In this document: piece after piece, positions 1 to 49,335 of the stretch
Layout: each line of letters opens with the position of its first letter
How positions within the stretch are numbered: the stretch's first letter is position 1
Source: a virus
DNA length: 49,335 nt
Strand: one strand, 5' to 3'
Virus record (IMG/VR): IMGVR_UViG_3300033146_002530
Span: 1-49,335 of that record
Notes under the pieces: generated by a model
What the model saw: the letters and a program-made list of their open reading frames with translations, nothing else
Told to the model about the DNA's origin: nothing
Database searches by the model: none
Position numbers and translations under genes: made by a program

Positions 1-1
1 T

Positions 2-190
2 GAGGAAAAGAAAGCTAATATTCTTAGGGGTGATGGTGAGGCACATAGAAAAAGAGTTGTTATGGCAGCGGATGGTGCTCTTGAACTTAAAGCTAAATAT
101 TGGTTAGCTGCTCAGGAAGCATATGCCAGAGAATTTGGTAAACAAAAATGGGTTCCTAATATTCAGATGGGTGCTACAGAAGGAAATTAA
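2..190 (+). CDS. SPFH/band-7 (prohibitin-like) protein, C-terminal part, 5' end outside window
   Basis: The open frame enters from the left edge and ends at TAA 188-190, giving 62 visible residues. The composition (ILRGDGEAHRKRVV, then AADGALELKAKYWLAAQEAYA) is the Glu/Ala/Lys-rich helix that follows the SPFH domain in prohibitin/stomatin-type proteins, where it drives oligomerisation on membranes. The next gene encodes a small membrane-anchored coiled-coil protein, which suits a membrane-associated pair. The frame continues without interruption after the stop for 39 more codons that look like the normal family C-terminus (see next entry). The assignment rests on a short tail only; the SPFH domain itself is not in the window. 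Confidence 0.45.
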   Translation, partial: EEKKANILRGDGEAHRKRVVMAADGALELKAKYWLAAQEAYAREFGKQKWVPNIQMGATEGN

Positions 191-310
191 GGTGGTAATG
201 CTGTAAGTCAATTTATGGATCTTTTAAGTGCCAAGGCAGCTAAAGACCTTGCTCTTAATCTTGATATGAATATTGAACAAGGAAAGAATAGAGTAGCAGA
301 AGTTAATTAA
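191..310 (+). other. In-frame continuation of the SPFH-like gene beyond its TAA stop
   Basis: Starting directly after TAA 188-190 and in the same frame, 39 codons run to a second TAA at 308-310. They encode a coding-looking segment including FMDLLSAKAAKDLALNLDM, and the junction reads EGN-stop-GGN. From memory, prohibitin-type proteins often end with a Gly-rich linker and a helix containing AKAAKDL-like residues, so this is plausibly the original C-terminus. No ribosome binding site with a start codon explains it as a separate gene. Alternatives are a nonsense mutation, stop readthrough or an assembly error. Confidence 0.45.
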
Positions 311-370
311 TTATGATTGGTGTTCTTGTAGAGATATAAGAGCACCAATAAACTATAAAAGGTGACATAT

Positions 371-649
371 ATGATTCAGGCACTTATAACTTTCATTGTC
401 TTATTCTTATTTGTTAGATGGGCTTGGGAAGTTTGGGGGAAAGATTATAGTAAAAAACTTTCAGGTGATGATTTTAAACAAAGAGATTCATTACTTAGAA
501 AAATTGAGGCTCTTAAAAAACATGCAAAAGAACTTAAAGATGATGATGATGAAATTAAAGTTTCTAAAATGTTAGAGGTTATTTTAAAACAACAAAAAGA
601 AAAAGAAGCAGAATTAAAAGAACTTAATGATAAAATTATTAAAAACTAA
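371..649 (+). CDS. Small membrane-anchored coiled-coil protein
   Basis: 92 residues from ATG 371. A GTG at 362 is also in frame, but the ribosome binding site AAAAGGTG (357-364) lies at correct spacing only for ATG 371. Residues 1-20 are one hydrophobic segment (ALITFIVLFLFVRWAW), followed by a highly charged Lys/Glu/Asp-rich region to the C-terminus with coiled-coil character and an acidic DDDDE patch. I predict an N-terminal inner-membrane anchor with a cytoplasmic helical rod. It follows the SPFH-like gene closely and may act with it. I do not recognise a named family. Confidence 0.6.
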   Translation: MIQALITFIVLFLFVRWAWEVWGKDYSKKLSGDDFKQRDSLLRKIEALKKHAKELKDDDDEIKVSKMLEVILKQQKEKEAELKELNDKIIKN

Positions 650-688
650 AATAGATAATTTAGTTTATTTAAAAGAAAGGATTAAACT

Positions 689-1765
689 ATGACTGATAAT
701 TTAAATGAAATTATTGAAAACGATACAAATGAAGTTTCTAGTGTTGTAGAAACAAATGTTGAAACAAATGGAGATCTTAGTGGATTTGCTAATATCAATG
801 ATACTGGTGAAACCGAGACAACTGATGAGATCGAGGAAGTAGCACCAAAACCTGATTTTGGTGACCGTGCAGTGGATATGGGATTAACAGTACTTGCTCC
901 AGGTTCTTATTATTATAGAGATCAGTTTAGTGAGATTATTTATAAAAATCTCAAAACTATTGGTGATTCTGGTATTATTGATGATGAAGAAATTTCTCAT
1001 CTTGCAATTTTTACTAAAGGACTTGAAGCTGATGCAGATTGGAAATATCAGAACTTTATTTCTGACTCATATAAATTCCTTGGTAATGCAACTTTGATTG
1101 ATCAGATTAAAGAATCTATTACTTCAGTAGGTACTGTTGAGCTTATCGAGAGAAATTTTATTGCTCCGAACCTTACAAAGATCAGACATGAAATTGTTAT
1201 AAATAATCCCAGTGTTGTTCCTGGTGTCGGAACTGTATCACCCATGATGAATATTACCAATTCTTATGATGGTACTGGTGCCTCAACAATTGTATTCGGT
1301 ATGCATATTGCTGAGTCAGATGTTCTTTCCAGTGCTTTCTGTACTGAAAAGTTTGGCAAGATTAAACAAATTCACTTGACAGGTTCTTCAACTGAACTTG
1401 AAGCAGCATTTGGTGAGTATGTTACAATCTTTGGTGACAATATTGTTAATATGATTACTGAGAATTTCAATAATCAGATTACAGAATCTGATATGATGAA
1501 AGTTTTAGATATCATTGAAACCAAAGCAGGTAAGAAAAGAAGAGAGTTGATTTCAAATGAACTTCCTTTAACCAATCCAAATGCAGAAGTATCAGTTGAA
1601 GCAGTTCCATGGAATATGACTAGTTGGCAGTTATTTCTTACTCTTACTAGATTTACCAGCGTTGAAGAAAATCTTAATTCAAAGAGAATTATGGAAAATA
1701 TTGCTGAAAGAGTATTGGTTATTCCAGAGCAAATGATAGAAGCATTAAAAGTTATTAATGGATAA
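689..1765 (+). CDS. Hypothetical protein, possibly DUF932-like
   Basis: 358 residues. The first ~60 are acidic, Asn/Thr/Glu-rich and probably disordered. The ordered part contains NFISDSYKFLGNATLID (about residues 112-130) and later a Gly/Asn segment around SPMMNITNSYDGTGASTIV (about residues 185-205). This order loosely recalls DUF932/YfjQ-type phage proteins (a SD-Y motif, then an NS-x-G-x-GA segment), but I would not insist on it. The gene has its own AAAGGA ribosome binding site and is followed at once by a strong intrinsic terminator, so it closes the first transcription unit. No membrane segment or catalytic motif is seen. Confidence 0.4.
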   Translation: MTDNLNEIIENDTNEVSSVVETNVETNGDLSGFANINDTGETETTDEIEEVAPKPDFGDRAVDMGLTVLAPGSYYYRDQFSEIIYKNLKTIGDSGIIDDEEISHLAIFTKGLEADADWKYQNFISDSYKFLGNATLIDQIKESITSVGTVELIERNFIAPNLTKIRHEIVINNPSVVPGVGTVSPMMNITNSYDGTGASTIVFGMHIAESDVLSSAFCTEKFGKIKQIHLTGSSTELEAAFGEYVTIFGDNIVNMITENFNNQITESDMMKVLDIIETKAGKKRRELISNELPLTNPNAEVSVEAVPWNMTSWQLFLTLTRFTSVEENLNSKRIMENIAERVLVIPEQMIEALKVING

Positions 1766-1784
1766 TTGATAACTAATTAAAATT

Positions 1785-1828
1785 AAACTCCAATTTATAT
1801 CTTATGATATAAATTGGAGTTTTTTTTG
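1785..1828 (+). terminator. Rho-independent terminator after the 358-aa gene
   Basis: A perfect 17-bp inverted repeat (arms 1785-1801 and 1806-1822, loop TTAT) is followed by an unbroken T-run. It sits 20 bases after the stop codon at 1763-1765 and separates the SPFH-linked unit from the structural unit. Confidence 0.9.
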
Positions 1829-1839
1829 TTGTTATTTTT

Positions 1840-1867
1840 TTGGAACAAACTATAAATTAATATAAGG
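1840..1867 (+). promoter_or_regulatory. Candidate phage promoter, GGAACAAA motif plus TATAAATTA
   Basis: Directly after the terminator and before GTG 1878 the sequence reads TTGGAACAAACTATAAATTA. The AGAACAAA/GGAACAAA core recurs upstream of several other first genes (3292-3303 plus strand; 48115-48128, 20551-20562 and 23831-23844 minus strand). A TATAAAT-like element follows, resembling T4-type late promoters. Function is inferred from position and recurrence only. Confidence 0.35.
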
Positions 1868-1877
1868 AGATTCTATT

Positions 1878-3140
1878 GTGAATGAACAACAATCATTTTC
1901 ACCATCAAGAAGTTATGATATAACATTAAAAATAAAAGATGTAGATTATTCAAATGATCTTTCTAATATTAGAATTGGGTCGTCATTAGCTACAGGATAT
2001 CAAATTGTAACATTAACAATAAATATTACACCTTCAACTATATTACTTAATAAAATTTTTGGTCAAGATAAAATTTTACTTAAAATTAATTTATTAGACT
2101 ATAGTAAAGATATAATAGAAACTATGGTTTTTGATCTAATGATTATAAATTCAGAATTTAATTTACCCATATCAGAACCATTTATTTCAGATGAACAAAC
2201 AGATAGAATACCTTTTGATTTAATTACAGTTACTAGAATTCCATTTCAAATTATGACTACTATGATTAATTCTGTATTTGGAATAAATGGTGGACCAGCA
2301 ACAGTTTGGACTGGTCCAAAAACACCAAGAGAAATGATTGAAACTATTGTAAAAGAATTTACTCCTAAAGCAATTTTAAAATATGATAAAAAAAATGAGA
2401 ATACAGATAAAATAATGCAATGTTGTATTCCACCAACTACATTATTTCAAGCAATTAAATTTTTAGATTCTAATTATGGATTATATAGTGGGGCTCCTTC
2501 TATATTTTGTCAGTATAATGACTTTCTTTATATTATGAATTTATCTACTAGAATAAAAGAGAAATATACATTATGTATAGAACATTTAACAACATCATTT
2601 AAAGAAGAAAATTATGCTTCATTGGATGATAAAACAAAATTTTTTACATTTGATAATTTAAATACAAATTATACTGGTAATTCAAGATTTGCTGTTTTAG
2701 GTGGTAAATTAAAATATATTGTTCTACCATCGGATAGATTATCTAAAACTATAACACATGATTTAAATACTATATGTGAAAACTATGGTATTATTGCTAC
2801 TTCCAAAGAAGATTCTACATATACAAATCCATCTATTTCAAATAGAACAAAATATTATATAGAGAATAATGGATTAGATGATTCAGAATTTTTTGCAATT
2901 TCAAAAATTACTAAAGAAATTTCAGATGTTTCAAGATTAGGATTTTCAATAGCTAATGATATGGCAATTGAAAATTTAATTAAGGTTGGTTCTTGTGTAA
3001 AATTAAAAACAAGAACTATGGAATATAGTGGAGTACAAGGGAATTATATATTATTTTCTAGTGATTTAATTTGGGCTAGAAAACAAGATTGGTCAACAAT
3101 GTGTAATATTGAATTAATTAGAACTAATAAAACAGTATAA
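1878..3140 (+). CDS. Probable baseplate hub protein (gp27/gpD-type fold suspected)
   Basis: 420 residues starting at GTG 1878; AAGGAG 8 bases upstream fixes this start, as no in-frame ATG is as well placed. The N-terminal third is beta-rich (YDITLKIKDVDYSN...), the middle contains TPREMIETIVKEF and FLDSNYGLYSGAPSIFCQY, and the C-terminus ends with another beta-rich module. This arrangement, with an adaptor helix pair and a segment that reads out an initial-frame condition, recalls baseplate hub proteins of the T4 gp27/Mu gp44/P2 gpD group. Its position just before terminase and tape-measure genes fits. Recognition is by pattern, not a diagnostic motif; another baseplate or tail-tip protein is possible. 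Confidence 0.4.
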   Translation: MNEQQSFSPSRSYDITLKIKDVDYSNDLSNIRIGSSLATGYQIVTLTINITPSTILLNKIFGQDKILLKINLLDYSKDIIETMVFDLMIINSEFNLPISEPFISDEQTDRIPFDLITVTRIPFQIMTTMINSVFGINGGPATVWTGPKTPREMIETIVKEFTPKAILKYDKKNENTDKIMQCCIPPTTLFQAIKFLDSNYGLYSGAPSIFCQYNDFLYIMNLSTRIKEKYTLCIEHLTTSFKEENYASLDDKTKFFTFDNLNTNYTGNSRFAVLGGKLKYIVLPSDRLSKTITHDLNTICENYGIIATSKEDSTYTNPSISNRTKYYIENNGLDDSEFFAISKITKEISDVSRLGFSIANDMAIENLIKVGSCVKLKTRTMEYSGVQGNYILFSSDLIWARKQDWSTMCNIELIRTNKTV

Positions 3141-3159
3141 AAAATACAATAAAAATCTT

Positions 3160-3260
3160 CAACTTCTAAATGTAGAACATTTTTGGTGGATAAGCCATAC
3201 CTTAATAAATTAAGTTATATGAAACTCCATTACGAGGAAATTCGCCTTTATCGAATACTT
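3160..3260 (+). ncRNA. Candidate structured leader RNA upstream of terminase
   Basis: The 181-base gap 3141-3321 is less A/T-uniform than other gaps here. It holds a chain of small hairpins: TTCTA-AATG-TAGAA (3164-3177), TGG-ATAAG-CCA within GGT...ACC (3185-3201), CTTAAT-AA-ATTAAG (3201-3214), CTC...GAG (3225-3236) and ATTCG-CCTTTAT-CGAAT (3240-3256). It does not fold as a tRNA by eye and I recognise no riboswitch. It may be an untranslated leader or a small RNA. Confidence 0.25.
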
Positions 3261-3291
3261 ATTTAATATTAGTCTTCTATATATGATAGTA

Positions 3292-3303
3292 TTTAGAACA
3301 AAT
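3292..3303 (+). promoter_or_regulatory. Candidate promoter motif TTTAGAACAAAT before terminase
   Basis: The same TTTAGAACAAAT string occurs, on the minus strand, upstream of the gene at 47261-48058, and with one change upstream of the tail tube gene. Here it lies 18 bases before the start codon, so it overlaps the region of the ribosome binding site and may be part of a promoter or a translation-control site. Confidence 0.3.
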
Positions 3304-3321
3304 AAAAAAGGAGAATAGTGT

Positions 3322-4959
3322 ATGAGTGCTATTATAACTAAACAGAAGAAAGTACAGAGCCAAGCTCAAAAATATGTACAAGAATGGATTAATTGTAAAA
3401 ATTCCTTTGATTATTTTTGTTCTAAATATATATGGATTGAGATGCCGGGTGGAGATATACTTCTTGATCCATATCAACCTCAATCAGAATTAATAAAAAC
3501 AATAAATGTAGAACATTATGTATTAGTATTAAAATCAAGACAGATTGGTATATCAACTATTATTCAAGCTTATTCTGCTTGGTTAGCTACATTTTTTGAT
3601 AATGTTGTTATAGGTGTTGTTTCAAAAGATGGTAAGGAAGCGACTGACTTTGCAAGATTTATTAGGGGTATGATTGAAAAGTTACCTAAATGGATGGGTG
3701 TTAAATTTGATAAAAAGACAGAACAATCATTTATTTTAACTAATGGTGCCAAGGTATATGTTTCACCTGTTAATCCAAATGCTCCAGAAAAAACTCTTCG
3801 TGGTAAAGCAATTACATTTTTGGTAATAGATGAGGCAGCTTTTATTAAATTTCTTGATACTGCTTGGACTTCTATGATTCCAGCATTATCAACTAATCAG
3901 ATGCATGCTAAAAAAGCTAATGTTCCTTATGGTACAGTAGTATTATCAACACCTAATAAAACAGTAGGTCCTGGTAAATGGTTTTATGAAAAATATCAAA
4001 GAGCTGTTGCTGGTGATGATATATTTAAACAATTCACTATACATTGGAAAGATGTTAAAGAATTAGCAGATGATGATGGGTGGTATGATACTCAATGCCA
4101 ACTATTTGAAAATGACCCAAACAAAATTCAACAAGAACTTGAACTTAAATTTCTTGCAACAACTGGTTCATTTTTTAGTGATCATATAACACAAGTTTTA
4201 CAAGATGTTGATACTGAACCTATTGAACGTATAAAATTATTTAATGGTGAAGCGTGGAGATATAGACCTCCTGTACCGAATACACATTATATAATTGGAG
4301 TTGATACGGCACCTGAACATGGTGAAGATAAATCAGCAATAACTGTATGGGATTATCAACATTTAGATCAAGTGTTTGAATACCAGGGTAAGTGTAGGGT
4401 TGGAGATTTTGTTAAAGTTGTTAAGGTTGCTGCTGCTCAATACCCTGGTACAATAGTAGTAGAGTCAAATTCATATGGGAACCATGTGGTTGAGGAAATG
4501 ATGAATAGTGAATTTTCTCAAATGATGTATAAAGAAAAAAGAGGTAATACATTAGTTCCTGGTCTACAAACAACTGCTAAAACAAGACCATTAATTATTG
4601 ATGCTTTATATTCATTAATAACAGAATTTCCAGAAATTATAAAATCAAAAAGATTAGTATTAGAATTAATAGGTTTAATAAGTAAACCAAGTGGGCGTGT
4701 AGAAGCTGATATTGGATGTCATGATGATTTAGCACTTTCTGCAGGTTTATGTTTTTATGTTCATAAATATGATCCAGTATTAATGTTACAAAATGATACT
4801 GTTGCAAGTAATCTATTTACTGAAGTTATGAGTTTGAATAATTATGGGCCAACAAATATTAATGATGCAACTATAATGAAACACGTTAAAGAACATATAT
4901 CAGAAAATAAAGGTAGTATAAATACATTGGATTTCTTTTTTGGAGCAGATAGAGGATAA
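3322..4959 (+). CDS. terL: Terminase large subunit (DNA packaging ATPase/nuclease)
   Basis: 545 residues. The protein drives DNA into the prohead and cuts it. The N-terminal ATPase shows a deviant Walker A, KSRQIGIST (residues 71-79), in which the usual Lys after Gly is Ile and the basic residue sits at the start of the loop, as in some other large terminases. Walker B is LVIDEAAF (167-174, D170 and E171), with a coupling motif VLSTPN (207-212). The C-terminal RNase H-like nuclease has IIGVDTA (D328), VVESNSYG (E381) and GCHDDLALSAG (D468/D469), the expected acidic triad. The length is typical. AAGGAG precedes the ATG. No small-terminase gene is adjacent; portal and capsid are outside the window. 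Confidence 0.95.
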   Translation: MSAIITKQKKVQSQAQKYVQEWINCKNSFDYFCSKYIWIEMPGGDILLDPYQPQSELIKTINVEHYVLVLKSRQIGISTIIQAYSAWLATFFDNVVIGVVSKDGKEATDFARFIRGMIEKLPKWMGVKFDKKTEQSFILTNGAKVYVSPVNPNAPEKTLRGKAITFLVIDEAAFIKFLDTAWTSMIPALSTNQMHAKKANVPYGTVVLSTPNKTVGPGKWFYEKYQRAVAGDDIFKQFTIHWKDVKELADDDGWYDTQCQLFENDPNKIQQELELKFLATTGSFFSDHITQVLQDVDTEPIERIKLFNGEAWRYRPPVPNTHYIIGVDTAPEHGEDKSAITVWDYQHLDQVFEYQGKCRVGDFVKVVKVAAAQYPGTIVVESNSYGNHVVEEMMNSEFSQMMYKEKRGNTLVPGLQTTAKTRPLIIDALYSLITEFPEIIKSKRLVLELIGLISKPSGRVEADIGCHDDLALSAGLCFYVHKYDPVLMLQNDTVASNLFTEVMSLNNYGPTNINDATIMKHVKEHISENKGSINTLDFFFGADRG

Positions 4960-4965
4960 AATAAT

Positions 4966-5913
4966 ATGAAAGATATTATAATAAATAATTTTCAATCACT
5001 AACACCGCAGTTTGTTCATGAGTATAATAAAACTATTCAACAAGAGTTATTTGCGCTACCGATTGCTCCAAAAAAAGTAGCTTCTTTACATGGAATGGAT
5101 TTATATTCATCAGAAAATCTAAAAAATAAATATATTAATGCAATGTATAATATATCTAAAATAAAACCAGTCGTTGCTGACATTGAGAGGTTAGTTATTC
5201 AAGATAAAATAGTTCCTTGTTGGATAAATCGAGGGATTTTTAGATTAGCAATATTTAAAAAGTTAGCTCCATATGCGGATCAAGGTATTGCTGGGTTTTA
5301 TACTCCAAAATCGAAACAAATCTTTATTTTAATGGATAATAATATTAAATGGGGATTTGCAAAAGATAAATGGTTATCAAATTTAATGTTGCATGAGTTA
5401 ATGCATATGGCTTCTGATAAATTTAAGAATAATTTTATAAAAATGTTTTGGTATGATTTTTTAAAGTATTATAATGCTATGTTTGAAGAGATTTTTAAGA
5501 CTGGTGATTCAGATATAACCAATGAAAATAAATTAATTATAAGATTTCTATTTAAAAACTTTGAATATAAACAATATACATCTTCTGCATTAAAAAAATA
5601 CTTAAGTTTGGTTAGTCAAAATTTTAGAAAGAAATCCACATTATCAGAAAATGAATTTAACTCGGTTTTAACCGATTTCTATCATTATATAAAATTATAT
5701 TTTTCAGATTTGAATTCATTATATAAACAATTAAGAAAATTTAATCATATTTATGCTGGTTTAACAAAAGGATATAGAAGCGGATTAGGAGTTATAAATA
5801 ATTTATCATTTTGTAGTCAAGAATTATTTTATCCATCTGAAATAACCGCTATGTATATAGAATTATATAAAGGAAGTCAACCTAGATTATTTTCAGTTAT
5901 TAAAAAATTGTAG
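4966..5913 (+). CDS. Putative zinc metallopeptidase (HEXXH) of the phage structural operon
   Basis: 315 residues, starting 6 bases after the terminase stop with GAGGATAA as ribosome binding site. The hydrophobic helix LMLHELMHMAS contains a complete HEXXH zinc-binding/catalytic motif (H143, E144, H147). A third ligand could be the Glu in PSEITAM near residue 294, which would make it gluzincin-like, but this is a guess. The remainder is helical, aromatic and Lys-rich with no signal peptide or membrane segment. Position between terminase and tape measure suggests a virion or assembly role (maturation or cell-wall action), unproven. The single motif could occur by chance, though the surrounding hydrophobic context is typical of real zincins. 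Confidence 0.5.
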   Translation: MKDIIINNFQSLTPQFVHEYNKTIQQELFALPIAPKKVASLHGMDLYSSENLKNKYINAMYNISKIKPVVADIERLVIQDKIVPCWINRGIFRLAIFKKLAPYADQGIAGFYTPKSKQIFILMDNNIKWGFAKDKWLSNLMLHELMHMASDKFKNNFIKMFWYDFLKYYNAMFEEIFKTGDSDITNENKLIIRFLFKNFEYKQYTSSALKKYLSLVSQNFRKKSTLSENEFNSVLTDFYHYIKLYFSDLNSLYKQLRKFNHIYAGLTKGYRSGLGVINNLSFCSQELFYPSEITAMYIELYKGSQPRLFSVIKKL

Positions 5914-5923
5914 AGGTAATTAA

Positions 5924-8900
5924 ATGGTCGATAGATTAGGTAAGAATGCTGCTAAAAAACAATATGCTGCAGCTGATAAAAGAGTAAAAGGAATTAGTAG
6001 TATAGCTGATACCGCTATTAGAAGAACAAAAGTTGTTGAATTAGAAAAACAATACGGAACTACTAAAGGAAATAGACAAGCAATAACATCTGTAGATAGA
6101 GCATTAAAAGCATTAACTAAATCTACTACAGCTTTAGCATTAGGAGTTAAACAAATTACTGTTGAGACTGCCAGAGGTGTTAAAAATATAACAACTACAG
6201 GTGCAAAAACAGTAGCTGAATATGCTAAAGCTATAGGAGAAGATATACATATAAAAAGAGAAGGTCTTTTAGCAACTACTACAGGTAAAGTTACTCCTTT
6301 GATTGGTTATGCAATATCAAAATTATTTGAAACTACTATTTTTAAACAAATGATAGAGAAAATGAAGAGCGGGTTAAATAAAGCTCTTGATTCAGTATCT
6401 GCTAAATTTAAAAGACTTGCTTCCGCTGGTTGGGATAAAGCTGGAGAATTCTGGAACTCAATGATAGATAGAATTTCAGGTAAAAGAGGTGCTATTCATA
6501 CTAGAATGGCTAAAGCAAGACAAGCTAAAAAATTAAAAAGTGAAGAAAAACTTCAAAATGTTAGTATGAAAAATATTGCAGCAAAAGATTATATTGAAGA
6601 TCAAGTTCCTCATATGGCATCTGGTGGTTATGTTGAGAAAGAAGGTATAGTAAAAGTTCATGCTGCTGAGGTAGTTCAGCCAGTAGGTGATATAGTTGAA
6701 CAAATTGTTAGCCAGGTAAATAAAAAAACAGAGGCAAAAGAACGAAAAGAAAAACATTTCCTAGAAGGAACAATTTTTGATAGAACTAAAGGAAAGAAAA
6801 AAGATTTATTTGGATTTGAAAAAGTTGGAGAAAGTATTACAAATGCTTTTCAAGTATTTTCTAGAAAATCTTTGAACCTTGAAGGTCAAATTATTAGACG
6901 TGGGAGAGAAGAGCAACGAGGTTTAATTAAAAGTTTTGTAACAGCATATACAGAAGAAGCTAAACAGGAAGAACTTCCTTTAATGGAAAGACAAGTTCAA
7001 GCGACTCTTGAGCTTAAAAAGACTATTTCTGGTGAAAGAAAATTAGCTGCCGCTGCTTGGGAAAAGATGTTATATGAACATCCTGTATTTCATACTATGT
7101 TTGGTACTATGAAGTTGTTAGGAAAAAGTATTGTTGGACCAGTTAAATTTTTATTTAAAAAACGTGGAACTTATGCAAAAAATTTACCATCTAGAGGTAC
7201 AGTATTTGAAAAATTAGCTGATACAATGGGTGTTTTATATTCTGGTTCAATGGAAAAATTAGATGCTATTACTAATAATACAGGAGCCGCTGCTATAGCT
7301 GCTGGTGCCCGATCTGCTGATGTTGTTAAATCTCCTACACATAAAGGTGGTTGGTCAGTTATTGGTCAATATATGAAATGGATGTGGTTAAAACCTATTG
7401 AAAAAACTATCAAAGGAACTGCAAAATTAACTCAATGGTTTTTAAGAAATTCTATAGGTCGAAAAAAGACTGATGAAGAATGGGAAAAATCTGCACTTGG
7501 TACTAAAGATTTTGGTGGTATGGTAAAAAAGAAATATGGAAAATGGAATCAAAAAAGAAAAGATAAAAATCAAGAAAAATGGAATAAAAGAGTCCAAAAA
7601 ATGTCGGACTCAGTTCAAGAAAAAGCTAATCAATTTGGCGAATGGTGGGATATTAAATCTAAAGAAGATCAAGTAACATATGATACAATAAAACAAATAA
7701 AAAAAGCTCATAAAGATTTAGAAAAACAAGCCAAAAAACAAAAAAGAAAAGAAAAAATTGAAAAAGTTAAAGATTGGATTTTAGGTAAAAATGAAACTGA
7801 TGGATCTAAAGAATTTGATAAAAGACAAAAAGAAAATAAACATAAATGGACAATTTGGAATATAATTGCTAAGAAAAGTGGTGTTACTTTAGAACAAATG
7901 TGGGATAATGCCAAGAAACAAACTAGAAAAAAAGAAAAAGAAAATAGAAAACAAGAAAAAATAGCTGAAAAGAGAGAAATATCACGAAAGAAAGGTTGGG
8001 AAAAATGGAGAACAAAATTATTAAAAGAAAAAGAAGGTAAAACTAAAAGAAAAGATAAAGATAAAACAGGAACAACTACAATTTTTGGTAGATTAAAAGA
8101 AATGCTTAAAACTTCTAAACAGCATTTAAAAGCCACTGAAAAAGGTAACAAAATGGCTGCTGCTGCTAAAAAAGCTATGAAAACATTTGGTGGATGGATT
8201 TGGAAAGCTCTTTTAGGTGTTGGTGCTTTTATTTCAACCATTGGAACGACAATTACTACTTGGGTAGGTACTGCTATTACTGGTTTAATTGCTGGTACAG
8301 GTGGAGCAGCATTAGCTGGAACTATTGGACTATGGGTTGGTGGGATTATTACAGCGGCATTAGCAAGTTGGAAAGCGGGTTCATGGGTGAATGATAATTT
8401 TATAAAACCATGGACAGATGCATTTTATGCAAAAGCTGATGAAAGAGCAAAACAATCATCTGATAATACTGGTAATATATTAAAACAAGCTGGATCTAGT
8501 AAAAAATCTTTTATAGAAGGTAAAGGTACAAGAGAAGATTTAATTAAGGGTGTTACAATGTCTGCTCTTAATAAACAAATGAGAATAGAATCTAAAGGAG
8601 ATAGTATTACTTCTTTTGATGCACTTAATCAAGGATCTATAGCTAAAGATGCTCAAACAAAATATATGTCTGAAAATTTATCAAAATATTCAGAATATGG
8701 TCCTGATGAACTTAATAGATTAAGAAAGAAATTTAATAGTGGTGTTAGAGGGTTTTGGAATAATGAAGTTAGAATGAAAACTTGGTCTGAAGATCCTGAA
8801 AAATATGGATTAAGAAGAGAAAAATCATTTCTTTCATATATACAAAAATATGGAGTTAAACCATCTAAAGCAGAAATGAATAAACAAATAAAATTTAAAG

Positions 8901-10210
8901 AATATGAAAAAAGAAAAGAAGAATTTAATAAATACAAACATCTTTCTCCATCAATGGTTTCTAAAATAAGAACTATTCAATCTGTTACATCAGAATATCT
9001 TCCTATAATGGCTGGATTTACTGGTTCTACTACAGCGATGTTAACAGCATCTTTTTTAAATAAGTATAGTATTAATAACCCAGATGCTTTAATAAAAGCT
9101 GCTGATAAAATTAGTGGTATAACTAAAGCTTCATGGATCGCAATGGGTGGAAGTTCTGCTGCACATGAAGGAGCTATTGCTATAAGTAAAGGAAAACAAA
9201 AAATTATAAGTTTATGGGATAAAAGCAAAGGGGTATTCAATGATGCTAAAGAGAAAACATCTAATAAACTAAATGTAGCTATGCAAACTGAAACTGGTAA
9301 AAAAATTACGGCTGGAATTACAAAAGGAAAACAATTTGCAAAAGATATAATTGCAAAAGGTGATGCAGCAACTGGTGGTCGTATTACTAAAGCTGCTGAA
9401 GTATCTGTTAACATGTTTGGTAAGTTTAAAGAAAAAGCTTATGATATTAAAGAAGGTTTACCAGCTTTAATAGCAACAATGGGTAATAATATAGTAGGAA
9501 CATTTAAAAGTTTAGGAACATTTATAAGTACTGCTTATGGAGATCCTAAACAATTCTACTATAATATGAAAGAAAAAGTGTTTAGTGGTATTACTCGAAT
9601 TAGAGAAATATCATCTAGTTTATACTCAAAATCTCATGATATATATCAGATATTAAAAGAAGAATATAGTTGGCAAAATATACAAAGAAATTTAACAGGT
9701 GAAGGTGAAGGTGTTGGGTATCAAATGCCAGCAGAAGTATCTCCAGCAGCACAAATATCAGCTGGTGCAGGAATAGGTTTTAAATTTAATGGAAGCGAAG
9801 ATAGAACAACAAAATTTGTAATTGGAGAAGGTCATGGTGGAGAAGTAGGTTTAACTACTGGTAGTGGAATGACTTTTATTGCTCCAAGAAGTGCTGAAAA
9901 AGAATTATTTGGAGAATTTGGAGGATTTAATGGAATGAATTCTCAGCGAGCAGCTATGATGGGAATAGGAAAAGATAGATATAATAATATGCTAACTGAA
10001 GAATTAATTGGTATGATTAGTGGATTAAAAGGATCTGTAGAAGATGGAACTAAAAATAATAACTCTATGATTTCTTTAATGATTGACAATTCTTCAAAAT
10101 TGGTTCAAAATCAATCTAGTAATAATGTTTCTAATGGAGGAAACAATAATATGAAAAATTCATACTCTGATAGAATGCTTGGCTCTATTATGAGTGGAAA
10201 TATTACATAA
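5924..10210 (+). CDS. Tail tape measure protein (probable)
   Basis: 1428 residues, ribosome binding site GAGGTAA. Long stretches are Lys/Glu-rich and helical (especially residues ~520-745). A hydrophobic Gly/Ala/Thr segment follows at ~756-815 (GVGAFISTIGTTITTWVGTA onward), as expected for the membrane-inserting part of tape measures. Around residues 229-250 the motif ASGGYVEKEGIVKVHAAEVV resembles the GG-x-V...GPE-x-V motif common in tape measure proteins; a related Gly-rich block (IGEGHGGEVGL) occurs near 1300. The C-terminus is Asn/Ser-rich. It is the longest non-repeat gene in the tail cluster and precedes a tube-initiator candidate. If helical along its length it would span about 210 nm, implying a long tail. 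Confidence 0.7.
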   Translation: MVDRLGKNAAKKQYAAADKRVKGISSIADTAIRRTKVVELEKQYGTTKGNRQAITSVDRALKALTKSTTALALGVKQITVETARGVKNITTTGAKTVAEYAKAIGEDIHIKREGLLATTTGKVTPLIGYAISKLFETTIFKQMIEKMKSGLNKALDSVSAKFKRLASAGWDKAGEFWNSMIDRISGKRGAIHTRMAKARQAKKLKSEEKLQNVSMKNIAAKDYIEDQVPHMASGGYVEKEGIVKVHAAEVVQPVGDIVEQIVSQVNKKTEAKERKEKHFLEGTIFDRTKGKKKDLFGFEKVGESITNAFQVFSRKSLNLEGQIIRRGREEQRGLIKSFVTAYTEEAKQEELPLMERQVQATLELKKTISGERKLAAAAWEKMLYEHPVFHTMFGTMKLLGKSIVGPVKFLFKKRGTYAKNLPSRGTVFEKLADTMGVLYSGSMEKLDAITNNTGAAAIAAGARSADVVKSPTHKGGWSVIGQYMKWMWLKPIEKTIKGTAKLTQWFLRNSIGRKKTDEEWEKSALGTKDFGGMVKKKYGKWNQKRKDKNQEKWNKRVQKMSDSVQEKANQFGEWWDIKSKEDQVTYDTIKQIKKAHKDLEKQAKKQKRKEKIEKVKDWILGKNETDGSKEFDKRQKENKHKWTIWNIIAKKSGVTLEQMWDNAKKQTRKKEKENRKQEKIAEKREISRKKGWEKWRTKLLKEKEGKTKRKDKDKTGTTTIFGRLKEMLKTSKQHLKATEKGNKMAAAAKKAMKTFGGWIWKALLGVGAFISTIGTTITTWVGTAITGLIAGTGGAALAGTIGLWVGGIITAALASWKAGSWVNDNFIKPWTDAFYAKADERAKQSSDNTGNILKQAGSSKKSFIEGKGTREDLIKGVTMSALNKQMRIESKGDSITSFDALNQGSIAKDAQTKYMSENLSKYSEYGPDELNRLRKKFNSGVRGFWNNEVRMKTWSEDPEKYGLRREKSFLSYIQKYGVKPSKAEMNKQIKFKEYEKRKEEFNKYKHLSPSMVSKIRTIQSVTSEYLPIMAGFTGSTTAMLTASFLNKYSINNPDALIKAADKISGITKASWIAMGGSSAAHEGAIAISKGKQKIISLWDKSKGVFNDAKEKTSNKLNVAMQTETGKKITAGITKGKQFAKDIIAKGDAATGGRITKAAEVSVNMFGKFKEKAYDIKEGLPALIATMGNNIVGTFKSLGTFISTAYGDPKQFYYNMKEKVFSGITRIREISSSLYSKSHDIYQILKEEYSWQNIQRNLTGEGEGVGYQMPAEVSPAAQISAGAGIGFKFNGSEDRTTKFVIGEGHGGEVGLTTGSGMTFIAPRSAEKELFGEFGGFNGMNSQRAAMMGIGKDRYNNMLTEELIGMISGLKGSVEDGTKNNNSMISLMIDNSSKLVQNQSSNNVSNGGNNNMKNSYSDRMLGSIMSGNIT

Positions 10211-10221
10211 GGAGATAAAAA

Positions 10222-11601
10222 ATGTTTGGACAATTTAAAGAAAATACACCTAAAAATATAGTTCCAAAAACTTCAAAATTTAGTAATATGGAAAAAATTA
10301 GGGACGAAAGAGAAGCTTTTAAAGCTGCTGAAAAAAAAGTATTTAAAGCTTCTCTTACACCATTAGATGATATGATATTTGGAATGCCACCAAATACTCA
10401 TATAAGTGATGCAATAGTTAATAATTCAATGCCAACTGCTAAAATTGTTCCATGTGTTGGTAATTTTGATTGGGGAACACATTTAATAAAATTAAATCAA
10501 GAAGATGGTTGGACAGAATATTTAAAAGTATTAGAAAGTGTTAATTTTACTAAAACAAAAAAATATATAGAAGTTGCTTACTTAGCTAATAATTTTCCTA
10601 CAGATACATTTACAAATGATTATAGTGAAACTTTATTTGAAAGAATGGCAAATGGTGTATCAAATTTTACTACTGATTTTGCTCAAATATTTGGAATGAA
10701 TACTAATCAAGATATGCTAGATTTTGGTGATAAGATTGGTGACAAGCTATCTGATATGCCATATGCAGGATCAATGTTTAAAAAAATGAAAACAATGGCT
10801 TCGTCTGCAAAAAATAATATTCAATCTGATTTAGGTAAAAATGCTTCTAGCGCTCTGAGCATAGCAGGTAGTTCAATATTATCTTCTATTTCAGGTGGTA
10901 GAGTTGATTATCCAAAAATGTGGAAGAGTAGTAATTTTACACCTTCATATACTATGACAATTAGATTATGGAATCCAGATCCATCTAATCCTTCTTCTAC
11001 TAAAAAATATATAGTGGGTCCAATTGCTGCAATTTTAGCATTAGCATTACCTAAGGTAGGTAAGGAAAAAATATCAAGTTATAAATGGCCATTTTTATGT
11101 AAAGTAATATCACCTGGAATATATAATTTAGATCATGCGTATATTAATAATATATCTATTATAAAAGGTGGAGATCAATTAAGTATAGGTTATAATCAAG
11201 TAATAAAAATGTGTGATGTTAGAATAGAATTTGGTAGTTTATTTAATACAGTTTTAGCTGGAGAAGGAAGTAATGCTTATAATTCTGTTAGACCAACTTT
11301 TTCAACTTATTTAGAAGCTATTGGGGGTAAATCAGTTACATCAGCTAAACAAAATAAAGAACTTTATGATACTGATAATACTTCACCAATAGGATTGGGT
11401 GGTTCATCTGGACCAGAAGTAGCAAGCAATGATCCAACAAATGCTTTATATACTATAAAAGGACATGCTCCTACAACAGAAACTCCAGCTCCACGAGTTT
11501 CTGTTGAAAAAAAAAGTACAGTAAAAGATTTGGCATATCGTATAGCTGAAGATGGTAGTATATATTATGTTGAATTACCTGATGGTGTATTAGGTGCTTA
11601 A
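10222..11601 (+). CDS. Probable baseplate tail-tube initiator (gp48/gp54-like)
   Basis: 459 residues, AAGGAG ribosome binding site 11 bases after the tape measure stop. The N-terminus is charged and helical. Residues ~250-380 form a beta-rich block with YTMTIRLWNPDPSNPS, YKWPFLCKVISPGIYNLDHA and CDVRIEFGSLFNT, a tail-tube-like fold pattern (W-P-F...PGI...A-x-I-x-NI...V-x-IEFGSLF). The Ser/Gly/Ala-rich segment at ~200-235 and the C-terminal tail look like flexible or membrane-contact parts. Genes of this kind next to the tape measure usually encode the tube adaptor of the baseplate. Assignment is by fold-like pattern and position. It ends convergently with the next gene, the two stop codons sharing TTAA. 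Confidence 0.4.
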   Translation: MFGQFKENTPKNIVPKTSKFSNMEKIRDEREAFKAAEKKVFKASLTPLDDMIFGMPPNTHISDAIVNNSMPTAKIVPCVGNFDWGTHLIKLNQEDGWTEYLKVLESVNFTKTKKYIEVAYLANNFPTDTFTNDYSETLFERMANGVSNFTTDFAQIFGMNTNQDMLDFGDKIGDKLSDMPYAGSMFKKMKTMASSAKNNIQSDLGKNASSALSIAGSSILSSISGGRVDYPKMWKSSNFTPSYTMTIRLWNPDPSNPSSTKKYIVGPIAAILALALPKVGKEKISSYKWPFLCKVISPGIYNLDHAYINNISIIKGGDQLSIGYNQVIKMCDVRIEFGSLFNTVLAGEGSNAYNSVRPTFSTYLEAIGGKSVTSAKQNKELYDTDNTSPIGLGGSSGPEVASNDPTNALYTIKGHAPTTETPAPRVSVEKKSTVKDLAYRIAEDGSIYYVELPDGVLGA

Positions 11602-12698
11602 CAAATAGAATTTCTTATATTAAGAGTTATATAATAAGCTAGATATAAATTAATTAAAGATTGAGTTTGTTTTGTTAAGTTATTATATTCTTTATCAAAT
11701 TTCATATCTTTTATAATTTTTTGTATTAGGATTTTAATTTGTTGTTTAAAATATACTAATGATTTTGTTCTCTTCACAGCCATTAAAGTTCTAACATTCT
11801 TAAAAAATTGATCTCCACATAAATGTCCTACCTGTGATAATTCTTTAATAAATAGTTCTAAAATTAATCTAATATTATCTGTATATTTAATATTAGATAA
11901 ATTTTTAGATATAGAAGTAGCAAGTGATGCCCTAACTTTAGTAAGAGCTCTTGCATCATTAACTGCTTTAGAATCTATAGTTTTATAAACTGTTATACTT
12001 TTAACTGTATCATTTATAACACGACTAGATTTTTCTAATTGTTGATATTGTGTAGAATCTTCATCTTCCCTTGGATTTCTTAATGCAGATCCATCTTTAC
12101 TAGCTCTATAATATATTTCTGCAAAACTTTTAAGACTTTGAGAAATACGTGTTCTACATTCAGTTATAAATTTAGTAATTCCTTCAATATCCCCAAGTTT
12201 AATAACATTACCATATCTTTTATCCATTTCTTTAGAAATATAAAATAAAGCTCCTGGTATAGTATTTTCTCTAGTAAATAAATGTGTTTTAGCTAGGTTT
12301 TCAATAGCATATTTAAATACATCATCATTACAAAATTGCATTTGTTTATGAATTAAATTAGTATAGTTTCTAATGATATATAATATTAACATTGATTTAT
12401 AAGCAGATATCTGTCGACTTTTATTTAATGTATACATAAGAAATATGTAAAAATTGGATATTGGATCTCTATGTAATTTCCATTTAGAAGCAGGTGTTCC
12501 TTTGTAAAATCTCTTAACAAATTCAGAAATATCTTTTTCTTTAAGTTTAGTTATATATAATAATTCATAATAATATTTTTTTAGAGATGGATAATAACAT
12601 GGTGTCGCTAAATTGGATAGTTCTAATGCAGTAATTTTATGTAAAGTTCTTTTTAATTTATTAAGATTAATATTAGATAAAGAAAGTAATATTTCCAT
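11598..12698 (-). CDS. Hypothetical helical protein at the end of the baseplate operon
   Basis: 366 residues, mostly alpha-helical, rich in Lys, Ile and Leu, with no membrane segment, signal peptide or catalytic motif that I can identify. The ATG at 12698 follows the stop of the baseplate-J gene by 6 bases and has TGGAATAA as a weak ribosome binding site, so it is probably translated from the same transcript. It is the last gene of the right-to-left unit and its TAA overlaps that of the opposing gene. Position suggests a baseplate wedge or assembly component; the family is not recognised. Confidence 0.35.
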   Translation of the reverse strand: MEILLSLSNINLNKLKRTLHKITALELSNLATPCYYPSLKKYYYELLYITKLKEKDISEFVKRFYKGTPASKWKLHRDPISNFYIFLMYTLNKSRQISAYKSMLILYIIRNYTNLIHKQMQFCNDDVFKYAIENLAKTHLFTRENTIPGALFYISKEMDKRYGNVIKLGDIEGITKFITECRTRISQSLKSFAEIYYRASKDGSALRNPREDEDSTQYQQLEKSSRVINDTVKSITVYKTIDSKAVNDARALTKVRASLATSISKNLSNIKYTDNIRLILELFIKELSQVGHLCGDQFFKNVRTLMAVKRTKSLVYFKQQIKILIQKIIKDMKFDKEYNNLTKQTQSLINLYLAYYITLNIRNSIC

Positions 12699-12704
12699 AT
12701 TTTA

Positions 12705-15266
12705 TTATTCCATTGTAAAAAGTTTAATAGTAATATCTTCTTCTTTAAAATACATCCACTCTGGTGTATATTCTAATAATTCTTGCTGAGTGAATTTATC
12801 AATATCATAATTAAAAAAGATATTACTTTTAGGTTCTAATAACCTACAGTGTGAAACTCCATTAACATTATGAACTAAATCAATAACTTTTGATCTTCTT
12901 AAATCTAATTTTGGGCCAAACATAGATTTATAATAATCAATTATTACAGATTTTATATCTGCAATTAAATTCGATTCTTCTATTGATGAATCATTAATTT
13001 TAAATACCTCAATAACAATTTTTAAAGGAATGTTATATATTGGAGGAACCCAACCATATTCTGTATATATATAATTACTTCCTTTATTTGTAATATAAAC
13101 AATATCATTACTTGTTGGTTCTATAAATGTCCAAATATTAGCTGTTGCATCAATACATAAAGCTGTATGATCTCTATGATTATTCCATTCTCCTCCTTCA
13201 ACACCAGTTACAATATATCTATCGGCTAAATTAGGTGAACTTGGAATGGTAATTTGTCCTATATCAACAACAGTATCTTTATTAGGTTCATTTAATAACA
13301 TATTAGTTGATAAACCAGTTGTATTACATAGTTTTATATTAATAAAATCAGTTAACATTCTATAATTTTTAAATTCTGCAGTATTTATAAATAGTTGCAA
13401 TACTTGACTTTCAAAATCTCTTTGATTAATACTATCATAATATTCTTTTTGAATTACAGGTATATCATATATAATTGTTGATGTTCCATCACTAAAAGTA
13501 TTAGAAATCATATATGATTTTAAATCTCGTCTGAATGTAAATTCTGCAGAATATTGACTATTTAATTGCATATATGGAGTAGGAACTGGTTCAGCAATTG
13601 TTGGTTCAGGAGTATAAAGATTTTCTATTGTAAAATAATAAGTTTGATTTCCCATGGGTATATCTAAATAATTAGAAAATAAATATGTAAACTTACCACC
13701 ACCTGTTCCTGGAACATTTGTCATTGTAAAAACTTCATCTGTTGATACAATTTTCATTTCACAAGTACAATTAGAAAAATCAACTTCATTTGAATAATAT
13801 GATAATTCAAATAATGCAGTGGAAGTACTATCTTCAGCTGTAATTTCTAATTCATTTAAATTAAAATGATATATATCTTGATTAGTATAAGTCCAGGTTT
13901 CTATTAATGTAGGAAATAATTCTAACTGTTTCATAATATAATGATAAAAAGCTGCATCATTTTGTCCATCAATCGTCATTTCAAATAAAGTTATATAATC
14001 AATTCCATCTTTATTTATAGTAATTTCTCTTGGTATATAAGTTGTTCCTGTAGATATAGTATGAGTAACATTTCTAGATGGAACCATTTCATTAAGAAAA
14101 TTAAAAATTGTAAATAATTGAATTTCATTTATTTTTAAGTCAGATCTTTTTAATACAGGTATAGAATTAGTTTTAATTGGAGCATTTGGGACAACAATAT
14201 CAAAATTTTGATAGTCTTGTTCTGATACAAGTCTATTTAAACTAACTAAACTTTTAATTGAATTGCTTCTAATTTGTTGTAAATCTTCTTGATCTGTTCC
14301 ATTATATGCAGGAGATGTATTAATAATATCATAATCAACTATTTCAGTAGCTCCATGTTGCTGACTATATATTCTAGAACCTGTTGTTATTGAACCAGCA
14401 ATAACATTTCCATCTACTCCTTCTGTTTCGTTAATATGTACAACAATAGTAGAACCAGGTAAAGGTTGTTGGCCAATAATTCCATTTCCAAAATATATTT
14501 TTCTACCCTCTGGTGAAACTCTTAAAACATAACCATAATCACTGCTACTCATTAAATATAAACTATTAAACTTTTCATATAATCTTCCAGTACTTTCAGT
14601 TGAATCATTTGGATCTCTCACATATACTGTAACATCGGATACTTTTCCTTCAATAGGAACATTTATATCTGTGAATTGATAAGGTTGTAAATCATCATCT
14701 AATTGAAATTCTTGAATTGATGATTTAAATTGTCTTAAAGGTAATATAAACTGAAAATTAGAATCTTCTGAAGTTGTATCTATATTATATGGTATTTCAA
14801 ATATTTTTCCATCTTTTTCTGCTGTTATATTAACTGATGTATTATTAGTTAATTTAATAGTTAATGAATAATATGTAACAAAATTTATTCCATCAGAAGT
14901 TTTAAATTCAAATCCATTTGGAATATTAAATTGAGTATCAGGATCATTGAATGGTAAATTTATTGTCATTAAAACAGTTGAAACTGCATACTTGGCTTCT
15001 TTTGGACTATACCCAAGAAAGGAACTTAAATTATGAATAGATTCTGGGAGTTGTGCCTGAGTAAGAAAAAACTCTTTATAAATACTACTTTGATAAAACA
15101 TAAGATTTGATGAAAGGCTTGTAAGAATATCTATAATATATGATAAGAATGAAGACTGTGTTAAATCAACCTCATCTAATTCCATATATTGTTGTAGAAA
15201 ATCTACTACTTGTGTTCTTATTGCATCTCTTGATGCAAATATTGTATTAGATACTGGTATTGTCAT
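12705..15266 (-). CDS. Baseplate wedge protein, gp6/baseplate J-like
   Basis: 853 residues, longer than T4 gp6 (about 660). The N-terminus (DLTQSSFLSYIIDILTSLSS, FYQSSIYKEFFLTQAQLPES and HNLSSFLGYSPKEA) is typical of gp6/gpJ baseplate wedge proteins, in which two copies clamp into a ring around the hub. The middle contains YFGNGIIGQQP and a segment with DLQQIRSNSIKSLVSLNRLVSEQDYQ (two pieces of the usual J-domain motif: an F/Y-G-x-G turn, then a helix that contacts the neighbour). The rest is beta-rich and Ser/Thr/Asn-rich. Ribosome binding site GAGGTAAAT. Neighbours include gp25, so the wedge genes are clustered. Confidence 0.8.
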   Translation of the reverse strand: MTIPVSNTIFASRDAIRTQVVDFLQQYMELDEVDLTQSSFLSYIIDILTSLSSNLMFYQSSIYKEFFLTQAQLPESIHNLSSFLGYSPKEAKYAVSTVLMTINLPFNDPDTQFNIPNGFEFKTSDGINFVTYYSLTIKLTNNTSVNITAEKDGKIFEIPYNIDTTSEDSNFQFILPLRQFKSSIQEFQLDDDLQPYQFTDINVPIEGKVSDVTVYVRDPNDSTESTGRLYEKFNSLYLMSSSDYGYVLRVSPEGRKIYFGNGIIGQQPLPGSTIVVHINETEGVDGNVIAGSITTGSRIYSQQHGATEIVDYDIINTSPAYNGTDQEDLQQIRSNSIKSLVSLNRLVSEQDYQNFDIVVPNAPIKTNSIPVLKRSDLKINEIQLFTIFNFLNEMVPSRNVTHTISTGTTYIPREITINKDGIDYITLFEMTIDGQNDAAFYHYIMKQLELFPTLIETWTYTNQDIYHFNLNELEITAEDSTSTALFELSYYSNEVDFSNCTCEMKIVSTDEVFTMTNVPGTGGGKFTYLFSNYLDIPMGNQTYYFTIENLYTPEPTIAEPVPTPYMQLNSQYSAEFTFRRDLKSYMISNTFSDGTSTIIYDIPVIQKEYYDSINQRDFESQVLQLFINTAEFKNYRMLTDFINIKLCNTTGLSTNMLLNEPNKDTVVDIGQITIPSSPNLADRYIVTGVEGGEWNNHRDHTALCIDATANIWTFIEPTSNDIVYITNKGSNYIYTEYGWVPPIYNIPLKIVIEVFKINDSSIEESNLIADIKSVIIDYYKSMFGPKLDLRRSKVIDLVHNVNGVSHCRLLEPKSNIFFNYDIDKFTQQELLEYTPEWMYFKEEDITIKLFTME

Positions 15267-15274
15267 ATTTACCT

Positions 15275-15919
15275 CTATGTTTCTATAAGACCTGCGTTAT
15301 CATTCCACATGTCTACTAGATTAGTTTTTAGTTCCTCATCTTTAGCTAACATTCTGGCTAAAGTTGTTGCTTCCTCTACAGTGTGAATTTTTTTATCATA
15401 ATCAAAAAATACATATGTATCTTCTGTCTTTGATTCTAATTTTTCTATACCTTTACTTTCATAAACCTTACATCTTAATTTCCAATATCTTTTTTCTGTG
15501 TTTGGGAATGGTTCTATACCTGTTACTTTAAATATTGGATATGTATCATTTTCTGATTGTAGAAACTCGGATTCAAATTTAACTATATCACCAGCATATG
15601 GAGTTATACCATATATCGAAGGAAAAACTATACTAGTTTCTTGCTCTTTAATTAAACCAATTTCAGATCCATCAAAACCAGTATTTATTTCTTCTGAAAA
15701 ATATACTGGAAGTAATAAATATTTATCCCATTTTATACCTGATAAATCTCCTGTTATTTCATAAGCACCACCAAACATTTGTTCTTTATCCCATACAGTA
15801 ACATCTTTATTTATGTTCCAATAAGTTGTCAAAAAAGCAACTCCATGCTTACTATAGTAGTCTAAAACTAGTCTTTGGTACTCATGAATATACTCGTATA
15901 GTCTCTCCCAATTTTGCAT
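15275..15919 (-). CDS. Phage structural protein, neck or baseplate-associated
   Basis: 214 residues with ribosome binding site GAGGTAA. The N-terminus is helical (LYEYIHEYQRLVLDYYSKHG); then come VAFLTTYWNINKDVTVWDKE, MFGGAYEITG and a beta-rich section with IVFPSIYGITPYAGDIVKFE. The last 40 residues are helical. The order Y-x-T-Y-W-N...D-x-x-x-x-G loosely recalls T4 neck protein gp14, with its V-x-P-x-x-L-x-F-G segment, but similarity is weak. It lies between a hypothetical gene and the gp6-like gene, 8 bases upstream of the latter, so it is translated together with wedge components. No enzymatic motif is seen. Confidence 0.4.
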   Translation of the reverse strand: MQNWERLYEYIHEYQRLVLDYYSKHGVAFLTTYWNINKDVTVWDKEQMFGGAYEITGDLSGIKWDKYLLLPVYFSEEINTGFDGSEIGLIKEQETSIVFPSIYGITPYAGDIVKFESEFLQSENDTYPIFKVTGIEPFPNTEKRYWKLRCKVYESKGIEKLESKTEDTYVFFDYDKKIHTVEEATTLARMLAKDEELKTNLVDMWNDNAGLIET

Positions 15920-15922
15920 AAT

Positions 15923-16432
15923 TTACCTCTTTAAAGAAGCCATAAATCTTGTCATTAAAGGTTGTGCTATTACTTTTTTCTTTAATGCTTTCATTTTAAT
16001 TTGTGATTTATTATTAATAAAATCATTCTCTGTTAGTTTAAATTTTCCATCAATCTCATACATTTTAATATTACCTTGACTAAATTCAGTTGAAAATTTT
16101 ATATCTAAATTAGAATTGATATATTTTCCTTTTTTCTTTAATAAAAGTTTATAATGATTTTCATTTTCTTTTGGTATTTCACAAAATATTTCTTCTATTT
16201 GTATAAAATTTTCATTAGATTCAAAATCATCTAAAAATTCATTAATATATTGAGGTTTAGTTCTTAGTAATAATTGAGATATATAATTTCCATTTTTTAA
16301 TTCACCAATTATATTTAGAATCCAAAACGATTTTTCCATTTCAATAATTAATAGTTGAACATTCCCTATATGTTTTTTAATAAAGATTCCTTTATATGTT
16401 TTTAAAATACCATAAATTATTCTTTTTCTCAT
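15923..16432 (-). CDS. Hypothetical protein in the baseplate operon
   Basis: 169 residues with AGGAAATAAT before ATG 16432. The predicted structure mixes beta strands (IYGILKTYKGIFIKKHIGN, LLIIEMEKSFWILNIIG) with a Lys/Asn-rich C-terminal half. It is basic and has no membrane segment or recognised motif. The stop lies only 3 bases before the start of the following gene, indicating tight coupling. A hairpin lies upstream, between it and gp25. It is probably a minor baseplate or assembly protein; I cannot assign a family. Confidence 0.35.
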   Translation of the reverse strand: MRKRIIYGILKTYKGIFIKKHIGNVQLLIIEMEKSFWILNIIGELKNGNYISQLLLRTKPQYINEFLDDFESNENFIQIEEIFCEIPKENENHYKLLLKKKGKYINSNLDIKFSTEFSQGNIKMYEIDGKFKLTENDFINNKSQIKMKALKKKVIAQPLMTRFMASLKR

Positions 16433-16487
16433 ATTATTTCCTATTGTTATTAGAATAAGATTGTGGGAATTAGGATTATAAACTATG

Positions 16488-16530
16488 AACTAAAAAGTGG
16501 TTCAATATATTAAAGAACCACTTTTAGTTT
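16488..16530 (-). terminator. Hairpin downstream of gp25, weak terminator candidate
   Basis: The arms AACTAAAAAGTGGTTC (16488-16503) and GAACCACTTTTAGTTT (16515-16530) pair with a one-base bulge. It lies directly after the gp25-like stop (16534-16536). The minus-strand flank is only moderately T-rich, so partial termination or RNA-end protection is as likely as full termination. Confidence 0.45.
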
Positions 16531-16533
16531 ATT

Positions 16534-16959
16534 TTATATATCAAGTTTTATTAGATCTTTATGAATAACTGTTGTCATAGAAGCATTTTCATTTTCATAT
16601 TCTACATTAAGATCTATTTTATAACCATGTCCATCCTGTAAAAATGTGATATTAATATTTGTAATTAATGCTCTATTATCATATAACATTAATCTGTATC
16701 TTATTTCATCTTTAATTGCTGATTCAGTTACTTCATCTGCAGGATCAAAAACATATTTATATAAATTACTACCATATTCAGGATTTCCAACATAAGATCT
16801 AGTTTGGGTTAATAAGATATTATTCCAGGAATTTAAAATAGCATTTAAATTATATGATTTAGAAAAATCACCGGAAGAAGATATAAGTGGTATATAATCA
16901 ACTATTGTTTTTTTATTACCAACTATATTTCTATTAAATTTTTCTAAATCAGAAGCCAT
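16534..16959 (-). CDS. Baseplate wedge protein, gp25/lysozyme-like (GPW_gp25 family)
   Basis: 141 residues (T4 gp25 is 132). The core shows NAILNSWNNILLTQTRSYVG, then NPEYGSNLYKYVFDPADE, with a helix and strand region following, which is the conserved G-x-PEYGS-x-L...FDP pattern of gp25-like baseplate proteins. In contractile systems this protein attaches the wedge to the first sheath ring. Its ATG overlaps the stop codon of the frameshifted chaperone extension (TAATG at 16961-16957), so translation is coupled to the upstream frame. Ribosome binding site ATAGGAAA. Confidence 0.88.
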   Translation of the reverse strand: MASDLEKFNRNIVGNKKTIVDYIPLISSSGDFSKSYNLNAILNSWNNILLTQTRSYVGNPEYGSNLYKYVFDPADEVTESAIKDEIRYRLMLYDNRALITNINITFLQDGHGYKIDLNVEYENENASMTTVIHKDLIKLDI

Positions 16960-17156
16960 TATTTTTTCCTATCCTCTATCATTTTCATTCTTTGATCTTC
17001 TATATCAGATTTCCATTTTAAAAGATCATAGAATTTTTTTACAGGCATTATCATAACATCTAGATAACCTTGATGTAACATTTCTATACATGCAAATATA
17101 GAATCATTTAATGTTTTTTTATATTCATCAATTAAATTATGCTGAGTATACCATGC
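16959..17156 (-). CDS. Chaperone C-terminal extension reached by +1 frameshift
   Basis: Reading from base 17156 (one base skipped after codon 256 of the gene above) gives 65 residues starting AWYTQHNLIDEYKKTLN and containing MLHQGYLDVMIMPVKKFY, with a charged C-terminus. The frame opens at an ATG at 17189, but no ribosome binding site precedes it, and the reading before the slip site (MWISIWFPS) is just the upstream coding sequence in another frame. Fusion gives a 321-residue product. This matches the G/GT layout of tail assembly chaperones, where the extended form binds the tape measure. Confidence 0.6.
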   Translation of the reverse strand, partial: AWYTQHNLIDEYKKTLNDSIFACIEMLHQGYLDVMIMPVKKFYDLLKWKSDIEDQRMKMIEDRKK

Positions 17157-17925
17157 GAAAAAACTGGGAAACCAAATCGATATCCACATCCTCTTCCGTG
17201 TTACAATACGGACAAAAAGTTTTCATTTTTAAATCAACACCATATTTTCCAAATTCTTCTTGATATGTTGCATGTATAACTCTTTTATCTCTTGCTGGAA
17301 GAGTTAAATAGGCATCAAGTATATCAATTCTATCTGAGTATACAATAGGTTTAGTTGAATCTGCTACATCTTGTTCAAATGATTTAATAATTAATGTTTC
17401 TGTTATTAATTCAATTGAAGAACCGGGTCTATTACTTAAATTTTTAATAGCCATCATTTCATCATGTAATGATGGTTGAGATATAATTGCAGTAATACCT
17501 TTAGAAACTGGTAATTTTTGTTTATGCTGTTTCTTTAAAATGTCTTTATGTGGAAACATATTAAAATTAAAAGTATCAGATGCTTGAATTGTTACTGGGT
17601 ATGATTTAGAACATGATGAACATGAAATATCATAATTTCTTACTTCTTCATAAGTTATATGATATAAACCATACAATAATGCATCTCTATCTTTTAATGT
17701 ACAAGTTTTAAGAAATCCTTCAAAATCTTTAATTGAAGTTGGTTTCTTTACGATAGTTTCATAAATACATTTATTTAAATGTTCAGTAATTTGATTAGGT
17801 GAAACTAAACTACCTTTCATTTTTTCTTCTTCAGAAACATTTAAACTTCTTACATTAAACGATAAATTAGTATGAGGTGTAATAACTTCATACTCAGGGT
17901 ATTGAATTTCAAATCCTTTAAACAT
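17137..17925 (-). CDS. Tail/baseplate assembly chaperone-like protein, zero-frame product (gp26-like)
   Basis: 262 residues, ribosome binding site AAAGGTG. It contains KDRDALLYGLYHITYEEV followed by two Cys pairs, CSSC (about residue 102) and CPYC (about 240), like a split zinc-binding knuckle. This resembles T4 gp26-type baseplate hub assembly proteins and tail-assembly-chaperone genes of other myophages. The frame ends QFFRMVYSA-stop just after the run TTT TTT CGC. The +1 frame continues for 65 codons with a good protein sequence, so this product is probably the short form of a frameshifting gene. It lies upstream of baseplate genes and downstream of two membrane-protein genes. Confidence 0.55.
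   Translation of the reverse strand: MFKGFEIQYPEYEVITPHTNLSFNVRSLNVSEEEKMKGSLVSPNQITEHLNKCIYETIVKKPTSIKDFEGFLKTCTLKDRDALLYGLYHITYEEVRNYDISCSSCSKSYPVTIQASDTFNFNMFPHKDILKKQHKQKLPVSKGITAIISQPSLHDEMMAIKNLSNRPGSSIELITETLIIKSFEQDVADSTKPIVYSDRIDILDAYLTLPARDKRVIHATYQEEFGKYGVDLKMKTFCPYCNTEEDVDIDLVSQFFRMVYSA
17155..17166 (-). promoter_or_regulatory. Probable programmed +1 ribosomal frameshift site CAG TTT TTT CGC
   Basis: On the minus strand the zero frame reads CAG TTT TTT CGC ATG. Phe-tRNA on the second TTT can move +1 onto TTC, its better partner, while the next codon CGC appears rare in this AGA-rich, AT-rich genome and could stall the ribosome. The frame entered is the 65-codon extension. No downstream structure was needed for the proposal. 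Confidence 0.55.
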
Positions 17926-17967
17926 AATAACACCTTTCCTTCATTTTCTAATTAATAAAATTCTAAA

Positions 17968-18705
17968 TTAAACACTATCAATTTTTATTTGTAGTTTACC
18001 AATTTTAGCTTGTAAACTCTTTTTACAATTATTTGAATTTTTAGCTTTTCTACACACACCAATACCAGATTTTAATTTATCCATTTGCATTCTTAAAGCT
18101 TTATTTTTAAAATCTCTCATGCATGCTACTTTATCAGGTTTACCACTACATGATCTAGCAGCTTTACTTAAATAATTCTGATATATTTTAGCTGCAGTGA
18201 ATGCTATGATTCCTGCTGCAGCACCAGCTGTCATTCCAACAGCTATACTATTTAAATTTCCTTTTTTAGCAGTATCAGCAGTTAATTTTGCTGCTGCAGT
18301 TGTGCCCTTTTGCGCGGCTGACTTAGCATTTTTTTTAATTGTGCTAAGTTTATTAAATAAAGATTGAATAAACTTGGGTTGATCACCTGCTTCTTGTAAA
18401 TTTTGTATCGACTTACAAGAAGACAAATTATATTCACATATTGGACCCATTTCAATAATTATTTTTTTTAAAGATTTATTATTAGTATTTTCATAAATTA
18501 ATTGTTTAAATTTATTCCAAAGTTTATATTCTTTATTTATATTATATTTTTCTTTAGGAATTTCATTATTAATAATGATATTTATAATTTGATAATCAGA
18601 AGCTTCATATTGAATAAAATATTTTAAATCTTTTTCTGTAAACATCTCACTAATAATATCCCTTGAGATACTTAAAAATAAAAAAGAATCAATTATATTA
18701 ATCAT
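17968..18705 (-). CDS. Predicted membrane protein, paralogue of the adjacent 296-aa protein
   Basis: 245 residues from ATG 18705. An in-frame TTG at 18720 exists, but GGAGG at 18715-18711 points to ATG 18705. Residues ~1-110 match the upstream neighbour: FIQYEASDYQIINIIINNEI against YIQNEASDFEVMHLITLGEM, and IIIEMGPICEYNLSS against LIFEMGPVSELGLSS. A hydrophobic Ala/Gly segment follows (SIAVGMTAGAAAGIIAFTAA). The C-terminal basic region carries two Cys pairs in a repeated Cys-x(8-9)-Cys pattern: ARSC...VACM and GVCR...NNCK. It probably sits in the membrane or in the virion tail interior; function unknown. Confidence 0.5.
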   Translation of the reverse strand: MINIIDSFLFLSISRDIISEMFTEKDLKYFIQYEASDYQIINIIINNEIPKEKYNINKEYKLWNKFKQLIYENTNNKSLKKIIIEMGPICEYNLSSCKSIQNLQEAGDQPKFIQSLFNKLSTIKKNAKSAAQKGTTAAAKLTADTAKKGNLNSIAVGMTAGAAAGIIAFTAAKIYQNYLSKAARSCSGKPDKVACMRDFKNKALRMQMDKLKSGIGVCRKAKNSNNCKKSLQAKIGKLQIKIDSV

Positions 18706-18725
18706 AAAGACCTCCAACAATGAAA

Positions 18726-18760
18726 AAAATAGTCGGACTTTATTATAAAGTCCGACTATT
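18726..18760 (-). terminator. Strong hairpin terminator between the two paralogous genes
   Basis: The arms AATAGTCGGACTTTAT (18728-18743) and ATAAAGTCCGACTATT (18745-18760) form a near-perfect stem; on the minus strand it is followed by a run of seven T. It abuts the ribosome binding site of the downstream paralogue, so it probably attenuates rather than isolates that gene. Confidence 0.85.
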
Positions 18761-18776
18761 TTATATTTGAATTAAC

Positions 18777-19667
18777 TTATTTTTTCATTTTAGCTTTAGC
18801 TTTATCCATTTGTTTTTTAATTTTAGCTTTTTCATCACCAGAAGCTTTACTAAATTTATCTCTTAATTTTTTATAAAGTTTATAAGCAAGATAAGCTCCA
18901 CCAGCTATAACAGCTCCACCAGCAACACCTTTAGCTGTAGCTTGTTGGCCTGGAGTCATTGCTCCCCATTTAGAAATAGCTGCTGCTTTTCCTTCTTTAG
19001 CTTTATTTTTAGCTCTATTAGCAATAAGTTTAGCTTTTTGTTTAGCTTTAAAAGTTTTATCAGCTATTTTATCTTGGAATGTTTCTTGTCCTGCTACTTT
19101 TCTTCTTGCTTTAGCAGTTTGAGAATCTAAAGCTTTTTTAGCGCTTTTTCTTTTTTGATTCCATTCATCACTACCAAAATGAGAACTTGGCATTCCTGCA
19201 CCCTTCATTTTTTTCATTCTTTTTTGAAATGCTAATTTTTCAGCATCTGAAGAACCTTCATAAGGAGCAGCAGCTTCGGTAATTGATTTTAGATAACCAT
19301 TATGTTGATGTAGTTCCATAACAGGTGTTGCCGAACTAAGACCAAGCTCACTAACAGGTCCCATTTCAAAAATCAGTTTATTAACATCTTCAATATCATA
19401 ACCTTCTTCAACTGTAAAAAGATCATAGGCTTTAACCATATCTTCTTGGAAAACAGACCAAACTGCTTGTTCTGCTAAATCATCAAATTTCATTTCAGGC
19501 ATTTCACCTAATGTAATAAGATGCATAACTTCAAAATCAGATGCTTCATTCTGAATGTAATTTAATAGTTCAGTTTGTTCATTAACTTCTGAACTTTTTA
19601 TAGACTCACATACACTATTTCTTGCAATTTTAAGGAATAGTAATGATTCGATTGCTGGATGTAACAT
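18777..19667 (-). CDS. Predicted membrane protein with basic C-terminus, paralogue of the 245-aa protein
   Basis: 296 residues; AGGAGGATTTATT precedes ATG 19667. The N-terminal ~120 residues are homologous to the next gene downstream (EASD...GEMP and EMGPVSELGLSS blocks). The middle and C-terminal part are very Lys/Ala-rich, with one hydrophobic segment (TAKGVAGGAVIAGGAYLAYK, about residues 243-262) followed by a strongly basic tail. It follows the tail tube gene by 30 bases. No enzyme motif is visible. The pair could be virion proteins delivered with DNA or membrane-associated assembly factors; both ideas are inference. Confidence 0.5.
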   Translation of the reverse strand: MLHPAIESLLFLKIARNSVCESIKSSEVNEQTELLNYIQNEASDFEVMHLITLGEMPEMKFDDLAEQAVWSVFQEDMVKAYDLFTVEEGYDIEDVNKLIFEMGPVSELGLSSATPVMELHQHNGYLKSITEAAAPYEGSSDAEKLAFQKRMKKMKGAGMPSSHFGSDEWNQKRKSAKKALDSQTAKARRKVAGQETFQDKIADKTFKAKQKAKLIANRAKNKAKEGKAAAISKWGAMTPGQQATAKGVAGGAVIAGGAYLAYKLYKKLRDKFSKASGDEKAKIKKQMDKAKAKMKK

Positions 19668-19696
19668 AATAAATCCTCCTATTTGTTTTATTTTTT

Positions 19697-20416
19697 TTAT
19701 AAATTTGTACCATAACTTTTAATGACATCTCTTGATGCTTCTTGAGCTTTAGTCCATTTTTTAATTTTTTCATAGACCCAAGGTTCATGCCATGCATAAT
19801 CAACATTAAATTCAATTTCTACATCTAACTTTCCAATACTTTCTACATCACTAGCAAATAAATCTGCTGGGTCTTTTGTTGGAAATACACCATCATAAGC
19901 AGCATAGTATTCTATGGTTATTCCGTCTGGTGCTGTAGTCCAATAATATAATACTGCTGAGTAATTAGTTTTAGTATATTCTGGACTAAAATCTCCACCA
20001 TCCCAAAGTTCAGATACACCATTTTGATAATTACGCATCATTTTTACCCATTTGTGCATAATAGTAGATACAGGAAGACCCTGCATTTCTTGAAATTTTA
20101 TTGAAATAGAATTGCCATAATCTAAATTTCCTGGAACTGCCCATTTTACTCCACCAAGTCCAGTGAACTCAACTTTGTTTAATGTTCCACCTGGTGGTGT
20201 TACACCAGTACATGTTGCTGCTAAAATATTAGCTTGTTCAGTTGTAGTTAACATTGATGTATTAATTTCACCATCTAATAAAATAGTAGGCAATTTATCA
20301 AACCATATAAAATGATAACCGGTTATATATGGATCAGCAACACCAGATGTATGTCCACCCCAACGTCTTGATAGTAAATTAGATTGTACATTTGTAAATG
20401 CATGTTTTAAACTCAT
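19697..20416 (-). CDS. Tail tube protein (gp19-like)
   Basis: 239 residues, longer than T4 gp19 (163). It contains DPYITGYHFIWFDKLP, VEFTGLGGVKWAVPGNLDYG and SISIKFQEMQGLPVSTIMHK, with the final part reading VEIEFNVDYAWHEPWVYEKI, all typical of gp19-type tail tube subunits that stack as hexamers inside the sheath. Ribosome binding site GGAGGAAATAAT before ATG 20416. The sheath gene lies upstream in the same orientation, separated by the Hc1-like gene, so tube and sheath are co-expressed. Confidence 0.9.
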   Translation of the reverse strand: MSLKHAFTNVQSNLLSRRWGGHTSGVADPYITGYHFIWFDKLPTILLDGEINTSMLTTTEQANILAATCTGVTPPGGTLNKVEFTGLGGVKWAVPGNLDYGNSISIKFQEMQGLPVSTIMHKWVKMMRNYQNGVSELWDGGDFSPEYTKTNYSAVLYYWTTAPDGITIEYYAAYDGVFPTKDPADLFASDVESIGKLDVEIEFNVDYAWHEPWVYEKIKKWTKAQEASRDVIKSYGTNL

Positions 20417-20417
20417 A

Positions 20418-20513
20418 TTATTTCCTCCACGTTATTTTTCTTTTTCCAATTATAAAATCCTTTTTTTTAGTCATAGAATTTTTCTTAACTTCAATTGAAG
20501 TACAGTTCGACAT
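20418..20513 (-). CDS. Possible small basic peptide upstream of tail tube
   Basis: 31 codons from ATG 20513 to TAA 20420-20418, just ahead of the tube ATG. The peptide is very basic (KKNSMTKKKDFIIGKRKITW) and would end inside the ribosome binding region of the tube gene, so it could couple translation. A weak TAGGA lies ~10 bases upstream. No homologue recognised; it may be a chance frame. Confidence 0.25.
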   Translation of the reverse strand: MSNCTSIEVKKNSMTKKKDFIIGKRKITWRK

Positions 20514-20550
20514 TCAAATTAAGATCCTAAATATATTATATTTCTTTATA

Positions 20551-20562
20551 TTTTGTTCTAAA
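20551..20562 (-). promoter_or_regulatory. Candidate promoter motif TTTAGAACAAAA before tail tube
   Basis: On the minus strand the sequence reads ATTTAGAACAAAATATAAAG, sharing the AGAACAAA core with the sites at 3292-3303 and 48115-48128. A TATAAAG element follows. It lies in the 233-base gap between the Hc1-like gene and the tube gene. Confidence 0.35.
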
Positions 20563-20603
20563 TAAAAAGGTAACTAGATATTTTAAAAATAACAGCGGGA
20601 TAA

Positions 20604-20640
20604 ACTCCCCACCTCTAATTGTTATATAAAGATAGGGAGT
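20604..20640 (-). terminator. Hairpin after the Hc1-like gene, terminator candidate
   Basis: ACTCCC (20604-20609) pairs with GGGAGT (20635-20640), with a further short TCT/AGA pairing inside. It lies just after the stop of the 65-aa gene. There is no T-run directly behind it on the minus strand, so activity is uncertain. Confidence 0.35.
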
Positions 20641-20649
20641 AAATTAAAC

Positions 20650-20847
20650 TTATTTTGATTTATCATTAGAAATAGAGAGAGCTCTAAAATCTTTAAGTTG
20701 GTTACCTAAATCCATACTCAACTTTCTTGCTTTCAATGCTTTAGTTTTACTACCTCGACCATCTTTACCACCTTCTGCTAATTCTGCAAATGCATCAAAT
20801 GCTTCTTTTAAACTTTCAACTGATTCATCATATTCTATTAAACTCAT
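20650..20847 (-). CDS. Small basic protein, histone H1-like Hc1 family candidate
   Basis: 65 residues with a strong ribosome binding site (TTAGGAGGAAGTT). The N-terminal half is an acidic helix (SLKEAFDAFAELAE), then GGKDGRGSKTKALKARKLSM, then LGNQLKDFRALSIS. The order K-A-R-K-x-S-x-x-L-x-x-x-L-K-x-F-R-x-x-S matches my memory of the Hc1 histone-like family known from chlamydiae and Bacteroidota. It sits between the sheath and tube genes, so it may be a virion or DNA-binding protein expressed late. If Hc1 is wrong, it is a small helical protein of unknown role. Confidence 0.45.
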   Translation of the reverse strand: MSLIEYDESVESLKEAFDAFAELAEGGKDGRGSKTKALKARKLSMDLGNQLKDFRALSISNDKSK

Positions 20848-20936
20848 AACTTCCTCCTAAAAAAATAATTAATTTTCCATACTACTGTATGATTTAATAT
20901 ATGTTCTTATATAAATACTATATCAGCCTGTATACG

Positions 20937-20982
20937 GAAAAAATAGGGAATAGAAGACTTTAACCTATTCTATTCCCTATTT
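20937..20982 (-). terminator. Terminator after the tail sheath gene
   Basis: A near-perfect 15-bp stem (arms 20941-20955 and 20968-20982) is followed on the minus strand by TTTTTTCCG. It lies 5 bases after the sheath stop. The TTTTTCCG tail recurs at three other terminators in this window. Confidence 0.9.
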
Positions 20983-20987
20983 ACTTA

Positions 20988-22979
20988 TTATTTAATAAAG
21001 AAATTTAAACTAATTTTTTCAACTACTCTAGTAGGTTCTAAAGTAACATTAACATGAAAAGTTTTAGTTTTTCTTTCATATGGTGTAGCACTTACTTCAA
21101 CACCAAAACTATAAAGTCCTCGTCTTGATTGAATGCTAGCTAGGAACTCAACAATTCCTCCTGAGACCTGATCCCAGGTAATTTGATCATTTTGTTCAAA
21201 TATAAAATATCTACAATATTGTTCTAATGCTCTTTTAACATAAAGAACAAGTCTTACGATATTCAAATCTTGAAGAGCACTTGGTTTAGCTTGTGAAGTT
21301 AATTGACCCCAATTTGTATATCCAGGGTTAAACTTAACAATTGGATTTAATTGTTTAAGATACATTTGATCTCTTTGACCTAATCTTGGATTAAATCTAA
21401 GTTCTTTAATAGTATCAATTGAAGCTCTATTAAAACCAGCTGCAGCAAACCATATTTCAGATACATTATCATTTCTAGGTAATAGATATGACATATGATA
21501 TACTGGTGAGAACCATACATCTTGACCAGTAAATGTATCATATACTTTATTATATTCTTCATAAATTGAACAGAAATAATTATTAAATGTATTATTATTA
21601 AGACGAGCATTCATTGCATTAGTATATGATGAATTATCACCATTATCCATAATAGCAACACAATCACGTCTAGTTTGAACTAATGTTGAAATACTAGTTT
21701 TAACCTCTGAAGGATAACCACAATCATATACAATTGAAAAATAAATATTTTCTTGGTCAAGTACATCATCAACTGAACTAACTCCATCAATCTTACTAGT
21801 TAATTGTCCAAGATAACCTTGTGATAGTAATTGAGTTGCTCCACCTGGATTTGAAGTATTTAAGTTTCCACTTGCATCAAGAAGAGATCCATCACTACCT
21901 TGTTTTAATGAAGCAGGTTCTGAAGATGCAAATGCTGTTGCAACTGAAGTAAATGATTTTTTGATTGAATATGTTATTTCTCCAGAATTATCAAATAAAG
22001 AAATATCTCCAATCCAGTTTCTTGCTCCACCTGTTAATCTACTATCATAAATTTCTATACTATCATCATCACCATTAAGATTACCTAACCAACCTTGTAA
22101 TTTATTACCACGTTGATCAATAGCTTCTACACAATAGCTATAAGGATATGTTGTAGAAATCCAATCATTAAAATCTTGTTTAGAGTCAGTTAAAGATGCC
22201 ACTCCAACTGCTTCTTCAATTTCTACAGCTCCTATTTCTTTATCATATATTTTAATTAATGTATTATAACCATCTGACATAATTTCATCACCATCAAATG
22301 TCATTTCACATCTTAATACACTTGAATAATTATTAAGAATATACTGAATCCAAATAGAATCACCAGTACTATCTTTAACATTAGGATCAAATGAAATTTC
22401 AAAAGATTCTATAATAACTTCAGTTCCATCTGATTGTTTTTCATAAATATCTAATACATAAATTCCAGATAACATTGGATTAGCATGAGCAATTATTCTA
22501 ACACTTAATCTATTATAATAATCTCCACGACCGATTGGATATAAAACACATAATGGAAATGTGGTTCCTGATGTTGTTAATGCTGATCTTAATTCATAAA
22601 TAGTATTAGCATCACTAGATTGAATATAATCTAGTGATATAGATGCAGTCGAATCAAGATCTGTTAAATCAACATTAACTCTAATATTAGAATAAGCAGC
22701 ATCATCTGGCATACATCTAATGAAAAATAATGAACCAGACTCTCCAAGGTAATTATATGCACAATACTTACCTTGCCCATAATTTTTTCCATATTCAGCA
22801 ATGTTAGGTTCACCATATTCAGCAATAAATTCTGCTCTTCCATCAATAAATTTTAAAACATTATCTTCACCTTTTTTAGTGAGACCACAAATTAAACCAA
22901 TAGTACTTGGAACAGCTCCTATATAAGAGCTTAAGTCAGTAATTGTAGTATATACACCTGGTGATATTGGACTTGCCAT
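20988..22979 (-). CDS. Tail sheath protein (gp18-like)
   Basis: 663 residues, almost the length of T4 gp18 (659). It opens with SPISPGVYTTITDLSSYIG and AVPSTIGLICGLTKKGEDN, then EFIAEYGEPN and YNYLGESGSLFFIRC, the standard sheath N-terminus. The C-terminal region has LVLYVKRALEQYCRYFIFEQ, then NDQITWDQVSGGIVEFL and a final strand set with RTKTFHVNVTLEP-like residues, which form the inter-subunit mesh that drives contraction. Ribosome binding site GGGAGGAATTATT. A dedicated terminator follows, so it is highly expressed as a near-monocistronic unit. Confidence 0.96.
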   Translation of the reverse strand: MASPISPGVYTTITDLSSYIGAVPSTIGLICGLTKKGEDNVLKFIDGRAEFIAEYGEPNIAEYGKNYGQGKYCAYNYLGESGSLFFIRCMPDDAAYSNIRVNVDLTDLDSTASISLDYIQSSDANTIYELRSALTTSGTTFPLCVLYPIGRGDYYNRLSVRIIAHANPMLSGIYVLDIYEKQSDGTEVIIESFEISFDPNVKDSTGDSIWIQYILNNYSSVLRCEMTFDGDEIMSDGYNTLIKIYDKEIGAVEIEEAVGVASLTDSKQDFNDWISTTYPYSYCVEAIDQRGNKLQGWLGNLNGDDDSIEIYDSRLTGGARNWIGDISLFDNSGEITYSIKKSFTSVATAFASSEPASLKQGSDGSLLDASGNLNTSNPGGATQLLSQGYLGQLTSKIDGVSSVDDVLDQENIYFSIVYDCGYPSEVKTSISTLVQTRRDCVAIMDNGDNSSYTNAMNARLNNNTFNNYFCSIYEEYNKVYDTFTGQDVWFSPVYHMSYLLPRNDNVSEIWFAAAGFNRASIDTIKELRFNPRLGQRDQMYLKQLNPIVKFNPGYTNWGQLTSQAKPSALQDLNIVRLVLYVKRALEQYCRYFIFEQNDQITWDQVSGGIVEFLASIQSRRGLYSFGVEVSATPYERKTKTFHVNVTLEPTRVVEKISLNFFIK

Positions 22980-23109
22980 AATAATTCCTCCCTTAACGGA
23001 TTCTTGTTAGTTTTTAAACAAATTTTAATTTCTACTTCTTCAAATCTACAATGTATGAAAATCCTTTGGAGGTATCTCTATTTTAACCTTTTTTATGTAA
23101 CTTTATATT

Positions 23110-23787
23110 TTAGCAGTATAAATACCAATAAAATACTAATTGTCTTGTATCATCTTTTACAATACTAGGAAATGTGACTATGCTAAAAATATTAAATGGA
23201 CCTGTATGTCCGCCAGTAGTAGAATTTGATGTAAATAAACCAGCTTCACTTAAATTATAACCATTAGCATGATCAATTGATATTGTTGTAGTAACTTTTA
23301 ATATTAAATATTTATTATCATTTAAAGCATCTTGTTGAAAATCAATAGAATCAAGAGGATGCTTATAGTATTCACCACTTCTTAAATCAGCACAACTTGA
23401 ATCGGTTGAATGTAAAGGAATTTCATTTGATAATCCTGTTAATATATTTGTTGGTGTATTTGGATTTAAAGGATCTCCAATTGGTGTTCCTCCATTTCCA
23501 AGACCAAACCAAGAAATAAATTCATCTTCTTCTTGTATAATATTTGAGTTATTAATATTACAAAGTCTTGAAGCTATCCACTCTCTACCCATATAAAGAA
23601 CTAAATTACTTTTACCAACCTTTTGTTTAGTCCCATTCTTATCAATAGAATAAATTTCAACATATCCTTCTGGTTTTCTTGCTTTACTATTCATACTATT
23701 CACTGCATCTTTTATACACGAGTCACCATAATTTTCATCTATATTGACAACTATAGTTTCTGGTTCTTTAATCTTTTTATCATTCAT
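23110..23787 (-). CDS. Phage structural protein, tail-appendage type
   Basis: 225 residues with AAAGGAG before ATG 23787. The N-terminal 40 residues are acidic. The core has VGKSNLVLYMGREWIASRLC, then FISWFGLGNGGTPIGDPLNP and a C-terminal beta region with NGYNLSEAGLFTS and VTFPSIVKDDTRQLVFYW. The G-x-G-x-GGTP turn and the LSEAGLF motif recur in small phage tail proteins that accompany fibres. It precedes the sheath gene with a 130-base gap. Exact role unknown. Confidence 0.45.
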   Translation of the reverse strand: MNDKKIKEPETIVVNIDENYGDSCIKDAVNSMNSKARKPEGYVEIYSIDKNGTKQKVGKSNLVLYMGREWIASRLCNINNSNIIQEEDEFISWFGLGNGGTPIGDPLNPNTPTNILTGLSNEIPLHSTDSSCADLRSGEYYKHPLDSIDFQQDALNDNKYLILKVTTTISIDHANGYNLSEAGLFTSNSTTGGHTGPFNIFSIVTFPSIVKDDTRQLVFYWYLYC

Positions 23788-23830
23788 TATGTAACTCCTT
23801 TGATGTTCATTACAGATCTACTTTAACTTT

Positions 23831-23844
23831 TTATTTTGTTCTTA
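23831..23844 (-). promoter_or_regulatory. Candidate promoter motif TAAGAACAAAATAA
   Basis: Minus-strand sequence TAAGAACAAAATAA shares the GAACAAA core with other gene-front sites and lies 44-57 bases upstream of the start of the 225-aa gene, in the divergent region 23788-24143. Confidence 0.3.
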
Positions 23845-23853
23845 TTTTTTCAT

Positions 23854-23979
23854 ATGATTGGTGGTATTCATGTTGGAATGGAAAATATTATAAATTTTGA
23901 TTTCGGTATTAATAATATTCAAATAACTCCAAACAGAAGACTTGGAAAAGGAGATAAATATGAATGGACTCATATATGA
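23854..23979 (+). CDS. Short open frame or gene remnant in the divergent gap
   Basis: 41 codons from ATG 23854 to TGA 23977-23979. The peptide (IINFDFGINNIQITPNRRLG, then KGDKYEWTHI) has coding-like composition and looks like the end of a larger protein, but no ribosome binding site precedes the ATG. A plus-strand terminator follows at 24008-24054, implying that something is transcribed rightwards here. A second tiny frame, ATG 23960 with a perfect AAGGAG, encodes only 7 residues. Either a relic or a small RNA/leader. Confidence 0.25.
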   Translation: MIGGIHVGMENIINFDFGINNIQITPNRRLGKGDKYEWTHI

Positions 23980-24007
23980 ATAAAAAAAAGCAGCATAATT
24001 TATAATT

Positions 24008-24054
24008 AAAAAATGAAGATCCAATTAATATCTTGGGTTTTCATTTTTTTTATT
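24008..24054 (+). terminator. Plus-strand terminator in the divergent gap
   Basis: AAAATGAA with GATCC pairs with GGGTT and TTCATTTT, around a loop AATTAATATCTT, followed by a long T-run. It terminates rightward transcription before the winged-helix gene and so insulates it from the 23854-23979 segment. Confidence 0.75.
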
Positions 24055-24091
24055 TTCTTATTAAAACAAAATAACTATATATATTAATATG

Positions 24092-24097
24092 TATAAT
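24092..24097 (+). promoter_or_regulatory. Possible -10 element TATAAT for the winged-helix gene
   Basis: TATAAT lies 47 bases before ATG 24144, between a terminator and the gene, in a region with repeated TATATA. No convincing -35 hexamer is present at 17 bases; ATTAAAACAAAATAA at 24060-24074 may be the upstream element. Confidence 0.25.
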
Positions 24098-24143
24098 ATG
24101 AAATAATTGTACAATAATTTTAATTATTTATTAGGAGAAAAAC

Positions 24144-25025
24144 ATGAGAAGAAAATCATCTGTAATTCGTAGTAATGTATCAGCTATTATTAAGAATAAT
24201 CCTAATGGATTTGTTCTTAATGATCTAGTATCGGATAAAGTTTTTGGTATTTCATATGGAACTGCTGAAAAATATATTAAAAAATTAATTGAAAGTAAAT
24301 GTATTGAGCGTAATGGTATTAGAGGTAAACAACATGTGTATAAAGTTGTTTCATCTATAAAATTTGACAAACTTTATACAATTCGAACAATTGTTGATCA
24401 AACATTGGATAAAGTTAATGTTGACAAATTTTCATTTAATGATTTTCTTGGTTTTTTGACTTTAGAAGAAAGAAAAAATGTGAATGAAAATTCACTGAAA
24501 AATACTTTTTATAAATTGGTAAAATCTAAAGATGTAATTCGTCTTGGTCAAGATCTTTATCAACTTTCTTTTGATAGAAAACGCAAACAACCATTTGTTA
24601 AAACAATTGAACCTGTTAAAACAATTGAACCTGTTAAACCTGTGGAAAATAATCTCAACCAAACTACTGAAGTTGAAGCAGGAAAAAATATTGTTGCATA
24701 TATTAACCAAATTCAAACTGATAATATTAGATTGAATAAAAAGGTTGATGAACTTATTGGAGTTAATAATACTTTGGTACAAGATGAATTGCGTAAAATA
24801 GAACAGAAAAATCAGGAATTGAGCAGAGTTATTAGAGAGTTGCAGATAAAGAATAAAGACTTAATAGAATGTAAAGATAAATGTATCCCCAATGAAGTTC
24901 ATAATAATATTGTTTCAAAACTTAATGATAAAGTAATGTCATTAAGAGAAATAGTTAAACAACAAAACAAAGTGGTTACATTAACTTCATTATCTGAATT
25001 AAAGAATATTTCAATAAGAAACTAA
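24144..25025 (+). CDS. Predicted DNA-binding winged-helix protein with coiled coil
   Basis: 293 residues, ribosome binding site TTAGGAG. Residues ~5-68 look like a winged helix (SNVSAIIKNNPNGFVLNDLV, then GTAEKYIKKLIESKCIERNG, a wing, and QHVYKV). Residues ~75-145 look like a second, degenerate copy ending RLGQDLYQLSFDRK. A linker with VKTIEPVKTIEPVKPVE comes from an exact 18-base tandem duplication (24598-24633). A coiled coil follows (about 175-250). It is the only plus-strand gene inside the long minus-strand tail block, with its own promoter space and terminator, so it is likely a separately expressed regulator. Target unknown. Confidence 0.5.
   Translation: MRRKSSVIRSNVSAIIKNNPNGFVLNDLVSDKVFGISYGTAEKYIKKLIESKCIERNGIRGKQHVYKVVSSIKFDKLYTIRTIVDQTLDKVNVDKFSFNDFLGFLTLEERKNVNENSLKNTFYKLVKSKDVIRLGQDLYQLSFDRKRKQPFVKTIEPVKTIEPVKPVENNLNQTTEVEAGKNIVAYINQIQTDNIRLNKKVDELIGVNNTLVQDELRKIEQKNQELSRVIRELQIKNKDLIECKDKCIPNEVHNNIVSKLNDKVMSLREIVKQQNKVVTLTSLSELKNISIRN
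24598..24642 (+). repeat. 18-base tandem repeat inside the winged-helix gene
   Basis: GTTAAAACAATTGAACCT occurs twice exactly (24598-24615 and 24616-24633) and is followed by a partial third copy GTTAAACCT. It encodes the Pro-rich linker and keeps the frame, a typical slippage product whose copy number could vary. Confidence 0.9.
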
Positions 25026-25035
25026 CCATCGGAAA

Positions 25036-25069
25036 AATGAGGACTCGGCAATTAAGTTGAGTCCTCATT
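25036..25069 (-). terminator. Bidirectional terminator between convergent genes
   Basis: AATGAGGACTC (25036-25046) pairs with GAGTCCTCATT (25059-25069). On the minus strand TTTTTCCG follows at once; on the plus strand T-rich sequence follows after ~8 bases. It separates the winged-helix gene from the zinc-ribbon gene. Confidence 0.8.
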
Positions 25070-25099
25070 AGTCCATCTTTTATTTTTTTTGTTTATTTT

Positions 25100-25873
25100 T
25101 TATACTTGTAAATTAGTACCACACTCTGGACAAAATTTTGTTCCATAACGTGATTTAGTTCCACATGTAGGACACTCTTTTTTTGTTGAAACAAATAGAG
25201 GAGTTTTAACAGGTTCATTTATTTTATCAGTACCTTTTAATCTAATTATAATTGTTTCATGATTTTCAACAGTACCAACATATGTTGAATTAAAATCTTG
25301 ATTTATTTCAGAACCAGGAACTGTTATACCTTCTTCTGCTTTAGGTAATTCACATTCTCCAAGACTATCCATTGTAACATTACTTGATGTTAATGGTTCT
25401 GAATTACAAGTTGGACCTTCGTTTAAACATCCCCCATATTTTATATCACTTTGATGATAGAAAGATCTATATACTGTTGGGTAATTATAAGTACTTATCC
25501 ATGTTGTAGTAGGTTCTAATTGTCTTTCAAATCCAAATTTAATACGAATAAAACCATCATCAATTTTATCACCACGATGATCTTGTATTTTTTTTGTTTT
25601 TTGGATGAATTTAAAAGAATTTTTTACTATACTATTAATCATAACACCTTTTAATTCAGTACTTTCATTACCATCAATCACGAGTCTTTTTCCATCTAAT
25701 ACATCATTTCCATCAATAGAAACTTCTACGACTGCTCTTCTATTATCAAGATTTTTTAATAAGATAGAATACTCTGATCCAAAAGGAAGAATGACATCAT
25801 TTTCTTGAGATAATTCTCTAAGAATTTTACCATTACATTTGATTACTGCTACGAATTTTTTGCTATATACCAT
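25100..25873 (-). CDS. Virion-type protein with C-terminal zinc ribbon
   Basis: 257 residues, ribosome binding site TTAGGAGATATT. The N-terminal domain has VIKCNGKILRELSQENDVIL, then PFGSEYSILLKNLDNRRAVV and EVSIDGNDVLDGKRLVI, a pattern I associate with a conserved phage/bacterial family that carries a beta-sandwich and often a zinc ribbon. The last 30 residues hold two CxxC knuckles, CPTC and CPEC, 12-15 residues apart, a complete zinc ribbon (ECPTCGTKSRYGTKFCPECG). Between them lies a Ser/Thr/Pro-rich linker. The gene follows the gp7-like gene and probably encodes a minor tail or decoration protein; function unknown. Confidence 0.5.
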   Translation of the reverse strand: MVYSKKFVAVIKCNGKILRELSQENDVILPFGSEYSILLKNLDNRRAVVEVSIDGNDVLDGKRLVIDGNESTELKGVMINSIVKNSFKFIQKTKKIQDHRGDKIDDGFIRIKFGFERQLEPTTTWISTYNYPTVYRSFYHQSDIKYGGCLNEGPTCNSEPLTSSNVTMDSLGECELPKAEEGITVPGSEINQDFNSTYVGTVENHETIIIRLKGTDKINEPVKTPLFVSTKKECPTCGTKSRYGTKFCPECGTNLQV

Positions 25874-25949
25874 AATATCTCCTAAGCATACAGACTAAAT
25901 GCTTCATGTTTAAAGTCTGTGGAATAAGATGGACTATTTATAATATGTT

Positions 25950-27075
25950 CTATACAACTGTTAATGAGGCTTCACTCTCAGATTCTATTAAAGAAGTACC
26001 AGTTAATATTTCACTTATACCTGTACTTAATATAGTTGCAAATATAAATGTACTTAAATTAGATGATCCATTAATTCCTTCATTATTTCCAATAGTTAAA
26101 TTAGAATCACAATTAGTTGTTGAATTACTAGATCCTTTATATATACCAATAGTAATTGATTGTCCGTCAAGTTCATCAATTGAAGAATGTTCTTCAATAA
26201 TTCCATCAAATACTAATTCACTATTAGAAATTGGTTGATCATATGTTGTTTCAGATATTATATCAGTACTTAAATAAATTTTAACATTGTTAATACCTTT
26301 ATCAGTATCAGTTCCACTAGCATGATAATTATAAAATATTATTTCATCTAAATTAATTCCATTACCAATAGCACATATAACTCTTTGATTAGTAGTTTGG
26401 TTATTTGCCATCCAATTTTCAACAGTACCTGTTAAAGGACTTATATAATAAAATATTCTCCATGGTGCATATGGATCTGGTTCAAGAGTTGATGTAGCAT
26501 AGGCATCATAGTCAACACCAGGAACTCCAATATCAATAATATTTCCAAAATTAGCAAATCTAACTCCCATTAATGCCATATTAGTTGAATCACCATGATT
26601 ATTTTCTATGTCAATTATAACACTTCTAGTATTATATAATGTATTAACAACTGTTAAATTAGATATTAATTGAGAACTTATATTAATAGCTCCATTTAAG
26701 ATTTCTAATTCACCTGTAAATAATGTAGTAGAATAAGCTTGTGTAGTATTAATTACAATACTACTTAATATTTGAATATCTCCAGTTAATAATAAACCAT
26801 CAAAATTAGTTGACATATTAATATTACTTGATAATTCTTCAATGATACCAATAATTAATTCACTATTATATACTACTGTTTCAATTGAAGAAGTACTTGT
26901 TATAGTTTCAGAATAAGCACCAATATTTAAACTACCATTAATTTGAGTAGTTAATGATATTGTAGAAGTGAAATCTCTATCTATTCCAAATGATAGTCCG
27001 CTAGAAGATACTAAACTATTAATATTTGTACTAGAATTTAATATTTCAAAAGCTCCTAAATTTAAAGTTGAAGCA
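25950..27075 (-). repeat. Protein-coding 22-residue repeat block in the gp7-like gene
   Basis: About six repeats in 26640-27075 and two in 25950-26120 follow the L-x-x-G-x-x-E-x-L-x-S-x pattern (for instance LIIGIIEELSSNINMSTNF). Between them lies the inserted discoidin-like domain (about 26180-26630). The repeats are diverged at DNA level but clearly the same family as those at 29890-46740. Confidence 0.75.
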
Positions 27076-29234
27076 TATATATTGGTATTTGATATAATAG
27101 AACCAGATAACCATTCAAATATTCTACCATCAGTTGTAACATCTAAATTTGTAAGAGAATCATAAAAATTACCAGTATCGTATCCTGATGGATATTTACC
27201 AACTGATGATGTAATAATAGAATTACCAACATATGATATTACAATATAAAAACTATCATTGGTATTAATAGTATCATTAAAATTTTGATTAATATGTATA
27301 TTAGATGGATCATCACTAATAGGAATAATATCCCCATCAGGAACAACACCATGTTCAATATCTATACTATCAAACCAAGTTTCTTCGTAACCTGAATCAA
27401 AATAAGCACCAGTATCCCAATTTCTATCAAAATAATAAGTGCGACCAACTTTATCTATTATTGTTTGTTCTATTCGTGTAGAAAAGGAATCACAAATTTT
27501 TCCATCAGGATGATTTTTAATTAATTCTAATAAACATTTTTGTAAATATGGAAGTATATCATAAAATCCTCCACTATCATAACTAAAATTTAAATATTCA
27601 GGAGGCATAGGAATATCATATTTTCTTAATGTGTCATATAACCATTCTATATTACCACATAATATAGGTGGAAATGGATCTTTTTCTGGTGGTATGGTTG
27701 GAATAATTGGAGGATCATCAAAAAATCTACCAGTATCCCATCTCCATGTAGTTTCTAAAATATGATTTATATCAGGAGGGATTTGATTTAGAATTTCCTC
27801 ACAATAACCACCTGGTGGTCTTATACTATCATGATAATTGGTTTCAATTTGAGTTAATAACCATTCATCAAATAAAATAGATTCAGTTAGTGGATTTTTA
27901 ATAGAGTATGCTGTATCCATATAAGCTAATCTAGCTCTATATGGTTTAAAAAAATTTATAATATCCTTTAATTCATCTCTAAAAGTAAGACCTAACATTG
28001 TTGTAACTAAACTTGGAGATTTTGAATCAATGTTTAATCTAATCCAATTATCTAAAGATCCTAATAAATAAGTAATTAAGTATTTTTCATCTCCAATAGA
28101 AATCCATGAATCTATAATTGCTTTAAAATCTGGATTTATTGATTGTAATAAAGGTTCAGCCGCATTGATTGAATTTAAAAAGTTTTCTGACATTGGTCTT
28201 GACCAAGTGTTAATTAATTCATTTAATTTGGCATCTCTATCAAATCTAGATGTTGGTTTGGATATTAAATTTTCATATTCAGTAGATAAACTAGATATAT
28301 TATATGGTATTGGTGGATCTCCATAATAAGTAACAGTTCCATTATAACAACCATAGTTAGTAAAAGAAGTAGAAATTCCAGTTCCAAACATTTTTTCAAA
28401 AGTATATACTGTACCCACATATAAATGAAATAATGGTAGAACCATACCTAAATTTCTAACTTGAACATTATAAGGCAATTCTAAACCTAAAACTGATCTA
28501 TCATACTGATCTTGTATAATTCTAAACATAATTGTTAATGATAATAATACATTATATAAAGAAAATATAGAACTTAAAGAAAAATAAGGAGATTTAGAAG
28601 GAAGATTAATTTTATTTGATAATAATAATGATTCTATTTGATCTTTAGTTTGAAACCAATGTGGATCATCTGCAATTAATTTATTAAAAGCAACATCATT
28701 ATCTAATAAAACTGTACTACCAGTAGCAGCAAGCCTTACAGATTCTCCTCTAAAAATAAGATTTCCATATTGATCTTTTTGTAACCAATATTCAATTAAA
28801 TCAGTATCAGAAAAACCATAATAATCCAATACATCAACTAAAGTTTCTGGTGTACCTTTTTTCTTGTAAAAATTTACTAAATCCAGAAAAAAGTTGGCTT
28901 TTGATGTTAGTGGAACTAACTCTAATCCGATAGGAAATCCAAAACTTCTAAATAATTCACTAAGATGTTGGTTAGGAAGTTGATGAACATCAGATGAAAA
29001 TTTTTGGGTTGTTGATACAGTTTTTAAAGAAGAATACCAATCAATCAACATTTCTCTTAATCTTTGATAATCAGCAGTATTAAATGATGGCTGATCTAAA
29101 ACATTTTCAAAATATGTTTTAACAATTTCTTTTTCTGATGTCGCTAAAATGGTAGTCAATTCACTAAGATTAGGATCAATAGTCCCATCTTTTAGATACT
29201 CCATTATTCTCCAAAGATCATCAATTGTAAACAC
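25950..29234 (-). CDS. Baseplate/tail protein: gp7/P2 gpI-like N-terminus, fibre-type repeats and discoidin-like domain at C-terminus
   Basis: About 1094 residues. GTG 29234 is chosen because AAAGGAG lies 7 bases before it; a TTG at 29240 would be only 1 base from it. The N-terminal ~150 residues carry FYKKKGTPETLVDVLDYYGF, the signature of tail protein I/gp7-type baseplate proteins that carry fibres. The middle has four copies of a [WY]-D-[TS]-G-x-[FY]-[FY]-D motif (about residues 498-690). The C-terminal third contains about eight copies of the 22-residue repeat found in the two giant neighbours, interrupted by a ~150-residue discoidin/galactose-binding-like domain (ICAIGNGINLDEIIFYNYHA). 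It likely docks the giant fibres to the baseplate. Confidence 0.6.
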   Translation of the reverse strand: MFTIDDLWRIMEYLKDGTIDPNLSELTTILATSEKEIVKTYFENVLDQPSFNTADYQRLREMLIDWYSSLKTVSTTQKFSSDVHQLPNQHLSELFRSFGFPIGLELVPLTSKANFFLDLVNFYKKKGTPETLVDVLDYYGFSDTDLIEYWLQKDQYGNLIFRGESVRLAATGSTVLLDNDVAFNKLIADDPHWFQTKDQIESLLLSNKINLPSKSPYFSLSSIFSLYNVLLSLTIMFRIIQDQYDRSVLGLELPYNVQVRNLGMVLPLFHLYVGTVYTFEKMFGTGISTSFTNYGCYNGTVTYYGDPPIPYNISSLSTEYENLISKPTSRFDRDAKLNELINTWSRPMSENFLNSINAAEPLLQSINPDFKAIIDSWISIGDEKYLITYLLGSLDNWIRLNIDSKSPSLVTTMLGLTFRDELKDIINFFKPYRARLAYMDTAYSIKNPLTESILFDEWLLTQIETNYHDSIRPPGGYCEEILNQIPPDINHILETTWRWDTGRFFDDPPIIPTIPPEKDPFPPILCGNIEWLYDTLRKYDIPMPPEYLNFSYDSGGFYDILPYLQKCLLELIKNHPDGKICDSFSTRIEQTIIDKVGRTYYFDRNWDTGAYFDSGYEETWFDSIDIEHGVVPDGDIIPISDDPSNIHINQNFNDTINTNDSFYIVISYVGNSIITSSVGKYPSGYDTGNFYDSLTNLDVTTDGRIFEWLSGSIISNTNIYASTLNLGAFEILNSSTNINSLVSSSGLSFGIDRDFTSTISLTTQINGSLNIGAYSETITSTSSIETVVYNSELIIGIIEELSSNINMSTNFDGLLLTGDIQILSSIVINTTQAYSTTLFTGELEILNGAINISSQLISNLTVVNTLYNTRSVIIDIENNHGDSTNMALMGVRFANFGNIIDIGVPGVDYDAYATSTLEPDPYAPWRIFYYISPLTGTVENWMANNQTTNQRVICAIGNGINLDEIIFYNYHASGTDTDKGINNVKIYLSTDIISETTYDQPISNSELVFDGIIEEHSSIDELDGQSITIGIYKGSSNSTTNCDSNLTIGNNEGINGSSNLSTFIFATILSTGISEILTGTSLIESESEASLTVV

Positions 29235-29271
29235 TATCAAACTCCTTTAAATTGGTTATCTCTAATTTATA

Positions 29272-32200
29272 TTATGTTCCTTTATTTGATACATGTTCAA
29301 AGATATTTTGAGTCAAGTATGTCTCATAGCATGTTTCTAATGAATTAACTCTTGTTGTAAAGATAGCTGTGTTATCATATCTAGAATAATTTCCAGATAG
29401 TTTCATTTCTAAGTATATATAAATCATTTTAGCTAATGAAGTATCCAAATTATTATATTCAATACCAACTAATGTAGCATTTTCAGGTTCTAATCTAAAT
29501 ATTAATAATCTATCCAGCATAATTATATCATGTGATTGAATATTATATAAATTTATATTATATTCTTCTGGATCATCTCCATCTGCTATATAATAATGAG
29601 CTGTTTCTGGGTCTAGCATCATTCTTGTTCTAATTGCATCTGGCCATGATTGTTTATCTAATATTTCTCTATATAAATATCTATAGCTTGTTTTATCATA
29701 TTCATCATTAAATAACAACTCAATGAATGATTGCTCATATATATGTTCTCTTGATGGAAAATTTATTTGATGTTTATTTAATGATTTATGATTAACTACA
29801 AAATGATCATACCAATACTGTAAATCAGCAGTAATTCTTCTTATATATCTATCAATAGTATTAATTTCTAAATTAGTATTAGTTTTAACTATAGAAATAC
29901 ATTCAATAGAAGATTCTAAATACTCATTAATAACACCCAATGTTAATTCAGTAGCAACAACAATTTGAGTTAATGAGCTGGCAGATAATATTTCACTTTC
30001 ACCTAAGTATATTGGATCTATATTACATTCAGTAGAAATAATAACTGTACTTGTTAATGAATTATCAAGATGTCCCATAGTTATTGAAACATCTGGAATA
30101 ATAGATTGAACTATAATAGATGATTGATGTTCAATTTCTAACCATAATGTATCTGAATTAGATTCAACCCATGGATTTGTAGTTGCACTTAATATTTCTA
30201 CTAATCCAATAATTAAATCAGACGTTGTAACACTTTGAACAATATTTAATGAACTTGATAATGGATTAGAAATACCTAAATTTAAAAATGTATCAACTCT
30301 TGATTGTGCATTAATAGAACTTGATAATTCTTCAACAATTCCCCAACAATCCAAGTCATAAATATTAATACTAAATATAGCTGAACCTGATAATTGTTCT
30401 GCATAACCAATATCTAAAACACAACTTGCATTAGTAACAGATGTTATACTTCCTAATAAAGGTTCATATTGACCAACAATATATTCAGCATTAGCAGATG
30501 AACCTGTAATAATACTTGCAGATAAAGATTCTTGTGAACCAATTACTATATCAGATACAGGTATATTTAAGGTATTTACTACAGATGCATCAAGAGCAAT
30601 ACTTATATATAGTTCATCATTAAGACCTATTAAAGAGGTAATTATTCCGGTTGAGGATAGTATTTCTATAGTTCCTACTAATATATGTCCACTTGAAGAT
30701 GATTCTATAGTACTTGTAGCACTAAGTTCTGTATCAAGACCAACTACCATATTAGCTTCTGAAATTGAAATTGAAAATATAGTACTTGATAATAATTCAG
30801 CAACCCCAATAATTACTTGTAAAGGTTTATATGTTGTTTGAGTATTAACTGTAGCTGATAATTCTTCTGTAACACCTTTCATTAAATATGGAGTTATAAA
30901 TAATGATTGGGCATGTACTTGTCCAAATAATGCTGCATTATCACCAATAAATAAATCAGCATCATTAACTAAACTTTGAATATGAATATCTGAAAAAATT
31001 CCATATTCTACTCCAGTATAAATAAAACCATCAACAAATGATTCAATAAATATATCCGCAGTTAGTATTTCTAATGTACCTAATACTAATTCAGCATCAG
31101 TAACAATTGTATCTATAGTTGATGTGTGTTCAAGAGATGTAACATAACCAATTGTTAAATCAACATTTATATTTGATTGAATTAATGAAGAGCTTTTAAT
31201 TGCATATTCTACACCTAATATTGATTCTACATTTGATTCTATTGCATAATCTACATTTAAATCAATAGCACCAATTATAAGACCATCATTATTGACAACT
31301 GTCTGAATATAAATAGTACCACTTTCAAAATGTTCTGCAACGCCTAATGTTAGAGTAGCCCATACTTCAGTTTCACTATTTGATTCACCATAGTAATTTG
31401 AAATTAAGAAGAATGAATTTGAAACATTAGATATTGAATTAATATTAGATTCTAATACTGTAATAATACCAATTGTTACATTAGTGCTAATAATTGAATT
31501 AGCTATAGAAATACCTGATAAACCTGTTTCGGCTCCTAATGCTAAATGAGAATTTGATATATTTGATTGTATATTAATAGAACTTGAAACTCCTGTAACT
31601 ACATTCACTGTTGATACATTAGAAATAATATTAACAGTTGAAGAAATATCAGAAGCAGCTCCTACTCCTAAATTAACATTTTCAATATTAGATACAATAT
31701 CTATAGTTGAATTTAATTCTTCAATAACACCTATTGTTAATTCAAAATTTGTTAATATTGAAGTAATGTTTGTTGAAGCAGTATAAAAACCAAATTTTAA
31801 TTTAGATTCACTAACTATACTATTAGTAAATATTGTAGAATCTAACCACTGCATATTTATAAATGTTAAACTATTAACATTTGTATTAATAGATAATGTA
31901 GATTCTAATATTTCATCAATACCTATAATTAAATCACATATAGTATATGATACAGCTAAAGTAATACTGCTAATTAATTCAACAATTCCTGGAACTACAT
32001 TACCAATAACTGAAGATTTAATTATACAAGTTGATGATAATTGCATTGAAGTTTCTAATAAACTATCATATACATTTGAAACTATATTTATATCACCTGA
32101 ACTCCAGATAACAGGAGAAATTAAATATGCATTATTAACATTTGACTGAATTGGAAATGATACTGATAATAATTCTGTTAAACCAATTATTAACTCTATA

Positions 32201-35200
32201 TCATTTACTAAAGTTAAAATATTAGATGCAGATGTTAATGTCTCATTTATTCCAATATACATAATATCAGAAGTTGAATCAGTTGATACAAGAGAAGAAC
32301 CTTCTAGAATACTTATATCTCCAGTAACTAATATAACATTATTAACATATGATGTTGATGTTGATGTTGATGATAATTCTTCTGGATCTCCAGTTACAAG
32401 TGGTAATGATACAATATTAGTTATAGCATTAACAGTACTTGATAAATAAGATGGTTTTTCTATAGTTCCATTTAATACACTTATTATATTAATAGTAGAA
32501 GTAAGAGATTCAGTTATTCCGTCCATTTCAATATCAGATATATTGGATTGACATAAAATAATACTTGATAGACTTTCAGAATCACCAACTATAATATTTG
32601 AATCATTTAATATAGATGAAAAATTAATATCACTAGTAATAATAATTTCATTAACAAATAATTCATTCTCAGTTGCTTCAACTACAGATTGATTTTCTAT
32701 AATACCTGATAACAATTCTAATACACCAGGTATTTGTAAAAAACCAGTTGTTTCTGTTTTAGATATAATAGTAGATGATAATTGTTCTATATGTCCTAAT
32801 ATTAATTCAGAATCAGTTATTGAAATAATAAATACAGAACTTGCTACTAATTCAACAATTCCAAGAAGTAGAATAGACCCATCAGCTTCAGTACTAGGAA
32901 CACATGAAGTACATTGTAATTGTTCTAACGTACCTAAATCTAAATCAGTATTATATACATTACTAACTATTAAAGGAGATGCATTCAATATATCAGCTAC
33001 ACCAAGTTCAAGCTCACCACCTACAACTGAATTAGAAAAATTAGTTGATGCTAGTAATTCAGCTACACCAACAGTAAATATATTATTAATATTACTTACT
33101 ATAAATGATGTACCTGTTAAAATTTCTGTTTCTGTTTTCATTAAAGCGTTGCTTACAACAGATTGAGCTAATATAGTTGAACTTAATTGTTCTAATATCC
33201 CTGGTACATATAACCAAGTACCATTTACATTTGTTTCTATATTAATGGTAGAAGAAATAGGTTCAGGTTGACCAATATACATTTCAATTGTATTTTCAAC
33301 ATTAGATTGAACTAATGGGGTGGCATTTAATAATTCATCACCTCCAATATTTAATACATCATCTATTGTTGGTTGAATATGAATAGAAGCCGATAACGGT
33401 TCACCAATACCAAGAGTTAATTCAGTAGGTGGAAAGCTTACAGTTGAAGCTATTGTTGAAGCTAATAACTCTTCAACTCCTAATACTATGGCACTATCTG
33501 ATACAACACTTTGTATTAAAGATGTACTAGAAAGATATTCAATAATACCTAATATTAAATTTGCATCTGTAATTGAAATAGTAAAATTTGTTGATGATAA
33601 TATTTCAATAACACCTAGTACTAAACTACTATCATTTACATCACTATTAATTAATTTAGTTGATGATAATGGAGTATCAATACCTAATGTTATATTTGCA
33701 TCAGATAATGTTTGTATAATACTTGTATGAGATAATTCCTCAATAATTCCTATTGTTAATATAGCATCAACAATTGAAATTGAAAAATTTGTAGTTGCTA
33801 ATATTTCAACTTTACCAATTAATAATAATGCATCAATATTAGAAATAATATTAATTGTTGATGATAATTCAGTTTCAACACCAAGCTCTAAATCAGCATT
33901 AACATTTGATTGAATTAGGTATGTATGTGATAATTCTTCTTCTGTTCCAATAGTTAAATCACCTGGTAAATTAGATTGAGATATAGATGTAGCAGCAACA
34001 ACCTCTAAAATTCCTAAACCTAATGTAGCAGTAATAATAGATTGAATATATTGATTAGAAGTTAACACCTCTATAATACCAAGATCAAGGCTTGGTAAAC
34101 TAATATTAGATGTAATAGTTACAGGAGTTGATAGTTGTTCCTCATTTCCTAAATAAACATCAGTTAATATTGCAGTTGTTATATTAAGAGTTGCATCTAA
34201 TTGTTCTGCAACACCAAGTGTTAAAAATGTATCAACACTACTAGTAACCACACATCCAGTTACTAATGGTTCATATGCACCTATTATTAGATCAAGAGTA
34301 ACATTAGATGTTGTAATAACAGTAGAAGCTAATATCTCAACAACACCAATTACTAATGGAGATGCTATAACAACAATTGATTGAACGAACCAATTTTTAA
34401 AAGAATCTTTCCATATTACATCATTAGTACTTACAAATTCAACACCTGATGTTGGATCAACTCTTGTATGAGATAATGATTCAATTATACCACCAATTGT
34501 TAATTCAGAGGATACATTACTACTAACTATATTTTGAGGATCTCCACCAGCACCTGCTGATGCTGCTGCCAATATCTCTGAACCACCCATTGTTAAATCA
34601 GTACTACTTCCAACAATACTTTGAATTATTTGAGTTACTTCTAATATTTCAATCTTTCCTGTTGTTAATAATGCATCACATTCACTACTTCCTAAAAAGA
34701 AATAAGTTGATTCTAATGGCTCAATTAAACCCATTGTTAATTCAGTAATAGATACATTAGTTTGAATAGAAGAAGTATATTCTAATACTTCAATTATACC
34801 AAGAATTAATTCTCCTGATACAAAACTTACTATAATTGATGCACCTGAAATTGATTCATCAGATCCTTGAATAATAAATCCGCTTAATGATGAATTAATA
34901 TTTATAGTAGAACTTAATACTTCATTAACTCCCAATGTTAATTCTGAATCTGTTATAGATATACTAAATGATGAAGAAGCCAATATTTCTATTATACCAG
35001 TAGTTAAAATAGCATCAACAGAAGTATTGGCTGAATTAATAGTTGATAATAAAACTTCATTAGCTCCTAATGTTAATTCTGAATTAACACTACAAGTAAT
35101 AATTTTTGTAGCAGATAATTCTTCTGAAGTACCAGTTGATAGAACAGATACAACATTTGAATTAATTAATGTAGATGAATCTAAAATTTCTGATCCACCA

Positions 35201-37110
35201 AATTCTATAGTAGCAGTAGAATCTGTTATAACTATAGAAGTAACAGTTAAACTTTCAGCAACACCAAGAGTTAATGTTGAACTAACATTACTTTGAACTA
35301 ATGTTGATAATGTTAATGGAGTATCTAAACCCAATTCTAAATCAGCAGCAATTATACTTATATCAATAATAGTAGATGATAAAATCTCAATAATACCAAA
35401 TGATAAATCACCATTAACAATTGATGATATATTATTTGTTGCACTTAAATTTTCACCAACTCCTGTGATTAATACACCATAAACATTAGAATTAACAGCG
35501 GCAGTTCCTGTTTGAATTTCACTACCACCTATTAAAATATCTGAATCAGTAATTGAAATTGAGAATATAGTGCTAGATAATAATTCAACTTGACCTATTA
35601 ATAAAAGAGAATTTTGTGAAACCTCAGTATTAATAGAAGCTGATAATTGTTCAGTTGTACCCATTAGTACAAATCCACTAGAAGCAGTTTCTATATCAGT
35701 TGTAGATGATAATGCTTCATCAATACCTAATGTTAATATAGTATCTATATCAGTTGTAGATGAGATTGAAGTTGATAATAATTCAACATGACCAATAGTT
35801 AGTAATGAATCAGTTGTAGATACAACAAATTCTGTTTTAACTCCTTCCTCACTATATACTCCACTTCCAAATGTTGCTGAATCATATATAGAAGCTATTG
35901 TATGACTTAATGTTTCTGAACCACCTGTATTAAGAATAGCATTAGATACAATTGAAATAATATTTCCAGTATGTCCTAATATTTCAGTATGTCCAATTGA
36001 TAAATCACTATTTGATACAATAGTATTGTAATTAATAGTAGATGATAAATTTTCTGTTATACCTAATATTAGAAATGAACTGGTAGAAGATTGTATTAAT
36101 AAAGATGACGTTAATGTTTCAATAATACCAATAGTTAAAGATGCATCAAAAACATTAGAAGATATATTAATAGTATTACCAAGAACCTCAATAATACCAA
36201 GAGTTAATAAACTGTCTACTTCGGTTGTTATATTATTATATGAACTTAATTCAGCTTCTTCACCCATAGTTAATTCTGCAAATACATTTGAATTTATAAA
36301 AGATGAGTGACTTAATTCTTCTATTATACCAATATCTAAACTTAAACTTGGTGTTAAACTAATTGAACTTAATGAAGAAGCTAATATTTCTGAAATACCT
36401 GTTGTTAATAAACTTTCAACATTAGATGTAAGTGAGATAGTTGATGTTAGATATTCTGAAACACCTAATGTTAATGTTGATGTTATATCTGATATAATAT
36501 CACAACTACTATATATTACTTCTATACCACCAAATATAATAAATCCAGATATAGAAGTATCAACTTGAGTTGTACTTGATAATAATTCAATAACACCTGT
36601 TACTAATTGTGTAGCATAAGCAAAACTAACAACATTTACATCACTTGTCATTAATTCTATATTACCTATTAATAAATTTGATTGAACATCAGATGTTGAT
36701 GATATAGAACTTCCAAGAAGCTCAATAATACCAAGACTTAAATTTGAATTAATATTAGATTGAATAATATTAGTGGATGATATACCCTCAGCAACACCAA
36801 GAGTTATAAAAGAATTAACATTAGTTTCTATAATAACACCAGAAGAAATTAATTCTCCACCACCCATATGTAATTCAACATTTCCACTAACAGATGATGT
36901 TGGTATAGTAGACGCTAAAATCTCTACTATACCTAAAGATAATACTGCTTGTGTTTGAGTTATAGAAATTGATGAACCAGCTAGTACCTCAGTTGTTCCT
37001 AATGTTAATCCAGAACCAACGTCTATCTCAACATTAGAAACAACCATGTATGAATCATATGTACTATGCCATATTACATCTAAACTATTTTTAAAAATTA
37101 CATCACTCAT
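29272..37110 (-). CDS. Giant repeat fibre protein, 2612 aa, about 103 repeats
   Basis: The N-terminus MSDVIFKNSLDVIWHSTYDS matches that of the 3231-aa neighbour. Then come about 103 tandem units of modal length 22 residues with consensus L-x-[LIM]-G-[IV]-x-E-x-L-[SA]-[SA]-[ST]-x-x-[IT]-x-[ST]-x-[VI]. The Glu after the Gly is the most constant position; Lys and Arg are almost absent, so the rod is acidic. A second copy of the N-terminal module lies at residues ~889-910 (NDVIWKDSFKNWFVQS), suggesting fusion of two ancestral proteins. Residues ~2405-2612 are non-repetitive and helical, probably a docking or trimerising domain. I predict a beta-solenoid-like tail fibre; with ~0.48 nm per unit it would be about 50 nm long. 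Confidence 0.6.
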   Translation of the reverse strand: MSDVIFKNSLDVIWHSTYDSYMVVSNVEIDVGSGLTLGTTEVLAGSSISITQTQAVLSLGIVEILASTIPTSSVSGNVELHMGGGELISSGVIIETNVNSFITLGVAEGISSTNIIQSNINSNLSLGIIELLGSSISSTSDVQSNLLIGNIELMTSDVNVVSFAYATQLVTGVIELLSSTTQVDTSISGFIIFGGIEVIYSSCDIISDITSTLTLGVSEYLTSTISLTSNVESLLTTGISEILASSLSSISLTPSLSLDIGIIEELSHSSFINSNVFAELTMGEEAELSSYNNITTEVDSLLTLGIIEVLGNTINISSNVFDASLTIGIIETLTSSLLIQSSTSSFLILGITENLSSTINYNTIVSNSDLSIGHTEILGHTGNIISIVSNAILNTGGSETLSHTIASIYDSATFGSGVYSEEGVKTEFVVSTTDSLLTIGHVELLSTSISSTTDIDTILTLGIDEALSSTTDIETASSGFVLMGTTEQLSASINTEVSQNSLLLIGQVELLSSTIFSISITDSDILIGGSEIQTGTAAVNSNVYGVLITGVGENLSATNNISSIVNGDLSFGIIEILSSTIIDISIIAADLELGLDTPLTLSTLVQSNVSSTLTLGVAESLTVTSIVITDSTATIEFGGSEILDSSTLINSNVVSVLSTGTSEELSATKIITCSVNSELTLGANEVLLSTINSANTSVDAILTTGIIEILASSSFSISITDSELTLGVNEVLSSTININSSLSGFIIQGSDESISGASIIVSFVSGELILGIIEVLEYTSSIQTNVSITELTMGLIEPLESTYFFLGSSECDALLTTGKIEILEVTQIIQSIVGSSTDLTMGGSEILAAASAGAGGDPQNIVSSNVSSELTIGGIIESLSHTRVDPTSGVEFVSTNDVIWKDSFKNWFVQSIVVIASPLVIGVVEILASTVITTSNVTLDLIIGAYEPLVTGCVVTSSVDTFLTLGVAEQLDATLNITTAILTDVYLGNEEQLSTPVTITSNISLPSLDLGIIEVLTSNQYIQSIITATLGLGILEVVAATSISQSNLPGDLTIGTEEELSHTYLIQSNVNADLELGVETELSSTINIISNIDALLLIGKVEILATTNFSISIVDAILTIGIIEELSHTSIIQTLSDANITLGIDTPLSSTKLINSDVNDSSLVLGVIEILSSTNFTISITDANLILGIIEYLSSTSLIQSVVSDSAIVLGVEELLASTIASTVSFPPTELTLGIGEPLSASIHIQPTIDDVLNIGGDELLNATPLVQSNVENTIEMYIGQPEPISSTINIETNVNGTWLYVPGILEQLSSTILAQSVVSNALMKTETEILTGTSFIVSNINNIFTVGVAELLASTNFSNSVVGGELELGVADILNASPLIVSNVYNTDLDLGTLEQLQCTSCVPSTEADGSILLLGIVELVASSVFIISITDSELILGHIEQLSSTIISKTETTGFLQIPGVLELLSGIIENQSVVEATENELFVNEIIITSDINFSSILNDSNIIVGDSESLSSIILCQSNISDIEMDGITESLTSTINIISVLNGTIEKPSYLSSTVNAITNIVSLPLVTGDPEELSSTSTSTSYVNNVILVTGDISILEGSSLVSTDSTSDIMYIGINETLTSASNILTLVNDIELIIGLTELLSVSFPIQSNVNNAYLISPVIWSSGDINIVSNVYDSLLETSMQLSSTCIIKSSVIGNVVPGIVELISSITLAVSYTICDLIIGIDEILESTLSINTNVNSLTFINMQWLDSTIFTNSIVSESKLKFGFYTASTNITSILTNFELTIGVIEELNSTIDIVSNIENVNLGVGAASDISSTVNIISNVSTVNVVTGVSSSINIQSNISNSHLALGAETGLSGISIANSIISTNVTIGIITVLESNINSISNVSNSFFLISNYYGESNSETEVWATLTLGVAEHFESGTIYIQTVVNNDGLIIGAIDLNVDYAIESNVESILGVEYAIKSSSLIQSNINVDLTIGYVTSLEHTSTIDTIVTDAELVLGTLEILTADIFIESFVDGFIYTGVEYGIFSDIHIQSLVNDADLFIGDNAALFGQVHAQSLFITPYLMKGVTEELSATVNTQTTYKPLQVIIGVAELLSSTIFSISISEANMVVGLDTELSATSTIESSSSGHILVGTIEILSSTGIITSLIGLNDELYISIALDASVVNTLNIPVSDIVIGSQESLSASIITGSSANAEYIVGQYEPLLGSITSVTNASCVLDIGYAEQLSGSAIFSINIYDLDCWGIVEELSSSINAQSRVDTFLNLGISNPLSSSLNIVQSVTTSDLIIGLVEILSATTNPWVESNSDTLWLEIEHQSSIIVQSIIPDVSITMGHLDNSLTSTVIISTECNIDPIYLGESEILSASSLTQIVVATELTLGVINEYLESSIECISIVKTNTNLEINTIDRYIRRITADLQYWYDHFVVNHKSLNKHQINFPSREHIYEQSFIELLFNDEYDKTSYRYLYREILDKQSWPDAIRTRMMLDPETAHYYIADGDDPEEYNINLYNIQSHDIIMLDRLLIFRLEPENATLVGIEYNNLDTSLAKMIYIYLEMKLSGNYSRYDNTAIFTTRVNSLETCYETYLTQNIFEHVSNKGT
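29890..37020 (-). repeat. ~103 tandem 66-base-type repeats encoding 22-residue units
   Basis: Read as protein, units follow one another almost without interruption from 37020 down to 29890. Unit length is mostly 22, with some of 20-24 and a few longer interruptions (around 35820, 34500 and 30150). Sub-families are visible: a variant with FSISITDSE-like ends recurs at least six times (units ~21, 30, 46, 49, 60 and 91). Confidence 0.85.
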
Positions 37111-37140
37111 AAATATTATTTCCTTTTATTTTAAATAATA

Positions 37141-40100
37141 TTATGTTGTCTTAAATATTCCACCTTTTGATGATTGAGTTGCAGAGTGACTTAATGCTAC
37201 AATTCCACCTAGATGTGCATCTCCTCCACCAACATTTGTTGTAACATCAATACCTGTAATTGGAGTAGTACTTTCTAATATTTCATCTATACCAGCATAA
37301 ATTTGTCCAATAGTAAATGAAGTTACAATTCTTGTTGCTGACATTACTTCTATTAAACCTAAGATTAATTCACCAGCAACTACACCAGTTGAGATAATAG
37401 TTGAAGCAAGTAATTCATCATCACCTGTACTTAATAATGCTTCTCCATATGATATAGCATTAATAGTAGATGATAATAATTCTCCACCACCAAGAGTTAA
37501 ATCAGCATCAGCAACAGAATTTGAAATAGATGTTGATGATAATATCTCTGTAAGACCTTTAATCAAATCTGCATTTTCAACAACTGAAGTAATAGTTGAT
37601 GTGCTGGTAATTAATTCAGTAAGACCTAATATTAAATCAGGTGTATGAATTTGAGACCAAATCATTCTAAAAGCAGAAACAATTTCAGAAACACCAGTAT
37701 CTAATGAAATTGCATTTGCAACTGATTGTCCAACAATAACATTTATAGTTGTTGATGAAGCATTTTCCATCATTTCAACTTCTCTTAAACCAATTTCATT
37801 GTCTCCACCATCCTGCGCAGAAGTCATATAAATTCTATAGAATCTATAACTCGATCCATTAATAAATTCATATGTTGATGTTCCATCTGATGCCCATGTT
37901 TCTCCAGTATAAGTAGAAAGAGTAGTCCAATCAACACCATTATTAGATCCTTCAAATGTAAAATCATCAGGTCCTCTTAATTGGTATTGAGTAATACTAA
38001 TTTTTTCAATTTGTTTTTCATTTCCTGTACCAAAATCATATCTAATCCAATGAGGAAAATTATTATTACTATTATCAATTGTAGTATTCCAAAAACTATT
38101 ATTATCATCATCAAAAGCATAACTAGCTTGATATCCAGTACTATAATCACTACTAGAAGCTGCTATACCACCAGTACATTGGTCAATTGTATATCCAGAC
38201 CCTGTTGTTTCCCAACAAGTATGAGCTAATGATTCTAAAGCTCCAGGAATTTCAAGATCACCAATAACATTAGAAACAGCTAATTCAGAACCTGCAGTTA
38301 CATATTGCATATCTGTAGAAGTATCAAAATTAGAAGTCCAAAGAGCAGAACCTTTTGTTAATCTAAAATTATCAAGATATCCATTTGCTGATGTAGATGT
38401 AGATGCTCCATAACCAATTGTTGGATCATTAGGTATATTAGGAAATGATGTATTAGCTAACATGTCATCTCCCCATGATATACTTTGAGAAATACCATCA
38501 ACATAAATAGAAAAATTATTTAATCCTGTACCATATCTAACAAATGCTATATGAGTCCAAGTATTAGCAGTAACAGAATTAACAGAAGTTCTTGCCTCTG
38601 TTATTTTAGAACCTCCAACTCTTGAAGTAAATACAATAGATCCTTCTGATAGATTTGATCCTTCTACCCACATATCAACATCATCAATACCAACGCCTCT
38701 TTGTTCATATATTGTATGATAAGAATTTGCTAAATCAAAATATACCCATACATCAAATGTAAAATTACTGGTTCCAAGATTAAAATCTTCATGATCTGGT
38801 ATAGTAAGTTTATCTACTGTTCCACTAAAATATAAACTTGAAGTTCCATATTTTTTCTGGACAGTACTAATATCAACTCCAGTATTTGTAATAGTATGAG
38901 TACCATTTTCATCTTCTATTACATCTTCACCATCAATAAATAAATTACCTGATTCTCCTCCACCAGAACTAGGTGAAGTATGAACTAATGGTTCAATAAT
39001 TCCTATAGTTAATATAGCATCAACTGCAACAACACTGACTGATGAAGTTCCTAATATTTCAGTAATACCAGTTGCTATTGAACCATCTGAAGCAGTAGTT
39101 AAATTAATAGTTGATGATAAATCTTCATCTGCTCCCATTGTAATTAAAGAAGTAGTTTCTGAGTCAGCTAAATAAGTATTAATTGTTTTACCAGGATAAT
39201 CAAGATCAGTTGCAGTATTAAAATCAGAAGACCAAATAGCAGATCCTTTAGTTATTCTAATGTTATCAAAATAACCATTAAAACCAATAGCATATGTATT
39301 ATAATTAGCACCTATAAGCAATGGAGCAGTTGTATTTTCAACAGTTGTTGCTACTGTTATTGAATCAAATTCTGTACCATTTGAATATAATGTCCATACA
39401 TTACCTTCTCTAACAAATGCAATATGATACCATGTATCTATGGCTATTGGTAACTGACCCCAATCACTTATAACCCATGAACTTCCATCACCAACATCAA
39501 TTCTTAATTTATTTTGATATAGTTGCATTAACCAACCATTATATGCAGTATTATCAGATGATTCAATAACTCTATGTTGTCCACTATCATTTATATGATC
39601 ATACATCCAAAAGTCAATAGTAAAATCTCCATTTTCCATTTGAAAATCTGTATGATTTGCAATTTCTAAAGCATCACCATCTCCATCAAATACAATACTT
39701 GAATTACCTTGAGCTGATTCATTTGTACTAATTGCTACATTACCATGGTTAGTTATAGTATGAGTACCAGTTTCATCTTCTATTATAAATTCACCATCAA
39801 TAAATAAATCACCAGGAGTACCAATAATATTAGTAGTAAGTGTATGTGATAAATCTTCTATACTACCACCAATAGTTAAATTAGCAGAAACATTAGAAAC
39901 AATTCCATCTGCTGATCCAAGTATTTCACTAACACCTAAATCTAATAATGAAATAGATGTTGTTGATATTGGACCAATTGTACTTGATATCATTTCCATA
40001 ACACCCATAGTTAATTCAGGTGTAACCAATGATTGAACATCAGTTGATGTAATAGTATTAGAAATTTGGTCTGAATCTTGTTGAAATGCTAAATAAATAA

Positions 40101-43100
40101 AATCAAATGAAGCATCATTAACTTCTCCATGAGATGTTTTAATTTGGAATCCAGTGCTTGTAAATTCTATATCTAGGGTTGTTGTTTCTACAGAACTAAT
40201 ATTCGCTGCTAAACTTAAACTATTAGGAGCTGTTGAATCACGATCATTATCAAATATCCACCAACTTGCTGCTTGATTATAAGATTTAATCATTACATAA
40301 CCAGGTTCAAATCCACAATCAACTATTGGACCAGTAGCTGAACCATTACCAGCATATTGACCAAAATCACTTAATCCAGGAATATCATCAAATATATATG
40401 CAACATAAGTATTACCTAAAACATTTGTACTATTAGAATTACCAAGAGTGATATTAGCACTAGTAGGTTCCGTATCACCCCAAGGAGAGTAAGAAGTTGT
40501 TTCACTACTATTTTCTTCTAATTTCATATATTTAGTTGCACCTAACTCGGCACTATATACTAACCAACTAGAATTACCATCTATACGTTTTGTCATAAAG
40601 AATTTAGGTGTATTACCAAGAGAATGTTTAATAGTTCTACCTGCAACACCATTACCTGTATAAGTAATAATACTTAAACCAGAATCAGTAGAATATTTTT
40701 CAACCTGTGATAAACCTGAACCATTATCATTATTTCCTGTTTGATCAGCTTTCCAACACCAAGCTACATTAGATATTCCAGATCTATTTGATTCATTATC
40801 AGATCCAAGAGTAAAACCATCATTATCAAATGATTGTAATGTCGTACTTTTTACTACTTCTGCTAATGTATGATTTGTTCTTAAAAATCGACCACTTCCA
40901 CGAACAGAATCAAAAACATTATGATTATCATCATAATCTCTTGGTTTAATCCAAACTAGATCAGGTTTAAAACCTACACCAGTAATTTCATGATCAGCAG
41001 AACCATCACCATCGAAAATAACTTGATTTATACTTATATCTAATCCAGTAGTATAACTTGTATGAGCTAATGGTTCTGCCACACCTAATGATGGTGTAAG
41101 AGCATCTGCATCAATTGTAATATTATCAGTAGCACTTAATTCTTCACTAACACCAATAGTTAACCAAGAAATTGTATTAGAAACAATTATACATGTAACA
41201 GTCATTGGTTCATCAACACCAATAGTTAAGCTAGCATCTGTTGTTGAAGTTGTTGTAACAGTAGTTCCAAGTAATTCACTAACACCAAGTATAATATTAG
41301 TATTATCAACATTAGATTGAATTAATACTGTTGAACCTGATACAACTACTGGACCACCTAATTCAACATCAGCATCAACTTCAGTTGAAGGCCCACTTGT
41401 AGCTGATAAATCTTCAACATGACCAATAGTAAGAATAGCTTCAGTTGTTGAAGTAAATGTTGTGCTAACACTTGCTGTTTCTATAATACCAAATCCTAAT
41501 AAAGCATCAGTTGAAATAACATTAGAACATGTGGCACTTAATACTTCTCCAATACCAAGGGTTAAAGTAGCATATGTTGTTGATTGAGATGCATTAGCAG
41601 TACCTATATACTCTGTATCACCTAAGTCTAATGGAGCAATAATATTAGAAATAAAAGTTGATGTAGCACTTAATGGTTCATCAACACCAAATGATAAGAT
41701 AGAACTAATATTTGAATTTGCTGTAATAGATGATGATAATACCTCAACACCACCAATAATTAATTCGGCAGTTGTTACTGAAACACTAAATGTTGTAGAT
41801 GCTAATACTTCTGTTATACCTGTACTTAATAATGATGCTGATGCAGTAACAACAACATCTTTAGTAGCACTTAATGGAGTAGCAGCTCCAAGACTTAATA
41901 AACTTGAAGTTACTGATACTGCAAATGTTTCTGGAGTTGACGAAGTTTCATATAATAATTCTTCGTCAGATGTTATATCAAAATCAGAACTCCAAAGAGA
42001 AGTTCCTTTTGTTATTCTAAAATTATCTATATAACCAGTTAGTTCAGCTCCGAAATTTGTACTTGCTCCAATAACCATTTGTCCAGCTACTTTATTATGT
42101 GAACCATTATTTCCTGTTCCACTACCTTTTACATAACCATTAATATATCTTGAAATAGTTTCACCATTTTTAGTATATGCATAATGATTCCAGGTGTTAT
42201 TTGCAGGTAAATCACTGCCAGTTAAAGCAGGAAAAATAATATTTGCTGAACCTATATAATCAATATAAAATGTACCATCAACTTTACTATAAAAAGAAAC
42301 AGGAGTATCAGTTTGTGACATAACTCTATCAGTTGATGAAGTATCTGATACATATAACCAATAATCAATTGTCCAATCATCTGATCCAAAATTCCAATCA
42401 CTTGAATCTGGAATTGTTAAATAGTCACCGTTACCATCAAAATAAATAGAACTAGCACTATTACCTTGTAGACAATATTGTCCAGTATTAACAGCAACAT
42501 CACCAACTGGTGTAATAGTATGAACAGCATTTTCATCTTGTATTACACTTTCACCATCAATAAATAAATCACCAGTTTCTAATGATTGACCAGGTAAATC
42601 ATCATCACCAATAGTATGAGCTAATGATTCAGTAAGTCCTATAGTTAATATAGCGTCAGCAACAGAATTAGATATAGATGTTGATGATAATATTTCTGTA
42701 AGACCTGTTGTTAATAAACCAGAGATAGATGTCCAACATACACATTCATGACTTAATTCTTCTACAATTCCAATAGTTACATCAGAAATATCAACTGTAG
42801 AAATAACATATTCTTCTTCTGGGATATAATATTGTAAATCATTACTAACATTAAAATTAGAAGTCCAAAGAGCAGTACCTTTTGTTATTCTAATGTTATC
42901 TAAATTTCCTTTTAAATAATCTGAAGATCTTCTTAATCCAATTTTTAATCCTTCTGTAGTTCCAAATTGAACATTATGACTAGATGCAGTTGAAGTTCCT
43001 TGTTCTGTTCCATCAATAAATAAATGCATAAATCCTGATTCTCTAATACAGGCTACATGAACCCATTGATTTGTTACTATAGCATTAGAATTAACATTTA

Positions 43101-46100
43101 CTTCATTTCCAGATGCTCCATCACGTAATCTAAATTCTATTGCATTGGCTGTTTGTACTACTATTCTTAAATATTCAGTATTATTATCTACTCCATTAGC
43201 ATTACATATAATGCCATCATTAACGCCTGAACTTGTATGATATATCCAGAAGTCAATAGTAAAATCATCAGTTCCAAAATTCCAATCTGTTGAACTTGGT
43301 ACTGTTAAATAATCACCAGTTCCATCAAAGTAAATAGAACTATTTCCATATTTTTTTATTGATGTATTTATTGATGTATCACCATTAATATTAATTGTAT
43401 GATTTCCATTCTCATCTTCTATTATTGTTTCACCATCAATAAATAAATCACCATATGTTCCTGAACTTGAAGATAGAGTATGTGATAAATCTTCTGTAGT
43501 ACCAAAACTTAATGTTGCAGTTGCAGTACTTGTAGCTGAGTTTGATACTCCAAGAATTTCATCAACTCCTAAATCAACAAGACCAATAGATGATGTTACA
43601 GCATAAGGATCAAGAGGACCTGAAGTAAATTCAAATAATGTATGACTTAATTCTTCAATTCCACCACCCATTGTTAATTCACCAGTTACAGAAGTAGAAA
43701 GAGCATTATCAACATCTGCTAATATTTCAGTAACACCTAAATCAATTAAAGCATCTGAATTTGTATTATAATTAATAGTAGCAGATAAATCTTCTGTAGA
43801 ACCTAAGATTAAAGCAGCAATTACTGTTGATGTAATACCAGTAGTTGATGACATATATTCTGAAGTACCAAGTGTTAGTTGAGGATTAGATACATCAGAT
43901 ACAGCAGAAGCTGATACATTTAATATTTCATTTTCACCAGTTAATAATGCAGGTACAACTGCAAATGATACTGGATTAATAGTTGATGATAATGGTTCAC
44001 TAACACCAAGATCAATTGTATTACATAAAACTGTTGATACTATATTTGCTCCAGTAGTACATGCTAAAATTTCTGAACCACCAATACCCATAACTGCAGC
44101 ATCAGTAACAGAAGCATTAGCAATAGTTGATGCTAGTAATTCAGTAACACCTAATGTTAATATTGGAGTAGTTGAAGATTGTACATCAGTTGATATTATA
44201 TTTACAGAAGTAGGAACTGGATAATCTAAATCATTAGTAGTGCTAAAATTAGAAGACCAAATAGCTGTACCTTTTGTAAATCTAATATTATCTAGATAAC
44301 CTCTCCAGAAATTAGCTGCTGCATGATTTCCAATTGATCCTATTAACATTGGAGCTTCTATGCCACTTATATCAACAGCTGGATAATTATAACTATTAAT
44401 AACATCACCATCAACATATACATAGAACATTCCATTTTTTCTTACTAAAGCAACATGATACCAGGTATTTAAAGATAGATCAATATTACTAGCTACATTA
44501 AATTGTTCGGCACCATGTGTTGCGCAGTAATGACTAAAACGATTATAATTACCATTATAAACAAAATAATGTATACTTGGATATCCAGACCCTTGATTAA
44601 AAATTATATGATCTTGTGTATCAACAGTTAAATATATCCATGAATCAAAAGTAAAATCAGCTGTTCCAAAATCCCAATCTGTACTGTCTGGTATACTTAA
44701 ATAATCACCAGAACCATCAAAATAAATACTTGAATCACCATATTTCTTTTGAGATGTATTTATAGCAACATCTCCAACTGAGGTAATAGTATGAGTACCG
44801 TTTTCATCTTCTATTACATCTTCACCATCAATAAATAAATTGCCTGATTCACCGCCGCCACCAAGTATACTAAAACTTGTATGAGCTAAATCTTCATCAA
44901 CACCAAATACAAGAGTAACAGCAGATGCATTACTAATTATATTTGAAGTTCCTGTTATTGTAACTGGACCACCAAGGGTTAATTCAGAATTACTAACAAC
45001 ACTAACAATTCCATCTGTTGAGGCAGTAGGTTCTATAATACCAAGTATAATAGAAGCATTAGAAGAAGTAGGAATAGTACTAGTAGCACTTAATGCTTCA
45101 TCAGCTCCAAGAGAAGCATCAGCAATAACATTAGATTCAACAAATGTTTCTGGTATATCAGAACTCCATGTAAGAGCTTCCATCATTTCAATTTCACCAA
45201 CAACTGTACCATTATAACTACCATTAGATGCTGTAACATTTAATTTATAATGAGTATAAGAAACAGTACTGCTAAATGAAAAAGATCTTTTTTCTCCAGA
45301 ACCCCAAGAAGTTTCTCCAGTTACATTATCTAATATTGTCCAATCTCCATCTGAACCATCAGTTGAATTAGATGAACCTTGAAATGTCCAATCCATAGGA
45401 GCAACACCTGCATTTCCTGCAGAACCATATGCTCTAACTGTATATCCTTCTATTCTTTCACCAGAACTAAATTTAAATGAGATCCAAGATGGATTTCCAC
45501 AACCACCAGTATGCCACATTTTTGCATTATCCCATAAATCATCAAAAGCAGTTTGTGGTCCAAAGTTAGTCCAATCATCTGAATAAACACAAGGACTTGA
45601 AAATACATTTGTATTATATACTGGACTAGTACATAGATCAATATCAAATGTTAATGGACTACCTGGTATATCATCATCACCAATTGTATGAGCTAATATT
45701 TCTGAGTCACCAAGTATAAGATTAGGAATTCCAACTAATGATGTTGTATCTATAGTTGCTTCTAATATTTCTGTAATACCTAAATTTAAGAATGAACTAA
45801 CAACTGACTCAAAATTAATAGTTGAACTTAATGGGGTTTCTTCACCCATAGTTAATATACTATTTAACACTGTTGATACAATTGCTCCAGTTGAAGCAGT
45901 TGCTTCTTGAATACCAAGAGTAAGACCAGAATCAGATACAGGTATAGTAGTTGCAATAGTTGCAGAAAGATCTTCTGTATGTCCTAAATCCATATCAGAT
46001 ATTGCATAACTAACAATATTATTAGTGGCACTAAGATCTTCTGTAATACCTAATGTAAGAACTGCGGCTGATACAGTTGAAACAATAGGATCAGTAGAAC

Positions 46101-46836
46101 CTAATACTTCAGTAACACCAAGGTCAAGTAAAGAAACAACATTTGATTGAATAACAACACCAGTTGTACATGCAACTTCTTCTCCTAAAGTTAATACTTT
46201 AGTTGATTCAGAAACAACACAAGTAGCAGTAGCACTTAATGATTCAACAATACCCATTTGTAACCAAGCAATTGAAGTTGATGTATTAATTGAAGTTGAT
46301 GCAAGTAATTCACTAACACCAAGATCTAATAAACCATTAGTATTAGAATTAGCATTAATATTTGCAGTCATTAATTCTGAAGCACCAAGAGTTAATAACG
46401 GACCAGCGGTTACAGAAGTAGTTGTTATAGAAGAAGAAACAACTTCAACCACACCAAGACTTAATATTTGAGTTGTAGTAGATACACACGTTGATGTACT
46501 AGTACAATCAACAGCTACACCTAATTCAACCCAACCTGTTGTTGCTGATACTATATTATTAGTAGCAGTTAATATTTCAACTACACCAAGACTTAATACT
46601 GCATCTGTGCTTGAAGTAATTGAATTTGATGATGCAAGTAGTTCAGCTACACCAGCAGAAATTAAAGCTACTGAATTACTAACAACATTATTAGTAGCAG
46701 ATAATACTTCATTGCTACCTAATGTTAAACTAGCGCCAGCTTCTGTATCTCCACCAACATTTGATTGAATCATATAGCTGTCAAATGTATTATTCCATTT
46801 AACATCGGTTCTATTTATAAAAATAACATCAGCCAT
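37141..46836 (-). CDS. Giant modular receptor-binding fibre protein, 3231 aa, with LamG, discoidin and marine-phage domains inserted in repeats
   Basis: GGAGATAAATA precedes ATG 46836. About 61 copies of the 22-residue repeat form the backbone. Inserted domains, in order (approximate residues): discoidin/F5-8C-like 395-572; LamG 662-870, 1127-1335 and 1422-1632; a domain with GFKPDLVWIKPRDYDDNHNV 1932-2262 (common in marine phage fibres, I think now DUF7483); LamG 2340-2552 and 2627-2842; discoidin-like 2874-3034. Each LamG is preceded by a conserved lead (GDLFIDGE...ED-E-N-G-x-HTI) and has D-F-T-x-D-x-W-I-Y and GYLDN-x-R-x-TKG motifs. LamG and discoidin folds usually bind glycans, so the protein is most likely a host-surface-binding fibre. 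Confidence 0.7.
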   Translation of the reverse strand: MADVIFINRTDVKWNNTFDSYMIQSNVGGDTEAGASLTLGSNEVLSATNNVVSNSVALISAGVAELLASSNSITSSTDAVLSLGVVEILTATNNIVSATTGWVELGVAVDCTSTSTCVSTTTQILSLGVVEVVSSSITTTSVTAGPLLTLGASELMTANINANSNTNGLLDLGVSELLASTSINTSTSIAWLQMGIVESLSATATCVVSESTKVLTLGEEVACTTGVVIQSNVVSLLDLGVTEVLGSTDPIVSTVSAAVLTLGITEDLSATNNIVSYAISDMDLGHTEDLSATIATTIPVSDSGLTLGIQEATASTGAIVSTVLNSILTMGEETPLSSTINFESVVSSFLNLGITEILEATIDTTSLVGIPNLILGDSEILAHTIGDDDIPGSPLTFDIDLCTSPVYNTNVFSSPCVYSDDWTNFGPQTAFDDLWDNAKMWHTGGCGNPSWISFKFSSGERIEGYTVRAYGSAGNAGVAPMDWTFQGSSNSTDGSDGDWTILDNVTGETSWGSGEKRSFSFSSTVSYTHYKLNVTASNGSYNGTVVGEIEMMEALTWSSDIPETFVESNVIADASLGADEALSATSTIPTSSNASIILGIIEPTASTDGIVSVVSNSELTLGGPVTITGTSNIISNASAVTLVFGVDEDLAHTSFSILGGGGESGNLFIDGEDVIEDENGTHTITSVGDVAINTSQKKYGDSSIYFDGSGDYLSIPDSTDWDFGTADFTFDSWIYLTVDTQDHIIFNQGSGYPSIHYFVYNGNYNRFSHYCATHGAEQFNVASNIDLSLNTWYHVALVRKNGMFYVYVDGDVINSYNYPAVDISGIEAPMLIGSIGNHAAANFWRGYLDNIRFTKGTAIWSSNFSTTNDLDYPVPTSVNIISTDVQSSTTPILTLGVTELLASTIANASVTDAAVMGIGGSEILACTTGANIVSTVLCNTIDLGVSEPLSSTINPVSFAVVPALLTGENEILNVSASAVSDVSNPQLTLGTSEYMSSTTGITSTVIAALILGSTEDLSATINYNTNSDALIDLGVTEILADVDNALSTSVTGELTMGGGIEELSHTLFEFTSGPLDPYAVTSSIGLVDLGVDEILGVSNSATSTATATLSFGTTEDLSHTLSSSSGTYGDLFIDGETIIEDENGNHTININGDTSINTSIKKYGNSSIYFDGTGDYLTVPSSTDWNFGTDDFTIDFWIYHTSSGVNDGIICNANGVDNNTEYLRIVVQTANAIEFRLRDGASGNEVNVNSNAIVTNQWVHVACIRESGFMHLFIDGTEQGTSTASSHNVQFGTTEGLKIGLRRSSDYLKGNLDNIRITKGTALWTSNFNVSNDLQYYIPEEEYVISTVDISDVTIGIVEELSHECVCWTSISGLLTTGLTEILSSTSISNSVADAILTIGLTESLAHTIGDDDLPGQSLETGDLFIDGESVIQDENAVHTITPVGDVAVNTGQYCLQGNSASSIYFDGNGDYLTIPDSSDWNFGSDDWTIDYWLYVSDTSSTDRVMSQTDTPVSFYSKVDGTFYIDYIGSANIIFPALTGSDLPANNTWNHYAYTKNGETISRYINGYVKGSGTGNNGSHNKVAGQMVIGASTNFGAELTGYIDNFRITKGTSLWSSDFDITSDEELLYETSSTPETFAVSVTSSLLSLGAATPLSATKDVVVTASASLLSTGITEVLASTTFSVSVTTAELIIGGVEVLSSSITANSNISSILSFGVDEPLSATSTFISNIIAPLDLGDTEYIGTANASQSTTYATLTLGIGEVLSATCSNVISTDALLGFGIIETASVSTTFTSTTEAILTIGHVEDLSATSGPSTEVDADVELGGPVVVSGSTVLIQSNVDNTNIILGVSELLGTTVTTTSTTDASLTIGVDEPMTVTCIIVSNTISWLTIGVSEELSATDNITIDADALTPSLGVAEPLAHTSYTTGLDISINQVIFDGDGSADHEITGVGFKPDLVWIKPRDYDDNHNVFDSVRGSGRFLRTNHTLAEVVKSTTLQSFDNDGFTLGSDNESNRSGISNVAWCWKADQTGNNDNGSGLSQVEKYSTDSGLSIITYTGNGVAGRTIKHSLGNTPKFFMTKRIDGNSSWLVYSAELGATKYMKLEENSSETTSYSPWGDTEPTSANITLGNSNSTNVLGNTYVAYIFDDIPGLSDFGQYAGNGSATGPIVDCGFEPGYVMIKSYNQAASWWIFDNDRDSTAPNSLSLAANISSVETTTLDIEFTSTGFQIKTSHGEVNDASFDFIYLAFQQDSDQISNTITSTDVQSLVTPELTMGVMEMISSTIGPISTTSISLLDLGVSEILGSADGIVSNVSANLTIGGSIEDLSHTLTTNIIGTPGDLFIDGEFIIEDETGTHTITNHGNVAISTNESAQGNSSIVFDGDGDALEIANHTDFQMENGDFTIDFWMYDHINDSGQHRVIESSDNTAYNGWLMQLYQNKLRIDVGDGSSWVISDWGQLPIAIDTWYHIAFVREGNVWTLYSNGTEFDSITVATTVENTTAPLLIGANYNTYAIGFNGYFDNIRITKGSAIWSSDFNTATDLDYPGKTINTYLADSETTSLITMGADEDLSSTINLTTASDGSIATGITEILGTSSVSVVAVDAILTIGIIEPLVHTSPSSGGGESGNLFIDGEDVIEDENGTHTITNTGVDISTVQKKYGTSSLYFSGTVDKLTIPDHEDFNLGTSNFTFDVWVYFDLANSYHTIYEQRGVGIDDVDMWVEGSNLSEGSIVFTSRVGGSKITEARTSVNSVTANTWTHIAFVRYGTGLNNFSIYVDGISQSISWGDDMLANTSFPNIPNDPTIGYGASTSTSANGYLDNFRLTKGSALWTSNFDTSTDMQYVTAGSELAVSNVIGDLEIPGALESLAHTCWETTGSGYTIDQCTGGIAASSSDYSTGYQASYAFDDDNNSFWNTTIDNSNNNFPHWIRYDFGTGNEKQIEKISITQYQLRGPDDFTFEGSNNGVDWTTLSTYTGETWASDGTSTYEFINGSSYRFYRIYMTSAQDGGDNEIGLREVEMMENASSTTINVIVGQSVANAISLDTGVSEIVSAFRMIWSQIHTPDLILGLTELITSTSTITSVVENADLIKGLTEILSSTSISNSVADADLTLGGGELLSSTINAISYGEALLSTGDDELLASTIISTGVVAGELILGLIEVMSATRIVTSFTIGQIYAGIDEILESTTPITGIDVTTNVGGGDAHLGGIVALSHSATQSSKGGIFKTT
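37160..46740 (-). repeat. ~61 units of the 22-residue repeat, interrupted by eight large domains
   Basis: Units have the same consensus as in the 2612-aa protein. Two are nearly identical over 54 bases (42653-42706 and 37505-37558, four mismatches), both encoding TEILSSTSISNSVADA, a sign of recent duplication or gene conversion. Every large insertion falls after the residues L-[ASV]-H-T. Confidence 0.85.
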
Positions 46837-46864
46837 TATTTATCTCCTATTCTATGTTTACGGA

Positions 46865-47233
46865 CTAACCACATCTACTTATATTTTTTAAAAAATTATT
46901 TGTTGTATAATTATGGTAGGTCTTTGAGTTAACTGTAAACACAGTAAACGAATGGAGGAACGATTTAATATCTACCATAGGAGGACCATGGGTTTGTATT
47001 GAGGTTCCAATACAATTGTTAGTAGATATAGAGTCGTAATCAGTTTCAATAATTAAATGAGATACTGATTCGATTACTATAGTATTTACAGATTGAACAA
47101 TTGAGGTCACTTTAGCATTACCACTAAAGAACATCAACAGAGCAAAATTTGAAGGTTTGCTCATTGATTTAACGGTAGAAGCTCCACCCATTGATACTAC
47201 TAGGTTTCTACTTCTAATTATTAAATCAACCAT
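46865..47233 (-). CDS. Small protein upstream of the giant fibre gene, unknown
   Basis: 122 residues; GGAGGAATA directly before ATG 47233 is a very strong ribosome binding site, so it is probably a real gene. The start MVDLIIRSRNLVVS loosely echoes the M-x-DVIF start of the two giant proteins. The middle (KVTSIVQSVNTIVIESVSHL) is Val/Ser/Ile-rich like one repeat unit. The C-terminus is His/Asn/Phe-rich. It may be a small relative of the fibre family or an assembly helper; no family recognised. Confidence 0.4.
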   Translation of the reverse strand: MVDLIIRSRNLVVSMGGASTVKSMSKPSNFALLMFFSGNAKVTSIVQSVNTIVIESVSHLIIETDYDSISTNNCIGTSIQTHGPPMVDIKSFLHSFTVFTVNSKTYHNYTTNNFLKNISRCG

Positions 47234-47260
47234 TATTCCTCCATTTTAAAGTTTATATAT

Positions 47261-48058
47261 TTATGTATATCTATTTGTTGAAGTATTTATCCATGTGTTA
47301 GTATTATCTGAAACAAATACAGCATTTTCATATTCTTCAGTCATAGTAATAGTTGTATGACTTTCAATTGTTTCTGATCCATAACAAGCAATTGTTAAAG
47401 TATTTGATGAAGATTTTTTAGAAATAATAATTTTACTTTTTGTTGATGCTTGTGGTAAGGTAAGTTGTACATTTCCTCCAGAACAATCAGCATATACTAT
47501 ATCATCAGTGGCCACAATTGTATAATTACTAGATTCAGTTCTAATAGCTAAATCATCTACTGAAATAGTTACAGCTGTTCCGGAACCAACAGTATTAATT
47601 TTTCCAGAGCCATTTAAATCAAGTTGATGATTAGATATAGTAACAGTTCCTGAATCAGCTGTTACAGTTTTTATTACTTTAGAATCTAATGCTATTGAAC
47701 CAGGTGCTATACTAAAATCCCCTGAATCAAATAAATTATCTATTGTAGATAAAGCTTTTTGAACATCATCATCATTAGAATCTAATATTCCATTAAAAGA
47801 AGAAACATCCAATGAAGATTCAGATGCTCTTGTTGAAACTAATACCCATCTTTTATTTCCAGCATTAGCATCAGGTGAAATTAAATCAGGCGAACTTTCT
47901 GTACCACCACTTGATTCATCTAATGTATAAACATATGTTGCATTATCTGTAAAAACAATAGCTGCATCATTTTCAGCAAGGTCGGTGCCATCAATTGAAT
48001 CTAATGAACCTGTACCTCCACCGATTAAAGCAACAGCCCCGTATATATAATTCGCCAT
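47261..48058 (-). CDS. Phage tail appendage/fibre protein
   Basis: 265 residues; AAGGGG 8 bases before ATG 48058. The N-terminus (MANYIYGAVALIGGGTGSLD, then SIDGTDLAENDAAIV, then VYTLDESSGGTESSP, SPDANAGNKRWVL) is a recognisable module of small phage tail or fibre proteins in which an assumed beta-rich head is followed by a Ser/Thr-rich shaft. The C-terminal ~100 residues (VYADCSGGNVQLTLPQAS, KIIISKKSSSNTLTIAC) look like a beta-rich tip. Acidic and low in aromatic residues. It precedes the giant fibre genes and likely belongs to the same adsorption apparatus. Confidence 0.55.
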   Translation of the reverse strand: MANYIYGAVALIGGGTGSLDSIDGTDLAENDAAIVFTDNATYVYTLDESSGGTESSPDLISPDANAGNKRWVLVSTRASESSLDVSSFNGILDSNDDDVQKALSTIDNLFDSGDFSIAPGSIALDSKVIKTVTADSGTVTISNHQLDLNGSGKINTVGSGTAVTISVDDLAIRTESSNYTIVATDDIVYADCSGGNVQLTLPQASTKSKIIISKKSSSNTLTIACYGSETIESHTTITMTEEYENAVFVSDNTNTWINTSTNRYT

Positions 48059-48114
48059 AGCTTAACCCCTTTATATTAAATTTTAAAGTATTATTTTTTT
48101 AAACTCTATATTTT

Positions 48115-48128
48115 TAATTTGTTCTAAA
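48115..48128 (-). promoter_or_regulatory. Candidate promoter motif TTTAGAACAAATTA
   Basis: Minus-strand TTTAGAACAAATTA, followed by AAAATATAG, lies between a terminator (48161-48200) and the start codon at 48058, the right place for a promoter of the fibre operon. The first 12 bases are identical to plus-strand 3292-3303. Confidence 0.4.
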
Positions 48129-48160
48129 CCTTAGTATGATTCAGTAGTGAGTACCTACGG

Positions 48161-48200
48161 AAAAAACCCCTCCCAATCTATATATTGATTGAGAGGGTTT
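48161..48200 (-). terminator. Terminator upstream of the fibre operon, near-duplicate of 49119-49158
   Basis: AAACCCCTCCCAATC pairs with GATTGAGAGGGTTT; the minus-strand tail is TTTTTTCCGTAGG. The stem is very similar to the terminator on the other side of the homing endonuclease gene. Confidence 0.85.
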
Positions 48201-48221
48201 GAAACTAAAATTTATACAAAA

Positions 48222-48250
48222 AAAAATCTCCTTGGTTAGAAGAGATTTTT
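48222..48250 (-). terminator. Own terminator of the homing endonuclease gene
   Basis: AAAAATCTC (48222-48230) pairs with GAGATTTTT (48242-48250), and the minus-strand flank is a T-run. It lies 17 bases after the endonuclease stop codon. Confidence 0.75.
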
Positions 48251-48267
48251 AGTTTGATAGTTAGATG

Positions 48268-49062
48268 TTATATTAAACTAAGTAAATGTTTTTCAAACTC
48301 TTCGAATACTTTAATACCTTTAGCAGCAGATGGTAAAACTTTATCTAAACTATTATCTTTTATTATTTGTTTACATCTATTAATAATAACTCTTTTTCTT
48401 TTATGTGCTAATTTTTGAGCTTCACTATTTTTCTTTCTTGCTTCTGGATCTTTAAAATATTTTTTTAGTCTATCACTGTTAGCTTTTCTATTCTCTGGTT
48501 TTGCTCTTGTTATATGTCCTTTAGCAATGTTAGCAGCATGTTCTTCTGGAAATGCTTCCATATATTCAAGTTGGGATTGTCTATATTTTTCTCTATTTTT
48601 TGGTAATCTTTTTCCTTCGGTTGCAAGTTTTTGATAAGACTTATGTTCTAATGGATGTTCTATAATATATTTTTTTATACTATTACTAAGCTTATCTCTT
48701 GATTGTTTTGAACTATTTCTTGGACTATCACCATCAGTTAAATTAGTAAGTACTCCACTTTTTAAATCTATTCTTCCATAATATTTGATTAAATATTTTT
48801 CAATTTTCAATGCTGTTTCATCATTATAATAAAATCCATAAATCTTATATTCTAAAGGTATATTTTTTTTATATAATCCTCTAATAATTTTTAATTTTAA
48901 ATTATTATTATTAGTATTTAAAGCTTCTAATAAATGATATTGTAATCTATAATTTTGACCTTTACCAATATAGAATGGAATTCTATTTTTTCTTAATATT
49001 CCATAGACGTAATGTTTATTTTTATTTATAGAAATTAATTTTTTTACTTCTTTTATTTTCAT
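48268..49062 (-). CDS. GIY-YIG homing endonuclease, free-standing
   Basis: 264 residues; AAAAGGAGAATTGT precedes ATG 49062. The N-terminal nuclease has HYVYGIL (residues 17-23) and FYIGKG (30-35) as GIY and YIG elements, R39 and the catalytic Glu in KIEKY (E88). The C-terminal half is basic with repeated S-x-x-x-R-x-K-L-S-type helices (RDKLSNSIKKYI and similar), the NUMOD-like DNA-binding modules of phage homing enzymes. Not inside an intron as far as I see; it sits between two structural genes and is framed by two near-identical terminators, as expected of a selfish insertion. Confidence 0.85.
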   Translation of the reverse strand: MKIKEVKKLISINKNKHYVYGILRKNRIPFYIGKGQNYRLQYHLLEALNTNNNNLKLKIIRGLYKKNIPLEYKIYGFYYNDETALKIEKYLIKYYGRIDLKSGVLTNLTDGDSPRNSSKQSRDKLSNSIKKYIIEHPLEHKSYQKLATEGKRLPKNREKYRQSQLEYMEAFPEEHAANIAKGHITRAKPENRKANSDRLKKYFKDPEARKKNSEAQKLAHKRKRVIINRCKQIIKDNSLDKVLPSAAKGIKVFEEFEKHLLSLI

Positions 49063-49118
49063 TACAATTCTCCTTTTAATTTAATATATTTAGAAGAATA
49101 TTTTTTAAAATACCAACG

Positions 49119-49158
49119 GAAAAATCTCTCCCAATCATTTAATAGATTGAGAGAGATA
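49119..49158 (-). terminator. Terminator of the gene at the right edge
   Basis: AATCTCTCCCAATC pairs with GATTGAGAGAGATT (loop ATTTAATA), and the minus-strand tail is TTTTTCCG. Nearly the same stem occurs at 48161-48200. Confidence 0.85.
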
Positions 49159-49187
49159 TTTATTTTAACTTTAAAATGAACTAGATG

Positions 49188-49335
49188 TTAGTCCATTGTA
49201 ATGTCAAGGGCACCATCTGCGAAAGAAGGTGTATCGTTTTGACCGATATTGCGGGCATTATCAAGTGCTCCGTAGAACAACATATTACCAGCAGTACTTG
49301 CATCCCACATAGCAAAATGTGTGACAGTTCCCCAT
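49188..49335 (-). CDS. Small phage tail/structural protein, C-terminal part, cut by window edge
   Basis: The minus-strand frame ends at TAA 49190-49188 and is open to the right edge, giving 48 full codons: WGTVTHFAMWDASTAGNMLF, then YGALDNARNIGQNDTPSF and ADGALDITMD. The THF-x-x-WDA...GN-x-L-x-YGAL...PSF-x-x-GAL-x-x-x-x-D pattern is a familiar C-terminus of small phage tail proteins found next to fibre genes. Its composition is less AT-rich than that of its neighbours. The start lies outside the window. Confidence 0.55.
   Translation of the reverse strand, partial: WGTVTHFAMWDASTAGNMLFYGALDNARNIGQNDTPSFADGALDITMD

Follow-up and report, generated by a model that had tools for sequence, protein, structure and literature searches.

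Genes at the locus

We analyzed a 49,335-base IMG/VR virus record (hereafter, the window), which encodes a terminase, a contractile sheath, and a gp6-like baseplate wedge protein. The nearest relatives of the sheath are found in the jumbo phages BpSp, phiR1-37, PBS1, and AR9. Three open reading frames (ORFs) on the minus strand, at 25950-29240, 29272-37110, and 37141-46836, encode 1096, 2612, and 3231 amino acids, respectively. The latter two are the adjacent giant repeat genes of 2612 and 3231 residues that had been described in an earlier note on this DNA, and both were confirmed here. The first ORF probably starts at the ATG at 29204 (1084 amino acids) rather than at the TTG at 29240 (1096 amino acids), because the former start is common to the relatives. 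The genes are as follows.

25950..29204, minus strand: gpI-like tail/baseplate gene (hereafter, gpI), 1084 amino acids from the ATG at 29204; N-terminal ~460 residues conserved and related to AR9 gp259
29272..37110, minus strand: gene A, 2612 amino acids, 276.8 kDa, pI 4.05; repeat rod and C-terminal core domain
37141..46836, minus strand: gene B, 3231 amino acids; rod of ~59 units and seven inserted blocks

The product of gene A is strongly acidic (299 acidic vs. 39 basic residues). The gene cluster is kept in relatives L002, L003, L004, L005, L009, L010, and L012, except that the B gene is absent from L004; one relative sits on a 207-kb contig. An additional contig, L021/L023, bears the same 22-residue unit, and arrays related to it were found in ~8 IMG/VR contigs.

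The 22-residue unit

We scored the repeat with a 22-column profile, built up iteratively from the window together with its relatives. This profile detected 90 units in A, 56 in B, and 7 in gpI, compared with means of 1.15, 0.6, and 0.05 units, respectively, in shuffled versions of the same proteins. Dividing the array length by 22.4 gave ~105 units for A and, with the inserts excluded, ~59-60 for B, which agrees closely with the ~103 and 61 copies claimed previously; likewise, about eight copies had been proposed for the C-terminus of gpI. The self-identity of A was maximal at lag 22 (18.5%, vs. ~8-10% at unrelated lags), with additional peaks at lags 44, 45, and 23. B also peaked at lag 22 (12.3%) and at lag 23, and the lag-22 signal of gpI was weak. 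The arrays and associated motifs are located as follows.

29947..37008, minus strand: repeat array of A (residues 35-2388), 90 units detected and ~105 by length
37009..37110, minus strand: N-terminal cap motif of A, MSDVIFKNSLDVIWHSTYDSYMVVS..., common to B and the relatives
34378..34440, minus strand: internal copy of the cap motif in A, FVSTNDVIWKDSFKNWFVQS, after an 'ESLSHT' unit
37237..46728, minus strand: repeat array of B including inserts (residues 37-3200)
26658..27065, minus strand: units in the C-terminal region of gpI (residues 726-861), 5 detected
25953..26099, minus strand: final two units of gpI (residues 1048-1096)

The internal copy of the cap motif gives A the appearance of two rods that have been joined.

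The consensus of 580 units was L-x-[LI]-G-[IV]-x-E-x-L-[ST]-[SA]-[TS]-x-x-I-x-[ST]-x-[VI], in which Gly-4 was conserved in 99%, Glu-7 in 82%, and Leu-9 in 78%. Units were spaced by 22 residues in 65% of cases and by 23 in 30%, the remainder being spaced by 24. Asp or Glu occurred at unit positions 5-8 in 94% of 808 units. In addition, position 6 was acidic in 45% of units with a non-acidic position 7 and in 13% of the others (p = 7e-16, the units being partly non-independent). The conserved acid is therefore real and is compensated between positions 6 and 7. The near-invariant Glu that had been pointed out in the earlier note is thus present, whereas the role proposed for it, in holding the rod by charge or metal ions, is only compatible with these data: a structural or metal role for the acid fits and is putative.

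Search for a known family

No named repeat family had been recognized in the unit, and our profile and sequence searches likewise returned none from Pfam, PHROGs, NCBIfam, or PDB sequences. Specifically, A and gpI gave no Pfam or PHROGs match at E ≤ 0.1 and no NCBIfam match at E ≤ 1. Matches of B to the three databases were confined to its inserts, and the rod itself matched none. A phmmer search of PDB sequences with A and profile A4 gave nothing credible (best E 0.19, FANCI), and the 50,697 phage records searched by tblastn contained no match to A or gpI. Within the repeat alignment A4, the conservation of every stretch was too low for a search for related loci. A degenerate DNA pattern covering two consecutive units retrieved, among viral contigs, the clade of the window, L021/L023, and two array-free contigs. 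In genome contigs, the same pattern gave 14 single matches, none with an array, which we took as chance; a search of genome contigs with gpI gave no match, and hence a prophage was not found. A description of the 22-residue repeat was not found in the literature searched.

We also compared the unit with individual known repeats. The Ca2+-binding RTX beta-roll was rejected: the GGxGxDxUx nonapeptide was without support, Gly-4 is the sole conserved Gly in the 580-unit consensus, and the period is 22. The LSGTIAG/LAGT repeat of phage tails, real examples of which occur in L032-L037, is closer in appearance. It is likewise a tandem, S/T/G-rich repeat of phage proteins with alternating hydrophobic residues, and its composition and its L-[SA]-G/S-T-x-x-x-[ST]-x-[VL] pattern are similar to those of the unit, which could accordingly be a divergent version. 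However, the LAGT repeat has a period of 20 residues rather than 22-23 and is without the invariant Glu. Furthermore, hhalign and hmmsearch scores between the two did not exceed those of reversed or shuffled decoys (hhalign 0.3%), whereas the positive control reached 99.5% (E 3.8e-22). We consider descent from this repeat improbable and rejected it as the identity of the unit. The 22-residue unit is apparently a new repeat family of phage fibres, absent from the family databases searched and seldom seen in the sequence collections covered.

Predicted fold

We modeled ten consecutive units with AlphaFold2, using an input of 22 paralogous or orthologous segments. The single-chain model was a perfectly regular, all-beta beta-helix with one rung per unit, whose strands occupied unit positions 13-19 and 1-3; its confidence was low (pLDDT 54.7, pTM 0.46). 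In a second model, which included the C-terminal core of A, the repeat units fell below pLDDT 50. The beta-solenoid suggested in the earlier note is the best structural guess, a reasonable but low-confidence inference.

A typical beta-helix coil has 22 residues, and known parallel beta-helix proteins, including the phage depolymerase/tailspike 8bke, pectin lyases, and the Marinomonas MpAFP RTX helix 3p4g, resemble the unit in having ~22 residues per rung. VIA-align superposed the ten-unit model on 1hg8, 3p4g, and 8bke with Z scores of 13.2, 13.1, and 12.4 (rmsd 3.1-3.3 over 191-216 residues), although Z up to ~13 for repeats can mean a common arrangement only. Foldseek of the repeat model found nothing in the PDB below E 0.9 and nothing in the PDB and BFVD at E ≤ 0.001. 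In contrast to these proteins, the rods of A and B show no sequence relation to them and no visible enzyme domain, and consist of one near-uniform unit repeated 60-105 times; their unit has an acid in one corner and not an RTX GxGxD motif.

In the proposed fold, each 22-residue unit would most likely form one rung of a parallel beta-helix. Positions 13-19 and 1-3 would be the strands, position 9 a bridge, and positions 4-8, 10-13, and 19-22 the corners. At 0.48 nm per rung, ~105 rungs in A and 60 in B would yield rods near 50 and 29 nm long. The additional residue of 23-residue units was best placed at positions 19-21, and the domain inserts of B are at positions 12-14. Both places are corner turns of this low-confidence model.

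Phage fibres are usually trimeric, and a triple beta-spiral repeat has roughly 15 residues. The unit might instead contribute a hairpin of two strands, or a spiral element, to an intertwined homotrimer resembling T4-type fibres or the triple beta-spiral of adenovirus type, in which case the beta-helix model would be artefactual. The frequency of trimers among phage fibres and the low confidence of the single-chain model speak for this alternative, whereas the period of 22 residues and the coincidence of insertions and length variants with corners in the solenoid model speak against it, and we regard it as somewhat unlikely. The 7-7-1 long tail fibre is a cited example of a trimeric phage fibre (PMC12796354).

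The core of A and its proposed attachment to the tail

The array of A is followed by a different kind of domain.

29275..29946, minus strand: C-terminal region of A with a conserved alpha-helical core (A-core), helical from ~residue 2416

A-core is a conserved alpha-helical domain of ~190 residues, with 66-83% identity in close relatives. Its model was confident along most of its length, many blocks having pLDDT 80-94; fold-search matches of the A-core-containing model were dominated by the low-confidence repeats. This non-repeat alpha-helical end of A, like the interruption of B by seven inserts, was absent from the earlier note. In L013, L015, L017, L018, and L019, A-core is a stand-alone gene directly upstream of gpI, and 22-residue units are absent. 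The best reading of A is that a repeat rod became joined to a tail/baseplate protein that already existed, and that the product is anchored C-terminally.

We also examined the assignment of gpI. For the gp7/gpI-like label given previously the evidence is weak: Tail_P2_I (PF09684) gave a match in relative L017 only, and below its cut-off (E 0.037; 14.3 bits vs. a cut-off of 20.6). However, the N-terminal family of gpI significantly matched gp259 of AR9, which is annotated as a virion structural protein (E 4.5e-8). In addition, the family at 23110-23787 of the window, a conserved neighbor of gpI, matched AR9 gp258 (E 8.9e-15); reversed decoys in these comparisons were no better than 0.056. The AR9/PBS1 jumbo tail thus shares a gp259-type gpI, a gp258-type neighbor, and a related sheath, whereas the A-core profile matched no ORF of the AR9 segment examined. 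Gene candidates for AR9/PBS1-type curly fibres are tentative, in BpSp (PMC4870245).

These neighborhoods bear on whether A and B are virion components at all. They could instead be other giant secreted or intracellular proteins. However, their genes are surrounded by tail genes, among them those for the sheath and a gp6-like baseplate protein, they adjoin gpI in the relatives, A is fused to a gpI neighbor, and the lectin-like inserts recur in PHROGs tail and baseplate families. A non-virion function is accordingly very unlikely indeed.

The earlier note had also proposed repeat-to-repeat stacking on gpI as the way in which the fibres attach to the baseplate. In line with this, gpI of the window, L003, L005, and L012 bears the 22-residue unit. 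However, the number of units detected in gpI was 0 in L004 and 2 in L002, both of which have A, and 12, 14, or 31 in other relatives with the same fibre. Moreover, A-core adjoins gpI in relatives without repeats. The gpI C-terminus of L013/L014 carries an unrelated 44-residue repeat. With a conserved C-terminal core of its own in A, we do not retain repeat-to-repeat stacking, which we judge very improbable.

Instead, the simplest reading has two separate events: fusion of the rod to the N-terminal end of a tail/baseplate protein, and growth of the repeat at the gpI C-terminus, where surplus units may be an optional outward extension. A-core would hold A at the tail end and, because this core is C-terminal, the N-terminus of A would point outward. 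Most phage fibres are anchored by their N-terminus, so this polarity would be unusual among them.

Modular inserts of B

The rod of B is interrupted by seven inserted blocks comprising five LamG, two F5/8 type C, and one DUF7483 domain.

45118..45654, minus strand: insert 1 (residues 395-573), F5/8 type C-like; phrog_17517 at residues 429-555 and a second Pfam stretch
44161..44847, minus strand: insert 2 (residues 664-892), LamG_3
42781..43446, minus strand: insert 3 (residues 1131-1352), LamG_3, best stretch 1171-1319
41899..42582, minus strand: insert 4 (residues 1419-1646), LamG_3
40015..41028, minus strand: insert 5 (residues 1937-2274), DUF7483, E 5.9e-87
39145..39879, minus strand: insert 6 (residues 2320-2564), LamG_3
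37705..38946, minus strand: insert 7 (residues 2631-3044), LamG_3 and F5/8 type C (2892-3018)

The inserts matched phrog_13163, phrog_1469, phrog_24898, and phrog_19943, which are baseplate and fibre proteins with LamG, F5/8 type C, or DUF7483 domains (E 1e-91 to 1e-53), but the likeness was limited to the lectin-like domains, the rod matching no PHROG. Related B proteins have different inserts in collinear rods, with swaps at fixed junctions. In three phages the rod spans 1377-1450 residues, whereas the total length lies anywhere between 2119 and 3231, which reflects the differing lectin-like blocks inserted between the units.

Units preceding an insert tended to carry His at position 11: this residue was found in 14 of the 24 units preceding an insert of >78 residues and in 33 of the 768 others (p = 1e-12, which overstates independence given shared ancestry). 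In L002, unit 52 has His-11 and no large insert after it; the window carries a 414-residue block at the corresponding place, which suggests a scar or landing site. The LamG, F5/8 type C, and DUF7483 domains, which are swapped among phages while the rod stays constant, are the probable glycan-binding parts and would plug into one corner loop of the B rod. We regard this modular build of B, in which a rod of constant length bears inserted lectin-like domains that can be exchanged, as the most interesting part of the system.

The arrays themselves are conserved in order. When the window was compared with L012, 49 of 54 reciprocally best-matching units kept their order, with 63% identity, as against a mean of 28% over all unit pairs. 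Since units are diverged yet collinear between orthologues, the arrays are old and were inherited as wholes. The unit number of A was ~100-105 in four phages, 79 in L004, and ~33 in L010.

Interpretation and significance

Taken together, we slightly favor the reading that A and B serve a contractile jumbo-type phage as long, strongly acidic fibres for contact with the host, in which the units would be beta-helix rungs, A would be anchored by its core, and B would bear lectin-like domains as its probable glycan-binding parts. A further-reaching version, which we hold as a tentative possibility, is that they represent an undescribed beta-solenoid family: the acids would form a corner ladder, possibly metal-bridged, the C-terminally anchored arrays would act as rulers or scaffolds of fixed rung number, and His-11 units would be landing sites at which glycan-binding domains are gained, lost, and exchanged between phages with the rod length left unchanged. 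Protein engineers may also be interested in such an acidic solenoid, one loop of which would accept inserted domains.

If true, these findings would extend the small set of folds that long phage fibres use by one more repeat family, and would describe a constant rod with receptor-binding cassettes along its side, as opposed to a swapped tip. They would also allow fibre length and binding repertoire to be read from sequence in uncultivated jumbo-type phages.

The rod of protein B (window 37141–46836) is built of 22-residue units and carries inserted domains. His occupied position 11 of the unit ('LSHT/LAHT') in 14 of the 24 units preceding B inserts, compared with 33 of the 768 remaining units, and His-11 ahead of the inserts looks like a junction or landing-site signature. 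In the rod protein A, the N-terminal cap motif has a second, internal copy (window 34378–34440), which suggests that A is the product of two joined rods.

Among close relatives, the middle region of the gpI-like baseplate protein (window 27250–27750) repeats a short motif, [WYF]D-x-G-x-x-[YF]D (e.g., WDTGRFFD, YDSGGFYD, and WDTGAYFD), with up to 7 copies in L005. In L014 (1901–4384) and L013 (2890–5151), two closely similar contigs, the C-terminus of the gpI homologue consists of tandem 44-residue repeats (ALCFGG...DTTEIWNGSIWATT) that appear kelch-like by eye; the C-termini of gpI seem to be interchangeable adhesin slots.

Between gpI and the sheath, the relatives L002 (25028–29582) and L005 (24205–28146) carry an inserted minus-strand block, none of which was seen in the window; one of its proteins is radical-SAM-looking (CSHGCVYCYAPS) and another P-loop-like (SEPPGAGKST). 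Other genes of the window were as follows:

5924–10210, + strand: 1428-aa ORF, with no match in PHROGs and none exceeding the cut-off in Pfam
48268–49062: GIY-YIG-like endonuclease domain, LEM-3 type (match just under the cut-off), adjoining the fibre block

The family adjoining gpI (window 23110–23787) is also kept beside gpI in AR9/PBS1 (gp258, E 8.9e-15). Distant jumbo phages have this tail gene block, gpI plus the adjoining family, in common.
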